From: Alloprevotella sp.
GTDB lineage: Bacteria > Bacteroidota > Bacteroidia > Bacteroidales > Bacteroidaceae
Direction: 5' to 3'
Length of the DNA: 56,388 bases
Assembly: GCA_017476545.1 (NCBI GenBank)
Contig: JAFUZP010000016.1
Span: 1 to 56,388, forward strand
The first letter of the stretch is position 1. The number at the start of each line of letters is the position of its first letter. A program made the position numbers and the translations under genes. Below are positions 1 through 56,388 of the stretch, piece by piece. A model generated the notes under the pieces. The model was not told where the DNA came from, made no database searches, and saw only the letters and a list, made by a program, of their open reading frames with translations.

Positions 1-2
1 AA

Positions 3-131
3 CGTCAAATAATCAAGTCAAATGAGTGGATAAACGAACACTTTCGCGAGCCAACGATGCCCTTTGGGGCACTGAAACCAACTGAACTGATTCAGAAGGT
101 ACGGCTTCCACTCACAAATATTAATTTTTAG
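3..131 (+). CDS. Possible 3' end of an unknown gene
   Basis: An open frame enters from the left edge and ends at a TAG at 129-131, giving about 42 residues. It is followed within 30 bases by a strong terminator-like hairpin. That arrangement fits the tail of a gene starting outside the window. The residues (ending LTNINF) match no family I recognise, and the frame could be chance. Confidence 0.3.
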   Translation, partial: RQIIKSNEWINEHFREPTMPFGALKPTELIQKVRLPLTNINF

Positions 132-159
132 AACTCACCTATATATATAATAGCATCGG

Positions 160-205
160 GCCGGAACGCTTCGGACTTATGTGTCCGCGTTCCGGCTCGT
201 TTTCC
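160..205 (+). terminator. Rho-independent terminator
   Basis: A 10-bp perfect stem (GCCGGAACGC at 160-169 with GCGTTCCGGC at 187-196) has a further GGAC/GTCC inner stem and is followed by TCGTTTTCC. It lies before the amylase start and probably ends the transcript of the partial upstream gene. Confidence 0.6.
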
Positions 206-220
206 TAAGCCTCCCCGATC

Positions 221-1963
221 ATGATGAAACAAGACGAACCCCGGCGTGTTCTGATTTACCAAGTACTGCCCCGCCTCTATGGGAATACCTGCGAGACATG
301 CCGTCCCAACGGCTCACTCGCAGAGAACGGTTGTGGTAAGATGGCGGACTTTTCCGCCTCGCGCCTCGGGCGGATTGCCGCTTTCGGCTTTACGCACATC
401 TGGTACACGGGGTTGCTGGAACATGCCACGCAGACGGATTATTCAGCCTTTGGCATCCGCCCAGACTGCCCCGACGTGGTGAAGGGGCGGGCGGGGTCAC
501 CGTACGCGGTGAAGGACTATTACGACATAGACCCCGACCTGGCCGTTGAGCCTGCGCGGCGGATGGAGGAGTTTGAAGCCCTTGTGGAGCGCACGCACCG
601 TGCTGGTCTGCGTATCGTGATGGACTTCATTCCGAACCATGTGGCGCGCCAGTACCACTCGGATGCCTGTCCGCCGGGCGCGACCGACCTCGGGGCGGGC
701 GATGACTGCGGCTGTGCATTCTCTACCCGCAATAACTTCTACTACATACCCGGCGAGTCGCTCCATACGGACGCTCTTGCGGGTGCTACCGGCGCATATC
801 AGGAGTTCCCCGCACGAGCTACGGGGAACGACCGCTTCACGGCCTGGCCATCGCAGGACGACTGGTACGAGACCGTCAAGCTGAACTACGGTGTGGACTA
901 CCTGGGAGGCAGGACGAAGTACTTTCCGCCTCTTTCCGAACTAGCCTCCGTCCCCGACTCGGCTTTGCCTGATACGTGGCGCAAGATGACGGACATTCTG
1001 CTGTTCTGGGCCGGGAAGGGGATAGACGCTTTCCGCTGTGACATGGCGGAGATGGTCCCGGTGGAATTCTGGAACCATGCCATCCGGCGCGTCAAGTCGC
1101 AGTTTCCTGAGGTTGTCTTTATCGCCGAAGTCTATAATCCCTCGGAGTACCGTAATTATATATACGGCGGAGGCTTCGACTACCTCTACGACAAGGTAGG
1201 ACTTTATGATACGCTGCGCGCTGTCGTGTGCGGCTGGCAGCCCGCAACGGCTATAACGCGCTGCTGGCAGGCTGTGGACGACATCCGCCCGCACATGCTC
1301 AACTTCCTTGAGAACCACGATGAGCAGCGCATAGCTTCCCGCTTCTTTGCCGGCGATGCACAGCGCGCCCTGCCAGCCCTCGTTGTGAGTGCCTCAATGG
1401 GGACAAGTCCCTTCATGGTGTATGCCGGGCAGGAACTCGGTGAGGCTGCGGAGGATGCGGAAGGCTTCAGCGGTGCGGACGGAAGGACGACCATTTTCGA
1501 CTACTGGAGCGTGTCGTCCCTGCGGAAGCTTCTGCGGGGTACGCGCTACTTTACGGATGCGGAGAAACGCTTGTACGACTACTACCGCCGTGTAATGACT
1601 TTGCAGAATACGGAACCCGCCCTGCGAGAAGGAAGTTTCTTTGACTTGATGTATGCCCAGCCTGCAACTGTGTCCGGGAGCGGTTCTCCCAATTTCTACG
1701 CCTTCCTGCGCAAGTCGGAGGGGCAGGTCGTACTCGTTGTGGCCAACTTCGGCGCGGCGGATGCAGACGTGGAGCTGGTTATCCCGCAGCACGCATTTGA
1801 CTGCCTCAAGATACTTCCCGGCACGAAGTGTTTCCGCGATTTGCTCACGGACGGCATGCAGCTGAAGGTTCCGTTCTCTCCGGAGCAGCCCTTCTCCATC
1901 GCGCTTCCTGCTTATGGCTCCCGCCTCTTGGCGTTTGATGAAGTGGCAGATGCGGCTGGCTAA
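221..1963 (+). CDS. GH13 alpha-amylase family protein
   Basis: This 580-residue protein is a glycoside hydrolase family 13 enzyme, predicted to cleave alpha-glucosidic bonds in starch- or glycogen-like glucans. The conserved regions are readable in order: region I MDFIPNH (D135, H140), region II FRCDMAE with nucleophile D274, region III IAEVYNP with acid/base E303, and region IV ENHDEQR with D367. The last ~100 residues look like the C-terminal beta-domain. There is no signal peptide, so a cytoplasmic role in glucan turnover is inferred. The start is the first ATG of an ATGATG pair, just after the upstream terminator. No clear TAnnTTTG promoter is visible. Exact substrate (amylase, maltogenic or branching-type) cannot be told from sequence alone. 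Confidence 0.92.
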   Translation: MMKQDEPRRVLIYQVLPRLYGNTCETCRPNGSLAENGCGKMADFSASRLGRIAAFGFTHIWYTGLLEHATQTDYSAFGIRPDCPDVVKGRAGSPYAVKDYYDIDPDLAVEPARRMEEFEALVERTHRAGLRIVMDFIPNHVARQYHSDACPPGATDLGAGDDCGCAFSTRNNFYYIPGESLHTDALAGATGAYQEFPARATGNDRFTAWPSQDDWYETVKLNYGVDYLGGRTKYFPPLSELASVPDSALPDTWRKMTDILLFWAGKGIDAFRCDMAEMVPVEFWNHAIRRVKSQFPEVVFIAEVYNPSEYRNYIYGGGFDYLYDKVGLYDTLRAVVCGWQPATAITRCWQAVDDIRPHMLNFLENHDEQRIASRFFAGDAQRALPALVVSASMGTSPFMVYAGQELGEAAEDAEGFSGADGRTTIFDYWSVSSLRKLLRGTRYFTDAEKRLYDYYRRVMTLQNTEPALREGSFFDLMYAQPATVSGSGSPNFYAFLRKSEGQVVLVVANFGAADADVELVIPQHAFDCLKILPGTKCFRDLLTDGMQLKVPFSPEQPFSIALPAYGSRLLAFDEVADAAG

Positions 1964-2133
1964 CAATCGGGCATCTTCCGCTGATGCCTATGGCGGGACA
2001 GGCTGACTAAGCCGTTCCCGGTGAAATGCGGATAGAGGTGCGCGTCCGTCCGCCGGTTTCCGTCGCCCCCATTCCAACCTGTCTTCTCGCTTTTCTTGAC
2101 ATCCGCTCAGCACCGCTCTCGCGGGTAGCCTGC

Positions 2134-2217
2134 CGTAACCCTACGGTTACGGCGTACTGACCCTAGGGTTAGTTCTTCATAGCCCTATAGTTGCTTCTTC
2201 CTAACCCTAGGGGCAGT
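2134..2217. repeat. 22-nt palindromic repeat array, class I (4 units)
   Basis: Four CCCTA cores start at 2139, 2161, 2183 and 2205, exactly 22 nt apart. The units are imperfect palindromes, for example GTAACCCTACGGTTAC and ACCCTAGGGT. The array sits in the ~285-bp gap between the amylase stop and the promoter of the leader-peptide gene. The rest of that gap (1964-2133) holds nothing I can identify. The same class occurs at 13992, 25929 and 34813. Confidence 0.85.
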
Positions 2218-2249
2218 TTTCCCTGACAGGTTATTTCCCCGCCCCGGGC

Positions 2250-2280
2250 TTGGCCTGTCGGAAGTATTTTCCTATCTTTG
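2250..2280 (+). promoter_or_regulatory. Bacteroidota promoter of leader copy A
   Basis: A TTG-type -33 element at 2250-2252 and a perfect -7 element TATCTTTG at 2273-2280 are separated by 20 nt. The arrangement matches the equivalent promoter at 7321-7352. Transcription should begin near 2287. Confidence 0.75.
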
Positions 2281-2286
2281 CGGCGG

Positions 2287-2627
2287 AAATCAGATACTTG
2301 ACGATGCCTTACGCGTATATATATAATAACGGTATAGCCGCTTCCGCCGCAGCGGAGGCCGGCTTCGCCCGTGTTTACGGGGCGGGAAGTGCCCGAATTA
2401 CCCCCCCTCACGCTTTGGTTATCAAGTAGTTACAGATATACAAGTACGTATTGAGCGGCGCATCGCGCCTCCGTCTGTGGGGTGTGGTGCGCCGCTTGTC
2501 GTATGTCTGCCCCAAGCCCAAAACCCTCCAGCCCCCTCCCGTCCCCCCGAGAGGGGGAGGCTTGGGTTGGCGCGGAAGGTATGAAGTAAACATTAATTAA
2601 TCATTAACTCATAAAAACAATAACGTT
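2287..2627 (+). promoter_or_regulatory. Long structured 5' leader, copy A
   Basis: About 340 nt of transcribed leader precede the gene at 2628 and are nearly identical to 7359-7701. Visible structures are a hairpin at 2341-2358 (CTTCCGC, loop CGCA, GCGGAGG), a long stem pairing AGCGGCGCA at 2454-2462 with TGCGCCGCT at 2488-2496, and a C-rich/G-rich hairpin near 2530-2570 closed by CCAAGCC/GGCTTGG. A 41-codon ORF fills the first part. The last 45 nt are A-rich (taatcattaactcat). Regulation by RNA structure or by translation of the upstream ORF is inferred. I recognise no known riboswitch class. Confidence 0.7.
2304..2429 (+). CDS. 41-aa upstream ORF in leader A
   Basis: ATG to TAG, 41 codons, starting about 17 nt after the predicted transcription start: MPYAYIYNNG... 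ending PPHALVIK. The second leader at 7376-7501 keeps the same length and frame with five residue changes and no indel. Most base differences between copies change the residue, so it may be conserved as RNA rather than peptide. Either a leader peptide or a by-product of a structured RNA is possible. Confidence 0.4.
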   Translation: MPYAYIYNNGIAASAAAEAGFARVYGAGSARITPPHALVIK

Positions 2628-3173
2628 ATGGAAGAAAGAATGAAACTGAACAGTGCGCTGCCCGCCGATATGCAGGCAGCGGAACCGGGTGCGGACGCCG
2701 CGCCCAAGGCGAAGAAACCCTATGTGAAGCCCACGATGCAGGTCTTCCCGCTGGGTTGCCAGCTGCTGGCGGCATCTACGACTAATGACTGCAAACCCTT
2801 CTGTATCTGTGACTATGAAGATAGTGGTACTGCTTCAACCTTATTACAAGAAGCTCTAGCCGATGCAGGCTGGCTGACGAGGAATTACGAACACTGGTCG
2901 GTTAGGTATTCTGGATTTTGTGAGGCTGTCACTGCTGACCCCAATGGGTTTGGAAAATTTTTAGAGCGTTACAAGGTGTGGGATGGCGAGTTAGGTGAGT
3001 GGACTGTGTCACCTTTTGCCTTAGCGCTACAGCAGCCTGGAGCGACTATCATTTCCTGTAGAGCCAATGATGAAGAGGCATATTTTGAGGCAGACGTACC
3101 GGGTTGTGGAACGCTACCTGCTCGGATTGGCTTCAACTACTATTGTGAGTTTTTTTGTGAAGATTATATATAA
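2628..3173 (+). CDS. Variable-cargo protein with YVKPTMQVFPLGC leader, copy A
   Basis: A 181-residue protein of unknown function. It starts MEERMKLN, has an Ala/Pro-rich linker, then the segment YVKPTMQVFPLGCQLLAAS (residues ~35-53), which is almost identical to the protein at 7702. After that the two proteins share nothing. The cargo here has a CxxxCxC cluster (CKPFCIC), two further Cys near the C-terminus, and an aromatic-acidic composition. The cargo DNA is visibly more AT-rich than the conserved 5' part, which suggests a swapped-in module. The 5' leader and promoter are duplicated as well. The conserved segment ending in LLAAS looks like an export or processing leader (inference). A bacteriocin, toxin or secreted peptide is possible but unproven. 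Confidence 0.7.
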   Translation: MEERMKLNSALPADMQAAEPGADAAPKAKKPYVKPTMQVFPLGCQLLAASTTNDCKPFCICDYEDSGTASTLLQEALADAGWLTRNYEHWSVRYSGFCEAVTADPNGFGKFLERYKVWDGELGEWTVSPFALALQQPGATIISCRANDEEAYFEADVPGCGTLPARIGFNYYCEFFCEDYI

Positions 3174-3212
3174 TTGGGACTAACCATAGGTGGTCTTTTC
3201 ATATGCCCCGCA

Positions 3213-3797
3213 TTATAGGCTTCCGCCCATGCTGAACTCGCAGCCACAGTAGCGCTGGTTGTAGAAAGCGTATTCTTTGAGTAGCTGATTGCGCCGTTCC
3301 TGTAAGCCGCCCTTGCGCCAGTTCTGTCCCCAGAAGCGGGTACCCGGTACGGCCGCTTCCGCCGCACGTCCGGCCTGCTCTATCTGTTCGAGCCGCTTCC
3401 AGCGCGAGGAAGCAAGCGTTGTGGTGAACCAAGGGATGCTTTGCCGCAATGCCTCGTGTGCCGCCCGCGTGAGCCGCATCGTGAAGCAGGTTTGGCAGCG
3501 TGCACCGCGTTCCGGCTCCCGCTCCATACCGGCCACGCACCCGCGCCAACTGTCGTGGTCGTAGTCACCGTCCAGCCAGCGCAGTCCGAGGCTCTCGGCG
3601 TGTCGCTTGCTCTCCGCCTTGCGTATGTCGTACTCCTCGCGGGGAAAGATGTTGGGGTTGTAATAATAAAGGACCGGGCGGATACCGGCACCGAGCATCC
3701 ACTCCACGATGGCGCTTGAACAGGGTGCGCAGCAGGCGTGGAGCAGTACTTCCCGGATGCCCTCGGGAGCGGTTATGGCGTTGCGTGGTGTGGTCAT
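3213..3797 (-). CDS. queH: Epoxyqueuosine reductase QueH
   Basis: This 194-residue protein is a QueH (DUF208) family epoxyqueuosine reductase. It performs the last step of queuosine synthesis in tRNA and is the cobalamin-independent counterpart of QueG. The signature is LLHACCAPC near residues 18-26, followed by RCQTCF and a C-terminal RYCGCEFS. These cysteines belong to the metal and redox centres known for the family. I chose the ATG at 3797 (MTTPRNA...): it lies just downstream of a TACCTTTG promoter, and longer in-frame starts would lie upstream of that promoter and run into the divergent pyrH region. Family length is about 180-210 aa, which fits. Confidence 0.93.
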   Translation of the reverse strand: MTTPRNAITAPEGIREVLLHACCAPCSSAIVEWMLGAGIRPVLYYYNPNIFPREEYDIRKAESKRHAESLGLRWLDGDYDHDSWRGCVAGMEREPERGARCQTCFTMRLTRAAHEALRQSIPWFTTTLASSRWKRLEQIEQAGRAAEAAVPGTRFWGQNWRKGGLQERRNQLLKEYAFYNQRYCGCEFSMGGSL

Positions 3798-3820
3798 TCT
3801 TGCTTTTGGGTTGCGTGCCG

Positions 3821-3828
3821 CAAAGGTA
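3821..3828 (-). promoter_or_regulatory. -7 promoter element of queH
   Basis: On the minus strand this reads TACCTTTG, the Bacteroidota -7 consensus, about 24 bases before the queH start. It is divergent from, and close to, the pyrH promoter. No good -33 element is visible. Confidence 0.65.
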
Positions 3829-3844
3829 ATAACTTCGGCGGAAC

Positions 3845-3877
3845 TTTGCGGGATATGGGGAAATAATGCTATCTTTG
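3845..3877 (+). promoter_or_regulatory. Promoter of pyrH
   Basis: TTTG at 3845-3848, 21 nt spacer, TATCTTTG at 3870-3877: a textbook Bacteroidota sigma-factor promoter. Transcription should start near 3884, giving a UTR of about 20 nt. Confidence 0.85.
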
Positions 3878-3902
3878 CCGCCGATGAAACCAGATAAAGA
3901 TT

Positions 3903-4613
3903 ATGGCAAAATTCAACAGAATACTCTTGAAGCTCAGTGGTGAGAGCCTTGCCGGAGGGCAGGGACATGGCATTGACACGGAGCGGCTCGCGGCCTATGC
4001 GCGGCAGATTAAGGAAATCGTGGATATGGGCGTGCAGGTGGGTATCGTCATCGGCGGCGGCAACATCTTCCGTGGCCTGCAGGGCGCGGGAAAAGGCTTC
4101 GACCGCGTGAAGGGCGACCAGATGGGCATGTGCGCCACGGTCATCAATTCGCTTGCACTATCTTCCGCGCTGGATGCAGCCGGCGTGCCTAACCGCGTGC
4201 TGACGGCCATACGGATGGAGCCCATCGGCGAGTTCTATTCCAAGTGGAAAGCCTTGGAAGCACTCAGACGCGGCGAGGTGGTTATCTGTTCCGGTGGTAC
4301 GGGCAATCCCTACTTCACGACGGACACGGGTTCCACGCTGCGCGGCATAGAGATGGAGGCCGACGTGATGCTGAAGGGCACGCGTGTGGACGGCGTCTAT
4401 ACTGCCGACCCCGAGAAAGACCCGACTGCCACAAAATTCTCCGACATATCCTATGGCGAAGTGCTGCGCCGAGGGCTGCGTGTAATGGACCTCTCCGCCA
4501 TCACGATGGCGCAGGAGAACGGACTGCCTATCTACGTCTTCGACATGGACACCCCGGGCAATCTTCGCAAAGTCCTTGACGGGGAGAACATCGGTACCTA
4601 CGTACACGCCTGA
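3903..4613 (+). CDS. pyrH: UMP kinase PyrH
   Basis: This 236-residue enzyme phosphorylates UMP to UDP with ATP in pyrimidine nucleotide synthesis in the cytoplasm. The amino-acid-kinase fold is evident: LLKLSGESLAG near the N-terminus, the glycine-rich VIGGGNIFRG, and the UMP/ATP-binding stretch SGGTGNPYFTTDT. YTADPEKDP follows in the C-terminal half. Length agrees with bacterial PyrH (~240 aa). The start ATG lies about 20 nt past the predicted transcription start and follows an A-rich stretch. It is transcribed alone, divergent from queH, and ends before a strong hairpin shared with the convergent nuclease gene. Confidence 0.97.
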   Translation: MAKFNRILLKLSGESLAGGQGHGIDTERLAAYARQIKEIVDMGVQVGIVIGGGNIFRGLQGAGKGFDRVKGDQMGMCATVINSLALSSALDAAGVPNRVLTAIRMEPIGEFYSKWKALEALRRGEVVICSGGTGNPYFTTDTGSTLRGIEMEADVMLKGTRVDGVYTADPEKDPTATKFSDISYGEVLRRGLRVMDLSAITMAQENGLPIYVFDMDTPGNLRKVLDGENIGTYVHA

Positions 4614-4632
4614 GGCACCGTACCGATGAATG

Positions 4633-4674
4633 CACGGCAGGCATCCTGACCTTCTGGTCGGGATGCCTGCCGTG
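4633..4674. terminator. Bidirectional hairpin between convergent genes
   Basis: A perfect 14-bp inverted repeat, CACGGCAGGCATCC at 4633-4646 and GGATGCCTGCCGTG at 4661-4674, lies between the convergent pyrH and nuclease genes. It lacks a clean T-run on either side, so its terminator role is inferred from position and stem strength. Confidence 0.6.
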
Positions 4675-4694
4675 TCCTGTCTTGGCGTACTGCC

Positions 4695-5567
4695 TCAGCG
4701 GCGGAAGGTATATTCCCGGTCCTGTCTGCGGCGGCCTCGTTGCTGGAAGTGGTTCTCCGAGCTGGCCGTCCGCCATCGCCATTGCCCCGTATCGCTCCGC
4801 GCTTCCACCGCATACTCTATATCATCGGGTAGGGCAGGGAAGAAGTCGATGCCCGTCTGCCGCTCCACATCGTCCACCGTGCAGGCATAGTCGTTCACGC
4901 TTCCCTTACAGTTCGCGTTGGGGAAGATGTAGCCGATGGCCTCATAGCCCTTTCCCGTGTTCCGCAGGAGCACCTTGAAGAAACTGTCCGGAACGGCCAC
5001 CCGTCCGCTCCCGATGGTGCGGGGCTTGCTGCCTGTGAAGATAGGGCCGCAGGCGATGTACACAGTTGTTCCGCCGCGCGCCATGGAGCGTATGCCCATT
5101 TCCAGGTCGTTCCACAGGCCTGCGTTCAGCGCGCCGCGCTGGGGGCAGATGTTGGAGAGGTAGAAACTTTCGCGCATGGCCTTGCTGTTCCACTTCATGT
5201 CGCCTGCCGGTGCCATGTGGCCGCGCCCGTAGCCGGAGCGCGAGTAGTCCGCATTGCTGGCCGACCGCCCCTTCGCCTGCGGGTCGGGCTGGAACTCGCC
5301 CTGCCGCTCCTGCCGTCCGCGCGCCTCTTCGGGGGTCAGTTCGTAGCACACCCAGTTGGGCTGGCGGCGGTCGGCGTTGTAGGACGTGGTGTAGCCCATA
5401 TGCTCGATGATTTGTTCCGTCATGCCGCGCGGGCTTCGCGGCGTTTCCAGGTGCCGCGCGGCGCTCTCCGCACCTGTTCCGGCGGCAAAGGTGTCCAGCT
5501 GTTGCTGCTCCCGCTTGCACGCAGCGGCGAGCAGGAGTAAGGAAAATAGGAGTAGCAGTTGTCTCAT
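4695..5567 (-). CDS. Lipoprotein DNA/RNA non-specific endonuclease
   Basis: About 290 residues. The N-terminus MRQLLLLFSLLLLAAAC is a lipoprotein signal with a lipobox ending at Cys17, so the enzyme should sit on an outer membrane or periplasmic face. The body matches the NUC1/Serratia-type DNA/RNA non-specific endonuclease family (beta-beta-alpha metal fold). The motif GRGHMAPAGD holds the catalytic His, where DRGHxxPA is the usual form, and a downstream NAGLWNDLE carries the metal-ligand Asn. An in-frame ATG six codons upstream (5585) is a possible alternative start; I preferred 5567 because it gives the more compact signal peptide. It follows the tRNA-Met and its terminator on the same strand. 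Confidence 0.88.
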   Translation of the reverse strand: MRQLLLLFSLLLLAAACKREQQQLDTFAAGTGAESAARHLETPRSPRGMTEQIIEHMGYTTSYNADRRQPNWVCYELTPEEARGRQERQGEFQPDPQAKGRSASNADYSRSGYGRGHMAPAGDMKWNSKAMRESFYLSNICPQRGALNAGLWNDLEMGIRSMARGGTTVYIACGPIFTGSKPRTIGSGRVAVPDSFFKVLLRNTGKGYEAIGYIFPNANCKGSVNDYACTVDDVERQTGIDFFPALPDDIEYAVEARSDTGQWRWRTASSENHFQQRGRRRQDREYTFRR

Positions 5568-5590
5568 CTTAGGGAGTCGCGTCATTGTTC

Positions 5591-5632
5591 GTAAAACCTA
5601 AGAGCGGCTGCACTTGGTGGTGCAACCGCTCT
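5591..5632 (-). terminator. Terminator after tRNA-Met
   Basis: On the minus strand, AGAGCGG-T-TGCAC pairs with GTGCA-G-CCGCTCT, followed by TAGGTTTTAC. It begins three bases after the tRNA 3' end, so it terminates the tRNA transcript. Confidence 0.75.
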
Positions 5633-5635
5633 CCG

Positions 5636-5709
5636 TAGCGCGGGGGGGGCATGATCCCTCGACCTCATGATTATGAATCATGCGCTCTAACCAGCTGAGC
5701 TACCGCGCC
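5636..5709 (-). tRNA. tRNA-Met (CAT), atypical T-loop
   Basis: A 74-nt cloverleaf. Acceptor GGCGCGG pairs with CCGCGCT and is followed by discriminator A; the D-arm is GCTC/GAGC; the anticodon stem CATGA/TCATG encloses loop TTCATAA (anticodon CAT). CCA is not encoded. An elongator Met identity is most likely, though a lysidine-modified Ile2 tRNA cannot be excluded. The T-stem GAGGG/CCCCC has one A-C mismatch. The 7-nt T-loop reads ATCATGC rather than the usual TTCRANN, so T54 and A58 appear swapped while T55 and C56 remain. The promoter is at 5739-5770 and the terminator follows directly. Confidence 0.85.
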
Positions 5710-5738
5710 ATGATGCTTCCGCTGTTGGGATGCGGGTG

Positions 5739-5770
5739 CAAAAGTAGGGTAAAGTTTTGAATATACCAAG
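5739..5770 (-). promoter_or_regulatory. Promoter of tRNA-Met
   Basis: On the minus strand CTTG (5767-5770), a 20-nt spacer, then TACTTTTG (5739-5746). Transcription should start near 5732, about 23 nt before the mature tRNA 5' end. Confidence 0.7.
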
Positions 5771-5864
5771 TCTTTGCCTACTTTTTTTGCGGTGCCGCCC
5801 TCCCTGAAAGTGCCGTAAGCGGACTTTTCCGGGGACAACGTGCGACGCTTTGGGCGGAAAGTGC

Positions 5865-5872
5865 TACTTTTG
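5865..5872 (+). promoter_or_regulatory. -7 element of the hydrolase gene
   Basis: TACTTTTG lies 32 bases before the ATG at 5905 and fits the TAnnTTTG consensus. No TTTG at the expected distance upstream is visible. Confidence 0.55.
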
Positions 5873-5904
5873 CGGGCGTATCACGAACAAACACTCGCCG
5901 AAAC

Positions 5905-7161
5905 ATGAAACGCAAAGCAATCCTCACCCTCCTGCATGCCCTCGTGGCTTTGTCCGGTACAGCGCAGGTGCAAAGCACGACGGCCCTGTTGGGCACGTGG
6001 AACGGCAAACTGAGTCTAGGTGCGATGTCGCTGACGCTGGTATTCCACCTGGAGCAGCAGGAAGGCTACGTCACGGTAGCCATGGACAGCCCCGACCAGG
6101 GTGCAAAGGGCATCGGATGCCTGAAAGAATACCTCTCCGACGACTCGCTCGCCGTGAGGCTGGACATGATAAATGCCTCGTACCAGGCTGGTCTGAAGGA
6201 GGGTAAACTCGTGGGTACGTTCAGTCAGAACGGCATGTCGTTTCCCCTGACGCTGACTCGCGGCGGGGACCAGCTGCGCCGCCCGCAACTCCCCGTGCCG
6301 CCCTATCCCTACCGCACGGAAGAAGTCAGCTTCCGCAACGAAGCGGACAGCGCCACCCTGGCTGGAACGCTCACTTATCCCCTGGGTTTTGACGCCATGT
6401 CGGAGGGCAAGGTGCCCGTTGTACTCATGGTCACGGGCAGCGGCATGCAGAACCGCGACGAGGAAATCTTTGACCACAAGCCCTTCCTCGTCATAGCCGA
6501 CTACCTGGCGCGCCACGGCATAGCCTCACTGCGCTACGACGACCGCGACACGGGTGCTTCCGAAGGCGGCGACCTGCAGAGCGTCACGACGGCGGACTTC
6601 ATGCGCGATGCCGCCGCCGGCATTGCCTACCTGCGCAGTCTCGACACCTTTGGCAGGATAGGATGCCTGGGACATAGCGAAGGGGGAAGCATAGCCTTCA
6701 TGCTTGCCGCGCAGGGCAAGACCGACTTCATCGTTTCCCTTGCCGGCCCCGGTGTGAAGGGCGACACGTTGCTGGCCGCTCAGGCTAATCGCATCCTCTC
6801 CCTTTCTGGTATGCCCGCCACGATGACCACGGCGCACTACCGTCAGCAAGAGGCCGTGCAGCAGAACCCTTGGCTCAGGTGGTTCATCGACTACGACCCC
6901 TCGGACGACATCCGCCGCGCCGGCTGTCCCGTCTTCGCCCTGAACGGTGCTACCGACTGCCAAGTGCTCTCCTCCCTAAACCTCCCCGCCATCCGTCGCC
7001 TGCTCCCGCCTTCGGACAAACATCTCGTCAAGGAATATCCCGCGCTGAACCACCTTTTCCAGCATTGCACAACGGGACTTCCCTCGGAATATCGTCAGAT
7101 AGAGGAGACCATCTCCCCCGAAGTCCTTGCGGACATCGCCGCGTGGATAAACGCGCTGTGA
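5905..7161 (+). CDS. Secreted alpha/beta hydrolase
   Basis: A 418-residue serine hydrolase of the alpha/beta fold, with an N-terminal signal peptide (MKRKAILTLLHALVALSGTA). A ~110-residue beta-rich N-terminal domain (LLGTWNGKL... with GTF repeats) resembles the accessory domain often fused to this family. The catalytic domain has a nucleophile elbow GHSEGG with S258, an acid in LNGATDC (D351), and a base in ALNHLF (H383). Family relatives act as periplasmic esterases or acyl hydrolases; the substrate is unknown here. It is monocistronic, with a TACTTTTG promoter and the leader-B promoter region downstream. Confidence 0.9.
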   Translation: MKRKAILTLLHALVALSGTAQVQSTTALLGTWNGKLSLGAMSLTLVFHLEQQEGYVTVAMDSPDQGAKGIGCLKEYLSDDSLAVRLDMINASYQAGLKEGKLVGTFSQNGMSFPLTLTRGGDQLRRPQLPVPPYPYRTEEVSFRNEADSATLAGTLTYPLGFDAMSEGKVPVVLMVTGSGMQNRDEEIFDHKPFLVIADYLARHGIASLRYDDRDTGASEGGDLQSVTTADFMRDAAAGIAYLRSLDTFGRIGCLGHSEGGSIAFMLAAQGKTDFIVSLAGPGVKGDTLLAAQANRILSLSGMPATMTTAHYRQQEAVQQNPWLRWFIDYDPSDDIRRAGCPVFALNGATDCQVLSSLNLPAIRRLLPPSDKHLVKEYPALNHLFQHCTTGLPSEYRQIEETISPEVLADIAAWINAL

Positions 7162-7320
7162 TGCGCCACGCTACAATCCTCATGGCTCGCCGTGAGATGC
7201 CATACTCCAAGCGGATGAAGCAACCGCTGGGAAATGGATAACCACACCGCAGAGAAGTTCCCGAAGCGGCGTGGAATTAATAGCTGAATTAGTAGTTATG
7301 CCACTTTTCCCGGCCCTCGC

Positions 7321-7352
7321 CTTGGCGGAACGAGAATATTTGCATATTTTTG
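7321..7352 (+). promoter_or_regulatory. Promoter of leader copy B
   Basis: CTTG at 7321-7324, 20-nt spacer, TATTTTTG at 7345-7352. The layout is the same as the promoter of copy A, and sequence similarity between the copies starts around here. Confidence 0.75.
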
Positions 7353-7358
7353 CAGACG

Positions 7359-7701
7359 AAAATAGCAACTTGACGATGCCTTACGCGTATATATATAATA
7401 TAGGTATAGCCGCTTCCGCGTGTGCGGAGGCCGGCTCTGCCCATGTTTACGGGGCGGGAAGTGCCCGAACTACCCCCCCTCACGCTTTGGTTATCAAGTA
7501 GTTACAGATATACGAGTACGTATTGAGCGGCGCATCGCGCCCCCTTCAAGGGGGTGTGGTGCGCCGCTTGGCGTATGTCTGCCCCAAGGCCAAAACCATC
7601 CAGCCCCCCTCCCGTCCCCCCCGAGAGGGGGAGGCTTGGGTCGGCGCGGAAGGTATGAAGTAAGCATTAAGTAATCATTAACTCATTAAAACAATAACGT
7701 T
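7359..7701 (+). promoter_or_regulatory. Long structured 5' leader, copy B
   Basis: A near-identical copy of the leader at 2287-2627. The first hairpin keeps its stem (CTTCCGC at 7413-7419, GCGGAGG at 7424-7430) but has loop GTGT instead of CGCA. The second stem (AGCGGCGCA 7526-7534 with TGCGCCGCT 7560-7568) is unchanged, while its tip is rewritten from a weak pairing to a strong CCCCC/GGGGG pairing. Such stem-preserving change suggests the RNA fold matters. Confidence 0.7.
7376..7501 (+). CDS. 41-aa upstream ORF in leader B
   Basis: Same start, stop and length as the ORF at 2304-2429: MPYAYIYNIG... ending PPHALVIK. It differs at five residues (N9I, A16C, F21S, R23H, I31T). Its position right after the promoter is compatible with a translated leader peptide, but the excess of residue-changing differences argues that the amino-acid sequence itself may not be under strong constraint. 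Confidence 0.4.
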   Translation: MPYAYIYNIGIAASACAEAGSAHVYGAGSARTTPPHALVIK

Positions 7702-8310
7702 ATGGAAGAAAGAATGGACATGAACGGCGCGCCGTGCGCCGGCGAGCGGGCTTTGGAGGCGGCTGCGGTGGCCGCGCCGGCGCGGGAGAAGCAGTATGTG
7801 AAGCCCACGATGCAGGTGTTCCCGCTGGGCTGCGGGCTGCTGGCGGCGAGCGCGTCTGCGGAACCGCCCGTGCGGGTCATCCTCAACGCTATCGGCGTTG
7901 ACTACTATTGGATACCAACTCAACAACATCAGGGTTTTCGGCTCGACGGAGGCTACTGGCTCGATGGCGGTACGGGTGTTGCTGTGCAGGTCTGGTTAGC
8001 CACTTCGTTTTCTTGTGATAATCATCTACCCCGCGTCACTTTCACCGCCAATAAAAAAGATAATACATTCTCCTGTGCTAGGATCACGCCCCTCTACAGC
8101 AATACTTTCTGTGGAGACGCTGTGTGGGACGCTATATCAGCTGGGGATTATGGGCTGAGTGATGACCCAATTTCATTCGAAGATGAAGAATATGGGGATG
8201 AAGTAGGCTGGGACGCGGCAGACTTCTTCGCCAACGCGGAGTTTGACGAGTGCGAGGACGGCTCCCGCTTCTCCGGAACGTATCAAGGGCGCCGTTTCGT
8301 TTCTGAATAA
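7702..8310 (+). CDS. Variable-cargo protein with YVKPTMQVFPLGC leader, copy B
   Basis: A 202-residue partner of the gene at 2628. The start MEERMDMN and the segment YVKPTMQVFPLGCGLLAAS (residues ~34-52) are shared almost base for base. The linker between them and everything after it are unrelated. The cargo is acidic (many Asp/Glu near the C-terminus), with four scattered Cys and several Trp/Tyr. I do not recognise a domain. Shared promoter, shared structured leader and unrelated cargo suggest a cassette family in which the 3' module is exchanged. A 29-codon ORF and a palindromic array follow. Confidence 0.7.
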   Translation: MEERMDMNGAPCAGERALEAAAVAAPAREKQYVKPTMQVFPLGCGLLAASASAEPPVRVILNAIGVDYYWIPTQQHQGFRLDGGYWLDGGTGVAVQVWLATSFSCDNHLPRVTFTANKKDNTFSCARITPLYSNTFCGDAVWDAISAGDYGLSDDPISFEDEEYGDEVGWDAADFFANAEFDECEDGSRFSGTYQGRRFVSE

Positions 8311-8355
8311 TGATTAATTAACCGATAAAAACGAGAGAGGAAGGAGTATCCTTAT

Positions 8356-8445
8356 GTGCCCCGGGCGATAAAGAGCCCGAAGTACACGGTGCTGGCTTAC
8401 TACGTGCAGAGCGCGCCAGCGGGCGCTGGGGGCGATGGTGAGTGA
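8356..8445 (+). CDS. Possible 29-aa small protein (GTG start)
   Basis: A GTG-initiated frame 45 nt after the preceding stop reads VPRAIKSPKYTVLAYYVQSA followed by a Gly/Ala-rich tail. It has a basic N-terminus and a YTVLAYYVQS core that looks protein-like. An overlapping ATG two bases earlier opens only a five-codon frame. An A/G-rich stretch, gagaggaaggag, lies upstream. There is no paralogue after the copy A gene, so support is limited to composition and position. Confidence 0.3.
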   Translation: MPRAIKSPKYTVLAYYVQSAPAGAGGDGE

Positions 8446-8468
8446 GCCCGGTCGCGGGGCGGGCGGAA

Positions 8469-8558
8469 AGTTGAGTGCGCATTCAACATATAGTTGAGTG
8501 CGCACTCAACTGGCAGTACAGTGCGCACTCAACTATGACCTGAGTGCGCACTCAACTC
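8469..8558. repeat. 23-nt palindromic repeat array, class II (4 units)
   Basis: Four palindromes built on GTTGAGTGCGCACTCAAC have GTGCGC cores starting at 8475, 8498, 8521 and 8544, exactly 23 nt apart. Linkers differ (catat, ggcagtaca, atgacc). The array lies between the variable-cargo gene and recR. The sequence is unrelated to the CCCTA arrays but the architecture is the same. Confidence 0.9.
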
Positions 8559-8634
8559 AGGGCCGAGTTATACCGTACCCGCAATACGTCTGTATCCCAA
8601 CGCGTTACGTAAGCACGGCGGGCTGCCGCCGAAG

Positions 8635-8656
8635 GCCCGCTCCGGCGGGCTTTTTT
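8635..8656 (+). terminator. Rho-independent terminator
   Basis: GCCCGC (8635-8640), loop TCCG, GCGGGC (8645-8650), then six T. It closes the transcription unit of the variable-cargo gene or of the array region before recR. Confidence 0.8.
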
Positions 8657-8782
8657 GTGCCCGGGCGAGGGACGGGGGATGAGGCCGGCGGGGCGGCGGG
8701 CGGGGACGGTGCGTGACGTTTTTTCTGAGTTTGTGGCGGATACTTTTCTGCCGTGCCGGGGGGATTTCTGCTGGGAATTCCG

Positions 8783-8790
8783 TAAATTTG
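8783..8790 (+). promoter_or_regulatory. -7 element of recR
   Basis: TAAATTTG fits TAnnTTTG exactly. It ends only seven bases before the GTG start of recR, so transcription would begin at or next to the start codon. Confidence 0.6.
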
Positions 8791-8796
8791 CCCCCC

Positions 8797-9414
8797 GTGA
8801 ACGAGCAATATCCCTCCCGACTGCTTGAACGTGCCGTAGGCGAGCTGTCCAAGTTGCCCGGCGTCGGTCGGCGCACTGCGCTGCGGCTCGCGCTCCACCT
8901 GCTGCGGCAGGAGCGCGCGGAGGCCCATGCGCTGGCGGAGAGCCTGCACCGCCTGGTGGACGAGGTGCGCTTCTGCAAGGTCTGCCATAACATCTCGGAC
9001 GCGGAGACGTGCGACATCTGCGCAAACCCGCTGCGGGACGCTTCGACAATCTGCGTGGTGGAGAACGTGCGCAACGTGCTCAGCATCGAGAACACGGGGA
9101 TGTACCGGGGGCTTTACCACGTGCTGGGGGGCGTCATCTCGCCGATGGACGGCGTGGGCCCCTCGCAGCTGGAAATCGATTCGCTCGTGGAGCGCGTCGC
9201 CGCCGGAGGGGTGGGGGAGGTCATCCTCGCGCTCAATCCGACGATGGAGGGCGACACGACGAACTTCTACATCTCCCGCAAGCTGGCGGCTGCGGGGGCT
9301 GAGGTGCGGCTGACGACGCTGGCGCGGGGCATCAGCGTGGGGGACGAGCTGGAGTACGCGGACGAGGTGACGCTGGGACGCTCCATCGTGAACCGTATCG
9401 AACTGAAACAGTAA
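8797..9414 (+). CDS. recR: Recombination mediator RecR
   Basis: RecR (205 aa) helps load RecA on gapped DNA in the RecFOR pathway. The N-terminal helix-hairpin-helix ([20 protein letters not shown]) is followed by a four-Cys zinc motif (CKVC...CDIC) and then a Toprim domain ([14 protein letters not shown]... [14 protein letters not shown]). I chose the GTG at 8797 because it gives the normal family length (~200 aa) and follows a perfect -7 box. A 28-codon in-frame upstream extension to 8713 would start before that promoter and shows no conserved residues. It is the first gene of a tight four-gene operon. Confidence 0.93.
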
Positions 9415-9432
9415 CGCTCACCATATAGCTAT

Positions 9433-9837
9433 ATGCGCAGACTTCAAGTGATATTCGTACTCATCTGGGCCGTCACGGCCCTCTGGGTGGCTCTGCAGGA
9501 GGCCGGCACGCTCCCGCAGGGCTTCCTCCCCGCTACGCCCGTGGCGGCGTATGTGCAGCAGCTGCTCTGCATCGCCACGGCGGTGGGGGGCTCCTTCCTG
9601 GCCTGCCGGCTCTTCGTCGTGCGGCGGGTGCGGGCCGAACTCTCGGCACCGGACGCAGGGTCCGCAGCGGCCGCACTGCGCAAATGGAGCGGTGTGCGCC
9701 TCGCGCTGAACGCACTGGCCATCCTGCCGAGCGCGTTCCTGTACTACGCTGCGGGCTTCAGCCAGCCCAGCCTCTACTGCCTGCTCATCGCCCTCACCGC
9801 AAGCCTGCTCTGCTGGCCGAGGGGCACCGCTTCCTGA
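9433..9837 (+). CDS. Small membrane protein, unknown
   Basis: A 134-residue protein with hydrophobic segments at about residues 5-22, 38-58, 88-107 and 110-127, so probably four membrane spans with a short basic cytoplasmic loop (RRVRAEL). It lies 18 nt after recR and 7 nt before a family 2 glycosyltransferase, so it is translated in the same operon and may assist that enzyme at the membrane (inference). I recognise no named family. Confidence 0.75.
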   Translation: MRRLQVIFVLIWAVTALWVALQEAGTLPQGFLPATPVAAYVQQLLCIATAVGGSFLACRLFVVRRVRAELSAPDAGSAAAALRKWSGVRLALNALAILPSAFLYYAAGFSQPSLYCLLIALTASLLCWPRGTAS

Positions 9838-9844
9838 ACACGCC

Positions 9845-10912
9845 ATGAAACTCTCCGTCATCATCGTCAGCTACAACGTGAAGCACTACCTCGCGCAGTG
9901 CCTCCGCAGCGTCCTGCGCGCCACGGAGGGCATTGAGGCGGAAGTGTTCGTCGTGGACAACGCATCGGAGGACGGCACACTGGAACACCTCCGCAGGCTG
10001 TTCCCGCCGGAGGCCCATCCGCAGCTGAACATCGTGCCCAGCGGGGAGAACCTGGGTTTCGGCCGCGCCAACAATCTGGCCGTGGAGCGGAGCAGCGGGG
10101 ACTACGTCCTGTTCCTCAACCCCGATACCATCGTGGCGGAACACACGCTCCGCGCGTGCCTGGACTTCGCCGGAAGGCATCCCGACCTGGGCGCGCTGGG
10201 TGTCAAGATGCTGTGCGATAACGGTACGTTCGCCTACGAGTCGCGCCGAGGCCTGCCTTCGCCGTGGACCGCCTTCTGCAAGATGAGCGGCCTCGGCGCA
10301 CTTTTCCCGCGCTCGCGCACGTTCGGACGTTATTATATGCGGTATCTTGATGCGGACGAACCCGCGCGGATCGACATCGTGTCCGGGGCGTTTATGCTGG
10401 TGCCGCGCGCCGCGCTCGGCAAGGTGGGGCTCTTCGACGAACAGTTCTTCATGTACGGCGAGGACGTGGACCTGTCCTACCGCCTGCTGCAGGGCGGCTT
10501 CCAGAACTACTACCTTCCGGTGCCCATACTCCACTACAAAGGGGAAAGCACCCGTAAGACGAGCTTCCGCTATATCCACAACTTCTACCATGCTATGCTG
10601 CTCTTCTTCCGCAAGCACTACGGCCACCTGACCCTCCTGCTCTCCTTCCCCGTACAGCTGGCTATCGTGGGACGGGCGTTGCTCGCGCTTGTCGTGCAGA
10701 AGTTCAACAACCTGAAAGCATTCGTCCGGCCCGCACGCCGTAATGCAGCCCCCGAGACGGATTGTCTCCTCTCGTTTGACGGCGAGGCGCAGTCCTATGC
10801 GGACATCCTTTCCGCCTTGGAGCATTCCGACCATACGCGCTACCTCGGCATCCGCTATCCGGGCTGGCATGTACTCATCACCGGGGGCGATGTTGTTTCC
10901 CTCCCTTCATAA
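9845..10912 (+). CDS. Family 2 glycosyltransferase
   Basis: A 355-residue GT2 enzyme of the WbbL/rhamnosyltransferase-like type, which transfers a sugar from a nucleotide donor to a cell-surface glycan or lipid acceptor. Visible motifs: SVIIVSYN at the N-terminus, FVVDNASEDGT, FLNPDT as the DXD-like donor/metal site, and the acceptor-side GEDVDLSYR. The ~60-residue C-terminal part has a hydrophobic stretch (LTLLLSFPVQLAIVGRALLAL) that may anchor it to the inner membrane. It is in an operon with recR and two small genes. Donor and acceptor cannot be deduced. Confidence 0.9.
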   Translation: MKLSVIIVSYNVKHYLAQCLRSVLRATEGIEAEVFVVDNASEDGTLEHLRRLFPPEAHPQLNIVPSGENLGFGRANNLAVERSSGDYVLFLNPDTIVAEHTLRACLDFAGRHPDLGALGVKMLCDNGTFAYESRRGLPSPWTAFCKMSGLGALFPRSRTFGRYYMRYLDADEPARIDIVSGAFMLVPRAALGKVGLFDEQFFMYGEDVDLSYRLLQGGFQNYYLPVPILHYKGESTRKTSFRYIHNFYHAMLLFFRKHYGHLTLLLSFPVQLAIVGRALLALVVQKFNNLKAFVRPARRNAAPETDCLLSFDGEAQSYADILSALEHSDHTRYLGIRYPGWHVLITGGDVVSLPS

Positions 10913-10925
10913 CAGCCCTCCCGCT

Positions 10926-11423
10926 ATGATTACGCTGCGCGCAATAGAACCCGAAGACCTGGGACTGCTCTACTCCATCGAGAACGACCCCGCCATGTGG
11001 TGCGTCGGCACGCCTGCCGGGCCGTATTCCCGCTACGCCCTGAAGCAGTATATCGCCGCCCAGCCCGCCACCGCTTTCGGGACGGGCAGTCTCCGCCTGG
11101 CCATCTGTGCGGACGGCCGTGCGGTCGGGTTGCTCGACCTCTTGGACGTGTCGCCCACGGACCGCCGCGCGGAGGTCGGTATAGCCCTGCTCGCAACGGC
11201 GCGGGGCAAGGGGTATGCGCATTCCGCCCTGGAACAGTTGGAAACGTATGCCCGCGATGTCCTCAACCTGCGTATGCTGTTCGCAAACGTGTCTGCGTCA
11301 GCGAACCCTGCGGCACGGCAGCTTTTCCTCGGGTGCGGCTATACGGAGGTGGCCACGCTACCGGCATGGCACTACCGCGCGGGGGAGTATGAGGACTTGC
11401 TCGTGCTGCAAAAACTCATTTAG
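10926..11423 (+). CDS. GNAT-family N-acetyltransferase
   Basis: A 165-residue GNAT acetyltransferase of the RimJ/RimL-like type (MITLRAIEPEDLGLLYSIEN opening; ARGKGYAHSALEQL as the acetyl-CoA pyrophosphate loop). RimJ/RimL relatives acetylate protein N-termini, and others act on spermidine or antibiotics. The target is unknown. I used the ATG at 10926, 13 nt after the glycosyltransferase stop. A longer in-frame extension overlaps that gene and lacks conserved residues. It is the last gene of the recR operon. Confidence 0.88.
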   Translation: MITLRAIEPEDLGLLYSIENDPAMWCVGTPAGPYSRYALKQYIAAQPATAFGTGSLRLAICADGRAVGLLDLLDVSPTDRRAEVGIALLATARGKGYAHSALEQLETYARDVLNLRMLFANVSASANPAARQLFLGCGYTEVATLPAWHYRAGEYEDLLVLQKLI

Positions 11424-11511
11424 TCGCTTCCGTCCGTTTCCGCGCCCCGCTTTCTGCCACCTGTTTCGTGCATTTTTTTCTCTTGAGGGGCGCAGTTTTC
11501 CGAATTTTCTC

Positions 11512-11519
11512 TATCTTCG
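11512..11519 (+). promoter_or_regulatory. -7 element of udk
   Basis: TATCTTCG, one base off TAnnTTTG, lies 23 bases before the udk start. A -33 element is not convincing. Confidence 0.55.
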
Positions 11520-11542
11520 CAGGCAAATACCTCTAATGCCTT

Positions 11543-12172
11543 ATGATTATCATCGGAATTGCAGGCGGAACCGGTTCGGGGAAAACCACCGTTGTACGCA
11601 AGATTATGGAACGAATCCCCACAGGGCAAGTTTCAGTTGTCCCGCAGGATTCTTACTACAAGGCTGCCCAACCGGGTGTCCCACTCGAGGAACTGCGCAA
11701 AAAGAACTTCGATCACCCGGACGCGTTTGACTGGGACTTGCTTGAGGAGCAGGTACGCGCACTGCGTGAGGGCAGGGCTATTGAGCAGCCGGTCTATTCC
11801 ATGCTGACGTGCAACCGCTGTGAGGAGACGGTACACGTAGAGCCCTCCAATGTTATCATCATCGAGGGCATCATGGCTCTCTACCGTAAGGAACTCCGCG
11901 ACATGATGGATTTGCGCATCTTCGTGGACGCAGATGCCGACGACCGCCTCATACGGGTGATGGAGCGGGATGTCATTGAGCGCGGACGCACGGCGCGGAT
12001 GGTCATGAACCGCTATCTCCGCGTCCTGAAACCGATGCACAACGAATTCATAGAGCCGACTAAGGCGTACGCGGACATCATTGTGCCGCAAGGCGGTGAG
12101 AACTTGCGCGCCATTAACATCCTGAGCGTTTACATCGAGAAGATGTTCAGGGACAAGAAACTCGACCGATAA
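11543..12172 (+). CDS. udk: Uridine kinase
   Basis: A 209-residue P-loop kinase that phosphorylates uridine and cytidine in pyrimidine salvage. The Walker A motif GGTGSGKTT is at residues 8-16. FDHPDAFDWDLL is the conserved nucleoside-binding segment, followed by IIIEGIMAL and the lid ERDVIERGRTA. Length matches bacterial Udk (~210 aa). The residues LTCNRCEETV stand where relatives usually have LTYNRxxET, a minor oddity. Single-gene unit with its own promoter and terminator. Confidence 0.95.
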   Translation: MIIIGIAGGTGSGKTTVVRKIMERIPTGQVSVVPQDSYYKAAQPGVPLEELRKKNFDHPDAFDWDLLEEQVRALREGRAIEQPVYSMLTCNRCEETVHVEPSNVIIIEGIMALYRKELRDMMDLRIFVDADADDRLIRVMERDVIERGRTARMVMNRYLRVLKPMHNEFIEPTKAYADIIVPQGGENLRAINILSVYIEKMFRDKKLDR

Positions 12173-12197
12173 CGTCACGTTTCCCTATAGATAGGCT

Positions 12198-12245
12198 GCG
12201 CCCGGAGCTGCAACAGGCTGTGTTGTGTCTCCGGGCGCGTTGTAT
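12198..12245 (+). terminator. Terminator of udk
   Basis: GCGCCCGGAG (12198-12207) pairs perfectly with CTCCGGGCGC (12229-12238) and is followed by GTTGTATTTCT. It starts 26 nt after the udk stop. Confidence 0.75.
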
Positions 12246-12290
12246 TTCTCGCGGATGGTACTCTCCCGGTGCTGGGGGTAAAACAAAAAA

Positions 12291-12397
12291 ATTGATTGTC
12301 TCCCGACAACCAATCTTCACTAACCTTAAATCTAATACCATGAAAAACATTGCAAAAATACGCTTACATTCGTAATCCTGCAAGCCCCCGCAGGATT
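12291..12397 (+). other. Hairpin / mini-ORF / terminator element
   Basis: The gap between udk and the MATE gene holds a compact unit. It has a hairpin ATTGaTTGTC/GACAAcCAAT at 12291-12314, an A-rich stretch (CTAACCTTAAATCTAATACC), and an 11-codon ORF MKNIAKIRLHS at 12340-12375. A terminator-like hairpin AATCCTGC/GCAGGATT follows at 12374-12397. It could be a small RNA, a leader-peptide attenuator, or the 5' stub of a lost gene. No TAnnTTTG box is evident just upstream. Confidence 0.4.
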
Positions 12398-12508
12398 TAT
12401 CCCCGTAATTTAACTCTTTTTCAGTCCTGTCGCTTCATTTTGTCATGTGCGGTTGTGAAAAATGTCGTATAGATTGTTCCTTTTTACCTTCCGCTTCCCG
12501 TTTAATTG

Positions 12509-12540
12509 TTTGTCCCTGCGCGCGTTTTCCACTATCTTTG
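12509..12540 (+). promoter_or_regulatory. Promoter of MATE gene
   Basis: TTTG at 12509-12512, 20-nt spacer, TATCTTTG at 12533-12540: full match to the Bacteroidota consensus. The ATG at 12551 gives a very short leader. Confidence 0.85.
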
Positions 12541-12550
12541 CAGGCGGAAA

Positions 12551-13954
12551 ATGCACAAGGAGATTTTGAAAATAGCCCTGCCGAGCATCGCCACCAACGT
12601 GACGGTGCCGCTGCTTGCACTGGCCGACATGGGGATTTCGGGCCATCTCGGTGGCGCGCGGTATATCGGTGCCGTAGCCGTGGGGGCGATGATATTCAAC
12701 GTGCTCTACTGGCTTTGCGGTTTCCTGCGGATGAGCACCGGCGGACTGACCGCGCAGGCGTTCGGCCGGGCATCGGCATCGGTTACGGCGCAAACGGTGC
12801 GGGGGACGGATGCCGGGATGGGGGAGCTTGAGGCGGAGCGTGCGTTGGGCGATGTCCTCCTCCGTTCGCTGGGCATTGCCGCCTGCCTGTCCCTATCTTT
12901 TCTCCTGTTGCAGTGGCCGCTGGGCGAGGCCGCCTTCCTCCTGATGGGGGCGATGCCCGATGTGGAGGCTCTTGCGCGGACTTATTTCCGTATCCTCATT
13001 TGGGGCGCACCGGCTGTGCTTTCGGTTTATTGCTTGAACGGCTGGTTCCTGGGTCGGCAGGACGCGCGTATGCCGATGGCGGTAGCTATTTCCCAGAACC
13101 TGCTGAACATTCTCCTTTCCCTGGGGCTGGTTGTCGGTTTTGGCTGGAAGGTGGAGGGTGTCGCCACGGGTACGCTCATCGCGCAGTGGGCGGGACTGGC
13201 CATGTATGCCTGCTGCCGCGTTCCGGCAGCGGCGGGAGAGCGTACCGTCCCCCTGTACCGCTATGTCGCACAGTGCCTGCGCCGCCTGCGAGCTACTTCC
13301 CGCTTTTCTTTGAGGCAGGGTGAGGGTTTCCGTGTGGAAGGGGTACTGTTCCTCCGCACGCTCTGTATGGTGGCCGTACAGGTATGGTTCACGAAGCGCG
13401 GTGCCGCACAGGGCGATATGCTGCTGGCTGTCAATTCGCTGCTGATGCAGTTCTATATGCTTTTTTCCTATGTGATGGACGGCTTCGCCTATGCGGGTGA
13501 GGCCGTCGGAGGGAAGTATTACGGTGCGGGCAACCGTCCGGCCTTCCTCCGCCTGACGCGCGCGCTTTTCACCTGGGGTGCAGGGCTGACGCTTGCCTTT
13601 ACCGCATTATATTATATCGGGGGTGTACCTTTTCTTTCCTTACTGACGGACGATGCCGCCATTGTGCATGGCGCAGTTCCTTACCTCCCTTATGCCTGGC
13701 TGCTTCCTCTCTGTGGTGTGGCCACGTTCCTCTACGACGGGCTTTGCATCGGTACGACTTCCACGCGCCTGATGCTCGCCTCCGTCGCTTTTGGCATGGC
13801 GGCTTTTTTCCTCATTCTCTACGTCTGTCCGCTTTTGGACGGTATGCAGTTCGTTGGCACGAATGGCTGCCTTTGGATTGCCCTGCTGGCTTTTCTCGCC
13901 GTACGCGGGCTGGTGCAGGCCGCGAGTTATGGCCGGATAGTGCCCAAGGGCTGA
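12551..13954 (+). CDS. MATE-family multidrug exporter
   Basis: A 467-residue integral membrane protein of the MATE family (DinF-like branch), a Na+ or H+ coupled antiporter that exports organic cations and drugs. About twelve hydrophobic segments are visible. The N-terminal half begins LKIALPSIATNVTVPLLALADMG, the usual first helix, with the following LGGARYIGAVAVG. The start at 12551 is fixed by the promoter ending 11 bases earlier; an in-frame extension upstream overlaps the promoter. Convergent with the ABC exporter at 14093. Confidence 0.9.
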   Translation: MHKEILKIALPSIATNVTVPLLALADMGISGHLGGARYIGAVAVGAMIFNVLYWLCGFLRMSTGGLTAQAFGRASASVTAQTVRGTDAGMGELEAERALGDVLLRSLGIAACLSLSFLLLQWPLGEAAFLLMGAMPDVEALARTYFRILIWGAPAVLSVYCLNGWFLGRQDARMPMAVAISQNLLNILLSLGLVVGFGWKVEGVATGTLIAQWAGLAMYACCRVPAAAGERTVPLYRYVAQCLRRLRATSRFSLRQGEGFRVEGVLFLRTLCMVAVQVWFTKRGAAQGDMLLAVNSLLMQFYMLFSYVMDGFAYAGEAVGGKYYGAGNRPAFLRLTRALFTWGAGLTLAFTALYYIGGVPFLSLLTDDAAIVHGAVPYLPYAWLLPLCGVATFLYDGLCIGTTSTRLMLASVAFGMAAFFLILYVCPLLDGMQFVGTNGCLWIALLAFLAVRGLVQAASYGRIVPKG

Positions 13955-13988
13955 TGGGGTGGCAACTGCCTGTGCGGTAGCCGTTTCC

Positions 13989-14075
13989 TAACCCTACGGT
14001 CAGTTTTTCCTAACCCTACGGTCAGTTTTTCCTAACCCTGCGGTTAGTATTTCGTAACCCTGTGGTCAGTTTTTT
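13989..14075. repeat. 22-nt palindromic repeat array, class I (4 units)
   Basis: CCCTA/CCCTG cores start at 13992, 14014, 14036 and 14058, exactly 22 nt apart. The first two units are identical (TAACCCTACGGTCAGTTTTT) and the later two vary in the core. It lies between convergent 3' ends of the MATE and ABC genes, so it is not a promoter-proximal element here. Confidence 0.9.
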
Positions 14076-14092
14076 CAGGTTATAGGAGCGGG

Positions 14093-15784
14093 TTATCCGT
14101 TATGTCCCAACCGCAGTGTCTGCGTGGCGTAGCGGAGTGCCTCAGGGCGGTGTGTGACGTAAATAAGGGTGCGGTCGTGGCAGCGCGATGTGATGTTCTG
14201 GAGAACCCTGTGCTCAGTTTCGGCATCGAGGGCGGAGGTAGCTTCATCAAGTAACAGGAAGGGGGCGTCCTTCAGCAGTGCGCGGGCGATGGCTATACGC
14301 TGTGCCTGTCCTTCGGAAAGTCCGCCACCTTGTTCTCCACATGGCGTTTCCAATTTCTGCGGCAGGTCGAAGACGAACTCCGCCGCCGCAGCGGTAAGCG
14401 CTTCGCGGATTTGTTCGTCTGTTGCTGTCGGGCAGGCGAGGAGCAGGTTCTCCCGGATTGTGCCGCTCAGTAGGGAATTGCCCTGCGGCACATAGGCGAA
14501 GTTGCAGCGTGTGGCGACGGATATGGGGGCCTCCCCGTCCTTGTGGGTAATGCTGACGCTCCCCTCCGTGGGGTTGATGATGGCCAGTAGGAGGCGCACG
14601 AGGGTAGTCTTGCCGGAGCCAGTCGGGCCGGTGACAGCGGTTGAGCTGCCGGGTGGGAAGTCGTAGCTGAAGCCTTGGAAAACCCTTCGCCCGCCCCCGG
14701 CATAGGTGAAGCCCGCGTTGCGGACGGCGATACCCGCCGGTTGCTGCACACGGAGTTCCGCGTCGGTCGCGGTTTCCGCCGGAATGCTTTCGAGTTCCAT
14801 GAGGCGGTCGGCGGAGGTGAACGTGGCGATAAAGATGCTTACGAACTGTATCAGTCGTTCGAGCGGCCCTTCTATTTGTCCGACGAGCTGCACGAAGGCG
14901 ATGAGCGTGCCGTAGGTGATGAGTCCCCGGTGCAGGCTGACGGTCCCCCAGATGAAGGTAACGAGGAAGGCCGTGGCGAAGCCGAACGTAGTCAGGGCGG
15001 ACGTGAAGGTCGTAATCCGGGTGTTGGCGATGCTTTCCCGGCGCAGGTCTTCCTGCACGCCGGCGAGTTTGCGTACGGCAGCGGCAGGGCCTTGCAGCGT
15101 CTTCACGACGAGGCTGTGTTGCAGATTCTCCTGTAACATGCTCACGATGCGGGCCTCAATGGTGCGGACGAGGTGGGTGCGGTGGCGCATCCGGCGCATA
15201 TAGAGTCGGCTACCCAGCAGGAAAAGCGGCAGTATGAGCACGATGCTTACCGCCAGAGCAGGGCTCATGTAATAGAGAAACAGGAATGCGCCGAGCAGTT
15301 GGATGCAGGTGTTGAAAAGGGAGGGGACGTGGCTCGTCAGGAAGGTGATGACCGTGGAGAGGTCACTGGTCAGGCGGCTTTGCATATCGCCGCTGTGAAA
15401 TTCCCTGATGCCCTCCCAATGGCTGCCTATGACGCGCTCAAAGAGCCGTTGCCGCATCCGGTTCTGCGCCTTAATCCCGAGTGTGGCGGAAATCCAGCGT
15501 GCGGCGATGCCCGCCGTGATGCGGAGCAGGGTGAGCAGCACGAGACACAAAATGGGCAATCGCAGCGACTGGTACCCCGAAACCCCTGTGGCGACATCAA
15601 TGGTCCATTTGGTCGCCCAGACGTAGGTGAGCCCCAAGGCTACGTTGAAGCTGCCCAGGAGCGTGTTCACCACCGTCCGGGCGCGGAATCCCCGGTCCAT
15701 CTCCCACAGCCATGCCACCACCTCGCGCCAATTGCGCAAGCGGTTGTCGCTTTCCATCCGTCCTATTCCGAAAAATTTCCTCAT
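14093..15784 (-). CDS. ABC exporter, fused membrane and ATPase domains
   Basis: A 563-residue half-transporter. The N-terminal ~310 residues form a type IV (exporter) membrane domain with about six helices, and the C-terminal ABC domain has Walker A GPTGSGKT, signature LSEGQAQRIAIARA, Walker B FLLLDEATSALD and the H-loop THR. Relatives export lipids, peptides or drugs as dimers; the cargo is unknown. I took the ATG at 15784 (MRKFFGIGRM), 13 nt after the nadK stop, since further upstream codons overlap nadK. It is co-transcribed with nadK. Confidence 0.9.
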   Translation of the reverse strand: MRKFFGIGRMESDNRLRNWREVVAWLWEMDRGFRARTVVNTLLGSFNVALGLTYVWATKWTIDVATGVSGYQSLRLPILCLVLLTLLRITAGIAARWISATLGIKAQNRMRQRLFERVIGSHWEGIREFHSGDMQSRLTSDLSTVITFLTSHVPSLFNTCIQLLGAFLFLYYMSPALAVSIVLILPLFLLGSRLYMRRMRHRTHLVRTIEARIVSMLQENLQHSLVVKTLQGPAAAVRKLAGVQEDLRRESIANTRITTFTSALTTFGFATAFLVTFIWGTVSLHRGLITYGTLIAFVQLVGQIEGPLERLIQFVSIFIATFTSADRLMELESIPAETATDAELRVQQPAGIAVRNAGFTYAGGGRRVFQGFSYDFPPGSSTAVTGPTGSGKTTLVRLLLAIINPTEGSVSITHKDGEAPISVATRCNFAYVPQGNSLLSGTIRENLLLACPTATDEQIREALTAAAAEFVFDLPQKLETPCGEQGGGLSEGQAQRIAIARALLKDAPFLLLDEATSALDAETEHRVLQNITSRCHDRTLIYVTHRPEALRYATQTLRLGHNG

Positions 15785-15797
15785 ACCGTACCGTTTC

Positions 15798-16694
15798 CTA
15801 TGTGCTGCGTTGATCCGCCCCCCATAGCATCTTGTCGCGCAGTGTCTCAAAGAAGTTGCGGTGCGTAGTCTTCACTACGCCGATGGTATAGGGCGCGCGG
15901 CGCAGCGTTATGCCTACCTCCTTGGGGAGCGCCTCGCTGCGTCCGTCAATAGCGATGAGGTATTTGTCGGAGCGCGTCCGCACGGAAAGGGCGACCGCCA
16001 CGTCGTCGTTCACGACAACGGGACGCACATTCAGACTATGCGGGGCGACGGCCGAGATGCAGAAAGACTTGGAAGAAGGCGAAATGATGGGGCCGTTCAC
16101 ACTCAGGGAGTAGCCTGTAGAGCCTGTCGGCGTACAGACAATGAGCCCGTCGGCCACGTAATCGGCAAGCAATTCGCCGTCTATTTCCGTCCGCACGTTG
16201 ATGAGGGACGAATTATCGTGCTTGAGAATGGCCACTTCGTTGAGGGCAAAGGGGTATTCGCGCAGCGTTCCGCCACTGGTCTCCACTTGGACGACGCTTC
16301 GTTCCTCCACAGTGTATTTTCCCGCGAGCAGGGCTTCCACCGCTGCGGCGGTCGTGTCGCTCGCCACGTCGGCGAGGAAGCCGAGGTGCCCGGTGTTGAT
16401 GCCGAGAATCGGAATGCGGCTGTCGCGGATGAATGAGGCCGTCTTTAGGAATGTTCCGTCGCCGCCGAGCGATATGGCCACGTCCGCCCGGATATCCTCA
16501 TCGCGGCGGAATTTCGGGAAGTGGCGTAGTGCTGGCGGCAACTGGCGGGCGATGAAGTCGGCGAAAGCCTCCTCAAGGAGCGTCTCAGCCCCGCCTTCAT
16601 CCAGTTTCCGCAGTACACATTCGGCTTCCGAACTCTTCTTCAGTTGGTATTCGTTGCCGAATACGGCGACCCTCAAGCGGCGTCCAGTTTGCAT
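15798..16694 (-). CDS. nadK: NAD kinase
   Basis: A 298-residue enzyme that phosphorylates NAD to NADP. The diagnostic GGDGTFL motif follows ADVAISL, and the second conserved block TPTGSTGYSLSVNGPI is present, with INTGHLGFL between them. The ATG at 16694 (MQTGRRLRVAVFGNEY) gives the usual family length (~290 aa). A longer frame reaching 16931 overlaps the divergent pdxJ gene and is not conserved-looking. It is the first gene of a two-gene operon with the ABC exporter; the association is probably not functional. Confidence 0.94.
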   Translation of the reverse strand: MQTGRRLRVAVFGNEYQLKKSSEAECVLRKLDEGGAETLLEEAFADFIARQLPPALRHFPKFRRDEDIRADVAISLGGDGTFLKTASFIRDSRIPILGINTGHLGFLADVASDTTAAAVEALLAGKYTVEERSVVQVETSGGTLREYPFALNEVAILKHDNSSLINVRTEIDGELLADYVADGLIVCTPTGSTGYSLSVNGPIISPSSKSFCISAVAPHSLNVRPVVVNDDVAVALSVRTRSDKYLIAIDGRSEALPKEVGITLRRAPYTIGVVKTTHRNFFETLRDKMLWGADQRST

Positions 16695-16769
16695 AATCCA
16701 ATACTTATTATTACTTTTGCGAAGTGATTCGCGGTCGTCCCCCTGCGGTGGCCTACCGCTCGGACGCCT

Positions 16770-16777
16770 GCAAAGAT
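16770..16777 (-). promoter_or_regulatory. -7 element of nadK operon
   Basis: TATCTTTG on the minus strand, 75 bases before the nadK start, giving a leader of about 69 nt. It lies 33 bases from the divergent pdxJ start. Confidence 0.65.
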
Positions 16778-16809
16778 AAGGCTTTCTCCTGATTAAGTCC
16801 GCTTTTGCC

Positions 16810-17523
16810 ATGACAAAGTTGAGCGTAAATATCAACAAGATTGCGACGCTGCGTAACGCTCGGGGCGGAAACAATCCCGATGTACTCCGCGTAGCCAAGG
16901 ATTGCGAAATCTTCGGTGCGCAGGGTATCACCGTTCATCCCCGCCCTGATGAGCGCCACATCCGCTATGCCGATGTACGGATGCTTGCATCGGAACTCAC
17001 TACGGAGTTCAACATTGAGGGCTACCCCTCGGAGGAGTTTTGTCGGCTCGTCTGTGAAGTCGCGCCGACCCAGGTAACGCTTGTTCCCGACAAGCCCGGG
17101 CAGCTCACCTCCTGCTTCGGTTGGGACACGAAACGGCATGAGGCGTTCCTTTCCGATGTGACGGCGCGTTTCCACGAATACGGCATCCGTGTCTCCATCT
17201 TCATCGATGCCGAGCACACAGCTGCGGAGTATGCAAAACGCTCAGGTGCCGATCGGGTAGAGCTCTATACCGAGCCCTACGCTTCCGGCTATGCGGAAGA
17301 TTGCGAGGCGGCGGTGCGTCCGTTCGTCGAGACGGCAGCCTTCGTGCAAGAGCTGGGTATGGGGCTGAATGCCGGGCACGACCTTTCGCTGCATAACCTC
17401 GCCTATCTGCATAGCCGAATCCCTTGGCTGGACGAGGTCAGCATAGGTCATGCGCTCGTCTGTGACGCACTCTATCTGGGTCTGCACGAGACCATACGCC
17501 AATATCTCGCCTGCCTGCAATAA
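16810..17523 (+). CDS. pdxJ: Pyridoxine 5'-phosphate synthase PdxJ
   Basis: A 237-residue TIM-barrel enzyme that condenses 1-deoxyxylulose 5-phosphate with 3-amino-2-oxopropyl phosphate in DXP-dependent vitamin B6 synthesis. Conserved blocks: [42 protein letters not shown] and GLNAGHDL. The length equals that of characterised PdxJ (~240 aa). It is the first of three plus-strand genes and shares an intergenic region with nadK. serC, which also serves the DXP route to B6, lies about 9 kb away. Confidence 0.96.
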
Positions 17524-17554
17524 ACCTTTCTCTGTAATTATAAAGAAACGACCA

Positions 17555-18154
17555 ATGATACACCTTTTCCTTGCGCCGGGCTTTGAAGATATTGAGGCCA
17601 TCGCGCCCATTGACATCCTGCGCCGCTGCCGTCTGGACGTGCAGGTAGTGAGCATTACCTCCGACTTGCTGGTGGAGAGTGCCCATGCAACGAAACTCTT
17701 TGCCGATGTGCTGTTTTCCGAAGCCGACTTCACAGACAGCCAGGCCCTCATCCTGCCGGGCGGATGGCCGGGGGCGAAGAACCTCTCCGAGCATGAAGGC
17801 CTGCGCACCCTGCTTCTCTCGCATTTTGAGCGCGGCGGCCTGACCTGTGCCCTGTGTGCTGCGCCGATGGTTCTCGGCATCAACGGTATCCTGGAGGGCC
17901 GCAAGGCCACCTGCTACCCAGGGTTTGAGGGACAGCTCCGTGGGGCGGACTTCACCGGAGCCTGGGTTCAGGAAGACGGCAACGTCATCACGGGGCGCGG
18001 TCCCGGTGCAGCAATGGAGTTTGCCTATACCATTGCGGCCCGCTTCACGGGATGGGACTTCATCCGCCGCTTGCAGGACGGCATGATTTATACCCCCTCC
18101 GCAACTCCGGCAGCCGACGCGCGAGGCGCACAGCCCGCTGGTCAGGCGGGATAA
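17555..18154 (+). CDS. DJ-1/PfpI family protein
   Basis: A 199-residue member of the DJ-1/ThiJ/PfpI superfamily. IHLFLAPGFEDIEAIAPIDILRR at the start contains the conserved acidic residue, LPGGWPGAKNL follows, and the nucleophile elbow CALCAAPMVLG carries the reactive Cys. Family members include protein deglycases, chaperones and stress proteins; the specific role is not resolved. The ATG at 17555 comes 31 nt after pdxJ and follows an A-rich stretch (TAAAGAAACGACCA). An in-frame upstream extension overlaps pdxJ. The last ~15 residues (ADARGAQPAGQAG) are beyond the usual family end. Confidence 0.9.
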   Translation: MIHLFLAPGFEDIEAIAPIDILRRCRLDVQVVSITSDLLVESAHATKLFADVLFSEADFTDSQALILPGGWPGAKNLSEHEGLRTLLLSHFERGGLTCALCAAPMVLGINGILEGRKATCYPGFEGQLRGADFTGAWVQEDGNVITGRGPGAAMEFAYTIAARFTGWDFIRRLQDGMIYTPSATPAADARGAQPAGQAG

Positions 18155-18199
18155 TCCGCTGCCAACCTCGTTTCCGACCAGCCCATTAAAGATGCTCCG

Positions 18200-20299
18200 G
18201 TGAACAGCCTGCAACAAGACATCAAGTACCTGAAAGGCGTCGGCCCGGCCCGTGCCAAGCAGTTGGCCTCCGAACTGCATATCGCCACGCTCGGTGATTT
18301 GCTCTATACGTTCCCCTATAAATACATTGACCGTTCGGAGGTGCTCACCATCCGCGACCTGCAAGAGGACATGCCCTATGTGCAGCTGAAAGGTCAGATT
18401 GTAGATTTTTCGGAGGAAGGCGTGGGGCGGAAACGCCGTATCAAGGCGGTATTCACGGATGGCACAGGGTATGCGGAGCTTGTCTGGTTCGCCGGGCTGA
18501 AGTATGTCCGCGACACCTACAAGGTGAACCAGCCCTACCTGCTGCTTGGCAAGCCCGTCCGGTTCGGCGGACGCTTCTCCTTCTCGCATCCGGAGCTGGA
18601 CAGGTTCGATCCCGACCGTCCGCTCCCCAACCAGGGGCTCCAACCTATTTATTCCATTCCCGAGCGTCTGAAAAAGACTTCCTTCAGCTCGCGGACATTT
18701 ACGGCCTTGGTGCAGCATGCTTTTGAACTGCTCCAGCGCGTACCCGTAGAGGAGACGCTCCCTGCTTACCTGTTGGAAACGCACGCTTTGCTCCCGCTTG
18801 ACGAAGCTTTGCGTACCGCCCACTTCCCGCCTAATTCGGCGGCACTTCCCGCCGCACTGCACCGCCTGAAGTTTGAAGAGTTGTTCTATTTGCAGCTAGA
18901 CATTCTGCGCTATACGCGTAACCGCCGCATGAAGTCTGACGGTTACGTGTTCCGGCATGTCGGAGAGCACTTTATGCGCTTTTTCAACGAGCGGTTGCCC
19001 TTTGAACTGACCGGGGCGCAGAAGCGCGTCATTAGGGAAATCCGCCAGGACATGCGCACCGGGCGGCAAATGAACCGCCTGTTGCAGGGCGATGTCGGTT
19101 CGGGTAAGACGATGGTCGCGCTGATGACCTGCCTCTTGGCTATAGACAACGGTTTCCAGGCCTGCATCATGGCTCCGACGGAAATACTGGCCGAACAGCA
19201 TTTGGCCACCATCCGCGACCAGCTCGGGCCGCTTCCCGTCCGCGTGGAACTCCTGACGGGCATCGTCAAGGGGGTGCGGCGGCGGGATGTGCTGGCGGGT
19301 GTTGCGGACGGAAGCGTGCAGATACTTGTCGGCACGCACGCCCTCATCGAACCCACCGTGCGTTTCCTGAACCTCGGCCTCTGCGTCATTGACGAGCAGC
19401 ACCGCTTCGGCGTGAAGCAGCGCGCGCAATTGTGGATGAAGAACGTGCAGCCGCCGCACATCCTCGTCATGACAGCCACGCCAATCCCCCGCACCCTGGC
19501 CATGACGGTCTATGGCGACCTTGACGTATCCGTCATCGACGAATTGCCGCCGGGACGCAAACCGATACAGACCGTACACTACTACGAAAATACCCGTTCG
19601 CGCCTTTTTGAGGGCGTCAAGTATCAGCTGGAACTGGGGCGGCAGGTGTATTTCGTCTTCCCCCTCATCCAGGAAAGCGAGAAGATAGATTTGCAGAACT
19701 TGGAGCAGGGTTATGCGGATATCAGCGAGGCTTTCCCGGCATATAGTGTAGGGAAAGTGCATGGTAAGATGAAGCCGGCGGAGAAAGACGAGGAGATGCG
19801 GCGTTTCATCGCCCGCGAGACGCAGATTTTGGTCAGCACGACGGTGATCGAAGTGGGGGTCAATGTGCCCAACGCCAGCGTTATGGTCATTTGGGACGCA
19901 CAGCGTTTCGGCCTATCCCAGCTTCACCAGCTCCGGGGGCGCGTGGGGCGCGGTGCGGACCAGAGCTACTGCGTCCTTGTCACGAAGTATGAACTTTCGC
20001 AGGACACGCGCCGCCGCATCCAGATCATGGTGGAGTCCACCGATGGCTTTGAGATAGCGGAGGAAGACCTCAAGTTACGCGGTCCCGGCGACCTGGAAGG
20101 GACGCAGCAGAGCGGTATGCCCTTTGACTTGCATGTCGCCAATATCGTCCGCGACGCAGCCTTGATGGAAGAAGCGCGTACCGCCGCCGCCGAGGTGCTG
20201 CGCCAAGATCCTGAAGAAAACCTGCCGCAGAACGCCGTATTGTGGCGGGAATTACTGCGACTTAAAAAGGAGAAGATAAACTTTTCCGCCATTTCCTGA
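18200..20299 (+). CDS. recG: ATP-dependent DNA helicase RecG
   Basis: A 699-residue superfamily 2 helicase that remodels stalled replication forks and Holliday junctions. The N-terminal wedge/OB-fold region (LKGVGPARAKQLASEL... YVQLKGQIVDF) is followed by helicase motif I GDVGSGKT near residue 298, motif II IDEQHRFG near residue 397, motif III TATPIPRTL and motif VI QLRGRVGRG. Length matches E. coli RecG (693 aa). The start codon is GTG at 18200, 45 nt after the previous stop; an overlapping ATG at 18192 is out of frame. Convergent with the channel gene at 20418. Confidence 0.96.
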   Translation: MNSLQQDIKYLKGVGPARAKQLASELHIATLGDLLYTFPYKYIDRSEVLTIRDLQEDMPYVQLKGQIVDFSEEGVGRKRRIKAVFTDGTGYAELVWFAGLKYVRDTYKVNQPYLLLGKPVRFGGRFSFSHPELDRFDPDRPLPNQGLQPIYSIPERLKKTSFSSRTFTALVQHAFELLQRVPVEETLPAYLLETHALLPLDEALRTAHFPPNSAALPAALHRLKFEELFYLQLDILRYTRNRRMKSDGYVFRHVGEHFMRFFNERLPFELTGAQKRVIREIRQDMRTGRQMNRLLQGDVGSGKTMVALMTCLLAIDNGFQACIMAPTEILAEQHLATIRDQLGPLPVRVELLTGIVKGVRRRDVLAGVADGSVQILVGTHALIEPTVRFLNLGLCVIDEQHRFGVKQRAQLWMKNVQPPHILVMTATPIPRTLAMTVYGDLDVSVIDELPPGRKPIQTVHYYENTRSRLFEGVKYQLELGRQVYFVFPLIQESEKIDLQNLEQGYADISEAFPAYSVGKVHGKMKPAEKDEEMRRFIARETQILVSTTVIEVGVNVPNASVMVIWDAQRFGLSQLHQLRGRVGRGADQSYCVLVTKYELSQDTRRRIQIMVESTDGFEIAEEDLKLRGPGDLEGTQQSGMPFDLHVANIVRDAALMEEARTAAAEVLRQDPEENLPQNAVLWRELLRLKKEKINFSAIS

Positions 20300-20417
20300 A
20301 GACTATTCCGCCAGATTGCGCGCAAGGAAAGTGCGCGGGATGGCCGCACCCATAGGGTTACGAAGAACTGCCGGGGAGGGGGAGTCACCCGAGAAAGGTG
20401 TGCGTTTGCTGCACCCT

Positions 20418-21035
20418 TCACTGGTTTTCCCCTTTCAGCACGGGCAGGCGGAGCTGGAACTTGACAGCGAGCAGCCTGATGGCAATGACCACGGCGGCGC
20501 ACAGGGAGGCATTGGCCATGCTGTGCAGCCCCATGCGCATCCCGAGCCAGTAGGAGAGGCCGCCGAGCACGCAGGAAAGGGCGTATATCTCCTTACGGAA
20601 GATGAGCGGAACTTCATTGATGAGCACGTCACGCATGACACCGCCCCCCGCGCCCGTCATGGTACCCATCACGATGGCCGTCCAAAAAGGAAATCCCGCT
20701 TGCAGCGTTTTTTCCATACCCGTGACGGTGAAGAGTGCCAGACCGATGGTGTCGAAAAGAAACCACGTGTTGTTTTGCCGGACGAGCAGTTTACGGAACA
20801 CCATCACCCATACGAGTGCGATGGCGGTGCAGATAAGATAGAAGGGGTTGGTCATCCAGAACGGTGAAACACCGAGCAGGAGGTCGCGCATCGTACCGCC
20901 ACCGATGGCGGTGGCAAGGCCTACGACGTAGGCTCCGAAGAGGTCGAAGTGTTTGGCACTGGCGAGGCGTATGCCGGATATGGCGAAAGCGAGTGTGCCG
21001 ATGAAGTCGCAAATATTCAGAAAAGTAATGTCCAT
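20418..21035 (-). CDS. TRIC/UPF0126 family membrane channel
   Basis: A 205-residue membrane protein made of two similar three-helix halves. Each half has a GG motif: IGGGTMRDLLLG in the first and GAGGGVMRDVLINE in the second. This is the signature of the UPF0126 family, related to trimeric intracellular cation channels (YicG/YadS-like; some members have been linked to glycine transport). It is the last gene of a minus-strand operon, 20 nt after DUF5103. The 118-bp gap to recG contains one lone class I repeat unit (CCCATAGGGTTACG near 20350) and a weak hairpin. Confidence 0.9.
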   Translation of the reverse strand: MDITFLNICDFIGTLAFAISGIRLASAKHFDLFGAYVVGLATAIGGGTMRDLLLGVSPFWMTNPFYLICTAIALVWVMVFRKLLVRQNNTWFLFDTIGLALFTVTGMEKTLQAGFPFWTAIVMGTMTGAGGGVMRDVLINEVPLIFRKEIYALSCVLGGLSYWLGMRMGLHSMANASLCAAVVIAIRLLAVKFQLRLPVLKGENQ

Positions 21036-21055
21036 AGGAATTGCGTGCAGGGATA

Positions 21056-22324
21056 TTAGGGTCTGAAAGACGGTGCTGTGTGGCCTACAAGCCGCCAGTA
21101 GCGGTCGCCAGTGCGGCGGTAGTAAACGTAAGCGGCGTATTCATTCTCCGTTTGCCAGAAGTCGCCTTCGGCGGGTGCGGTCTGTCCGGCGCGTTTCCCT
21201 TGGCGTGGTACGGCGAGATACTGGTAGCTGTAATAGCCTTGCTTGAGGAAAAGACTGGCGGCATAGCCCTGCAGTTCCTCGTCATAGTGCATCTGGTATC
21301 CAGGGAGGAAGCGGTCGTGCGTCCATTGTCCGCAGATGTAGATGTCCTGCCCCGGGAGTTCGTCCGTCTCAAGCAGGAAGTGGGTATAAACGTACTCGCT
21401 CTCCGTGTCGGGGTAGGGTGAGTCGGCTGTTGCGGGCACGAACTGCCCGTTGCGGTCGGGCATGTGCAGGTAGTTGCGCCGTGGTGCATCGGGGAAGACC
21501 GCCGCGTGGTAGAAAGGCTCGCGCCATCCGACCCGTTCGATGTTCATGCCCGGGTAGCGCGTGGATATGTTCTCGAAGGAGCGGAACTCGTTGCCGGCAG
21601 GGAAAATCAGTGCCCGGCAGTGCTTCCATATCAGCCGCTGGGCCGTGGTGTAGGTGGGGGCGGGGTTGATGGCCGCATTGTCCCAGCGGCGGTTTTGCAG
21701 GACGACGGTCTTTACCTCTGTGGCCGCATCGCGTACAACCAAGTCCCGCAGGTCCACTTCCATTTCCACTTGTTGGTGCGTGGCGTTCCAGTCCACGTCC
21801 GTGTTCGTCGTAGCCCGTAGCGCGACTGTCGCCTGCGGGTCAAGGACGGAGAAGTACACCCGGATAACCTCTTCCCGTTCGTCGACATCGTTCTCGGTGC
21901 TGATGATGAGGCGGTAATTGCCGGAGACGAGCGGTTGCATCCTGTCGTTGGGAAAATCGAGGGTGTAGTGGGTGTAGTTTACCACGGTGTTCATGCTCTC
22001 CTCGTAGTCCTCTATGACCTCCTCGTCCGCCGCCGTGCGCACGTATTCGCTGTCGAAGAGTTCATCCGTCGGGCGGAAATCCCACGTCAGGTGCTCAATG
22101 TGATAGGTGTAACGGCGGTATTCGTGCGTCATGTCGTCAAAGGAAATGCGCAGTGTCTCCCCGCTGCCGAGCGTCAGGACGGGCAGGCTGTTGCCGTCTC
22201 CTCCGGCTTCCACGAGCAACGTGCGCAGGTTGTCGGCCAGCACCTCATGGCGCTGGGCGCGGCATGGCTGTGCGAGCACGGCGACCAGCACTATATAATA
22301 ATATATGTGTATGAATTTGGGCAT
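21056..22324 (-). CDS. DUF5103 secreted protein
   Basis: About 422 residues with an N-terminal signal peptide (hydrophobic YYYIVLVAVLAQPCRA). The body matches the Bacteroidota DUF5103 family: a beta-rich N-terminal part (LGSGETLRISFDD... YTYHIEHLTWDFRP), then a second domain with AVFPDAPRRNYLHMP and a C-terminal region rich in aromatic strands (GYYSYQYLAV). Function is not known. The ATG at 22324 is preceded by an in-frame GTG at 22327. It follows the fucosidase by 6 nt, so translation is probably coupled. Confidence 0.85.
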   Translation of the reverse strand: MPKFIHIYYYIVLVAVLAQPCRAQRHEVLADNLRTLLVEAGGDGNSLPVLTLGSGETLRISFDDMTHEYRRYTYHIEHLTWDFRPTDELFDSEYVRTAADEEVIEDYEESMNTVVNYTHYTLDFPNDRMQPLVSGNYRLIISTENDVDEREEVIRVYFSVLDPQATVALRATTNTDVDWNATHQQVEMEVDLRDLVVRDAATEVKTVVLQNRRWDNAAINPAPTYTTAQRLIWKHCRALIFPAGNEFRSFENISTRYPGMNIERVGWREPFYHAAVFPDAPRRNYLHMPDRNGQFVPATADSPYPDTESEYVYTHFLLETDELPGQDIYICGQWTHDRFLPGYQMHYDEELQGYAASLFLKQGYYSYQYLAVPRQGKRAGQTAPAEGDFWQTENEYAAYVYYRRTGDRYWRLVGHTAPSFRP

Positions 22325-22330
22325 CACAGG

Positions 22331-23638
22331 CTATTCCACGACGATGATGTAGTCCGTGTTGTCCTGCGGCGTGCAGGGGAAGCTGATTTCCACTGTCCCG
22401 CGCTTCTGTGTGAAGGGTAGGGGAGTGGTGCTTCCGAATGCCGACACGCGCTTCACTTTTTGCTGCGTCTCAAAGCGCACGCTGTCCCTCCCGGGGGCCA
22501 GGACGTGCAGGTAGAGGAGTTCTCCCTTCCGGGTTGAGACGACCGCTTCGCCCTCCGTAACTTCACCGCCGGTAGTGCCGTAAATGCTTTCGCCGTTGGT
22601 TGCCAGCCAGCTACCCATGCCGCTGAGGCGTTCCAAGGCTGCGGCCGGGAGGCTTCCGTCGGGCTGAGGACCGATGTTGAGCAGGAGGTTCGCGCCCTTG
22701 CCCGCCGTGCGGACGAGTAGTTGGACGAGGGTGCGGACAGACTTGTAGTTCTGATCCTTAATTTTGTAGCCCCACATGCCGTTCATTGTCTGGCACGTCT
22801 CGAGCGGCAGGTGGCTGATGTCCTGCCCCGAGAACCCGGCCTTGTTTTCTCCCGGCACATCCCGCTCGAAGATTTGGATGTCCTCCCCGGGGAAGGGTGT
22901 CTGGTGGTGGTTGTTTCCGACGAGGCAGGCGGGTTGCAGACGGTGGATAAGCGCGTACTGCTCTTCCAACTCCCAGTTGAATGGAATGCTGTCCTCATCG
23001 TGGTCCCACCAGCCGTCAAACCAGATTGCACCGATGTCGCCGTAGCCTGTCAGCAGTTCCGTGAGCTGGCGGTTCATGAAGTTGTAGTAACTTTTCCAGT
23101 CTCCCTGCTTGTCGCCTGTGCGCCCCGTGCCGAGTCCGGTACGGCCGCGCGGATAGTCCTCCCGTGTCCAGTCCAGATGGGAGTAGTAGAGGTGGAGGCC
23201 TATCCCCTGCTTGTGACACTCGTCGGCCAGCTGGCGCACGATGTCGCGTCCGTAAGGGGTGTGCATGATGTTGTAGTCGCTTGCCTGCGAGTCCCACATG
23301 GAGAATCCTTCGTGGTGGCGCGACGTGAACGTGATGTAGCGTGCACCGCTCGCCTTTATCGCGGCAATCCATGCTGCCGCATCGAAATTGTGCGGGTAGA
23401 AGGCGGCGGCGGATTTCGCATACTCGTGGCAGTTGATGTTCTCATTCGTCATGTACCATTCTCCCTGGGCGAACATGGCGTAGAGCCCCCAGTGTAGGAA
23501 GATGCCGAATTTGCTGTCCGCGAACTTCTGCCGTGCGGCGAGGTTTTCCGGGGTGGGCACATAGGTCTGAGCGGTGGCGGGGATGGCGGCGGCCAGCGCG
23601 ATGGCGGCTGCCGTGAGCGTGCGTGCGTAGCTTCTCAT
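22331..23638 (-). CDS. Secreted alpha-L-fucosidase (GH29)
   Basis: A 435-residue family 29 glycoside hydrolase with a signal peptide (residues 1-23), so probably periplasmic. It releases alpha-linked fucose from host or dietary glycans. FGIFLHWGLYAM, TSRHHEGFSMWDS and the nucleophile region IGAIWFDGWWDH (D208) are typical. The protein stops soon after a short C-terminal beta-domain. In GH29 the acid/base residue is not sequence-conserved, and I do not assign it. It is in an operon downstream of a HerA-like ATPase, an odd pairing, and upstream of DUF5103. Confidence 0.93.
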   Translation of the reverse strand: MRSYARTLTAAAIALAAAIPATAQTYVPTPENLAARQKFADSKFGIFLHWGLYAMFAQGEWYMTNENINCHEYAKSAAAFYPHNFDAAAWIAAIKASGARYITFTSRHHEGFSMWDSQASDYNIMHTPYGRDIVRQLADECHKQGIGLHLYYSHLDWTREDYPRGRTGLGTGRTGDKQGDWKSYYNFMNRQLTELLTGYGDIGAIWFDGWWDHDEDSIPFNWELEEQYALIHRLQPACLVGNNHHQTPFPGEDIQIFERDVPGENKAGFSGQDISHLPLETCQTMNGMWGYKIKDQNYKSVRTLVQLLVRTAGKGANLLLNIGPQPDGSLPAAALERLSGMGSWLATNGESIYGTTGGEVTEGEAVVSTRKGELLYLHVLAPGRDSVRFETQQKVKRVSAFGSTTPLPFTQKRGTVEISFPCTPQDNTDYIIVVE

Positions 23639-23646
23639 GGTCGGGG

Positions 23647-25242
23647 TTATTTGATGAGGTTGCCGAGGATGTCGCGTGTGAGTTCGCGGGTAGCGGTGCG
23701 CGTGGCGGCGGAGGTGGCGTTCTTCACGACGCGTCCCGTGGCCGAGGTGCTGCTCTTGCGCGTAGTCTTCTTACCGGTCACTTTGTCCGATACCGCCGTG
23801 CCGATGATCGTGGCGAGGGAGGCGGTGACGGCTGTGATGACGGCCCGGATGATTTTGCTCACCAGTCCCTGCTTCTTGCTGCTCTTCCTGGTTTCCTTTT
23901 CTGCGGCTTTCTCTTCCGCTTTCCCGGCAGCCTGTGCTTCCGCCTCTGCGGCTTGCTGCTGGTCCAGGTCGCGGAGTACTTCGTATGCGCTCTCGCGGTC
24001 TTCGGGCGTATCGTACTTGCCGTAGATGCGTGACTGCCGGATGAGGTCGGCTCGCTGCCCCTCCGTGATGGCGCCAATCTGGCTGAGCGGGAAGAGTACC
24101 TTGGCCCGTTCGACGATGGCCGGTGCGCCTTTTTCGTCCAGGAAGGATACGAGGGCTTCGCCGGTCTCGAGTTGCGTGATGGCGTCCTCCGTCTTGAAGT
24201 CCGGGTTGGCCCGGAAAGTGTCGGCTGCGGTGCGCACGGCTTTCTGGTCCTTCGGCGTGTAGGCGCGCAGGGCGTGCTGGACGCGGTTGCCTAATTGTCC
24301 GAGGATGTTTTCGGGGAGGTCGGTGGGGCTCTGCGTGACGAAGTAGATGCCGACGCCTTTGCTTCGTATGAGGCGGATGACCTGCTCGATTTTGTCAATC
24401 ATGGCGCGTGAGGTGCCGTCGAACAGCATGTGTGCCTCGTCGAAGAAGAATACGAGTTTCGGGTAGTCGAGGTCGCCCACCTCGGGCAGGGAGGTGTAGA
24501 GTTCGGACATCAGCCAGAGGAGGAACGTGGAGTAGAGCTTGGGCTGGAGCATCAGCCGGTCTGCGGCGAGGACGCTCATCACGCCCTTCCCGCCTTCGCA
24601 CTGCAGCAGGTCCATGATGTCGAATGCGGGCTCGCCGAAGAATTTGTCGGCACCCTGTCCCTCCAGGGCGAGCAGTGCGCGCTGTATGGCGCCTACGCTG
24701 GCGGTGGAGATGTTGCCGTATTTCGTCGTGTAGGCCGAGGCGTTCTTCGCTGCGTAGTCCAGCATGGCGCGCAGGTCCTTGACATCGATGAGCAGCAGGC
24801 CGCGCTCGTCCGCGATCCGGAAGACGATATTGAGCACGCCGGCCTGTGTATCGTTCAGCTGCATGAGGCGTGCGAGCAGGTCGGGCCCCATCTGCGAGAC
24901 GGTGGCCCGCATGGGGTGTCCCTGTTCCCCGTACACGTCGTAGAAGCGGACGGGGCAGGCCTGGAACGCGGGTTCGGCGAGGCCGAACTCCGGCAGACGC
25001 TTCTCGATGAAGCCGCTGAGCCGGCCCGCCTGCGAGATGCCGGAGAGGTCGCCCTTCATGTCGGCCATGAAGCAGGGCACGCCTGCCTGGCAGAAACTTT
25101 CCGCCATGACCTGCAGCGTGACCGTCTTGCCCGTTCCCGTCGCTCCGGCGATGAGGCCGTGCCGGTTGGCCATTCTTCCCTGGATACTCAGTGCCCCGCT
25201 CGGGCCGTGGGCTATGTACAAGCCCTTCTCTCTGTCGAACAT
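23647..25242 (-). CDS. HerA-like ATPase (DUF853/YjgR type)
   Basis: A 531-residue P-loop ATPase of the HerA/FtsK-like superfamily, DUF853 branch. Walker A GATGTGKT is at residues 33-40, the Walker B region reads [13 protein letters not shown], and an arginine/sensor region with [13 protein letters not shown] follows. The C-terminal ~100 residues are rich in Ala/Glu/Lys and then Thr/Arg/Lys. HerA relatives are DNA-translocating or helicase hexamers; the role of this branch is unknown. I chose the ATG at 25242 because a TACTTTTG promoter lies about 40 bases upstream; a longer frame crosses that promoter. It is the first gene of a four-gene operon. Confidence 0.9.
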
Positions 25243-25281
25243 AAATATAAAGGTGTAAGTGTTAGTTCTCTCTTGCTGTCG

Positions 25282-25289
25282 CAAAAGTA
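25282..25289 (-). promoter_or_regulatory. -7 element of the HerA-like operon
   Basis: Minus strand TACTTTTG, fitting TAnnTTTG. It gives a leader of about 33 nt before the ATG at 25242. Confidence 0.65.
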
Positions 25290-25385
25290 AGAATAATATT
25301 TGGAAGCCGCGCCCGTCCCCCGCCATTTTCCTCCGTCCGCCCCCATAGCAGTAAAGAATGCGTGCGCATTTTCGGCCTTGTCCGC

Positions 25386-25417
25386 CTTGCGGTTGTGCCG
25401 CCGAATGCCTACCTTTG
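25386..25417 (+). promoter_or_regulatory. Promoter of rnpB
   Basis: CTTG at 25386-25389, 20-nt spacer, TACCTTTG at 25410-25417. The predicted start near 25424 coincides with the 5' end of the RNase P RNA. Confidence 0.8.
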
Positions 25418-25422
25418 CCGAC

Positions 25423-25824
25423 GGAAAGCAGCCGGACGGTCCGTCGCGTGCGCTCCTGCCCCCGGCAGGCGGCGCAGGAGGAAAGTCCGGGCAGCGCAGG
25501 GCAGTCCGCTTCTTAATGGGAAGTAGTCCGTGAGGGTTAATCCGTGCAGAAGAAAATAACCGCCCGCTCCGTCCCCGCCGCACAGCAGGGGAGGCTTCGG
25601 GTAAGGGTGAGAAGGTGGGGTAAGAGCCCACCGGGCGGCTGGCGACAGCCGTGCCGTGCACATCGGACGCTGAAAGTTCATGTAAACCGGCGCATTCGGA
25701 GGGCGGCCCGCCCGAGCCGGAGGGTAGAACGATAGAGCCTGTCGGCGACGGCAGGCCAGGATAAATGACGGACACTCCGCTCGCATAGGAGAACAGAACC
25801 CGGCTTACAGGCCGACTGCTTTCC
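25423..25824 (+). ncRNA. rnpB: RNase P RNA (class A-like)
   Basis: The catalytic RNA of RNase P, which trims tRNA 5' leaders. Recognisable conserved parts in order: GAGGAAAGTCCGGGC (P4 5' side and following), AGAAGAAAATAACCGCC, GGTAAGGGTGAGAAGGTGG, GGGTAAGAGCCCACCG, GGATAAATGACGGACAC, and ACAGAACCCGGCTTACAGGC near the 3' end (P4 3' side). The ends close the molecule: GGAAAGCAG at 25423-25431 pairs with CTGCTTTCC at 25816-25824, giving about 402 nt. A promoter ends six bases before it. It is on the plus strand, divergent from the HerA-like operon. Confidence 0.95.
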
Positions 25825-25833
25825 CCTCCATAC

Positions 25834-25900
25834 GGCGGGTGGCAGGCTTGCGCGCGGGCAGTTACCGCAGCGGAACGCCAGCCTCCCGCCTTTGTATTCT
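25834..25900 (+). terminator. Probable rnpB terminator
   Basis: GGCGGGTGGC at 25834-25843 can pair with GCCA and CCCGCC at 25877-25890, with a short bulge, and TTTGTATTCT follows. It starts ten bases after the RNA's 3' end. Confidence 0.5.
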
Positions 25901-25928
25901 CCCACCTTCATCGGCCATGGTGGAGTGG

Positions 25929-26030
25929 CCCTAGGGTTACGGAGAGCTATCCCTAGGGTTACGGAGAGCTATCCCTAGGGGTACGAGGAACTATCCCTAT
26001 GGTTACGGGGAACTATCCCTAGGGTTAGCG
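25929..26030. repeat. 22-nt palindromic repeat array, class I (5 units)
   Basis: CCCTA cores start at 25929, 25951, 25973, 25995 and 26017, all exactly 22 nt apart. Units are close to TCCCTAGGGTTACGGAGAGC, with CCCTAGGG as a perfect 8-bp palindrome in three of five. It lies between rnpB and the serC promoter. Base changes fall mainly at the core's sixth position and in the linker. Confidence 0.92.
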
Positions 26031-26116
26031 ACGCTCCGCGCAGGCCCTGCTGGCAGGGCCGTCTCCCCCGCTTTTCCTTAATCTTCGGGTGTCGTTGTAA
26101 AAAACTTCGGAGAAAG

Positions 26117-26148
26117 TTTGCGGACTTGCCGAATTCTCTTTACTTTCG
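26117..26148 (+). promoter_or_regulatory. Promoter of serC operon
   Basis: TTTG at 26117-26120, 20-nt spacer, TACTTTCG at 26141-26148. A leader of about 30 nt, ACTAACTGATACACA, precedes the ATG. Confidence 0.75.
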
Positions 26149-26185
26149 CGCAGAAAAATATTTAATATCCACTAACTGATACACA

Positions 26186-27298
26186 ATGAAAAAGTACAAT
26201 TTCAACGCAGGACCCTGCGTACTTCCGAAGGAAGCCGTGGAGTCAACCATCAACGCAATTCGCGATTTTGACAACACGGGCATCGGCCTGATGGAAATCT
26301 CCCACCGCACGCCCGGATGGGAACGCCTCATGGCAGAAACCCGCCAGCTCTGGCGCGACCTGCTCGGCATACCCGACACGTACGAAGTGCTCTTCCTCGG
26401 CGGCGGCGCCAGCACGCAGTTCTTCATGCTGCCCGCCAACCTGATGAAGAAGAAGGCCGCCTACCTGCAGACGGGCGTTTGGGCCAAGAAGGCAGCGAAG
26501 GAAGCCAAGAACTTCGGCGAGACGGCAATCGTAGCCTCCTCCGAGGACAAGACTTACAGCTACATCCCGAAAGGATGGCAGGTGCCCGCTGACGCCGACT
26601 ACTTCCACATCACGACGAACAACACCATCTACGGAACGGAAATCCGCCGCGACTTCACAGCCGAGGAGTGCAACGGCGTGATGCTCGTAGCCGACATGTC
26701 GTCGGACATCATGAGCCGCCCCGTTGACGTCACGAAGTACGGCCTCATCTACGGTGGCGCGCAGAAGAACGTAGGTCCCGCAGGCGTCACCTTCGTCATC
26801 GTGCGCAAGGACATCCTGGGGCAGATTGGCGACCGCGCATACATGAACCCGCTGCCCACGATGGTGGACTACCGCACGCACGCCGCCGAGGAAGCCCGCA
26901 ACATCTCCATGTTCAACACGCCTCCCGTACTGCCCATCTTCGTCATGCACGAGACGCTCAGCTGGATCAAGAACACCGTCGGCGGCCTCGAGGCCATGAA
27001 CAAGATAAACGTCAGGAAGTCCGACATGCTCTACGAGGAAATAGACCGCAACCGCCTGTTCGTAGGCACCGTCAGCAACGCCGAGGACCGCTCCATCATG
27101 AACCATTGCTGGGTGATGGCTCCGGGTTACGAGGAGCTGCAGAACGAGTTCATGGAGTTCGCCAAGGAGCGCGGCATGGTAGGCATCAAGGGCCACCGCA
27201 GCGTAGGCGGCTTCCGCGCATCCCTCTACAACGCCTGCAAGGTCGAGGACGTCGAAGCCCTCGTAGCTTGCATGAAGGAATTTGAAGCAAAGCACTAA
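26186..27298 (+). CDS. serC: Phosphoserine aminotransferase SerC
   Basis: A 370-residue PLP enzyme that converts 3-phosphohydroxypyruvate and glutamate to phosphoserine; it also acts in DXP-dependent B6 synthesis. Conserved pieces: KKYNFNAGPCVLPKEAV, LMEISHR, FLGGGASTQFFMLPANL, ADMSSDIMSRP and the PLP lysine in GGAQKNVGPAG (K194). GHRSVGGFRASLYNA closes the C-terminal domain. The upstream CCCTA array and promoter suggest this is the start of the serC / serA-like / DUF1015 unit. The 121-bp gap before the next gene carries remnants of a dispersed palindrome. Confidence 0.96.
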   Translation: MKKYNFNAGPCVLPKEAVESTINAIRDFDNTGIGLMEISHRTPGWERLMAETRQLWRDLLGIPDTYEVLFLGGGASTQFFMLPANLMKKKAAYLQTGVWAKKAAKEAKNFGETAIVASSEDKTYSYIPKGWQVPADADYFHITTNNTIYGTEIRRDFTAEECNGVMLVADMSSDIMSRPVDVTKYGLIYGGAQKNVGPAGVTFVIVRKDILGQIGDRAYMNPLPTMVDYRTHAAEEARNISMFNTPPVLPIFVMHETLSWIKNTVGGLEAMNKINVRKSDMLYEEIDRNRLFVGTVSNAEDRSIMNHCWVMAPGYEELQNEFMEFAKERGMVGIKGHRSVGGFRASLYNACKVEDVEALVACMKEFEAKH

Positions 27299-27316
27299 AG
27301 CCCCTCCACACCCCCA

Positions 27317-27346
27317 CCCTCTCCTCCCCTTAATGGGCGGAGAGGG
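27317..27346. repeat. Dispersed CCCTCTCC/GGAGAGGG palindrome
   Basis: CCCTCTCC (27317-27324) and GGAGAGGG (27339-27346) form an 8-bp stem, and a similar C-rich then CTTGGGGAG stretch follows near 27385-27405. Relatives of this element are in both long leaders (near 2535-2570 and 7605-7645). Another is inside the coding sequence at 53861-53900. Confidence 0.6.
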
Positions 27347-27419
27347 AGTATATAGTAATCATCCCAACAAAACCATCCCACTTCCTCCCTCTTGGGGAGA
27401 ACCATAGTGGGGCTGAATT

Positions 27420-28340
27420 ATGAAGATTTTAGTTGCAACCCAGAAGCCCTTCGCACCTGTTGCTGTCGAAGGCATTAAGAAAATCGTTGTTGAGGCCGGC
27501 TACGAGTTCGCCCTCATCGAGAAATACGAAGAAAAGGCTGAACTGCTTGTCGCCGTCAAGGACGCCAACGCCCTCATCATCCGCTCCGACAAAGTGGACG
27601 CCGAGGTGATGGACGCCGCTCCCGAACTGAAGATTGTCGTGCGCGCCGGCGCAGGTTTCGACAACGTAGATTGCGAGGCTGCCAAGCAACGCGGCATCGT
27701 CGTCATGAACACGCCGGGACAGAACTCCAACGCCGTAGCCGAGCTCGTGTTCGGCATGCTGCTCTTCGCCGTCCGCAACCGCTTCAACGGCAAGGCCGGA
27801 ACGGAGCTGAAGGGCAAGCGCCTCGGCCTGCTCGCCTTCGGCAACGTGCCGCAGAACGTAGCCCGCATCGCCAAGGGCTTCGGCATGGAAATCTCCGCCT
27901 ACGACGCCTACTGCCCCGCAGAGGTGTTCACGCGCGAAAACGTGAAGCAGGTGATGTCGCCCGCAGAACTCTTCAAGACCTGCGACGTCGTCAGCCTCCA
28001 CATCCCCAGCACGCCCGAAACGCGCCAGAGCATCAACGCAGCCCTCATCGGCTCCATGCCGAAGGGCGGCATCCTTGTGAACACGGCACGCCAAGACGTC
28101 ATCAACGAGCCCGAACTCATCGCCACCATGCAGGAACGCACGGACCTGCGCTACCTCAGCGACCTGCAGCTCGCCGCTCACGACGAAGCCCTCGAGAAGC
28201 TGGGCGACCGCTACTTCGCCACGCCGAAGAAGATGGGCGCGCAGACCGCCGAAGCCAACATCAACGCCGGCCTCGCCGCCGCCAACCAGATTGTCGGCTT
28301 CTTCAAGGACGGATGCACAAAGTTTCAAGTTAATAAGTAA
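27420..28340 (+). CDS. serA: 3-phosphoglycerate dehydrogenase-like protein
   Basis: A 306-residue D-2-hydroxyacid dehydrogenase, placed by context (between serC and DUF1015) as the phosphoglycerate dehydrogenase of serine synthesis. The substrate domain has IVVRAGAGFDNVD and the NAD domain has GLLAFGNVPQNVARIAKGFG, where the usual GxGxxG ends atypically. The catalytic Arg is in NTARQDVIN (R224). The usual Glu and His of the D-hydroxyacid dehydrogenase site are not obvious: the region that normally reads PH(L/I) is here ATPKKMGAQTAEAN. No ACT or ASB regulatory domain follows, so it is the short form. Function is likely but not certain. Confidence 0.85.
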   Translation: MKILVATQKPFAPVAVEGIKKIVVEAGYEFALIEKYEEKAELLVAVKDANALIIRSDKVDAEVMDAAPELKIVVRAGAGFDNVDCEAAKQRGIVVMNTPGQNSNAVAELVFGMLLFAVRNRFNGKAGTELKGKRLGLLAFGNVPQNVARIAKGFGMEISAYDAYCPAEVFTRENVKQVMSPAELFKTCDVVSLHIPSTPETRQSINAALIGSMPKGGILVNTARQDVINEPELIATMQERTDLRYLSDLQLAAHDEALEKLGDRYFATPKKMGAQTAEANINAGLAAANQIVGFFKDGCTKFQVNK

Positions 28341-28346
28341 GCAAAT

Positions 28347-29594
28347 ATGGCAACAATAAAACCGTTTCGTGGACTACGTCCCCCACGCGAACTTGTTGAG
28401 CGTGTAGAGAGCCGTCCCTATGATGTGCTGGAAAGCGACGAGGCTCGCGTAGAAGCAGGCGACAATGAAATGTCGCTCTATCACATCATCAAACCCGAAA
28501 TTGACTTCCCCGAAGGCACAAGCGAGTACGACCCGCGCGTTTACGAGAAGGCTGCCGAGAACTTCCAGAAGTTCCAGGATAAAGGCTGGCTCGTACAGGA
28601 CGAAAAGGAAATGTACTATATCTATGCCCAGACGATGAATGGTAAGACGCAGTACGGCCTCGTCATTGGTGCCCATACCAAGGACTACCAGAGCGGCCTC
28701 ATCAAGAAGCACGAGCTTACACGTCGCGACAAGGAAGAAGACCGCATGAAGCACGTCCGCGTGAACAATGCCAACATCGAGCCAGTGTTCTTTGCCTATC
28801 CCGACAATGCCGTACTCAATGAGCTCATCATGCGCTATGCCGCCACTGAACCCGTCTATGACTTCATCGCACCGATTGATGGCTTCGGACATAAGTTCTG
28901 GCTCGTAAGCGACGATGCCGACATCGCGCTCATTACGGAGGAATTTGCCAAGATGCCCGCTCTCTACATCGCCGACGGCCACCATCGCAGTGCCGCCGCC
29001 GCACTCGTCGGAGCGGAGAAGGCAGCCCAGAATCCTGACAACAAAGGTACGGAGGAATACAATTACTTCATGGCTGTAGCATTTCAGGCCTCGCAGCTTA
29101 CAATCCTGGACTACAACCGCGTGGTTAAGGACCTCAACGGCCGCACGCCCGCAGAATTCCTCGCCGCGCTGGAGAAGAATTTCGTCGTGGCAGACAAGGG
29201 TAGGGAGGAATACCGTCCGCAGTGTGCCCATGAGTTCTCCCTCTACCTTGAAGGCCGCTGGTACAGCCTCACGGCGCGTCCCGGCACCTACGACGAGAGC
29301 GACCCCATCGGCGTGCTCGACGTGGACATCAGCAGCCGCCTCATCCTGGACGAACTGCTCGGCATCAAGGACCTGCGCTCCGACAAGCGCATTGACTTCG
29401 TAGGCGGCCTGCGCGGGCTGGGCGAACTGAAGCGTCGCGTCGATAGCGGCGAGATGCAGATGGCCCTCGCCCTCTACCCCGTCACGATGCAGCAAATCAT
29501 GAACATCGCCGACAGCGGAAAGATCATGCCGCCGAAGGCCACGTGGTTCGAGCCCAAGCTCCGCAGCGGCCTCGTCATCCACAAACTCAGCTGA
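28347..29594 (+). CDS. DUF1015 family protein
   Basis: A 415-residue cytosolic protein of the DUF1015 family. Diagnostic parts: KPFRGLRPP and SRPYDVL at the N-terminus, HELTRRDKEEDRMKH, and IADGHHRSAAAAL with conserved His-His-Arg, reminiscent of ParB/sulfiredoxin-type nucleotide sites. The gene starts six bases after the serA-like stop, so it is part of the serine operon; a link to serine metabolism is inferred from that. A terminator follows. Confidence 0.88.
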   Translation: MATIKPFRGLRPPRELVERVESRPYDVLESDEARVEAGDNEMSLYHIIKPEIDFPEGTSEYDPRVYEKAAENFQKFQDKGWLVQDEKEMYYIYAQTMNGKTQYGLVIGAHTKDYQSGLIKKHELTRRDKEEDRMKHVRVNNANIEPVFFAYPDNAVLNELIMRYAATEPVYDFIAPIDGFGHKFWLVSDDADIALITEEFAKMPALYIADGHHRSAAAALVGAEKAAQNPDNKGTEEYNYFMAVAFQASQLTILDYNRVVKDLNGRTPAEFLAALEKNFVVADKGREEYRPQCAHEFSLYLEGRWYSLTARPGTYDESDPIGVLDVDISSRLILDELLGIKDLRSDKRIDFVGGLRGLGELKRRVDSGEMQMALALYPVTMQQIMNIADSGKIMPPKATWFEPKLRSGLVIHKLS

Positions 29595-29616
29595 AAATAA
29601 TATTATATAGCAATGT

Positions 29617-29656
29617 ACGCACGGGGGCAGTCAATGGAAGCCTTCGTGCGTCTTTC
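29617..29656 (+). terminator. Terminator of serine operon
   Basis: ACGCACG (29617-29623) pairs with CGTGCGT (29645-29651), then CTTTCTTATTATTTG. It separates the serine genes from cas1 (start 29715). No promoter consensus for cas1 is clear in the remaining 60 bases. Confidence 0.65.
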
Positions 29657-29714
29657 TTATTATTTGCTGTTGCGGGATATTCACGATTAGTTTTAACGCT
29701 TCAAACAATATGTT

Positions 29715-30575
29715 ATGCCAAAACAAACTTTGTTCCTGACTTCGGCGTTGGATGTCAGTGTAGAAAACGGACTATTAAAAATGAAAAAGACGGATGAGCA
29801 GAGCAATCCGCTTTATAGGAGTTTGGAAGACATACACATTATTATAGTAGATAACCACTCCGTACATTTTACCGTTCCTTCACTCTGCCTTCTTGGCAAG
29901 TCTCATATCCCTGTAGTGTTCTGTGATGAGCGTCACATGCCGATAACTGTTCTCACCGAATTAGACGGCAGTTCAGTCCAAGGAAAGATATACCGCGCCC
30001 AGCTTGGGGTAGGAGCCGTGAAAAAGAAACGGCTTTGGAAGCAGGTTGTAGAATGGAAGATAAGAAACCAATCACGCTTGTTAGAGCGTTTAGAGCTCGG
30101 TAACGATCCCTTGAAACGGTATTACCAGAATGTGTGTAGCGGCGACTCTACAAATCGTGAGGGACAGGCTGCAAAACTCTACTGGAAGACACTCTTTGGC
30201 AGGACTTTCATTCGTAGCCGCTATGGGGAGGCTCCCAACAACCTCTTGAACTATGGCTACTCTATACTGCGTGCATATATTGCCCGTGCGTTGATAGGAA
30301 GCGGTCTCCTTCCATCTATAGGAATCAATCATAAAAGTTATTTTAACGCCCTGCCGCTAGCAGACGACATCATGGAGCCATATCGTCCTTTTATTGATGA
30401 AGCGGTCTTCTATATCTTCGCGGGTGGTGTTACCGATATAGACAAAACGGTTAAGTATGAACTCGCCAACATCTTTTACGAGCGAATCTCCCTGAACCAA
30501 CTCTCACAAACCACGCACTCTTTAGCAGCCTGTTTCGCAGGAGAGGCAGACTGTATTTACTATCCGTTAATTTAG
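29715..30575 (+). CDS. cas1: CRISPR-associated endonuclease Cas1 (type II-like)
   Basis: A 286-residue Cas1 integrase, the catalytic subunit that inserts spacers at CRISPR repeats. The N-terminal beta-domain (TLFLTSALDVSVENGLL... SLEDIHIIIVDNHSV... VVFCDERHMP) resembles type II Cas1. The three metal ligands appear intact: E149 in NREGQAAKLYW, H206 in GINHKSYFN, and E221 in DIMEPYRP. Length is normal (~290-300). The DNA is clearly more AT-rich than the flanking housekeeping genes, suggesting acquisition. No cas9, csn2, cas4 or effector gene lies in the window, and no array follows cas2. Six bases separate it from cas2. Confidence 0.93.
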   Translation: MPKQTLFLTSALDVSVENGLLKMKKTDEQSNPLYRSLEDIHIIIVDNHSVHFTVPSLCLLGKSHIPVVFCDERHMPITVLTELDGSSVQGKIYRAQLGVGAVKKKRLWKQVVEWKIRNQSRLLERLELGNDPLKRYYQNVCSGDSTNREGQAAKLYWKTLFGRTFIRSRYGEAPNNLLNYGYSILRAYIARALIGSGLLPSIGINHKSYFNALPLADDIMEPYRPFIDEAVFYIFAGGVTDIDKTVKYELANIFYERISLNQLSQTTHSLAACFAGEADCIYYPLI

Positions 30576-30580
30576 TCCCC

Positions 30581-30901
30581 ATGTTCCTATATGTATATTT
30601 TCGCTTTCCTGTACACGCTCGAACCGGGCGGGAGCAGCAGAAACAGTTTTGCAAATTGCTAGAACGCGCAGGTTTCAGTCGTTTGCACCAAGGGCTTTAT
30701 ATAAGGCATTGTTTCACACAGGCAGGTGCTGCAGCCCATAAGGAACGAATATTGGAAATTATTCCCTCTAAATGCCAAATAAGTATTATATTTGTCCCCG
30801 ACAAGCAGCAATCATATAGTTATCACTATTGGGGGATAAAACGTATAAAAAAAGCGTCCGACGACAGCCTAAAAGCAAAAGGAACTATCGAATTCATTTA
30901 A
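30581..30901 (+). CDS. cas2: CRISPR-associated protein Cas2
   Basis: A 106-residue Cas2, the structural partner of Cas1. It begins MFLYVYFRFPVHARTGRE, the usual first beta strand and turn, then LLERAGFSRLHQGLYIRHC, and ends with a strand carrying ISIIFVPDKQ. The first strand normally carries a conserved Asp (FDLP), here Arg8 in YFRFPV, so the metal-dependent nuclease activity of some Cas2 proteins may be absent. That activity is not required for spacer acquisition in studied systems. The low-GC composition matches cas1. A 35-nt repeat starts 46 bases after the stop. Confidence 0.88.
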   Translation: MFLYVYFRFPVHARTGREQQKQFCKLLERAGFSRLHQGLYIRHCFTQAGAAAHKERILEIIPSKCQISIIFVPDKQQSYSYHYWGIKRIKKASDDSLKAKGTIEFI

Positions 30902-30947
30902 GAAAATCCTTACAAAATTTTGGCTCTCAGGAGAATGTACCGAATAG

Positions 30948-30982
30948 GTTTGAAATTATAGAATAAGCATTATGATTAAAAC
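30948..30982 (+). repeat. GTTT...AAAC repeat, copy 1
   Basis: 35 nt beginning GTTTGAAATTATAGAATAAG and ending TATGATTAAAAC. It matches copy 2 at 31541 except for one missing T. It lies where a CRISPR array would start after cas2, but no second repeat occurs at spacer distance. Confidence 0.7.
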
Positions 30983-31024
30983 AAAAAAATCTGACAAACG
31001 TAACCACAGATGCCCGCAAATCCT

Positions 31025-31032
31025 TACCTTTG
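31025..31032 (+). promoter_or_regulatory. -7 element of the 152-aa gene
   Basis: TACCTTTG, fitting TAnnTTTG, 22 bases before the ATG at 31054. An in-frame TTG overlaps the end of the box and so cannot be the start. Confidence 0.65.
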
Positions 31033-31053
31033 CGGACATACAAACTATATGAC

Positions 31054-31512
31054 ATGAAAATATCTGACTATGCCATAATGCCATGGGCGTTCTTCTGCGC
31101 CCTTATGGCCGGCGGGGTGTACTTCCTGATAGGCTTCCCCATCCTCATCGCCCTGGTCTATATCGCGGACTTCTTCATCGAAGAGCACAAACTCAAGAAA
31201 CGGCGCAAAGAAGAGTTCAGGCAGTACAACGAATGGGCGCAGGAAGACCTCGGACGCGGAGTGGACTGGCCGGAAATCGTCTGGTACGACAAAGTGCTCT
31301 TCCGGAAGTTCCTGGAAGAGGCGGACGGGGACAAGGAACAAGCGGCGCGGAAAGTCTCCGAACTGATGATGCCGCGCGACAAGTCCATCGGCGAAGAGTG
31401 GGCGGCGTACGCCCGCGAACTTGAAACCGGGATATGGACTCACCCGCATACCCCTAAAGACCACAAGATTTCCCCCAAAGGCCCGCTAATCCCGGAAATA
31501 GAAGAATACTGA
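31054..31512 (+). CDS. Small membrane-anchored protein, unknown
   Basis: A 152-residue protein with one long or two short membrane segments at about residues 6-40 (IMPWAFFCALMAGGVYFLIGFPILIALV). A charged cytoplasmic-looking tail follows, rich in Lys/Arg/Glu and Trp (HKLKKRRKEEF... GVDWPEIVWYDK), ending in a Pro-rich stretch. I recognise no family. It has its own promoter and is bracketed by two near-identical 35/36-nt repeats, directly behind cas1-cas2. Its GC-rich codon use resembles the chromosome, not the cas genes. Confidence 0.75.
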   Translation: MKISDYAIMPWAFFCALMAGGVYFLIGFPILIALVYIADFFIEEHKLKKRRKEEFRQYNEWAQEDLGRGVDWPEIVWYDKVLFRKFLEEADGDKEQAARKVSELMMPRDKSIGEEWAAYARELETGIWTHPHTPKDHKISPKGPLIPEIEEY

Positions 31513-31540
31513 GCCTCTGGGACGGAGCACCAGCACTCCG

Positions 31541-31576
31541 GTTTGAAATTATAGAATTAAGCATTATGATTAAAAC
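31541..31576 (+). repeat. GTTT...AAAC repeat, copy 2
   Basis: 36 nt from GTTTGAAATTATAGAATTAA to ATGATTAAAAC, 558 bp after copy 1. It ends 12 bases before the CstA-like start. TTTG at 31542 and TATGATTA at 31566 are 20 nt apart, so the repeat may also contain a weak promoter for that gene. Confidence 0.7.
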
Positions 31577-31588
31577 AAAAACTATAAT

Positions 31589-33013
31589 ATGGTATCATTT
31601 ACATTGAGTCTCCTGCTGCTCGTACTGGGCTATTTCCTCTACGGCCGTTTTGTGGAGCGCATCTTTGGTCCCGATGACCGCCAGACCCCGGCGCTGGCAA
31701 AGGCCGACGGCGTGGACTTCATGGTACTTCCGGGATGGAAGATTTTCATGATCCAGTTTCTGAACATTGCGGGTACAGGGCCTATCTTCGGAGCCATCAT
31801 GGGTGCGAAGTTCGGCCCTGCGGCCTATTTCTGGATTGTGCTGGGTTGCATCTTTGCGGGTGCGGTCCACGACTATTTCAGCGGCATGCTTTCCATGCGT
31901 CACGACGGAGCGAGTATGCCCGAGCTGGTGGGCACCTATCTGGGAAAGAAAGCTAAGACCCTGTTGTTGGCATTCAGCATCGTGGTGCTTCTGATGGTAG
32001 GGGCGGTGTTCGTGTACAGTCCCGCCATCATCCTCGGCGGGATGACAGGAGGTTCGCAGACGTCCATCATGCTTTGGATTGTGGTGATATTCGGCTACTA
32101 CGCCATGGCCACCATGCTCCCCATCGACAAGATTATCGGTCGCGTCTATCCGCTCTTCGCCTTTGCCTTGCTGTTCATGGCGGTTGCGCTGATGGTTGTG
32201 CTTTTCATCAAGTGGCCCTCTCTGCCCGAAGTGTGGGACATGGCAACTACAGAGAATCTGGCCAAGCAGCCCGTCATCCCCTGTCTTTTCATTACGATTG
32301 CCTGCGGAGCCATTAGTGGTTTCCATGCTACGCAGAGCCCGCTGATGGCTCGCTGCCTCGACTCAGAGCGCAAAGGGCGCCCCGTCTTTTACGGCGCGAT
32401 GATCACGGAGGGCGTAGTTGCTCTCATTTGGGCTACGGTCGCCAGTTGGTTCTTCTACGACGGCGGTGCTGCCGAGGTGGGTAGCACGATGGCGGCGCAG
32501 GCCCCCGAGGTGGTTACGGCCGTGAGCAACAACTGGCTCGGCGTGCTCGGTGGCATCCTGGCACTTCTGGGCGTTGTCGCAGCCCCCATCACCAGCGGCG
32601 ATACGGCGTTCCGCTCCGCACGTCTCATCGTGGCCGACTTCCTCCACTTCAACCAGCATCCCGTGCGCAACCGCCTGCTCGTCAGCCTGCCCCTCTTCGG
32701 CATCGCTGCCCTGCTGCTTTGGTTCAACATTGCCGATAAGGAGGGGTTCAATACCATCTGGGGCTACTTTGCCTGGAGTAATCAAACGTTGGCCTGCTTC
32801 ATGTTGTGGACGGCTACGGTCTATCTTTCGCGCCGCAAGGGGTATGCCTATCTCGTCATGCTGCTGCCGGCATTGTTCATGACAACCGTCTGCGTCACGT
32901 ACATCTGTATTGCCAAGATAGGCTTCGGCCTCAGTCCCGCCATTTCCTACGCCATCGGCGGCGCGGCCTTCCTCGTCAGCCTTATCTGGTTCCTCGTATA
33001 TAAAAGACACTAG
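31589..33013 (+). CDS. cstA: CstA-like carbon-starvation transporter
   Basis: A 474-residue inner-membrane protein of the CstA family, whose members import pyruvate and peptides and are induced under carbon limitation. The conserved motifs QFLNIAGTGPIFGAIMG and GAVHDYFSGMLSMRHDG near the N-terminus and PITSGDTAFRSARLI in the C-terminal half are diagnostic. It lacks the C-terminal part of E. coli CstA (~700 aa), consistent with the shorter form common in Bacteroidota. The upstream 36-nt repeat forms most of its leader. A PPC-domain gene follows after 33 nt. Confidence 0.93.
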   Translation: MVSFTLSLLLLVLGYFLYGRFVERIFGPDDRQTPALAKADGVDFMVLPGWKIFMIQFLNIAGTGPIFGAIMGAKFGPAAYFWIVLGCIFAGAVHDYFSGMLSMRHDGASMPELVGTYLGKKAKTLLLAFSIVVLLMVGAVFVYSPAIILGGMTGGSQTSIMLWIVVIFGYYAMATMLPIDKIIGRVYPLFAFALLFMAVALMVVLFIKWPSLPEVWDMATTENLAKQPVIPCLFITIACGAISGFHATQSPLMARCLDSERKGRPVFYGAMITEGVVALIWATVASWFFYDGGAAEVGSTMAAQAPEVVTAVSNNWLGVLGGILALLGVVAAPITSGDTAFRSARLIVADFLHFNQHPVRNRLLVSLPLFGIAALLLWFNIADKEGFNTIWGYFAWSNQTLACFMLWTATVYLSRRKGYAYLVMLLPALFMTTVCVTYICIAKIGFGLSPAISYAIGGAAFLVSLIWFLVYKRH

Positions 33014-33046
33014 AATAAATAATCAAAACGTGAAACTTGGGTGATC

Positions 33047-33484
33047 ATGGAATACAGAAAGATTGGCGATAACTACTATGTCCGTATGGACCGGGGGGAT
33101 GAAATAGTCAGCATCCTTCTGGGAATTTGCGAAAGGGAGTCCATACCATCTGCTGTTTTCTCCGGCATTGGTGGCTGTCAGCGTGCAGAGCTTCAAGTGT
33201 TCATCCCTGAGGCAGGCAGCTTTGAGACAGAGCGGTTAGAAGGAATGCTCGAGCTAGTATCGCTTAATGGTAACGTGGTTAGAGACGAAACCGGGCAGCT
33301 ATTCCACCATACCCATGCAATGTTTTCATTCAAAGAGGGCGGTCGGCATAGTATGGCTGGGGGACACCTGAAAGCTACAACGGTTCTCTATACTGCAGAA
33401 ATAGAGCTGCGTCCTACGATTGGTGGGGCTATTGGCAGGAAGTCTGACCCTGAGACGGGCACTGGATTCTGGAACTTCAAATGA
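33047..33484 (+). CDS. PPC/DUF296 domain protein
   Basis: A 145-residue single-domain protein of the PPC (plant and prokaryote conserved, DUF296) family. YYVRMDRGDEIVSILLGICE and ESIPSAVFSGIGGCQRAEL fit, as does the HTHAMFSF and AGGHLKATTVLYTAEIEL region with the conserved His residues. In plants this domain sits next to AT-hooks in DNA-binding proteins; free-standing bacterial forms are trimers of unknown role. I used the ATG at 33047; an in-frame GTG at 33041 is two codons earlier. Probably transcribed with the CstA-like gene. Confidence 0.88.
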   Translation: MEYRKIGDNYYVRMDRGDEIVSILLGICERESIPSAVFSGIGGCQRAELQVFIPEAGSFETERLEGMLELVSLNGNVVRDETGQLFHHTHAMFSFKEGGRHSMAGGHLKATTVLYTAEIELRPTIGGAIGRKSDPETGTGFWNFK

Positions 33485-33628
33485 GGAACTGGATAATAAT
33501 ACCCAAGAAAGCCCTGGCCGTCCGCGGCACAGTTCGTGTCAAGCTCCCTTCGCGCGCGTATATATAATAAAGGTGTTTCCGGCAGTCCGTTCTCCCTTTC
33601 CCCTTTGACCGTTTTACCGCCTCCCGGA

Positions 33629-33712
33629 GGGAGATAAGGGAACTGCCGCCGTTCCCTTATGGAACGAGCCTCGTTCCCTTATGGAACTCCCGCCGTTCCA
33701 TAAGCCTCCCCC
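33629..33712. repeat. 22-nt palindromic repeat array, class III (4 units)
   Basis: Unit starts at 33629, 33651, 33673 and 33695, exactly 22 nt apart. The central units read GTTCCCTTATGGAAC, a palindrome of GTTCC and GGAAC; the outer two are degenerate. The 395-bp gap that holds it (33485-33880) has otherwise only a run GCGTATATATAATAAA near 33553 and the third AAGCATTA repeat. Confidence 0.85.
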
Positions 33713-33829
33713 CGGAAGCCCCCTGTCAGGAGCAGGCCGCCCGCCGCCGCGTCCGCGCGGCAGTTTCCTGCTGGCACGCTTGCATTTTCCCCCGCCTTGC
33801 GTTATCTTAGCGGCCAATAGGGGGTGTAA

Positions 33830-33862
33830 CTTGAAATTATAGCGCAAGCATTACTATTAAAC
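33830..33862 (+). repeat. Diverged third copy of the GTTT...AAAC repeat
   Basis: CTTGAAATTATAGCGCAAGC then ATTACTATTAAAC. It shares TTGAAATTATAG, AAGCATTA and ATTAAA with copies 1 and 2. It ends 18 bases before the ATG at 33881, which favours a leader role over a CRISPR role. Confidence 0.55.
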
Positions 33863-33880
33863 CAGCAAAAGCTTATAACG

Positions 33881-34504
33881 ATGCGACAATTCCGATTACT
33901 CAACGCTTTGTGCAAAGCAACCGTCAGCGTTGTATTTGCATTATTCAGCCTCAGTGCTGCCAGCCAGGACATGATAGACCTGTCAAAGACGCCCGTCTTG
34001 TGCAACCAAACCCAAGTTTTTAAGCTCAAGGAAGTGCTGCCCGATGGATATGTATATTACTATGACAGCGACAACACCGAAATCGTGCTCACTCGCGCCG
34101 AAGGTAAAATAAACCGCTATACCTCGAAGTTTCCCAAGTCGCCTTACATTCATTCGTGCGACTATGTGGTAAAGAAGTTGGGCGAAACGGTGACAATGAT
34201 TGCCTGCTTGGAGCAGTATCAAGAGGAGAACCCCTACTATGTACTCTTCGCCGCCGATAGTCAGGAGGAGTACAGCAGCAAATGGCAACAGCGGGTTAGG
34301 GGAGGAGTCAGTCATTGCGACTGGCTTTTCAGCGTGCCTGTTGATGGAAGCTTCATTTACGAAATAGACATCGACCAACTCCGGCAGATGTCCTCACTAC
34401 TTGAGCAGAGCAAGCAACGCAACGATTTGGTAGAATTCAATATCAACCAGCTCAACATGGCTATCAGCTCTTTTGATGAGGGTGACGACTGCGAAGCCGA
34501 ATAG
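33881..34504 (+). CDS. Secreted protein of unknown function
   Basis: A 207-residue protein with a signal peptide (KATVSVVFALFSLSAASQ, cleavage near residue 29). The mature part is Tyr/Asp/Glu-rich with four Cys in the first 150 residues and an acidic tail ending FDEGDDCEAE. No domain is recognised. The gene is less GC-rich than its neighbours. A diverged AAGCATTA leader repeat precedes it, and a permease remnant follows directly. Confidence 0.75.
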   Translation: MRQFRLLNALCKATVSVVFALFSLSAASQDMIDLSKTPVLCNQTQVFKLKEVLPDGYVYYYDSDNTEIVLTRAEGKINRYTSKFPKSPYIHSCDYVVKKLGETVTMIACLEQYQEENPYYVLFAADSQEEYSSKWQQRVRGGVSHCDWLFSVPVDGSFIYEIDIDQLRQMSSLLEQSKQRNDLVEFNINQLNMAISSFDEGDDCEAE

Positions 34505-34535
34505 ATGGCGGTCAATTCTCGAATTGATGGAATAA

Positions 34536-34760
34536 GCAACGATACGGAAATACGCCGCCCGCCTCACACTGCGCTCATCGGGTCACAGCGTCCTACTCCC
34601 AGCTACGACGCTGTGGGGCGCGGACATCGCCCTGCTCTGCCACATTCTTTCGCAACTGCCCGGCGGGCGGGGCATACTCCCCATCAACGTGCTGCCCCCG
34701 CTCGTGGGCGTGCCCGCCGTTTTCCTCATCCTGTTACGGAGCCGGAAAGGAAATTTATGA
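34536..34760 (+). pseudogene. 3' remnant of a FecCD/BtuC-type ABC permease
   Basis: A 74-codon frame without a proper start translates to the C-terminal end of an iron-siderophore or cobalamin ABC permease: ARLTLRSSGHSVLLPATTLW, GADIALLCHIL, then LPINVLPPLVGVPAVFLILL and TGA. This matches the last ~70 residues of FecCD-family proteins, including the substrate-gate LLPA and the final helix. The remaining ~250 residues are missing. An in-frame TAA lies just upstream, next to a TTGATGGAATAAGCAACGA leader-like repeat, so deletion or recombination at that repeat is plausible. Confidence 0.6.
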
Positions 34761-34812
34761 GCTATAGCGGGGCGGGAAAGATGGCAAGGCGCCCAGGCTG
34801 CCATTTACGTGA

Positions 34813-34886
34813 CCCTATGGTCAGTTCTCCGTATCCCTATGGATAGTTTTCCCTAACCCTATGGATAGTTTTCCGCAACCCTCGGG
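34813..34886. repeat. 22-nt palindromic repeat array, class I (4 units)
   Basis: CCCTA/CCCTC cores start at 34813, 34835, 34857 and 34879, exactly 22 nt apart. Core type is mainly CCCTATGG. It lies in the non-coding gap between the permease remnant and the promoter at 35000. No gene is seen between 34761 and 35085. Confidence 0.9.
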
Positions 34887-34999
34887 GTAAGATTTCATCC
34901 TGCTCCGCGCATTCCGCGCCTTCCCTACCACCCGCCGCACTCCCCGCACCGCCACGAATTCCTCCTCCCCGCGCACCACGAAAAAAGAGCGGCGAACGC

Positions 35000-35030
35000 T
35001 TTGCGCTTCGCGGGATTTTACATAATTTTG
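35000..35030 (+). promoter_or_regulatory. Strong promoter before a 49-codon ORF
   Basis: TTTG at 35000-35003, 19-nt spacer, TAATTTTG at 35023-35030. The predicted start is near 35037, about 49 nt before the ATG at 35086. Confidence 0.75.
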
Positions 35031-35085
35031 CCGCAAAATAAGGGCTGACGGCGTACATACCGCCCGCTTATACCATAAAAACGAC

Positions 35086-35235
35086 ATGATTATGCCCTTA
35101 GTTATTTTCTTTCAGACGCACGCATACCTCGTGGAGCATCTGCGCACAAGTGTCAGGCGGTCGCTGGTGGATACCATCGGCGCGGACTGCCGTATAATCT
35201 GTATCCGGGAACCGAGAGGCGCACCTCTTTCCTGA
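35086..35235 (+). CDS. Possible 49-aa small protein
   Basis: ATG to TGA, 49 codons: MIMPLVIFFQTHAYLVEHLR, then RTSVRRSLVDTIGADCRIIC and a short tail. It stands behind a consensus promoter. It could be a genuine small protein or the 5' stub of a decayed gene, since another short frame follows out of phase before the ATG at 35364. I recognise no family. Confidence 0.35.
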   Translation: MIMPLVIFFQTHAYLVEHLRTSVRRSLVDTIGADCRIICIREPRGAPLS

Positions 35236-35363
35236 TGCAGTACGCGAAAGGGCATTTCGACCCGTAGCAGCACCAGTGCCTGCTGGTAAGCATGAACAAT
35301 TTTTACTTCCAGGGGCGTGGTCTTGTGGACTTCGCCTTTGGACTTGATGAAATAAGCAACGAC

Positions 35364-35924
35364 ATGAAAACAAGATTCAAGAAAGGCGCCAAGATTTTCG
35401 ACATTGGCATTACCGCCGTGGCCGGCATGGTATCGGTGGGTGTCATGCTCTACGCCGTAGGCCACTTCGGACTGCGCGAGGCGTGGCCCGAACTGGTGCT
35501 CAACCTGTTCTACGTGGCCTGTCTGGTCATGATCGGGATGTACTTCTTTGACCGACTCGACAGCAAGCGGTTCAACTACTGGTGCTCCCTCTCCGTGGGC
35601 GTGACGGTGCTGCTGCGCGACATACTCTTCGCGCCGCCACTGGCCAACTACGCCCTCCACCTGTCGTGCCTCACGCTGTCGGTGCTGCTGCTCTGCATGC
35701 TCACCTTCTTCTATGCCCGCAAGGACTGGCGCAGTTACACCAAGCGCAACCTCTGGGCCATCTGCATTGTTGACATGCTCATTGCCGCACTTTACAACTA
35801 CGACATCTACATTGAGCCTTTCAGCGAATACACCAACTATCTGCTCACCGAGATTTGGATTCGTCCTACGATTAGCTACGGCCTCGTGGCCTGTTTCGTG
35901 ACAGAAAGCAAGGCGGGAAAATAA
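35364..35924 (+). CDS. Integral membrane protein, unknown
   Basis: A 186-residue protein with about five or six hydrophobic segments (AVAGMVSVGVMLYAVG; LNLFYVACLVMIGMYFF; LSVGVTVLLRDILF; LSCLTLSVLLLCMLTFF; LWAICIVDMLIAAL). The N-terminus is basic (MKTRFKKGAK). I selected the ATG at 35364 because it follows an A-rich leader TTGATGAAATAAGCAACGAC; a longer frame from 35292 adds 24 residues of unlikely sequence. It lies 43 nt before the giant surface protein and may be co-transcribed with it. Confidence 0.7.
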   Translation: MKTRFKKGAKIFDIGITAVAGMVSVGVMLYAVGHFGLREAWPELVLNLFYVACLVMIGMYFFDRLDSKRFNYWCSLSVGVTVLLRDILFAPPLANYALHLSCLTLSVLLLCMLTFFYARKDWRSYTKRNLWAICIVDMLIAALYNYDIYIEPFSEYTNYLLTEIWIRPTISYGLVACFVTESKAGK

Positions 35925-35967
35925 CAGCGGTAAACACCATACAAAATAATAACAAATAATTATTATT

Positions 35968-38900
35968 ATGAGAAACAGTATTAACATCCTGCGAGGTGGG
36001 GCGTTGCAGACAATGCTGCTGACGGCGCTCCTGGCCTGGCTGCTGCCACAGAGGGCGGCGGCTGAAGAGTATCTGCACGACCCAGACCACTACTCGGTGT
36101 CGCTGGGCGGTACGAACATCGTGTACTTCACGGCGCCGGTCTACGACCAGAAGAACGTGGACCAGTGGATTTCGAGTGGTAAACTGTATTGTCAGCCTGA
36201 GGGCGAGTCGAAGTTCCAGGTCCTCTACTGGGAGTCGTCGAAGAACATCGCCTCTAGTGCCACGGAGGTGAGCACTTACTTCAGCACGACGGCGGGAGGT
36301 TTCTTCGACATCACGAAGGGCAACACGACCAGCACCTTCCGGCTGACGAAGGACAACACCAGTTGGATTTACATCAAGCGCAACAGCGACGGCTATTCCT
36401 TTTCCTATGAGGCGGAGTGGGTGGTGCCCTACAACCTGCTGGGCAAGAAATTGACGTTCACCTGGGAGGTAAAGCGCGACGGCAACTCACCCTGGACGGA
36501 GACGACGGTCAGTGGCCTGAAAACGGCCACCATAAACATGCCGGCGGCCAGCGCCAAGTTGACGCCGTTCGTCTCCACCCCGATGATGGACCCGAACAGC
36601 CCGGGCAAACTGCAACTGCCGTGGTTCCTGGCCTCGGACAGCATCACCAAGGTGTGGTACGAGTACACCGACGCTACGGGCACGTACCACAAGGAGGACC
36701 TTACCGGCATGAACAACGGCATCATCACGCTTGATGCCAACGTGCCCCACAAGGGCCTGCGCGTCATCTGCAACTACAAGCAGCAGGGCGACAAGGGCTC
36801 CTACGAGATTGAGGGCGTGGCCTCGTCGGCGCAGAACGTGCCGCTGATTCACGCCCCGGTGGGCCTGGTGGCGCGGCCTTTGGACGACCGCACGCCGAAG
36901 GTGGAACTGACGTGGAGCGTGCCCTATCCGGACGCTGAGGACCTGACGCCCACCGACTTCTTCGAGATACAGCGCTCGCTGACGGGCAAGGAGGAGGATT
37001 TCAAGACCATCAGTTCCTCAACGTTCTACGCCCAGGTGGACCATAAGACCAAATACGCCTACGTGGACAGCACGCTCTTGGAGGCCATCCAGACAGACAT
37101 GCTTGTGAACGGCGGCACGCTGGACCACCTGACCTACCGCGTGCGCCGCGCCATCACCCAGAACTGGGGCTGGGGCGCCAGCAACAACTGTGCCGCCACG
37201 GCTTCGTGCGTGATGGACAACCTGCACTTGCTGCGCATCAAGGACTACTCTGCCAAGTGGGAAGACGAGGATGCCTATACCGTGCGTGTGTCGTGGCAGT
37301 ATGCCGACGACCACGGCGCCGTGTGGGACGACCGCGCCAAGATGGTGCTGCGCGTCATCTCGAAGAACCGCGAGGGCGCCATGGTGGACAGCCTGGTCTA
37401 TACCATCGACGACGAGACGGAGCGCGCACAGCGCTACAAAGATGTCAACCTGCCGCGCTCGTGCGTGTACTATGATATAGATATGTATGTGGAGCGCGGC
37501 ACATCGCCCATCAACCAGTTGGAGGATGTGACGGAATACTACGTTCCCATCCGCAGTGCTTCTGACTGGCACAAATTTGCCGTCATGATTAATCAGGCTA
37601 CAAATACGAAGGACATCAACGCCCGCCTCTATGCTGACATCACGACGAGTGAGCATGTGGGTGTAACCGAAGGCGCTTACTATCGTGGTGTGTTCGACGG
37701 CAACGGCCATACGCTGACTTTCACCAAGTCGGACTGGACGGAGCAATACATGGCTCCCTTCCGCTATGTTGGCAACGCCACCATCAAGAACCTGCACGTG
37801 GCTGGAAGCATCCAGACCACGGGACAATATGCGGGCGGTCTGATAGCATACATACTCAATGGCAACAATGTCACTATTGAGAACTGTCGCTCGTCGATGA
37901 CCATCAACAGTACGAACTATACCAACGGCGGCTTCGTTTCCCGTCTGGGCGACAAAGCGACGGTTGCGATACGCAGCTGTAAGTTCGACGGCGCTTTCGA
38001 GGGAGCCGAGAGCCACCACAACGGCGGCTTCATAGGCTATTGCCAGGACAAGAGTACGGCCATCATCGACAACTGTCTCTTTGCCCCCGACCATATTGAT
38101 ACCAAAGCAGACGCATGTGACACATGGGCACGCGGCGGCGACTTCACGCTGTCGCTCATCAACAGTTATGCCACCCGTGATTATTCACCGTTGGTCATCA
38201 TCCGTACTGCCGCCGACTGGACTTCGTTCAGGGATTTGGTGAAGGATGCCAAGGGTCAGTATGATGTGAATGCCATCCTCGCTGCCGACGTTAATGCTGG
38301 TTCCATCATGGTTGGCTGGGAAACAGAATACTACTATCGCGGCACCTTCGACGGCAACGGCCACACGCTGACCTTCGACGTGCCAGATCATGGTGTAGAG
38401 TTCCTCGCTCCCTTCAAGTTTGTAGGCAATGCCACCATCAAGAACCTGCATACGGCGGGCACCATCAAGTCTAGCAAACGCTACGTATCAGGTCTCGTTG
38501 GTTGGACCATAGAGGGATCTACGATCAATATTGAGAACTGCCAATCATCGGTTACCCTTAATTGTTCTGTTGATAATAACGAAGGTTGCCTTGGCGGAAT
38601 TATCGGACGGTTAAGTGCTGCCAATGTGACCATCCGCAACACGAAGTTCGACGGTAGTTTTGACGGAGATAAATGCGATAGGAATGCTGGCTTCGTGGCA
38701 TGGGTTGCCCGTGGCAGTAATTTAGTCATCGAGAACTGTCTATTCAATCCCAATCACATCACTACCAAGTTGGATGGCTGTGAAACATGGGGCCGTTTAG
38801 ATACCGAAAATGTCAAGTGTTCAATCACCAACTGCTATGCCACCAATGAGTTCTGCCACATTATCAACAACGCCAATGACTGGGAAACATTCCGGACGGC

Positions 38901-41900
38901 ACTGAAAAACCGCGGCACGAAGGCCGTGAATGCCATACTGAATGCCGACTTCACAATAAGTAATTCTGCAGAGGACTTCAAGGGCACTTTCGATGGCAAC
39001 GGCCATACGATAAACCTCAGCAGTGGCCCCATGTTCACTTCTGCCAGTGACTACACCATCAAGAACCTGCACCTCACGGGCGGTATCGGGGGCGGCAATT
39101 ACTTTGGCCCACTCGTGAAGGACAGTTATAACGGCAATATCCAGAGTAGTTGGGTATCGGTCGGTATCCATTGTAACGATCTGTCTGCCGGCGGCTTCAT
39201 CGGCCACGGACATGATACTGATCACACCATCAACAACTGTCTGTTCGACGGTGCCATTAGTGCCGGAAACGATGGAACAGTCGAGGGGTACTCCTACATT
39301 GGAGCATTCATGGGCTGGGCAGGCGATATTGGCTTTACTACGATAACCAACTGCTTAGACGACGGAAAATATTACTACGTGGACGCCAGAGCACTCGGTT
39401 GGGAGGGCAGAAATCGTATTGGTAATAACGGCGTCAGCGATAATAACTATTCCTACGGATCAGGGAGCGACTGGCCCGATGTCACTACCTCTGGCATCAC
39501 GCATGACAATGCGAACGAGGTGGCCAGTAAACTGGGCGACGGTTGGTATGCGGAAAACAACAATGCACTGCCCAAGATGGCCAGACGCGACGTGTGGGAC
39601 AACGTAGGCTCGCTGTCGGCCAGCGATTTGGCCTCGAACCTGGGCACCAGTTGGCAGGTGGACGGCGACAAGGTGGTGCCCGTGATGAGCAGCAGCATGA
39701 TTGGCGCCTCGGCTGAGGATTTGGCACAGTACTTCACCAGCGGCTGGACGCTGGATGGCTCTGACCTCAATCCTACCACGACCACGGTGGAATACCGCGA
39801 GTACGCCGCCGTGAACGACCCGAACCTGAAGGGCGTGTTCTACCACAAGAACACGGGCACGATAGAGCCGGAACTACTGACGCAGACGCGCCAGAGCAGC
39901 GTGCTGCTGTCGTGGAGCACCGACCGCAAGCCCATCGACTACTTCCAAGTAATGCGCCGCGTGAAGGGGCAGGGCGACGACCAGTGGACGGAAGTGGCCT
40001 CGTTCCTGACCGACCTGAGTTACGAGGACACGAGCGTGTCTCCGCTGATTACGTATGAATATAAGGTGGTAGCCGTGAACGACTGCGAAGGCCGCACCGA
40101 GACCGAGACCAGCGTGGCCGTGGGCGAGTGTAAGCACACCGGCCGCGTGGAGGGCTACGTGCGCTTCAACGACGGCACAGGCGCACCCGGCGTCAGCGTG
40201 ATTGTTACCTATAATGATAATACGGTGGCCACCGTTGAGACCGACGAAAGCGGCTACTTCGAGGTGGACGAACTGTCGTACCAGAACGGCACGACGGTGG
40301 ACTACACCGTAGGCCCCGTCGGGAGCGGCATCAGCATCCAGCCCATGGCCGTTACCTTCGACGCCACGAGCAACAACGAGACGCTGCGCGAGTTCACCAT
40401 CACCAACGGCCGCCGCTTCTCGGGCTACGTCATGTACGACGGCACGAGCATCCCCGTGAAGGGTGTGAACTTCCTCGTAGATGGCAACCGCATCCACAAC
40501 GCGCAGGGCAAGTACGTGGAGACCGACTACGACGGCTCTTTCTCGTTCCGCGTGCTCGACGGCCAGCACACCATCCAGGCTGTGATGGACAAGCACGTCT
40601 TCACGAACGACGGCTGGTATAAGAACAGCCAGAAGCAGAACATCACCGCCGACATTGCCGGCATCTACTTCTACGACGCCACGAAGGTGACCCTGACGGG
40701 CCGCGTCGTGGGCGGCGACGACCAGGGCCAGAAACCGCTGATGAACAACCTCTCGACCAACAACCTGGGCGACTCGCTGACCATGGTGCTCACACTGGAG
40801 GGCGACAACACGTCGTGGCTCGTCTATGACAACCAGCACCCCAACCGCCGCGAGCGCGAGGAGGTGGTGAGCCACCCCGTGAAGGGCGACAAGCACTACA
40901 CATCAGTGAAGACGGAGCGCAAGCGCATGACCGTGTGGCCCGACGCGACGACGGGCGAGTACACGCTGCAGTTGCCGCCCGTGCGCTGGAAGGTGCAGCA
41001 GGTCTATTGCGCCGGCTACCCCACGCTGTTCCAGGAGGGACAGGTGAGCGAAGTCATCGACCTGACCAACGCGCTTGACACGCTGAAGGTGGCCTACGGC
41101 GGCATCTACTACGACGCTGACGAGGAGCGCGTGGAGAACCCCACGGCCAAGTATCACGCCGTGTATAACCGCATTTACCACAGCCCCGTGGAAGTGACCT
41201 ACAAGCAGGTGGGCTACGACTCGTTCGACTACTTCGGCGACAAGACCTACGCCTCCAGCGAACTGACGGGCGAGACGGTGCAGGTGCCGCTGGTGTACAG
41301 CGTGCGCAAGCCCAACTGGCCCGCCAACCGCAAGGACTCGCTCGTGGCCGTCTATACGCTGGGCCACCCCGTGTTCAGCATCGAACGCAAGTACTACATC
41401 CAGTTGCAGGTGGCCGAGCGCTATCTGTACAACAACGACCCGCTGAGCCGCGTGGACCTGGTGCCCCTGAAGGGCGGCATGGCCTACATGCACAACGGCA
41501 TGAGTGCGCTGTCGTTCGACGACGCGAACAGCATCCGCGAGCCGCACCCGCTGGACAGCCTGGGACAGTGCGTCTTCACCGTGAAGGCCGACCAGATGTC
41601 GAACATGAGCAACTGCCTGCGCACGGTGACCTTCACCGTGGAGCGTGACAGCACCTTCATCCAGGCCGAACCGCTGCAGGCCTACGTGATGAACATGTTC
41701 CCCGTGGGTGCCGGACAGGACATCATGACCGAGGGTGCGCCCATCCTCTACGACATCCTGCGCGACCCGCCAGGAGCCTACAGTACCAACACACTCGCCA
41801 AGGGTGCTACCATCAACTATTCGTACATGATGAACCTGTCGCTGGCAGCGGGACTCTTCGCGAACTTAAAGGTAGGTGACAAACTGGAGACCGTGACAGC

Positions 41901-44900
41901 GCAAGTGATGGCCCCGCAGGGCGTGGGTACTGCCGTCGGTACTATCCACGGGTCTGACACTTCCGATTCCAATATCGACATGTTCGTGTACAACGGTAGC
42001 GGCAGCAAGGCCTTCTCGCACACGATGGTCGTGGGCAACAACATCAGCACCAGCGGCGACCCGTCGATGGTGGGTGCCGACGCCGACCTCTACATCGGCT
42101 CGGTGCAGAACGTGACGGTGACACCCATGAGCACCATCCGCGCCGTGACCAACGACCAACTGACTCGTATGGCTGCCCGACTGGGCAAGGACAACATCAA
42201 GATGCTGAGCGGCACGGACGTGAACTCCGAACTGGAGCAGTACGCCAGTTACGGCACGGTGGCGGTGATAGCCTCCGGCCTAGACGCCAAGGGCGACACC
42301 ATCCACCTGATTCGCGACCTGTCGTTAGGCTACGGCCCGAAGATTCAGTCGAACTTCGTCTATTCGCAGAAGCAACTGTTGACGCAGATTATCCCCCAGA
42401 AGGCCAAGGAGATTATCGACATGATGTACCTCGGCACGAAGGAGGAGGCACAGGCCATAGCCAACCGCACGAAGAAGGCTGTCTATCTGTCGCTGCGCAT
42501 GCCCACCGACACGACGTTCGCCGTGGTGAACACGAAGGTGGACGGCAAGGTGGACGGCCATGCCTACAACATCACCATCGACACGCCACAGCCCGGCATC
42601 AACTATCTGGTGGTGCTGCCTGCGAACGCGTCAGAAAATGACTACAGCGACGAGGTGGAGGAGAAGTACCAGGTCATCAAGGCATGGACCGACATGATAG
42701 CCCAGAACGAGAACGAGAAACTGCATGTCCGCGACAAGCTGAACAACTTCGACGTGGCCGGCGCTGCGGGCGTGAACTACAGCGAGACCTTTGACGCCAG
42801 TTACTCGTCGTCGTGGTCGAACTACTTCCCCATCGCCACCGAGGTTGACTACTTCGGACTGGGCTCAGGTGTCAGCAATGTCTTATCGGCAGTCGGCATA
42901 GCAGGTTCGTTTGCCAGCGCGATAGCCCTGTCGTTGAAGGAAATGAATGCATGGTCAGACCCGACTGTAGCGGGAGTACACATGGACTTAGACGATGGAA
43001 CGGCGTCGTCGGTTTCCTTCGCAGGAACGTATCTCCACTGGTCGCTGTTCCCCATAGCCTCCTACACTTCGATTGGTGCCGACTCGGAGGCTCGCTCCTA
43101 CAACCGCACAGAGTCGTTCACCATCGCTTGCGACCCGGCGAGCCACCTGAACGTGGACGTCTATCGCTCATATTACGACGGCTCCGACCAGTCGAAGGAT
43201 AAGAATGTCTATGACATCTTCACGAACGACAACTTCAACCTGTACTACGACATGGTGTCAGACCAAGTGAGCAAGTCGCTCAAGACCGCTAAGATCAACG
43301 GTCCGCGCGGCTTCATCTTCCGCACCCGTGGCGGTGCCACGCAGAACCCGTGGGAGGACCAGCGCGTGACGAAGGTCTACGACCCTGGCACGGTGCTTGA
43401 CACCCGCACGCTGAAGATTGTGAACCCGACAATCCGGCTGGACAAGCAGAGCGTGAGCGGTGTGGCCATCGACGCTGCCGCCAAGTTCATCGTCTATGTG
43501 GGCAACGACAGCGAGAAGCCTGAGGCCACCGACGGCCTGACGCTGCTGCAAGTGTTCGCACTGGACCAGTTGAACCCGCAGGGCGCGAAGATGAGCATCA
43601 ACGGACAGACGCTGACCACCGCCGGCATGACCGTGACGTGCGTACCCGGCACGGAGACGGCCCTGCAGCTTGAGGTGCGCGCAGGACAGGGCTTCGACTA
43701 CGAGGGCCTGACCATCGGCGTGATGTCGCCCACCGACGCTGAGCACACCTCCGCCCTGACGACGTTCGACGTACACTACCTGCGCGAGGCTGGCGGCGTG
43801 AACATCGCCGTGCCGGGCGACAAGTGGGTGCTGAACACCAACGCCCAGATGGACGGGAAGCGCGGATGGTACCTGCCGGTAACCATCAACGGCTTCGACC
43901 GCCATCAGCACAACTTCGACCACATCGAGTTCCAGTACAAGGAGTCGCAGCGCGGCGACGACGCATGGACCAACCTCTGCTCGTTCTACGCCAGCGACTC
44001 GCTGATGGCCAAGGCCAACGGTGTGCGTGAACTGATGCCTGAAAACGGCAACATCACCACCGAGTTCTACGGCGAGGGATGGACGATGGAGCGCGCCTAC
44101 GACCTGAGGGCCGTGCTCTTCTGCCGCAACGGCAATGACTTCCTGACCACGTCGTCGAAGGTAATCAGCGGTATCAAGGATACGCGCCGTCCGCAACTGT
44201 TCGGCACGCCCGAACCGAAGAGCGGCCTGCTGACCAGTGGCGACGACATCGTGTTCAACTTCTCTGAGGACATTGAATACAACTACCTGAGTGCCATCAC
44301 TAACTTCGAGGTGAAGGGCGAGGTGAACAACGACGACGTGACGGAGACTGTGAGCGTGCAGTTCAACGGCACGACTGCCAGCGTGGAGAGCGAGGCCAAG
44401 CGCAACTTCAGCGGCAAGGACCTGACCATCGACCTGATGGTGAAGCCCGCCGAGACGGGACGCGACATGCCCATCTTCTCGCACGGCTCGAACGGCCAGA
44501 AACTGCAACTGTGGCTGACCTCTGACTTCAAGTTGAAGGCCGTGGTGAACGACCAGACGCTGACGGCCGGCGAGGAGATGCCCAAGAACATCTTCCAGCA
44601 GGTGGCCATGGTGGTGAACCAGACGGACAGCCTGCTGACGCTCTTCCACGGCGGCAAAGAGGTGGGCCGGATGAAACTCTCGTCACTCTACACCGGCACG
44701 GGACCGCTGGTCTTCGGTCGCGCCAAGAACGACGACAACGCGGATAGCAAGTACTATGAGGGCCGCATGATGGAGGCCCGCCTGTGGTACAACGCCATGG
44801 ACGGCACGCTCATCGGCTCGACCTACGGCGGACACCACCTGTCGGGCTACGAGAAGGACCTCGTGGACTACTACCCGATGAACGAGGGCTCGGGCGACTA

Positions 44901-47619
44901 TGTGATAGACTACACCCAAGGCGCCAACGCCAAGCTGGTGAACGCCGCGTGGGCCATCCCGCAGGGCGTGTCGCTCCATGTGGAGAAGGCCGACAAGGGC
45001 GTGCTGCTCGACAAGAACGCCATCAACCGTACTGCCGAACAGGACTACACGCTGATGTTCTGGTTCAAGACTGACCGTGACGGATGCGGTACGTTGCTCT
45101 CCAACGGTCGCGGCGTGAAGACGGACATCGGTGCCGCGAACCAGTTCCACATCGGATTCGAAGACTCAAAACTCGTGTATCGCTCAAATGGCGTCGTCGC
45201 AGAAATTCCTGGCGACTGGAGCGATGGCCAGTGGCACAACTTCGCCATGACGGTGAACCGCGCCCGCAACGTGGCCAATATCTACGTGGACAAGGAAATG
45301 CGCGCGACCTTCGAGGCCGACTCTCTGGGTGGCATCAGCGGCGGTTATCCGCTCATCGGTGCTACCCGCTACGACGTGGTGAAGGACAATGGCGATGTGG
45401 AGGTCGTGGACGGCGACGATGCCATGAGGGGTAACATTGATGAACTGCTGTTCTTTGCACAGGCGTTGCCGCAGCAACTCATCAACACTTACACAACGAA
45501 GAGCCCCAACGGCGATGAGGCCGGTCTGCTGACCTACCTGTCGTTTGATCGTCAGGAGCGCCAGAAGGACAACAGTATAGAACTGGTGCCTTATGCCTAC
45601 AGCAAGAAACTCTATTTAGACGACAAAGGCATGCCGCGCTATCAACTCAACCCGCTGACGAAGGAGCCTACCGACACACTGGTGCGCGACTATCTGTTTG
45701 TGGACGATATGGACATCGTCATGCAGCACTTTGACAAGACACAGGCAGCACCCGTGGTGCCCTACGAGGAGGTGACGAACCTGAAGTTCTCGTTCATCGG
45801 CAGCGGCAACAAGGTGCTGGTGGAGCTTGACGAGCCTGCAGCCAAGATGAACCACCGCAACATCTACGTGACGCTGCGCGACATCGAGGACAAGAACGGC
45901 AACACGATGGCTTCGCCCCAAACGGCCTGCTACTACGTGACCAATAGTAGCCTACAGTGGTTAGTGAACCGACTGGACGCCACCATCAAGTATGGCAGCG
46001 GCGAGGGCTGTGAACTGCCGTTCTTCAACAGCGGTGCACAGAACCACACCTACACCATCGAGAACTGCCCGCGTTGGCTTACACTTAGCAAAAATAGCGA
46101 CGTGGTGGCTCCGCAGACACTGGATCATGTCTATGCGACGGTGAGCAAGGACCTGAACATCGGTACATACAACGAAATCCTGTATCTGACAGATGAGGAG
46201 GGCATTGCCGAGCCGTTCTACCTCAACCTTACGGTGGAGGGCGAGCAACCCGAGTGGGCTAAGAACATCAGCGGCGACCTGCTGCAGAACTCGATGGGCA
46301 TCATCGGACAGGCGTATCTGTACAACGAACTGGATACCGATGCACGTGACATCGTGGGCGTGTTCGACAATGAGAACCAGTGCCACGGCTATGCCAACAT
46401 CCACCACGACGCACAGACAGGCGAGAACGGCTTCTACCTGACCGTCTATGACAACCAGACCAGCGGCCGCCAGCTGAACTTCCGTCTGTGGCAATACAGC
46501 ACAGGACGTGAACTGGTGATCACGCCGAAAGACTCCATCAAGTTTGTGAAAGATGCCGTGCTGGGTTCCGACCATCCCGTACGCTTTGACTGCGGTGAGG
46601 CCTTTGTGCAGAACTTCAGTTTGAAGCAGGGTTGGAACTGGGTATCGTTCAACGTACAGAGCGAGCATATGCTCAACCTGAACAAACTGCTCAGCAATAT
46701 GCCATGGAACGAAGGCGACATCCTGACCGAGATGGGCAGTGACCTAACGCTGAACTACGAGAAAGCGCCGAAGCAGTGGCTGGCATCCGGTAGCCCGGCT
46801 GATATAATTATCTCGCCGAAGAAGGCATACGCCATCATGGTTCATGAGGATTGCACCTTCCCCATTGAAGGCACCGTTGTCAGGGATGAGGACGCTCGCA
46901 CCATTACCCTGGAGCAGGGCTGGAACGCCATTGGCTACACGCCGATGACCAACCTGACCGTGGAGACAGCACTGAGCGACTACTACGACCATGCCGAGCC
47001 GGGCGATGTCATCAAGAGCCACACCGAGTTTGCCTACTTCACCAAAACGGGCAATACAGGACGCTGGCGCGGCAGCCTGCAGTACATGAAACCCGGCGAG
47101 GGCTACATGTTGCTCCACAAGGGTGCCTCGGGGGCTTCGTTCACTTATCCGTTCTACGACCTGAACAGTAACTTCCGCGAGGACTGGACGACACGCACTG
47201 CAGCACCGCAGCACCTCAGCACGATGAGCGTCAGTGCCGTTGTGGAAGGCTTCAAGACTGAAGAGGGCGACCGACTGGTGGCTTACGCCAACGGCGAGCC
47301 CGTGGGCGACGCTACCGTGCTCAGTGATTTCTCCGCTGAAACCGCCGAGCCGTTCTTCCTCAGTATCGCAAGCGAGGCTAGGCAGGGCATCTGGTTCGCC
47401 ATCGAGCGTAAAGGCGAGATTGTCGCCTCTACCGGCGAGATTATGACCTTCAAGGCCAACGATGTCATCGGCAGTCCTGATGAGCCGACGGCTATCAACT
47501 TCGTCAAGGCTGATTACGAGGATGGTAAATGGTACACCATCAGCGGCCTGCTGATGCAGAAGAAGCCTACACAACGTGGCATTTACATCTTCAACGGAAA
47601 GAAGGTCCTGATTAAGTGA
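35968..47619 (+). CDS. Giant multidomain surface protein (3883 aa), T9SS-type tail
   Basis: A signal peptide (LTALLAWLLPQRAAA) is followed by Ig/FnIII-like regions. Residues ~520-1145 hold three tandem GLUG-like blocks, each with FDGNGHTLTF or FDGNGHTINL and IKNLH motifs. Residues ~1160-1270 hold three short copies of an L-x-W-x-x-P-M unit. A fibronectin-like domain (~1300-1380) and two or three carboxypeptidase-type regulatory domains (GYVRFNDGTGAPGVSVIV; ~1390-1580) come next. Two LamG-like domains are at ~2820-2945 and ~3010-3170. The C-terminus YTISGLLMQ...RGIYIFNGKKVLIK matches type A T9SS sorting domains, so export through the outer membrane and surface anchoring are likely. Adhesion or glycan binding is inferred. 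It leads the surface-protein island. Confidence 0.88.
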   Translation: MRNSINILRGGALQTMLLTALLAWLLPQRAAAEEYLHDPDHYSVSLGGTNIVYFTAPVYDQKNVDQWISSGKLYCQPEGESKFQVLYWESSKNIASSATEVSTYFSTTAGGFFDITKGNTTSTFRLTKDNTSWIYIKRNSDGYSFSYEAEWVVPYNLLGKKLTFTWEVKRDGNSPWTETTVSGLKTATINMPAASAKLTPFVSTPMMDPNSPGKLQLPWFLASDSITKVWYEYTDATGTYHKEDLTGMNNGIITLDANVPHKGLRVICNYKQQGDKGSYEIEGVASSAQNVPLIHAPVGLVARPLDDRTPKVELTWSVPYPDAEDLTPTDFFEIQRSLTGKEEDFKTISSSTFYAQVDHKTKYAYVDSTLLEAIQTDMLVNGGTLDHLTYRVRRAITQNWGWGASNNCAATASCVMDNLHLLRIKDYSAKWEDEDAYTVRVSWQYADDHGAVWDDRAKMVLRVISKNREGAMVDSLVYTIDDETERAQRYKDVNLPRSCVYYDIDMYVERGTSPINQLEDVTEYYVPIRSASDWHKFAVMINQATNTKDINARLYADITTSEHVGVTEGAYYRGVFDGNGHTLTFTKSDWTEQYMAPFRYVGNATIKNLHVAGSIQTTGQYAGGLIAYILNGNNVTIENCRSSMTINSTNYTNGGFVSRLGDKATVAIRSCKFDGAFEGAESHHNGGFIGYCQDKSTAIIDNCLFAPDHIDTKADACDTWARGGDFTLSLINSYATRDYSPLVIIRTAADWTSFRDLVKDAKGQYDVNAILAADVNAGSIMVGWETEYYYRGTFDGNGHTLTFDVPDHGVEFLAPFKFVGNATIKNLHTAGTIKSSKRYVSGLVGWTIEGSTINIENCQSSVTLNCSVDNNEGCLGGIIGRLSAANVTIRNTKFDGSFDGDKCDRNAGFVAWVARGSNLVIENCLFNPNHITTKLDGCETWGRLDTENVKCSITNCYATNEFCHIINNANDWETFRTALKNRGTKAVNAILNADFTISNSAEDFKGTFDGNGHTINLSSGPMFTSASDYTIKNLHLTGGIGGGNYFGPLVKDSYNGNIQSSWVSVGIHCNDLSAGGFIGHGHDTDHTINNCLFDGAISAGNDGTVEGYSYIGAFMGWAGDIGFTTITNCLDDGKYYYVDARALGWEGRNRIGNNGVSDNNYSYGSGSDWPDVTTSGITHDNANEVASKLGDGWYAENNNALPKMARRDVWDNVGSLSASDLASNLGTSWQVDGDKVVPVMSSSMIGASAEDLAQYFTSGWTLDGSDLNPTTTTVEYREYAAVNDPNLKGVFYHKNTGTIEPELLTQTRQSSVLLSWSTDRKPIDYFQVMRRVKGQGDDQWTEVASFLTDLSYEDTSVSPLITYEYKVVAVNDCEGRTETETSVAVGECKHTGRVEGYVRFNDGTGAPGVSVIVTYNDNTVATVETDESGYFEVDELSYQNGTTVDYTVGPVGSGISIQPMAVTFDATSNNETLREFTITNGRRFSGYVMYDGTSIPVKGVNFLVDGNRIHNAQGKYVETDYDGSFSFRVLDGQHTIQAVMDKHVFTNDGWYKNSQKQNITADIAGIYFYDATKVTLTGRVVGGDDQGQKPLMNNLSTNNLGDSLTMVLTLEGDNTSWLVYDNQHPNRREREEVVSHPVKGDKHYTSVKTERKRMTVWPDATTGEYTLQLPPVRWKVQQVYCAGYPTLFQEGQVSEVIDLTNALDTLKVAYGGIYYDADEERVENPTAKYHAVYNRIYHSPVEVTYKQVGYDSFDYFGDKTYASSELTGETVQVPLVYSVRKPNWPANRKDSLVAVYTLGHPVFSIERKYYIQLQVAERYLYNNDPLSRVDLVPLKGGMAYMHNGMSALSFDDANSIREPHPLDSLGQCVFTVKADQMSNMSNCLRTVTFTVERDSTFIQAEPLQAYVMNMFPVGAGQDIMTEGAPILYDILRDPPGAYSTNTLAKGATINYSYMMNLSLAAGLFANLKVGDKLETVTAQVMAPQGVGTAVGTIHGSDTSDSNIDMFVYNGSGSKAFSHTMVVGNNISTSGDPSMVGADADLYIGSVQNVTVTPMSTIRAVTNDQLTRMAARLGKDNIKMLSGTDVNSELEQYASYGTVAVIASGLDAKGDTIHLIRDLSLGYGPKIQSNFVYSQKQLLTQIIPQKAKEIIDMMYLGTKEEAQAIANRTKKAVYLSLRMPTDTTFAVVNTKVDGKVDGHAYNITIDTPQPGINYLVVLPANASENDYSDEVEEKYQVIKAWTDMIAQNENEKLHVRDKLNNFDVAGAAGVNYSETFDASYSSSWSNYFPIATEVDYFGLGSGVSNVLSAVGIAGSFASAIALSLKEMNAWSDPTVAGVHMDLDDGTASSVSFAGTYLHWSLFPIASYTSIGADSEARSYNRTESFTIACDPASHLNVDVYRSYYDGSDQSKDKNVYDIFTNDNFNLYYDMVSDQVSKSLKTAKINGPRGFIFRTRGGATQNPWEDQRVTKVYDPGTVLDTRTLKIVNPTIRLDKQSVSGVAIDAAAKFIVYVGNDSEKPEATDGLTLLQVFALDQLNPQGAKMSINGQTLTTAGMTVTCVPGTETALQLEVRAGQGFDYEGLTIGVMSPTDAEHTSALTTFDVHYLREAGGVNIAVPGDKWVLNTNAQMDGKRGWYLPVTINGFDRHQHNFDHIEFQYKESQRGDDAWTNLCSFYASDSLMAKANGVRELMPENGNITTEFYGEGWTMERAYDLRAVLFCRNGNDFLTTSSKVISGIKDTRRPQLFGTPEPKSGLLTSGDDIVFNFSEDIEYNYLSAITNFEVKGEVNNDDVTETVSVQFNGTTASVESEAKRNFSGKDLTIDLMVKPAETGRDMPIFSHGSNGQKLQLWLTSDFKLKAVVNDQTLTAGEEMPKNIFQQVAMVVNQTDSLLTLFHGGKEVGRMKLSSLYTGTGPLVFGRAKNDDNADSKYYEGRMMEARLWYNAMDGTLIGSTYGGHHLSGYEKDLVDYYPMNEGSGDYVIDYTQGANAKLVNAAWAIPQGVSLHVEKADKGVLLDKNAINRTAEQDYTLMFWFKTDRDGCGTLLSNGRGVKTDIGAANQFHIGFEDSKLVYRSNGVVAEIPGDWSDGQWHNFAMTVNRARNVANIYVDKEMRATFEADSLGGISGGYPLIGATRYDVVKDNGDVEVVDGDDAMRGNIDELLFFAQALPQQLINTYTTKSPNGDEAGLLTYLSFDRQERQKDNSIELVPYAYSKKLYLDDKGMPRYQLNPLTKEPTDTLVRDYLFVDDMDIVMQHFDKTQAAPVVPYEEVTNLKFSFIGSGNKVLVELDEPAAKMNHRNIYVTLRDIEDKNGNTMASPQTACYYVTNSSLQWLVNRLDATIKYGSGEGCELPFFNSGAQNHTYTIENCPRWLTLSKNSDVVAPQTLDHVYATVSKDLNIGTYNEILYLTDEEGIAEPFYLNLTVEGEQPEWAKNISGDLLQNSMGIIGQAYLYNELDTDARDIVGVFDNENQCHGYANIHHDAQTGENGFYLTVYDNQTSGRQLNFRLWQYSTGRELVITPKDSIKFVKDAVLGSDHPVRFDCGEAFVQNFSLKQGWNWVSFNVQSEHMLNLNKLLSNMPWNEGDILTEMGSDLTLNYEKAPKQWLASGSPADIIISPKKAYAIMVHEDCTFPIEGTVVRDEDARTITLEQGWNAIGYTPMTNLTVETALSDYYDHAEPGDVIKSHTEFAYFTKTGNTGRWRGSLQYMKPGEGYMLLHKGASGASFTYPFYDLNSNFREDWTTRTAAPQHLSTMSVSAVVEGFKTEEGDRLVAYANGEPVGDATVLSDFSAETAEPFFLSIASEARQGIWFAIERKGEIVASTGEIMTFKANDVIGSPDEPTAINFVKADYEDGKWYTISGLLMQKKPTQRGIYIFNGKKVLIK

Positions 47620-47629
47620 GCGACGAATT

Positions 47630-47676
47630 GAGCTTGCTCGAGTTCGTCCGACTGTGGACGAGCTCGAGCGAAGCTC
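47630..47676 (+). terminator. Hairpin after the giant gene
   Basis: GAGCTTGCTCGAG (47630-47642) pairs with CTCGAGCGAAGCTC (47663-47676), with one bulged base. No T-run follows, so it may be an RNA-processing or attenuation element rather than a terminator. Related sequence occurs near 54031. Confidence 0.5.
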
Positions 47677-47712
47677 AAAGTCGTGGTTAAATAACATTGA
47701 ATACTGATTATT

Positions 47713-48477
47713 ATGAAAAGAATAAAGTTAATTTCCGTCCTGCTGGCAAGCCTCGTACTGGGGGCTTGCAGCAGCAGCGATGACAATGGAACGAGCATTA
47801 CCTACACAGAGACCTCACAGCGTGAGGCTCCCGTGTGGCAGATTGACTGGAGCAACAATCAGGAACGTCCCAACTGGACGGCACCCGACGCGTCCGACTA
47901 CGCGAACTGGACGATACTGAAGGTGCAGATAGAGGAGGCACTGAAACCCTTTGTCTCCGATGGCGACCTGATGGCACTCTTCGTGAACGGCGAATTGCGC
48001 GGACTGGCAAAGCCTGCTATTACCGTGGCGGACAACCAGACGAGCGCGGGCAAGTTTTTGATGAAAGCCTACGGCAACGAGACGGGATCGGAAACTGTGA
48101 ACATGTCACTGCAATATTACAACCAGACGCTGAAGCACATCTTCATACTCTCTGACGACATCAGCCTGAACTCGGACAAGACGACCGGCATCGATGAGGA
48201 CTTCATCCCCGAGTTTACCAATGGCTCGGCCAAGTATCCCGTAATGAAGACGGTGACGGTGGAGAGCCTGCTGGCCAAGGTGGGCATCACGCCCGCCAGT
48301 GGCAACATCGCAGGAGCTTTCGTGGGCGATGAGTGTCGTGGCACGGTGACGCTCTCAGCGGCTGGGAGCACGTCACTGCTCATCTACGGGCGCAACGCTG
48401 GCGAGTCCGTGACGCTGAAGTACTACGATGCCGCCAACGGCAAGTTATACACCATCCCCAATGCCGTGAGCATGTAG
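47713..48477 (+). CDS. Surface lipoprotein, unknown
   Basis: A 254-residue lipoprotein with lipobox LASLVLGAC (Cys19) followed by SSSDDNG, the acidic stretch associated with surface-exposed lipoproteins in Bacteroidota. Two repeats of a small beta-domain follow, with LMALFVNGELRGLAKP and IAGAFVGDECRGTVTL as matching strands. A similar unit (DRLVAYANGEPVGDATVL) is near the end of the 3883-aa protein, so the two genes share a domain and may work together. It lies 93 nt after that gene. Confidence 0.8.
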   Translation: MKRIKLISVLLASLVLGACSSSDDNGTSITYTETSQREAPVWQIDWSNNQERPNWTAPDASDYANWTILKVQIEEALKPFVSDGDLMALFVNGELRGLAKPAITVADNQTSAGKFLMKAYGNETGSETVNMSLQYYNQTLKHIFILSDDISLNSDKTTGIDEDFIPEFTNGSAKYPVMKTVTVESLLAKVGITPASGNIAGAFVGDECRGTVTLSAAGSTSLLIYGRNAGESVTLKYYDAANGKLYTIPNAVSM

Positions 48478-48513
48478 GGGTAATAAGGTATAAGATTGCA
48501 ACAGGATACCACA

Positions 48514-48545
48514 GGCGGGCCGGGGTTCGACTCCCCTGCCCGCTA
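48514..48545 (+). other. tRNA-like acceptor/T-arm minihelix
   Basis: GGCGGGC (48514-48520) is joined directly to a T-arm CGGGG-TTCGACT-CCCCT (48521-48537), then GCCCGCT and A (48538-48545). The 7-bp acceptor helix pairs fully with one G-T wobble. The T-loop TTCGACT is canonical. The D and anticodon arms are absent. It is not a tRNA gene. It could be a tRNA-derived fragment, the 3' part of a tRNA-like RNA, or a hairpin regulator. Confidence 0.55.
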
Positions 48546-48593
48546 CAAAGATGAAAGAAAAAATAATGGTATAACAATTAAAACAAATATAAC

Positions 48594-51500
48594 ATGCAAA
48601 AAAAGATTTTGTTTGTTCTCGCCTTACTGTGTACCGTCGTGCAGGGGGCGTGGGCTGACGACTACAAGTACCCGACGAAGACGAAGCCGGCGTTTTACAC
48701 CTCGTATGGCGGCAAGAGCAACGTCGTGGTCCTCAGGACGCCAGCCGAACTGGCCTACGTCACAGAACACTTCAGCGACGACTCTGGCTTCGATGTCGAG
48801 GATGACGACTGGTCGGAACTGAACTACTACCTGGATGCCGACATCGACATGGGCACCGACTATTCGTGGCTGCCCATGGGGCGTGAATCCTCACGGGTCA
48901 CTCCGTTCGTAGGCACGTTCTGGGGCAACGGCCACACCATTCGCTTCAAGACCTGGTTTGACGACAACAATACCACGAAGGAGAATCAAGGACTATTCAG
49001 TACGATTCGTGGAGGTGAAGTTTACGACCTCAATGTGGTCTGTGACATCAAGAGTGACGATGACTTCGTGGGTGGCATCGCCGGCGAGAACAGAGGCGTC
49101 ATACAGAACTGTACCGTTACCGGCTCCATCTATTGCGAAGATACGACTGTGGGTGGCATCGCTGGTCGCAACTGGGGCACCATAAGAGGCTGCGTGGTGA
49201 ACGCCACCATCAAAACCGACGATAATCAAGTAGGCGGCATCGTCGGCGTTAACGAGTGGAAGGTTGAAGATTGCCGGGTCAGCGGCACGATAGATGGACA
49301 TAATGCACGAGAGATAGGCGGCATCGCCGGTACATCACGGGGGGCAGGTTCATACGTACGTAACTGCTGGGCAAGTTGCGACGTCACCTCAGACTGGACG
49401 AACAAGGCCGTGTTCTATGGTACGGATCTGGGTGGCATTGTCGGCGACAACGGACTTTCAAAAATACAATACTGCTGCATGACGGGCAACGTGACGAACG
49501 ACGATGCCGACGTGGGCGGCATTGTTGGCAGCAGCGACCCCTGGTATCTCTCACACTGTACCTTCTACGGCACTCGTTACAGCAACCACTCGCAGAAAAA
49601 CCCGTATATGGGTGGTGGTGATGGTGCTGATTCCTCGGAGATGCACGGAGAGGGCAACGACCTGAGCAACGACGAGGCTGTGAACAGTTACCTCAGCCGG
49701 GTAGACCCGCAGTATTCCATCTACCGCTACGCCGTGCAGTACCCCTTTGCCGTCAACGTCAAGAACGAGGGCAACGGCGCATTTGTCGCCAGTGTGGAAA
49801 GGACACGCTCCGACAAGACCGTGACATTGACCCGGATCTGGGGCACATCCTGGAATATCCATATCAAGGATGCCGATGGCAACCCTATTGAATTTACCAG
49901 CAATGATAATGTATATACGTTCACCATGCCGAGGCGCGATGTCAATGTCATAGCGACCTTCACATCGGCGTCCCAACTGCTGCAGACAGCCGGCACGGCG
50001 GACGACCCCTACCTCATCAACAGCACTGAGCGTTGGAACGAATTTGTCTGGCGCGTCAACCACGGCAACAGTTTCAGCGGCAAGTATCTCCGACTGGATG
50101 CCGACATCACCATCACCACGACCGCAGGTCTGTATGGCGACAACCCCTTCAGCGGCACCTTCCTCGGCAACGGCCACACGCTGACGGCCAACCTCAGCAG
50201 CACGACAACCGGCACGGGATGGAACGAGGAGGGCGTGGCACCCTTCCACTACATCAAGGATGCCACCATCAAGGACCTGACCGTGGCGGGCACCATCGCC
50301 TCGGCCACTTACCACACGGCCGGCATCGTGGGCTTCGCCTTCGGCACCAACCTGATTGAGGGCTGCACCGTCACCGCCACGCTGAACCAAAACAACAACT
50401 ACGCCGGCGGCATCATTGGCCACGGCGAAAACTCGACCACCACCCTCAAGGACTGCGTCTTCGCCGGCACCGTAAACGGCGTGGGCAGCAACCGTGCCAA
50501 CATCGGCGGCCTCTGGGGATGGAGCAACACGGGCAACCCCGTGTTCCAGAACTGTCTGGAGGCTGGCACCTACCACAACATCTCGTCCATGCACCCCATG
50601 GGTCTGCATGGCGCTTCCGGCACCATCAGCGGCGGCTACTACCTGAATCCGCAAATAGGCTCGCCCGACCAAGTCTGCACCGTCACGGGTGCCACGCAGG
50701 TCAGCGCCACCGCGCCCACCGGCGAACTATACCAGTCGCTGACCATCAACGGCAGGACCTTCTACGTCACCTGCTCCCTCAGCGGCAACGATGTCTATGC
50801 GTACACGGGCAGCGAAATCACCATCGATGAACCCACCGTCATCGGTGCTGGCGGCACGACACTGACGAAGGGCAGCGACTATACATTCACCATCAGCCCC
50901 TCCACCGTGAAGGAAATGGGTGTCTACACCGTGACCTTCAACGGCAACGGCAGCACCTGCTACGGCACAAAGACCGTTCAGATTTACGTACTCGACGGAA
51001 ACGTAGCAGGCACGCTGACCTCAGGTAAGTACATGATTAACGCCGACGTGACCGTGGAGGACCGCATCACCATCAGTGGCAACGTGGTGCTGCATCTCGG
51101 CGAGGGCGCTACGCTCACGGCCAAGAAGGGCATCGAACTGAGCACGGGCAACACACTGACCATCGAAGGTAAGGGCGCACTGACCATCAACGGCTGCGAC
51201 GACGGCAAGTCGGGCATCGGTGCAAAGGAAGCGGGTACGCTCGTCATCAACGGTGGAAACATCACGGTCAAGGGCGGATACCATGCTGCCGCACTCGGCG
51301 GTGACGGGTATAACACAGACGGCGGCAGCATCACCATCAACGGCGGCGTGGTAAGAGCCACCGGTGGCACTTATGCGGCAGGCATAGGTGGCGGGCACGG
51401 GAATCCAAGCTACCAGATGCCCGACGGTCTATGCGGCGACATTGTCATCAAGGGCGGTCAAGTGTATGCCTGCGGCGGAGATGATGCTCCCGGCATTGGC

Positions 51501-53993
51501 GCAGGAGCCAAAAGCCTTTCTCCCAATTTCAAGGCTGGCACCCTGACGCTCAGCTGGACCAACCCCGACGACTACATCCATAGCACAAACACAACCCCCT
51601 CGAAAAAAGGTTTTGCCGTGAACAGCATCACCTTTGCCGAGGGCAAGCAGTTCCTCTTTTACGGTACGTCGACCATCGTCACTGCCGACAACATTGAAGG
51701 CGGCAAGATTGTGCCTTACGTCAAGGGTATCCCTGGCGAAGGAACGGAAGCGAATCCCTACACCATCAGCAACGCTGACGAGTGGAACCTGTTCGCCGAT
51801 GCCGTCTATGGCGGCAATGCCTACAACGGCAAGGTGGTGAAACTGATGGAGGACATCAGCGTCACGACCATGGTGGGCACGGACGATGCCCACTCGTTCC
51901 AGGGCACGTTCGACGGCAACGGCAAGACGCTGACCTTCAACAAAGGCACCGACGAGAGTCCTTTCGGCGAGCAATATTGCGCCCCGTTCCGCCACGTCAA
52001 GAACGCCACGATTAAGAACCTGCACGCCGACGGCACCCTCTACACCAGCGCCCAGAAGGCCGCTGGCATCGTGGGTGAGTCGCACGGTGCGCTGACCCTC
52101 ACGGACTGCCGCAGTTCGGTCAGCATCCACAGCAGCAAGAGCGGCGACGGCACCCACGGCGGACTGGTCAGCACACTGAGCGGAGCGAACAACACCGTCA
52201 CCATCGACAGATGTGTCTTCGACGGATCCTTTGCCACCACAGCCGGCACCACCAACTGCGGCGGATTCATCGGATGGCCGGTATGGAACAGACCCACCAT
52301 CAGCAACTCACTGATGAAGCCCAGCAGCGTGGATGCAGGTATGCTCGTCAACACCTTCGCACGCTGGCACACCACCTACGAACCCGCCATCACCGACTGC
52401 TACTTCGTCGCTGTCGACAATCTGCCTGCCGATCAGGGTACGCAGGTATACGCTTCTGCCCCCGAGAGCGAAATCTACAAGCAAGTGACGGCTGTTGACG
52501 GCAACACCTACTACATGCCCTGCACCGTCAGCGGCGTGCAGGAGGGTTATCTGTACACGGGCGGCGACATCACCGTAACGGCTCCCACCGTCACGGCTGC
52601 CGACGGGACGAAACTCACGCCGGGCACAGACTTCACCTATTCTCCTGCCACCGTGCAAGCGAGAGACAATTACACGCTGACCGTCAGCGGTACGGGCAAC
52701 TATGGCGGCTCCCAGGGCTTTGCCTTCGTAGTGGGCGACTATACACCTGTTACCAGCACTATGACCGCGATGACGACAGAATCGTATATGGTCTATAACG
52801 ATGTAACCATCAATGGGCGCATCACTATTGACGGTGAGGTTGAACTGTATCTCGGCGAGGGCACTACGCTCCGTGCCAGAAAGGGCATTGAACTGAGCGA
52901 TGGCAACCGCCTGACCATCTGGGGGCCCGGCGCACTGATTATCGACAAGTGCGACGACGGCAAGTCGGGCATCGGTGCCGCGACAGCCGGCATACTCACC
53001 ATAAATGGCGGTCAACTGACCATTGCAGGGGGAGCGAACGCTGCCGGCATCGGGTCTGACGCAAGTAACGCAGCAAGCGGCAAACTGACGCTCGGCTGGA
53101 CCGACTCGGACGACTACATTGACTGCAGCAGTTACTTGGTAAGCAGCGACTTCAGGTTCAACGCCTCCTTCGTCATCAACGGCAAACAAACCATTGCCAC
53201 GCCCGAGAACATCGGTGGCCGGAAGGCTGTGCCCGCCGTGGTGATGGCAGACAAGGGCGACAACACCGCGACACTGGCCCGAAGCAACGGCAAGCAGGTA
53301 ACAGCCGCTCTGGACGGCCGCACGCTCTACTTGGACGGCAAGTGGAACACACTCTGTCTGCCTTTTGACTACGACATCAGCGGCCTCAAGGGCGTGGAGG
53401 CACGCACACTGGCTAATGCCAGCATCGAGGGCACAACGCTCAACCTGAACTTCGGCGACGCCGTCAGCACATTGAAGGCCGGCACTCCGTACATCATCAA
53501 GTTCGACTTGAGCAGTGAGTACGCAGAGGGCGAGGTCGTGGACTTCAGTACGCTCAAACTCGACAACCCCATATTTGAGGGCGTGACCATCGACGAGACC
53601 GTCCACAACTATGACAACGGAGAGAGTGGCGATGCGCGCGTCCGCTTTCTCGGTACCTATAAGAGCACCACGTTCGACGCTGAGGATAAGAGCATCCTCT
53701 TCATGGGCGCCGCCAACACTCTCTACTATCCTGAGAGCGGTGCCAGCATCGGCGCCCAGCGTGCCTATTTCAAGATTGGCGACGGCGCAGCACTGGCCCA
53801 CCAGCTTACGGCCTTCCACATCGGCTTCGGCGAGGGAGATGAGGCCACGGGAATCATCAGCCTCACCCCCGACCCCTCTCCAAATGGCGAGGGGAGTGAT
53901 TACTGGTATTCCCTCGACGGCCGCCGCCTCAATGGCAAGCCCTCGCGCGCAGGCGTGTATATATATAAAGGTGTAAAGGTCGCGATTAAGTGA
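48594..53993 (+). CDS. GLUG/beta-helix surface protein (1799 aa), T9SS-type tail
   Basis: Signal peptide MQKKILFVLALLCTVVQGAWA. Residues ~100-310 carry GLUG motifs of the form VGGIAG/VGGIVG, each with a Cys-containing turn. Two further GLUG-like blocks are at ~458-710 and ~1043-1283. Two YTG/MBG-like beta domains (~720-800, ~1303-1383) are each followed by a right-handed beta-helix-like stretch (GIELS.GN.LTI... DDGKSGIGA). A WNTLCLPF beta-domain is at ~1575-1755. The tail YWYSLDGRRLNGKPSRAGVY and the basic VKVAIK end fit a T9SS type A sorting domain. A linker at ~1757-1767 (LTPDPSPNGEG) is encoded by a dispersed palindrome. Adhesin-like function is inferred. Confidence 0.88.
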   Translation: MQKKILFVLALLCTVVQGAWADDYKYPTKTKPAFYTSYGGKSNVVVLRTPAELAYVTEHFSDDSGFDVEDDDWSELNYYLDADIDMGTDYSWLPMGRESSRVTPFVGTFWGNGHTIRFKTWFDDNNTTKENQGLFSTIRGGEVYDLNVVCDIKSDDDFVGGIAGENRGVIQNCTVTGSIYCEDTTVGGIAGRNWGTIRGCVVNATIKTDDNQVGGIVGVNEWKVEDCRVSGTIDGHNAREIGGIAGTSRGAGSYVRNCWASCDVTSDWTNKAVFYGTDLGGIVGDNGLSKIQYCCMTGNVTNDDADVGGIVGSSDPWYLSHCTFYGTRYSNHSQKNPYMGGGDGADSSEMHGEGNDLSNDEAVNSYLSRVDPQYSIYRYAVQYPFAVNVKNEGNGAFVASVERTRSDKTVTLTRIWGTSWNIHIKDADGNPIEFTSNDNVYTFTMPRRDVNVIATFTSASQLLQTAGTADDPYLINSTERWNEFVWRVNHGNSFSGKYLRLDADITITTTAGLYGDNPFSGTFLGNGHTLTANLSSTTTGTGWNEEGVAPFHYIKDATIKDLTVAGTIASATYHTAGIVGFAFGTNLIEGCTVTATLNQNNNYAGGIIGHGENSTTTLKDCVFAGTVNGVGSNRANIGGLWGWSNTGNPVFQNCLEAGTYHNISSMHPMGLHGASGTISGGYYLNPQIGSPDQVCTVTGATQVSATAPTGELYQSLTINGRTFYVTCSLSGNDVYAYTGSEITIDEPTVIGAGGTTLTKGSDYTFTISPSTVKEMGVYTVTFNGNGSTCYGTKTVQIYVLDGNVAGTLTSGKYMINADVTVEDRITISGNVVLHLGEGATLTAKKGIELSTGNTLTIEGKGALTINGCDDGKSGIGAKEAGTLVINGGNITVKGGYHAAALGGDGYNTDGGSITINGGVVRATGGTYAAGIGGGHGNPSYQMPDGLCGDIVIKGGQVYACGGDDAPGIGAGAKSLSPNFKAGTLTLSWTNPDDYIHSTNTTPSKKGFAVNSITFAEGKQFLFYGTSTIVTADNIEGGKIVPYVKGIPGEGTEANPYTISNADEWNLFADAVYGGNAYNGKVVKLMEDISVTTMVGTDDAHSFQGTFDGNGKTLTFNKGTDESPFGEQYCAPFRHVKNATIKNLHADGTLYTSAQKAAGIVGESHGALTLTDCRSSVSIHSSKSGDGTHGGLVSTLSGANNTVTIDRCVFDGSFATTAGTTNCGGFIGWPVWNRPTISNSLMKPSSVDAGMLVNTFARWHTTYEPAITDCYFVAVDNLPADQGTQVYASAPESEIYKQVTAVDGNTYYMPCTVSGVQEGYLYTGGDITVTAPTVTAADGTKLTPGTDFTYSPATVQARDNYTLTVSGTGNYGGSQGFAFVVGDYTPVTSTMTAMTTESYMVYNDVTINGRITIDGEVELYLGEGTTLRARKGIELSDGNRLTIWGPGALIIDKCDDGKSGIGAATAGILTINGGQLTIAGGANAAGIGSDASNAASGKLTLGWTDSDDYIDCSSYLVSSDFRFNASFVINGKQTIATPENIGGRKAVPAVVMADKGDNTATLARSNGKQVTAALDGRTLYLDGKWNTLCLPFDYDISGLKGVEARTLANASIEGTTLNLNFGDAVSTLKAGTPYIIKFDLSSEYAEGEVVDFSTLKLDNPIFEGVTIDETVHNYDNGESGDARVRFLGTYKSTTFDAEDKSILFMGAANTLYYPESGASIGAQRAYFKIGDGAALAHQLTAFHIGFGEGDEATGIISLTPDPSPNGEGSDYWYSLDGRRLNGKPSRAGVYIYKGVKVAIK

Positions 53994-54012
53994 GAATAAA
54001 GCAGAGCTTGCT

Positions 54013-54052
54013 TATGCTTTATCGAGCGTGAGCGAGCTCGAACGAAGTTCAA
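54013..54052 (+). repeat. Hairpin-like repeat after the 1799-aa gene
   Basis: GAGCTTGC early and CGAGCTCGAACGAAGTTCAA late. The latter part matches 47661-47678 (CGAGCTCGAGCGAAGCTCAA) at about 18 of 20 positions. A weaker relative lies at 54306-54332. It is shared by the 3' ends of surface-protein genes. Confidence 0.5.
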
Positions 54053-54081
54053 GAGAGTAATTAAGTAGAAACAACAAGGCA

Positions 54082-54267
54082 ATGAAAAAGCAAATATATC
54101 AGAAACCCGCGATGCGGATAGTGAAGCTTCAGCACTCACAGATGCTCTGCACCAGCGGAATTACAGACGTTAACGGCGGCGACACCGGCATCGGCTATGG
54201 CGGCGGCGGCAACGGCCCTGCCCGCGCCTCCAGCCACGGTGGCATCTGGGACAACGGGAACGAGTGA
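54082..54267 (+). CDS. 61-aa peptide with YxKPxM leader-like segment
   Basis: MKKQIYQKPAMRIVKLQHSQ, then MLCTSG, then a Gly/Asn/Asp-rich tail (VNGGDTGIGYGGGGNGPARA). The YxKPxM...(L/M)LxxS pattern matches the leader-like part of the proteins at 2628 and 7702. Small proteins of this layout are frequent in Bacteroidales; their function is unknown. Cleavage after the LCTSG region is a guess. It lies between two surface-protein genes and may be a secreted or processed peptide. Confidence 0.65.
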   Translation: MKKQIYQKPAMRIVKLQHSQMLCTSGITDVNGGDTGIGYGGGGNGPARASSHGGIWDNGNE

Positions 54268-54365
54268 TTCATGGTTAAGGGCTCATGGTTCTTGCGTCCC
54301 TTCGGTAGCAAGCGAGCAAAGCTCGAGCGCGGCTCCTGCCACTACAACAACGAAACAAAAACAAC

Positions 54366-56388
54366 ATGAGAAAAAGGAAGTTCTTATTGCTCCTCGCTCT
54401 CCTTTGTGCGGTCGCACAGGGGGCATGGGCCGATGATGACTGGGATGCCGTCTATACACAGACGCAGACCACCTCGGCAGATTGGACGGCACTGGATGCA
54501 GGCTCCACTACGGGCAAGACGCTCGGCACGGCTGGATCCACGATGTACTATTACGTCACAAGCAACCTCAGTTTCACCAACAGCAATGCTGGCGGCGGCG
54601 GACTGACCATTCAGGGCACGGTGTATCTCTATATCCCTTCTGGCATGACGCTGACCTGCACAGGATCCAGTGCTAGCGGACAGACTGGTGGTGGTGCCGG
54701 CATCGAGCTGACGGCTGGCAATTCGCTCTACCTTATCGGTGGTGGCACGCTGAATGCCACGGGCGGTAATGCTGCCAACGGTGGCAATGGTGCTGGCGGC
54801 GGCAACGCCGGTGGCACTTATGATGAATCGACATCTACTGGCGCCGGTGGCAACGGCGGCAATGGCGGCGGCGGAGCCGGTGCTGGCATAGGCACACGTG
54901 GCGGCAATGGCGGCAATGGCGGCAATGGCGGTAGCGGCTATACATACACTGATTGGAAAGAACATAATGGAACCGATGGTACTTCTGGTAGTACTGGTTC
55001 TACCGCTGGTGCGATGGGCAAGTTCTATGTGTATCAGACTACCGGCACTACGGTAAATGCCACCGGTGGCAATGCAGGCTCACCTGGTAGTGGTGGCAAT
55101 CGCGGCAAAGGCCGTATAGATGATGAGGGTTATAACTATAGTGTGTCCGGTGGCGGTGGCGGCGGAGCTGGCGGCTTCGGAGGCGCAGCCAGCAACATCG
55201 GCACCGGTGGTCCCGGCGGTGGTGGCGGCGGCGGCGGTGCCGGCGGTGCGCAGGATTGGAAGAGCTCGGGATACTACGATGTAACAGCCTATGGGGGCAA
55301 AGGCGGACAAAATGCTGATGGCAGTTATGCTGCCGACGGCGCAGAAGCGCTGACATCTCGCATAGCGATGGAGAATGGCTGGGTAGATACCAACGGAGAA
55401 TGGGGCATCAATGACGCAAATCCGGCAAGTGGCGATGCTACTTTTGGCAACGGCGGAGCTGGCGGCTCCCGTGGCAATGCCAGCACCAGCGGCTCGGCAA
55501 GCACTGTGACATTGGATTGGACTACACAGGAAGACAACTGGAACCTGATTTGTCTTCAGACGGGGAGCACCCGGGCAGACTGGGTTCACCTGGCTGATGG
55601 TGCCACTACGGGCAAGACACTCGGCGCGGCAGGCACCACGACGTACTATTACACCGCGTTCGATCGCACATTCACCAACAGTACCGCTGGCGGCAGCGGT
55701 CTGACCATTCTGGGCACGGTGTATCTCTACATCCCCTCCGGCAAAACGATTTCCTGCACGGGAGCCAATGCCAGCGGAGCCACGGGTGCCGGTGCTGGTA
55801 TCGAGCTGGCAGCGGGCAACACGCTCTACCTCATCGGCAGTGGCACGCTGAATGCCACAGGCGGTAACGCAGCTAACGGCGGTAATGGCGCTGATGGCGG
55901 CAACGCATCTTACGCTGACCAGAAGTGGTCTAAATCCGGCGCAGGCGGTCAAGGTGGAAATGGCGGTGGTGGTGCCGGTGCCGGCATCGGCACACGCGGC
56001 GGCAACGGTGGCGCTGGCGGCGCTGGCGGTGCCGAAATAGATGATGATGAGCTGAGTGCCAATGCTGGAAGCCGAGGCCAGGATGGTAGTACCGCTGCCG
56101 ACATGGGCACGCTCTATATTTACGAGGGTTCCCAGGCTCTCACCCCCCCCCAGACGAATATTCAGGGAGGCAGTAAAGGCACAAGCGGTGGCACTGGCGG
56201 TGCCGGAGGCCTCCATATTTTATATCATCCGACTGCCTACATTACCGATGGCGGCGGCGGTGGTGGCCGCGGCGGCGTCTTCGGCGGTGCTGCCACCAAT
56301 ATTGGTACTGGTGGACCCGGCGGAGGTGGCGGCGGAGGCGGCGCTGGACGCACAGAACAAATCAACGTTTCTAACTATAAGAAATTCT
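54366..56388 (+). CDS. Glycine-rich surface protein (5' part, cut by window end)
   Basis: Open from ATG 54366 to the window end, 674 codons with no stop. The signal peptide MRKRKFLLLLALLCAVAQGA closely matches that of the 1799-aa protein (LALLC.V.QGAWADD). Two ~1.1-kb modules follow. Each starts with a ADW..L..G.TTGKTLG..G.T.YYY segment, a beta-strand region GLTI.GTVYLYIPSG, then long Gly/Asn/Ala-rich stretches. They resemble glycine-rich cell-surface proteins; no catalytic motif is seen. The second module contains a nine-C run. The C-terminus, and so any sorting domain, is outside the window. Confidence 0.8.
   Translation, partial: MRKRKFLLLLALLCAVAQGAWADDDWDAVYTQTQTTSADWTALDAGSTTGKTLGTAGSTMYYYVTSNLSFTNSNAGGGGLTIQGTVYLYIPSGMTLTCTGSSASGQTGGGAGIELTAGNSLYLIGGGTLNATGGNAANGGNGAGGGNAGGTYDESTSTGAGGNGGNGGGGAGAGIGTRGGNGGNGGNGGSGYTYTDWKEHNGTDGTSGSTGSTAGAMGKFYVYQTTGTTVNATGGNAGSPGSGGNRGKGRIDDEGYNYSVSGGGGGGAGGFGGAASNIGTGGPGGGGGGGGAGGAQDWKSSGYYDVTAYGGKGGQNADGSYAADGAEALTSRIAMENGWVDTNGEWGINDANPASGDATFGNGGAGGSRGNASTSGSASTVTLDWTTQEDNWNLICLQTGSTRADWVHLADGATTGKTLGAAGTTTYYYTAFDRTFTNSTAGGSGLTILGTVYLYIPSGKTISCTGANASGATGAGAGIELAAGNTLYLIGSGTLNATGGNAANGGNGADGGNASYADQKWSKSGAGGQGGNGGGGAGAGIGTRGGNGGAGGAGGAEIDDDELSANAGSRGQDGSTAADMGTLYIYEGSQALTPPQTNIQGGSKGTSGGTGGAGGLHILYHPTAYITDGGGGGGRGGVFGGAATNIGTGGPGGGGGGGGAGRTEQINVSNYKKF
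56143..56151 (+). repeat. Nine-C homopolymer in coding sequence
   Basis: Nine consecutive C encode part of LTPPQ. The matching place in the first module has no such run. Slippage would shift the frame of the surface protein. Confidence 0.8.

What the first reader, a model, noticed from the sequence alone, without database searches (positions are those of the whole stretch)
2134..34886. Intergenic CCCTA arrays with an exact 22-nt period at four loci
Core starts are 2139/2161/2183/2205, 13992/14014/14036/14058, 25929/25951/25973/25995/26017 and 34813/34835/34857/34879: every step is 22. Cores are palindromic (CCCTAGGG or GTAACC...GGTTAC) with locus-specific central bases, and linkers vary. Two helical turns per unit would place all dyads on one face of DNA, ideal for cooperative binding. 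All four are outside genes and contexts differ (convergent, tandem, after an RNA gene), so a promoter role is unlikely. A single unit is at ~20350.
Basis: seen in the sequence. Interest (0 to 1): 0.78.

Follow-up and report, generated by a model that had tools for sequence, protein, structure and literature searches.

The report
Genome-wide arrays of four 22-bp palindromes
An uncultured gut Bacteroidales genome carries, roughly every 10 kb between its genes, a short block of usually four look-alike palindromes exactly 22 bp apart, and several relatives carry blocks of the same design made of quite different sequence, which suggests a fast-changing set of chromosomal binding sites whose function is still unproven.

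Summary
All 13 steps in the four window arrays are 22. In 710 of 1,980 kb I found 69 such loci: 45 have exactly four units, and 192 of 195 successive units within 100 bp stand 22 apart. None of the 67 with two or more units overlaps a called gene by over 30 bp. Copies are over-regularly spaced (gap CV 0.49 against 0.91 for random intergenic sites, 0 of 5,000 simulations). Units within an array are hardly more alike than units of different arrays, unlike slippage products. A sequence-agnostic scan finds 21-23-bp palindromic arrays of unrelated sequence in several congeners, some high-copy. Between two sister species cores are 92% identical, linkers 77%, flanks 73%, and places are kept (9 of 9). 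But the sister-species family is nearly absent from a large contig, and no binding protein is known. Best reading: protein-bound sites under selection, probably organising the chromosome; protein and role are inferred. Main rival: a REP-like mobile repeat. Verdict: real, a new variant of intergenic palindromic repeats, function unproven.

The parts
2136..2215 (+). Array 1: four CCnYRnGG palindromic units, core starts 2139, 2161, 2183, 2205; upstream of a repeated leader-gene cassette
   Evidence: Read directly; profile scores 22-38; cassette relation
13989..14068 (+). Array 2: four units, core starts 13992, 14014, 14036, 14058; between convergent MatE and ABC-transporter genes
   Evidence: scores 31-38; gene names
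20347..20360 (-). Single unit CACCCATAGGGTTA, core 20350-20357, between the convergent RecG-type helicase and glycine-transporter genes
   Evidence: Score 19.6, no partner unit; gene names
25926..26027 (-). Array 3: five units, core starts 25929, 25951, 25973, 25995, 26017; between the RNase P RNA gene and a class-V aminotransferase gene
   Evidence: scores 24-33; RNase P match; aminotransferase
34810..34889 (+). Array 4: four units, core starts 34813, 34835, 34857, 34879
   Evidence: scores 24-38
8469..8568 (.). Array of another family: four AGTTGAGTGCGCACTCAACT-type palindromes, 23-bp steps (AGTGCGCA starts 8474, 8497, 8520, 8543); similar arrays at C11:66714 and C7:364
33639..33699 (.). Array of another family: GTTCC-N5-GGAAC units, 22-bp steps; similar arrays with like flanks at C11:34817 and C11:74317

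Best explanation
The arrays are binding sites for a dyad-recognising DNA-binding protein, kept by selection, each a platform of usually four dyads at a fixed two-turn pitch, placed about 10 kb apart in intergenic DNA without regard to genes. The most likely role is chromosome organisation (anchoring, looping or domain marking). SHOWN: unit, pitch, preferred copy number, intergenic and context-free placement, over-regular spacing in this genome, core conservation between two sister species, recurrence of the design with unrelated sequences in other species. INFERRED: that a protein binds dsDNA, that four sites cooperate, that the role is architectural, and that site families replace one another as the protein changes.
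For: 45 of 69 arrays have four units; a geometric copy-number law of the same mean would give about 10 four-unit arrays of 67. 192 of 195 successive distances up to 100 bp are 22. None of 67 arrays overlaps a called gene by over 30 bp; divergent, tandem and convergent gaps are all used; no orientation bias. Gap CV 0.49 against 0.91; 3 of 58 gaps under 3 kb against 12.8 expected. In G014, with another sequence, the smallest of 34 gaps is 8.3 kb (0 of 10,000 uniform simulations as large); in G053 the smallest of 36 is 5.1 kb (P=0.010). Linker identity within arrays 0.487, between arrays 0.473. Orthologous G014-G016 arrays (6 pairs): core 182 of 198 identical, linker 92 of 120, flank 2,139 of 2,938. 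At core positions 3/6, 0 of 262 units deviate on both sides, 33 expected, so each keeps at least one consensus half-site there. Conservation stops at the array edge in 46 arrays.
Against: No binding protein identified. In G014 the strict pattern lists no place on contig C1 (366 kb) and in G016 one on C1 (689 kb); a relaxed check finds 0 and 4 pairs in 120-kb samples of those contigs, so that family is unevenly spread over the genome. Gap CV is not significant in G016 (14 gaps, P=0.22) or G057 (17 gaps, P=0.42). The scan found no 21-23-bp array in the sampled DNA of G004, G040, G043 and G048 (TRF did show 21-bp repeats in G048). In G053 the two halves of a unit are almost never complementary beside the central AT (3 of 107, 28 expected), which a plain homodimer site does not explain and a stem with a 4-base loop would tolerate. 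Several families of different apparent age in one genome look as much like mobile repeats as like one protein's sites. Array neighbours are not shared with distant congeners (0 of 4 and 0 of 7).
Confidence: 0.4

Rival explanations
1. REP/BIME-like mobile repeats: hairpin elements spread by a single-strand transposase or other unknown machinery, kept apart by target immunity or by selection against close pairs.
For: Intergenic, high-copy, imperfect palindromes, lineage-specific, several families per genome, some with near-identical copies and shared flanks; units avoid complementary centres; 25 of 67 arrays share some flank sequence with another array; two moved or inverted blocks between G014 and G016 have most ends near arrays.
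Against: 5 of 11 genomes searched have no Y1-transposase match at E<=0.001 (G045, G042, G012, G020, G040), the first four of them with arrays, though G020 is only 56% complete; none of 5 such genes checked (of 9 matches listed) has units of its genome's array family in array spacing within 1.5 kb; no target duplication at 47 arrays; no subfamilies among 32 non-cassette arrays; arrays stay in place between sister species.
Confidence: 0.28
2. RNA stem-loops: tandem hairpins acting as terminators, mRNA stabilisers or small RNAs.
For: Each unit can form a short stem with a small loop; weak covariation at one stem pair (-1/8, z=4.0); in some relatives symmetric arms flank a conserved 8-9-base centre.
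Against: 13 arrays lie in divergent gaps by my gene calls, one of them in fact after the RNase P gene; no sense-strand bias (15 against 14); the pair at core positions 3/6 is anti-correlated (z=-8.2) and not Watson-Crick in 188 of 262 units, the -1/8 pair in 108 of 262 (G-U not counted); no Rfam match at the arrays at gathering scores.
Confidence: 0.12
3. Operators of one global transcription factor.
For: Dyad symmetry, YR centre, half-site logic.
Against: 17 of 67 arrays lie in convergent gaps by my gene calls and copies are regularly spaced; no link to gene direction.
Confidence: 0.1
4. Minisatellites made by local slippage.
For: Tandem repeats of fixed period; a few longer arrays (8 and 9 units, and a 10-unit array of another family).
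Against: Units within an array are hardly more alike than units of different arrays, and copy number peaks at four.
Confidence: 0.02

Closest known systems
REP sequences and BIMEs with their TnpA-REP (RAYT) transposases
   Same: Short imperfect palindromes, intergenic, often >100 copies, clustered, several lineage-specific families per genome (passages of PMC6006769; abstract starts of PMC2817692 and PMC3733652).
   Different: Exact 21-23-bp pitch with units mostly in one orientation (128 of 141 neighbours; BIMEs alternate per the abstract start of PMC2817692), preference for four units, over-regular spacing, no linked transposase found.
BrickBuilt MITE of Porphyromonas gingivalis
   Same: Bacteroidales, intergenic, tandem 23-nt units, species-restricted (abstract and section 5 of PMC4596501).
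   Different: BrickBuilt has 1 to 22.8 repeats, 19 copies, leader and tail segments with inverted-repeat ends; here usually four units, about 145 arrays by extrapolation, no conserved flank outside a gene cassette.
PINSR of Prevotella intermedia/nigrescens
   Same: Intergenic, 177-184 copies, lineage-specific, no terminal inverted repeats, about three-quarters of places shared between two strains (passages of PMC4755523).
   Different: A 188-bp unit; its sequence is in a figure that is not held, so a 21-23-bp substructure could not be checked.
Bacterial chromosomal loop anchors such as the Rok system of Bacillus subtilis
   Same: Dispersed sites proposed to organise the chromosome (search listing and abstract starts only).
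   Different: Per the abstract start of PMC9757077, Rok prefers AT-rich regions; here precise palindromic arrays, and no protein known.

Membership tests
REP/BIME | High-copy intergenic imperfect palindrome | tested here: met
   69 array loci in 710 kb; 0 of 67 overlap a called gene by over 30 bp
REP/BIME | Cognate RAYT gene flanked by the repeats | tested here: not met
   PF01797 absent from 5 of 11 genomes searched; 5 of the 9 matched genes checked (L038, L320, L321, L323, L324), none with array units within 1.5 kb apart from six scattered matches of a very degenerate core in L038 that are not 22 apart; own genome is 80% complete
REP/BIME | Conserved guide tetranucleotide (GTAG type) at the hairpin foot | not tested
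   No fixed foot was noticed in the unit profile, but no dedicated test was made
MITE | Target-site duplication | tested here: not met
   Best direct-repeat counts within the range of 30 shuffles for k=4,5,6,8,9 in 47 arrays
MITE | Terminal inverted repeats of a longer element with a related transposon | tested here: inconclusive
   Outer half-sites read CtTAaCC and GGTTAgG, but no conserved sequence lies outside in 46 arrays; no transposon was sought by these ends
Minisatellite | Units of one array clearly more alike than units of different arrays | tested here: not met
   Linker 0.487 against 0.473, core 0.755 against 0.729 (difference small, no significance test made)
Chromosome-organising binding site | Binding by a dedicated protein | not testable with these tools
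   Needs ChIP or pull-down
Chromosome-organising binding site | Regular spacing along the chromosome | tested here: inconclusive
   Clear in G000; minimum gap large in G014 and G053; CV not significant in G016 and G057; the G014/G016 family is nearly absent from one large contig

The most novel reading that the evidence does not exclude
A chromosome-scaffolding code in Bacteroidales: each species has a dedicated DNA-binding protein and one to two hundred four-dyad platforms some 10 kb apart that fold or mark its own chromosome, and the address sequence is rewritten between species while the geometry (about four dyads, 21-22 bp pitch, an asymmetric base pair beside the centre) is kept.
Probability: 0.22. 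Interest if true: 0.92.

Novelty: new variant of a known kind. Interest (0 to 1): 0.73.

Why it matters
Intergenic palindromic repeats are often read as mobile debris. Here pitch, copy number and, in this genome, chromosomal spacing are tightly kept while the sequence is unrelated from species to species, which is what one expects if the geometry is the function. If so, this is a bacterial chromosome-organising system with very fast turnover of its address sequence, and the arrays are ready-made bait to isolate its protein. If instead it is a mobile repeat, it is one with an unknown engine and strong avoidance of its own copies.

Tried and rejected
Slippage, terminator, promoter and MITE readings were tested and disfavoured. 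REP/RAYT: Y1 transposase searched in 11 genomes, and 5 of its 9 matches inspected for array units. Rfam: nothing at the arrays. Phage carriage: 0 hits for three strict array patterns in viral contigs. The sequence upstream of the nearest serC-like genes in relatives, read by eye, showed no recognisable counterpart of the array. A first, stricter palindrome scan was too stringent (9 hits in G000) and was relaxed. A first regular expression for G057 units was wrong and gave 0; corrected. The orphan cas1-cas2 pair as a source of the arrays was considered and dropped: no CRISPR-like repeat array beside it. Literature searches listed nothing that by title or abstract start describes fixed 4 x 21-23-bp arrays; most listed papers were not opened, and the library lacks most subscription journals. 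Only passages of PMC4755523, PMC6006769 and PMC12306157, and the abstract and section 5 of PMC4596501, were read.

Limits: the G000 contigs were chosen from the first pattern listing and the transposase hit (C25), and are richer than the rest: 93 of the genome's 200 pattern hits lie in these 710 kb, so total arrays are extrapolated as 67 x 200/93, about 145. The array count extended arrays only at 21-23 or 43-45 bp (there 202 of 205 steps are 22); the step figures (139 of 141; 192 of 195) are free of that. Genes were called by a simple codon model that missed some window genes (for example 2628-3173 and the cas genes) and no RNA genes were included, so context counts are approximate. Places listed are capped and mostly exact matches, so G014, G016, G053 and G057 spacing uses a subset; two G014 places and one G016 place were added from the joined C2 contigs. 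Gap thresholds (3, 8, 5 kb) were chosen after seeing the gaps; the nulls for these relatives are uniform between first and last array of a contig, not restricted to intergenic DNA. Orthologous identities use 6 of the 8 pairs (both left-out pairs concern G014 array 105646, which has two candidate partners); cores were located by a pattern match in either sequence, and alignment of repeats tends to favour cores. In one search one of 68 typed strings had a one-base slip; the corrected count leaves 3 of 107 observed and 28 expected. After this check I lowered the best reading from 0.42 to 0.40 and the novel case from 0.25 to 0.22, because of the uneven spread in G014 and G016, and raised the REP-like rival from 0.27 to 0.28.
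Full report
What is there. Each unit is an imperfect palindrome, consensus TAACC-nYRn-GGTTA, with a pyrimidine-rich linker (66%) that gives the array an orientation. The lone unit at 20350 is real. The window also holds two palindromic arrays of other sequence with 22- or 23-bp steps, at about 8469-8568 and 33639-33699.

Genome-wide extent. The window is a contig of a 1.98-Mb, 80%-complete genome. Close matches to one window protein are named uncultured Bacteroidales, mostly ruminant or horse gut isolates by name; no tool named the window's own organism. CCCTA-N17-CCCTA occurs 200 times against 20 for the reversed control. In nine contigs (710 kb, chosen as told under limits) a profile search gave 69 loci: 2 of one unit, 5 of two, 6 of three, 45 of four, 7 of five, 2 of six, 1 of eight, 1 of nine. 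With no constraint on distance, 192 of 195 successive units within 100 bp stand 22 apart. Of the 67 arrays with two or more units none overlaps a called gene by over 30 bp; the gaps are tandem 29, convergent 17, divergent 13, contig edge 8, against 147, 48 and 56 of 251 intergenic gaps of 100 bp or more. Orientation is random relative to flanking genes in tandem gaps (15 against 14) and to the next array (29 of 58 alike). Scaled by pattern hits, the genome has about 145 arrays.

Spacing along the chromosome. Gaps between successive arrays average 10.3 kb over 58 gaps with CV 0.49; random choice among the same contigs' intergenic gaps gives 0.91 +/- 0.11, and 0 of 5,000 simulations reached the observed value; 3 gaps are under 3 kb against 12.8 expected. 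Without 15 arrays set aside as cassette-related or flank-sharing, the CV is 0.64 against 0.94 (P=0.001). So arrays keep their distance in this genome.

How they evolve. Units of one array are hardly more alike than units of different arrays (linker 0.487 against 0.473; core 0.755 against 0.729; 262 units, 62 arrays). Among 32 four-unit arrays outside that set, pairwise identity (mean 0.650, maximum 0.795) matches that after shuffling units between arrays (0.647; mean maximum 0.788). Flank information content falls to background at the array edge (46 arrays), and no flanking direct repeat exceeds the shuffle range (47 arrays). On the other side, BLAST finds some shared flank (23 bp or longer) for 25 of 67 arrays: 13 through a repeated leader-gene cassette, two through each other, the rest mostly in pairs. 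Cassette-linked arrays also share linkers (up to 95% identity), as expected from gene duplication. On balance this argues against slippage and against recent transposition of most arrays, and for old sites whose cores are kept while linkers drift.

A rule at the dyad centre. At core positions 3 and 6 (either side of the central YR) both halves never deviate together: 0 of 262 units, 33 expected, minimum 20 in 20,000 shuffles. Other pairs show no strong covariation except -1/8 (z=4.0). In G053, whose units read CAAAC-NATN-GTTTG, the two N are complementary in 3 of 107 units against 28 expected. In G057, 15 distinct units show 0 double deviations at the comparable base, too few to test. I read this as half-site logic (at least one good half) or as a need for an asymmetric centre; it is not what conserved RNA stems would give, though the 4-base loop of a hairpin would tolerate it.

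The design recurs with other sequences. A scan for three similar palindromes at any pitch from 12 to 40 gives, in this genome, 42 hits at 22, 6 at 23 and 2 elsewhere, and none in one block-shuffled copy. In congeners it gives hits at 21-22 in G014 (6 of 9 hits), G016 (2 of 5), G057 (4 of 4), G045 (1 of 1), G042 (2 of 5), G011 (2 of 2), the 41 short gene loci of the genus (2 of 2) and G053 (2 of 2); none at 20-24 in the G004, G040, G043 and G048 samples, none in five further 8-kb samples (three of them other genera), and 2 of 10 hits at 20-24 in 80 loci from the wider order. Inspection shows blocks of about three to five units: AACCAA-n3-TTGGTT and TACCTCnGAGGTA (G057), CACCGCGGTG (G045), CCAT-n3-ATGG (G014, G016), CAAAC-NATN-GTTTG (G053), and others. 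Some are high-copy: 175 and 103 hits of a two-unit pattern in G014 and G016, 68 in G057, 346 (both strands of a palindromic pattern) in G053, with 0 in every reversed control. A strict CCCTA pattern is absent from the other 100 genomes searched. The own genome has several further palindromic families of low copy number in the sample.

Sister-species test. In one contig of G014 and its counterpart in G016 the arrays sit at orthologous places: 9 of 9 reciprocal-best genes flanking a G014 array also flank a G016 array (6 more flank only a G016 array; 95 of 110 flank neither; Fisher P=1e-9). Across six orthologous arrays, cores are 182 of 198 identical, linkers 92 of 120, flanks 2,139 of 2,938. 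In these two species the array lies inside a larger diverged repeat of some 350-400 bp, unlike in G000. With G000 no flanking gene is shared (0 of 4 and 0 of 7), so placement is not tied to particular genes over long distances; the numbers are small. Spacing: in G014 the smallest of 34 gaps is 8.3 kb, larger than in any of 10,000 simulations, CV P=0.009; in G016 and G057 the smallest gaps are also large (P=0.04 each) but CV is not significant; in G053 the smallest of 36 is 5.1 kb (P=0.010). Against an even spread, the G014/G016 family is absent or nearly so from contig C1 of both (366 and 689 kb) by the strict pattern, and 120-kb samples of those contigs hold 0 and 4 relaxed pairs.

What it is not, and what it most likely is. 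REP elements are the nearest kind, but the defining transposase link fails where tested: 5 of 11 genomes have no Y1-transposase match, and none of five such genes checked carries array units within 1.5 kb. BrickBuilt of P. gingivalis has 23-nt repeats but 1 to 22.8 of them, with leader, tail and inverted ends. PINSR of Prevotella has similar copy number and intergenic placement, but its 188-bp sequence could not be compared. My best reading (0.40) is a set of dsDNA-binding platforms under selection, probably architectural; the protein, the binding and the role are inference. A REP-like mobile repeat with unknown engine and self-avoidance (0.28) is the main rival. I file it as a new variant of a known kind, intergenic palindromic repeats, because no test here shows a function that would make it a new kind.

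Noticed in passing
window 2220-2773 and 7306-7872: A repeated leader-gene cassette of about 550 bp (promoter-like leader, short ORF, then a protein starting MEERMKLNSALP... with KKPYVKPTMQVFPLGCQLLAAS and differing further on); 17 similar places in 710 kb, 13 of the 67 CCCTA arrays beside one.
   Followed up: partly
window 29715-30901: Adjacent type-II-like cas1 and cas2 genes; no CRISPR-like array in 29500-31700 and no Cas9 match among the window proteins given to Pfam.
   Followed up: partly
ends of the nine G000 contigs read: 8 of 18 contig ends lie within 1 kb of an array; C1 and C8 begin with the same 128 bp just before an array, so arrays may be places of strain variation or rearrangement.
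   Followed up: partly
G014 and G016 contig C2 (L300-L319, L065, L067): Two moved or inverted blocks between the sister species have most of their ends near arrays.
   Followed up: no
G014 and G016 contig C1 (samples L064, L163-L167, L066, L168-L172): The CCAT-n3-ATGG arrays are absent or rare on this large contig in both species while frequent on others; other tandem repeats of 21 bp occur there.
   Followed up: partly
L065, L067, L300-L319: In G014 and G016 the array sits in a 350-400-bp dispersed element with conserved islands, including inverted copies of a GCTATATGGCA-like motif; no Rfam match in L065 or L067.
   Followed up: partly
window 35968-47619: An open reading frame of 3,883 aa, followed by one of 1,799 aa with GLUG and beta-helix matches.
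   Followed up: no
window 12282-12350 (minus): FopS small RNA of Bacteroidetes, Rfam RF04319, 71.6 bits.
   Followed up: no
G000 C8:56780-57008: A ten-unit array of TGTAAA-n4-TTTACA at 22 bp, with units nearly alike, unlike the CCCTA arrays.
   Followed up: no
G000 C9:134883, C11:34817, C11:34924, C11:74317, C7:364, C10:5330, C3:33639: Other palindromic families often sit near CCCTA arrays: 7 of 15 within 1.5 kb, about 28% expected.
   Followed up: partly
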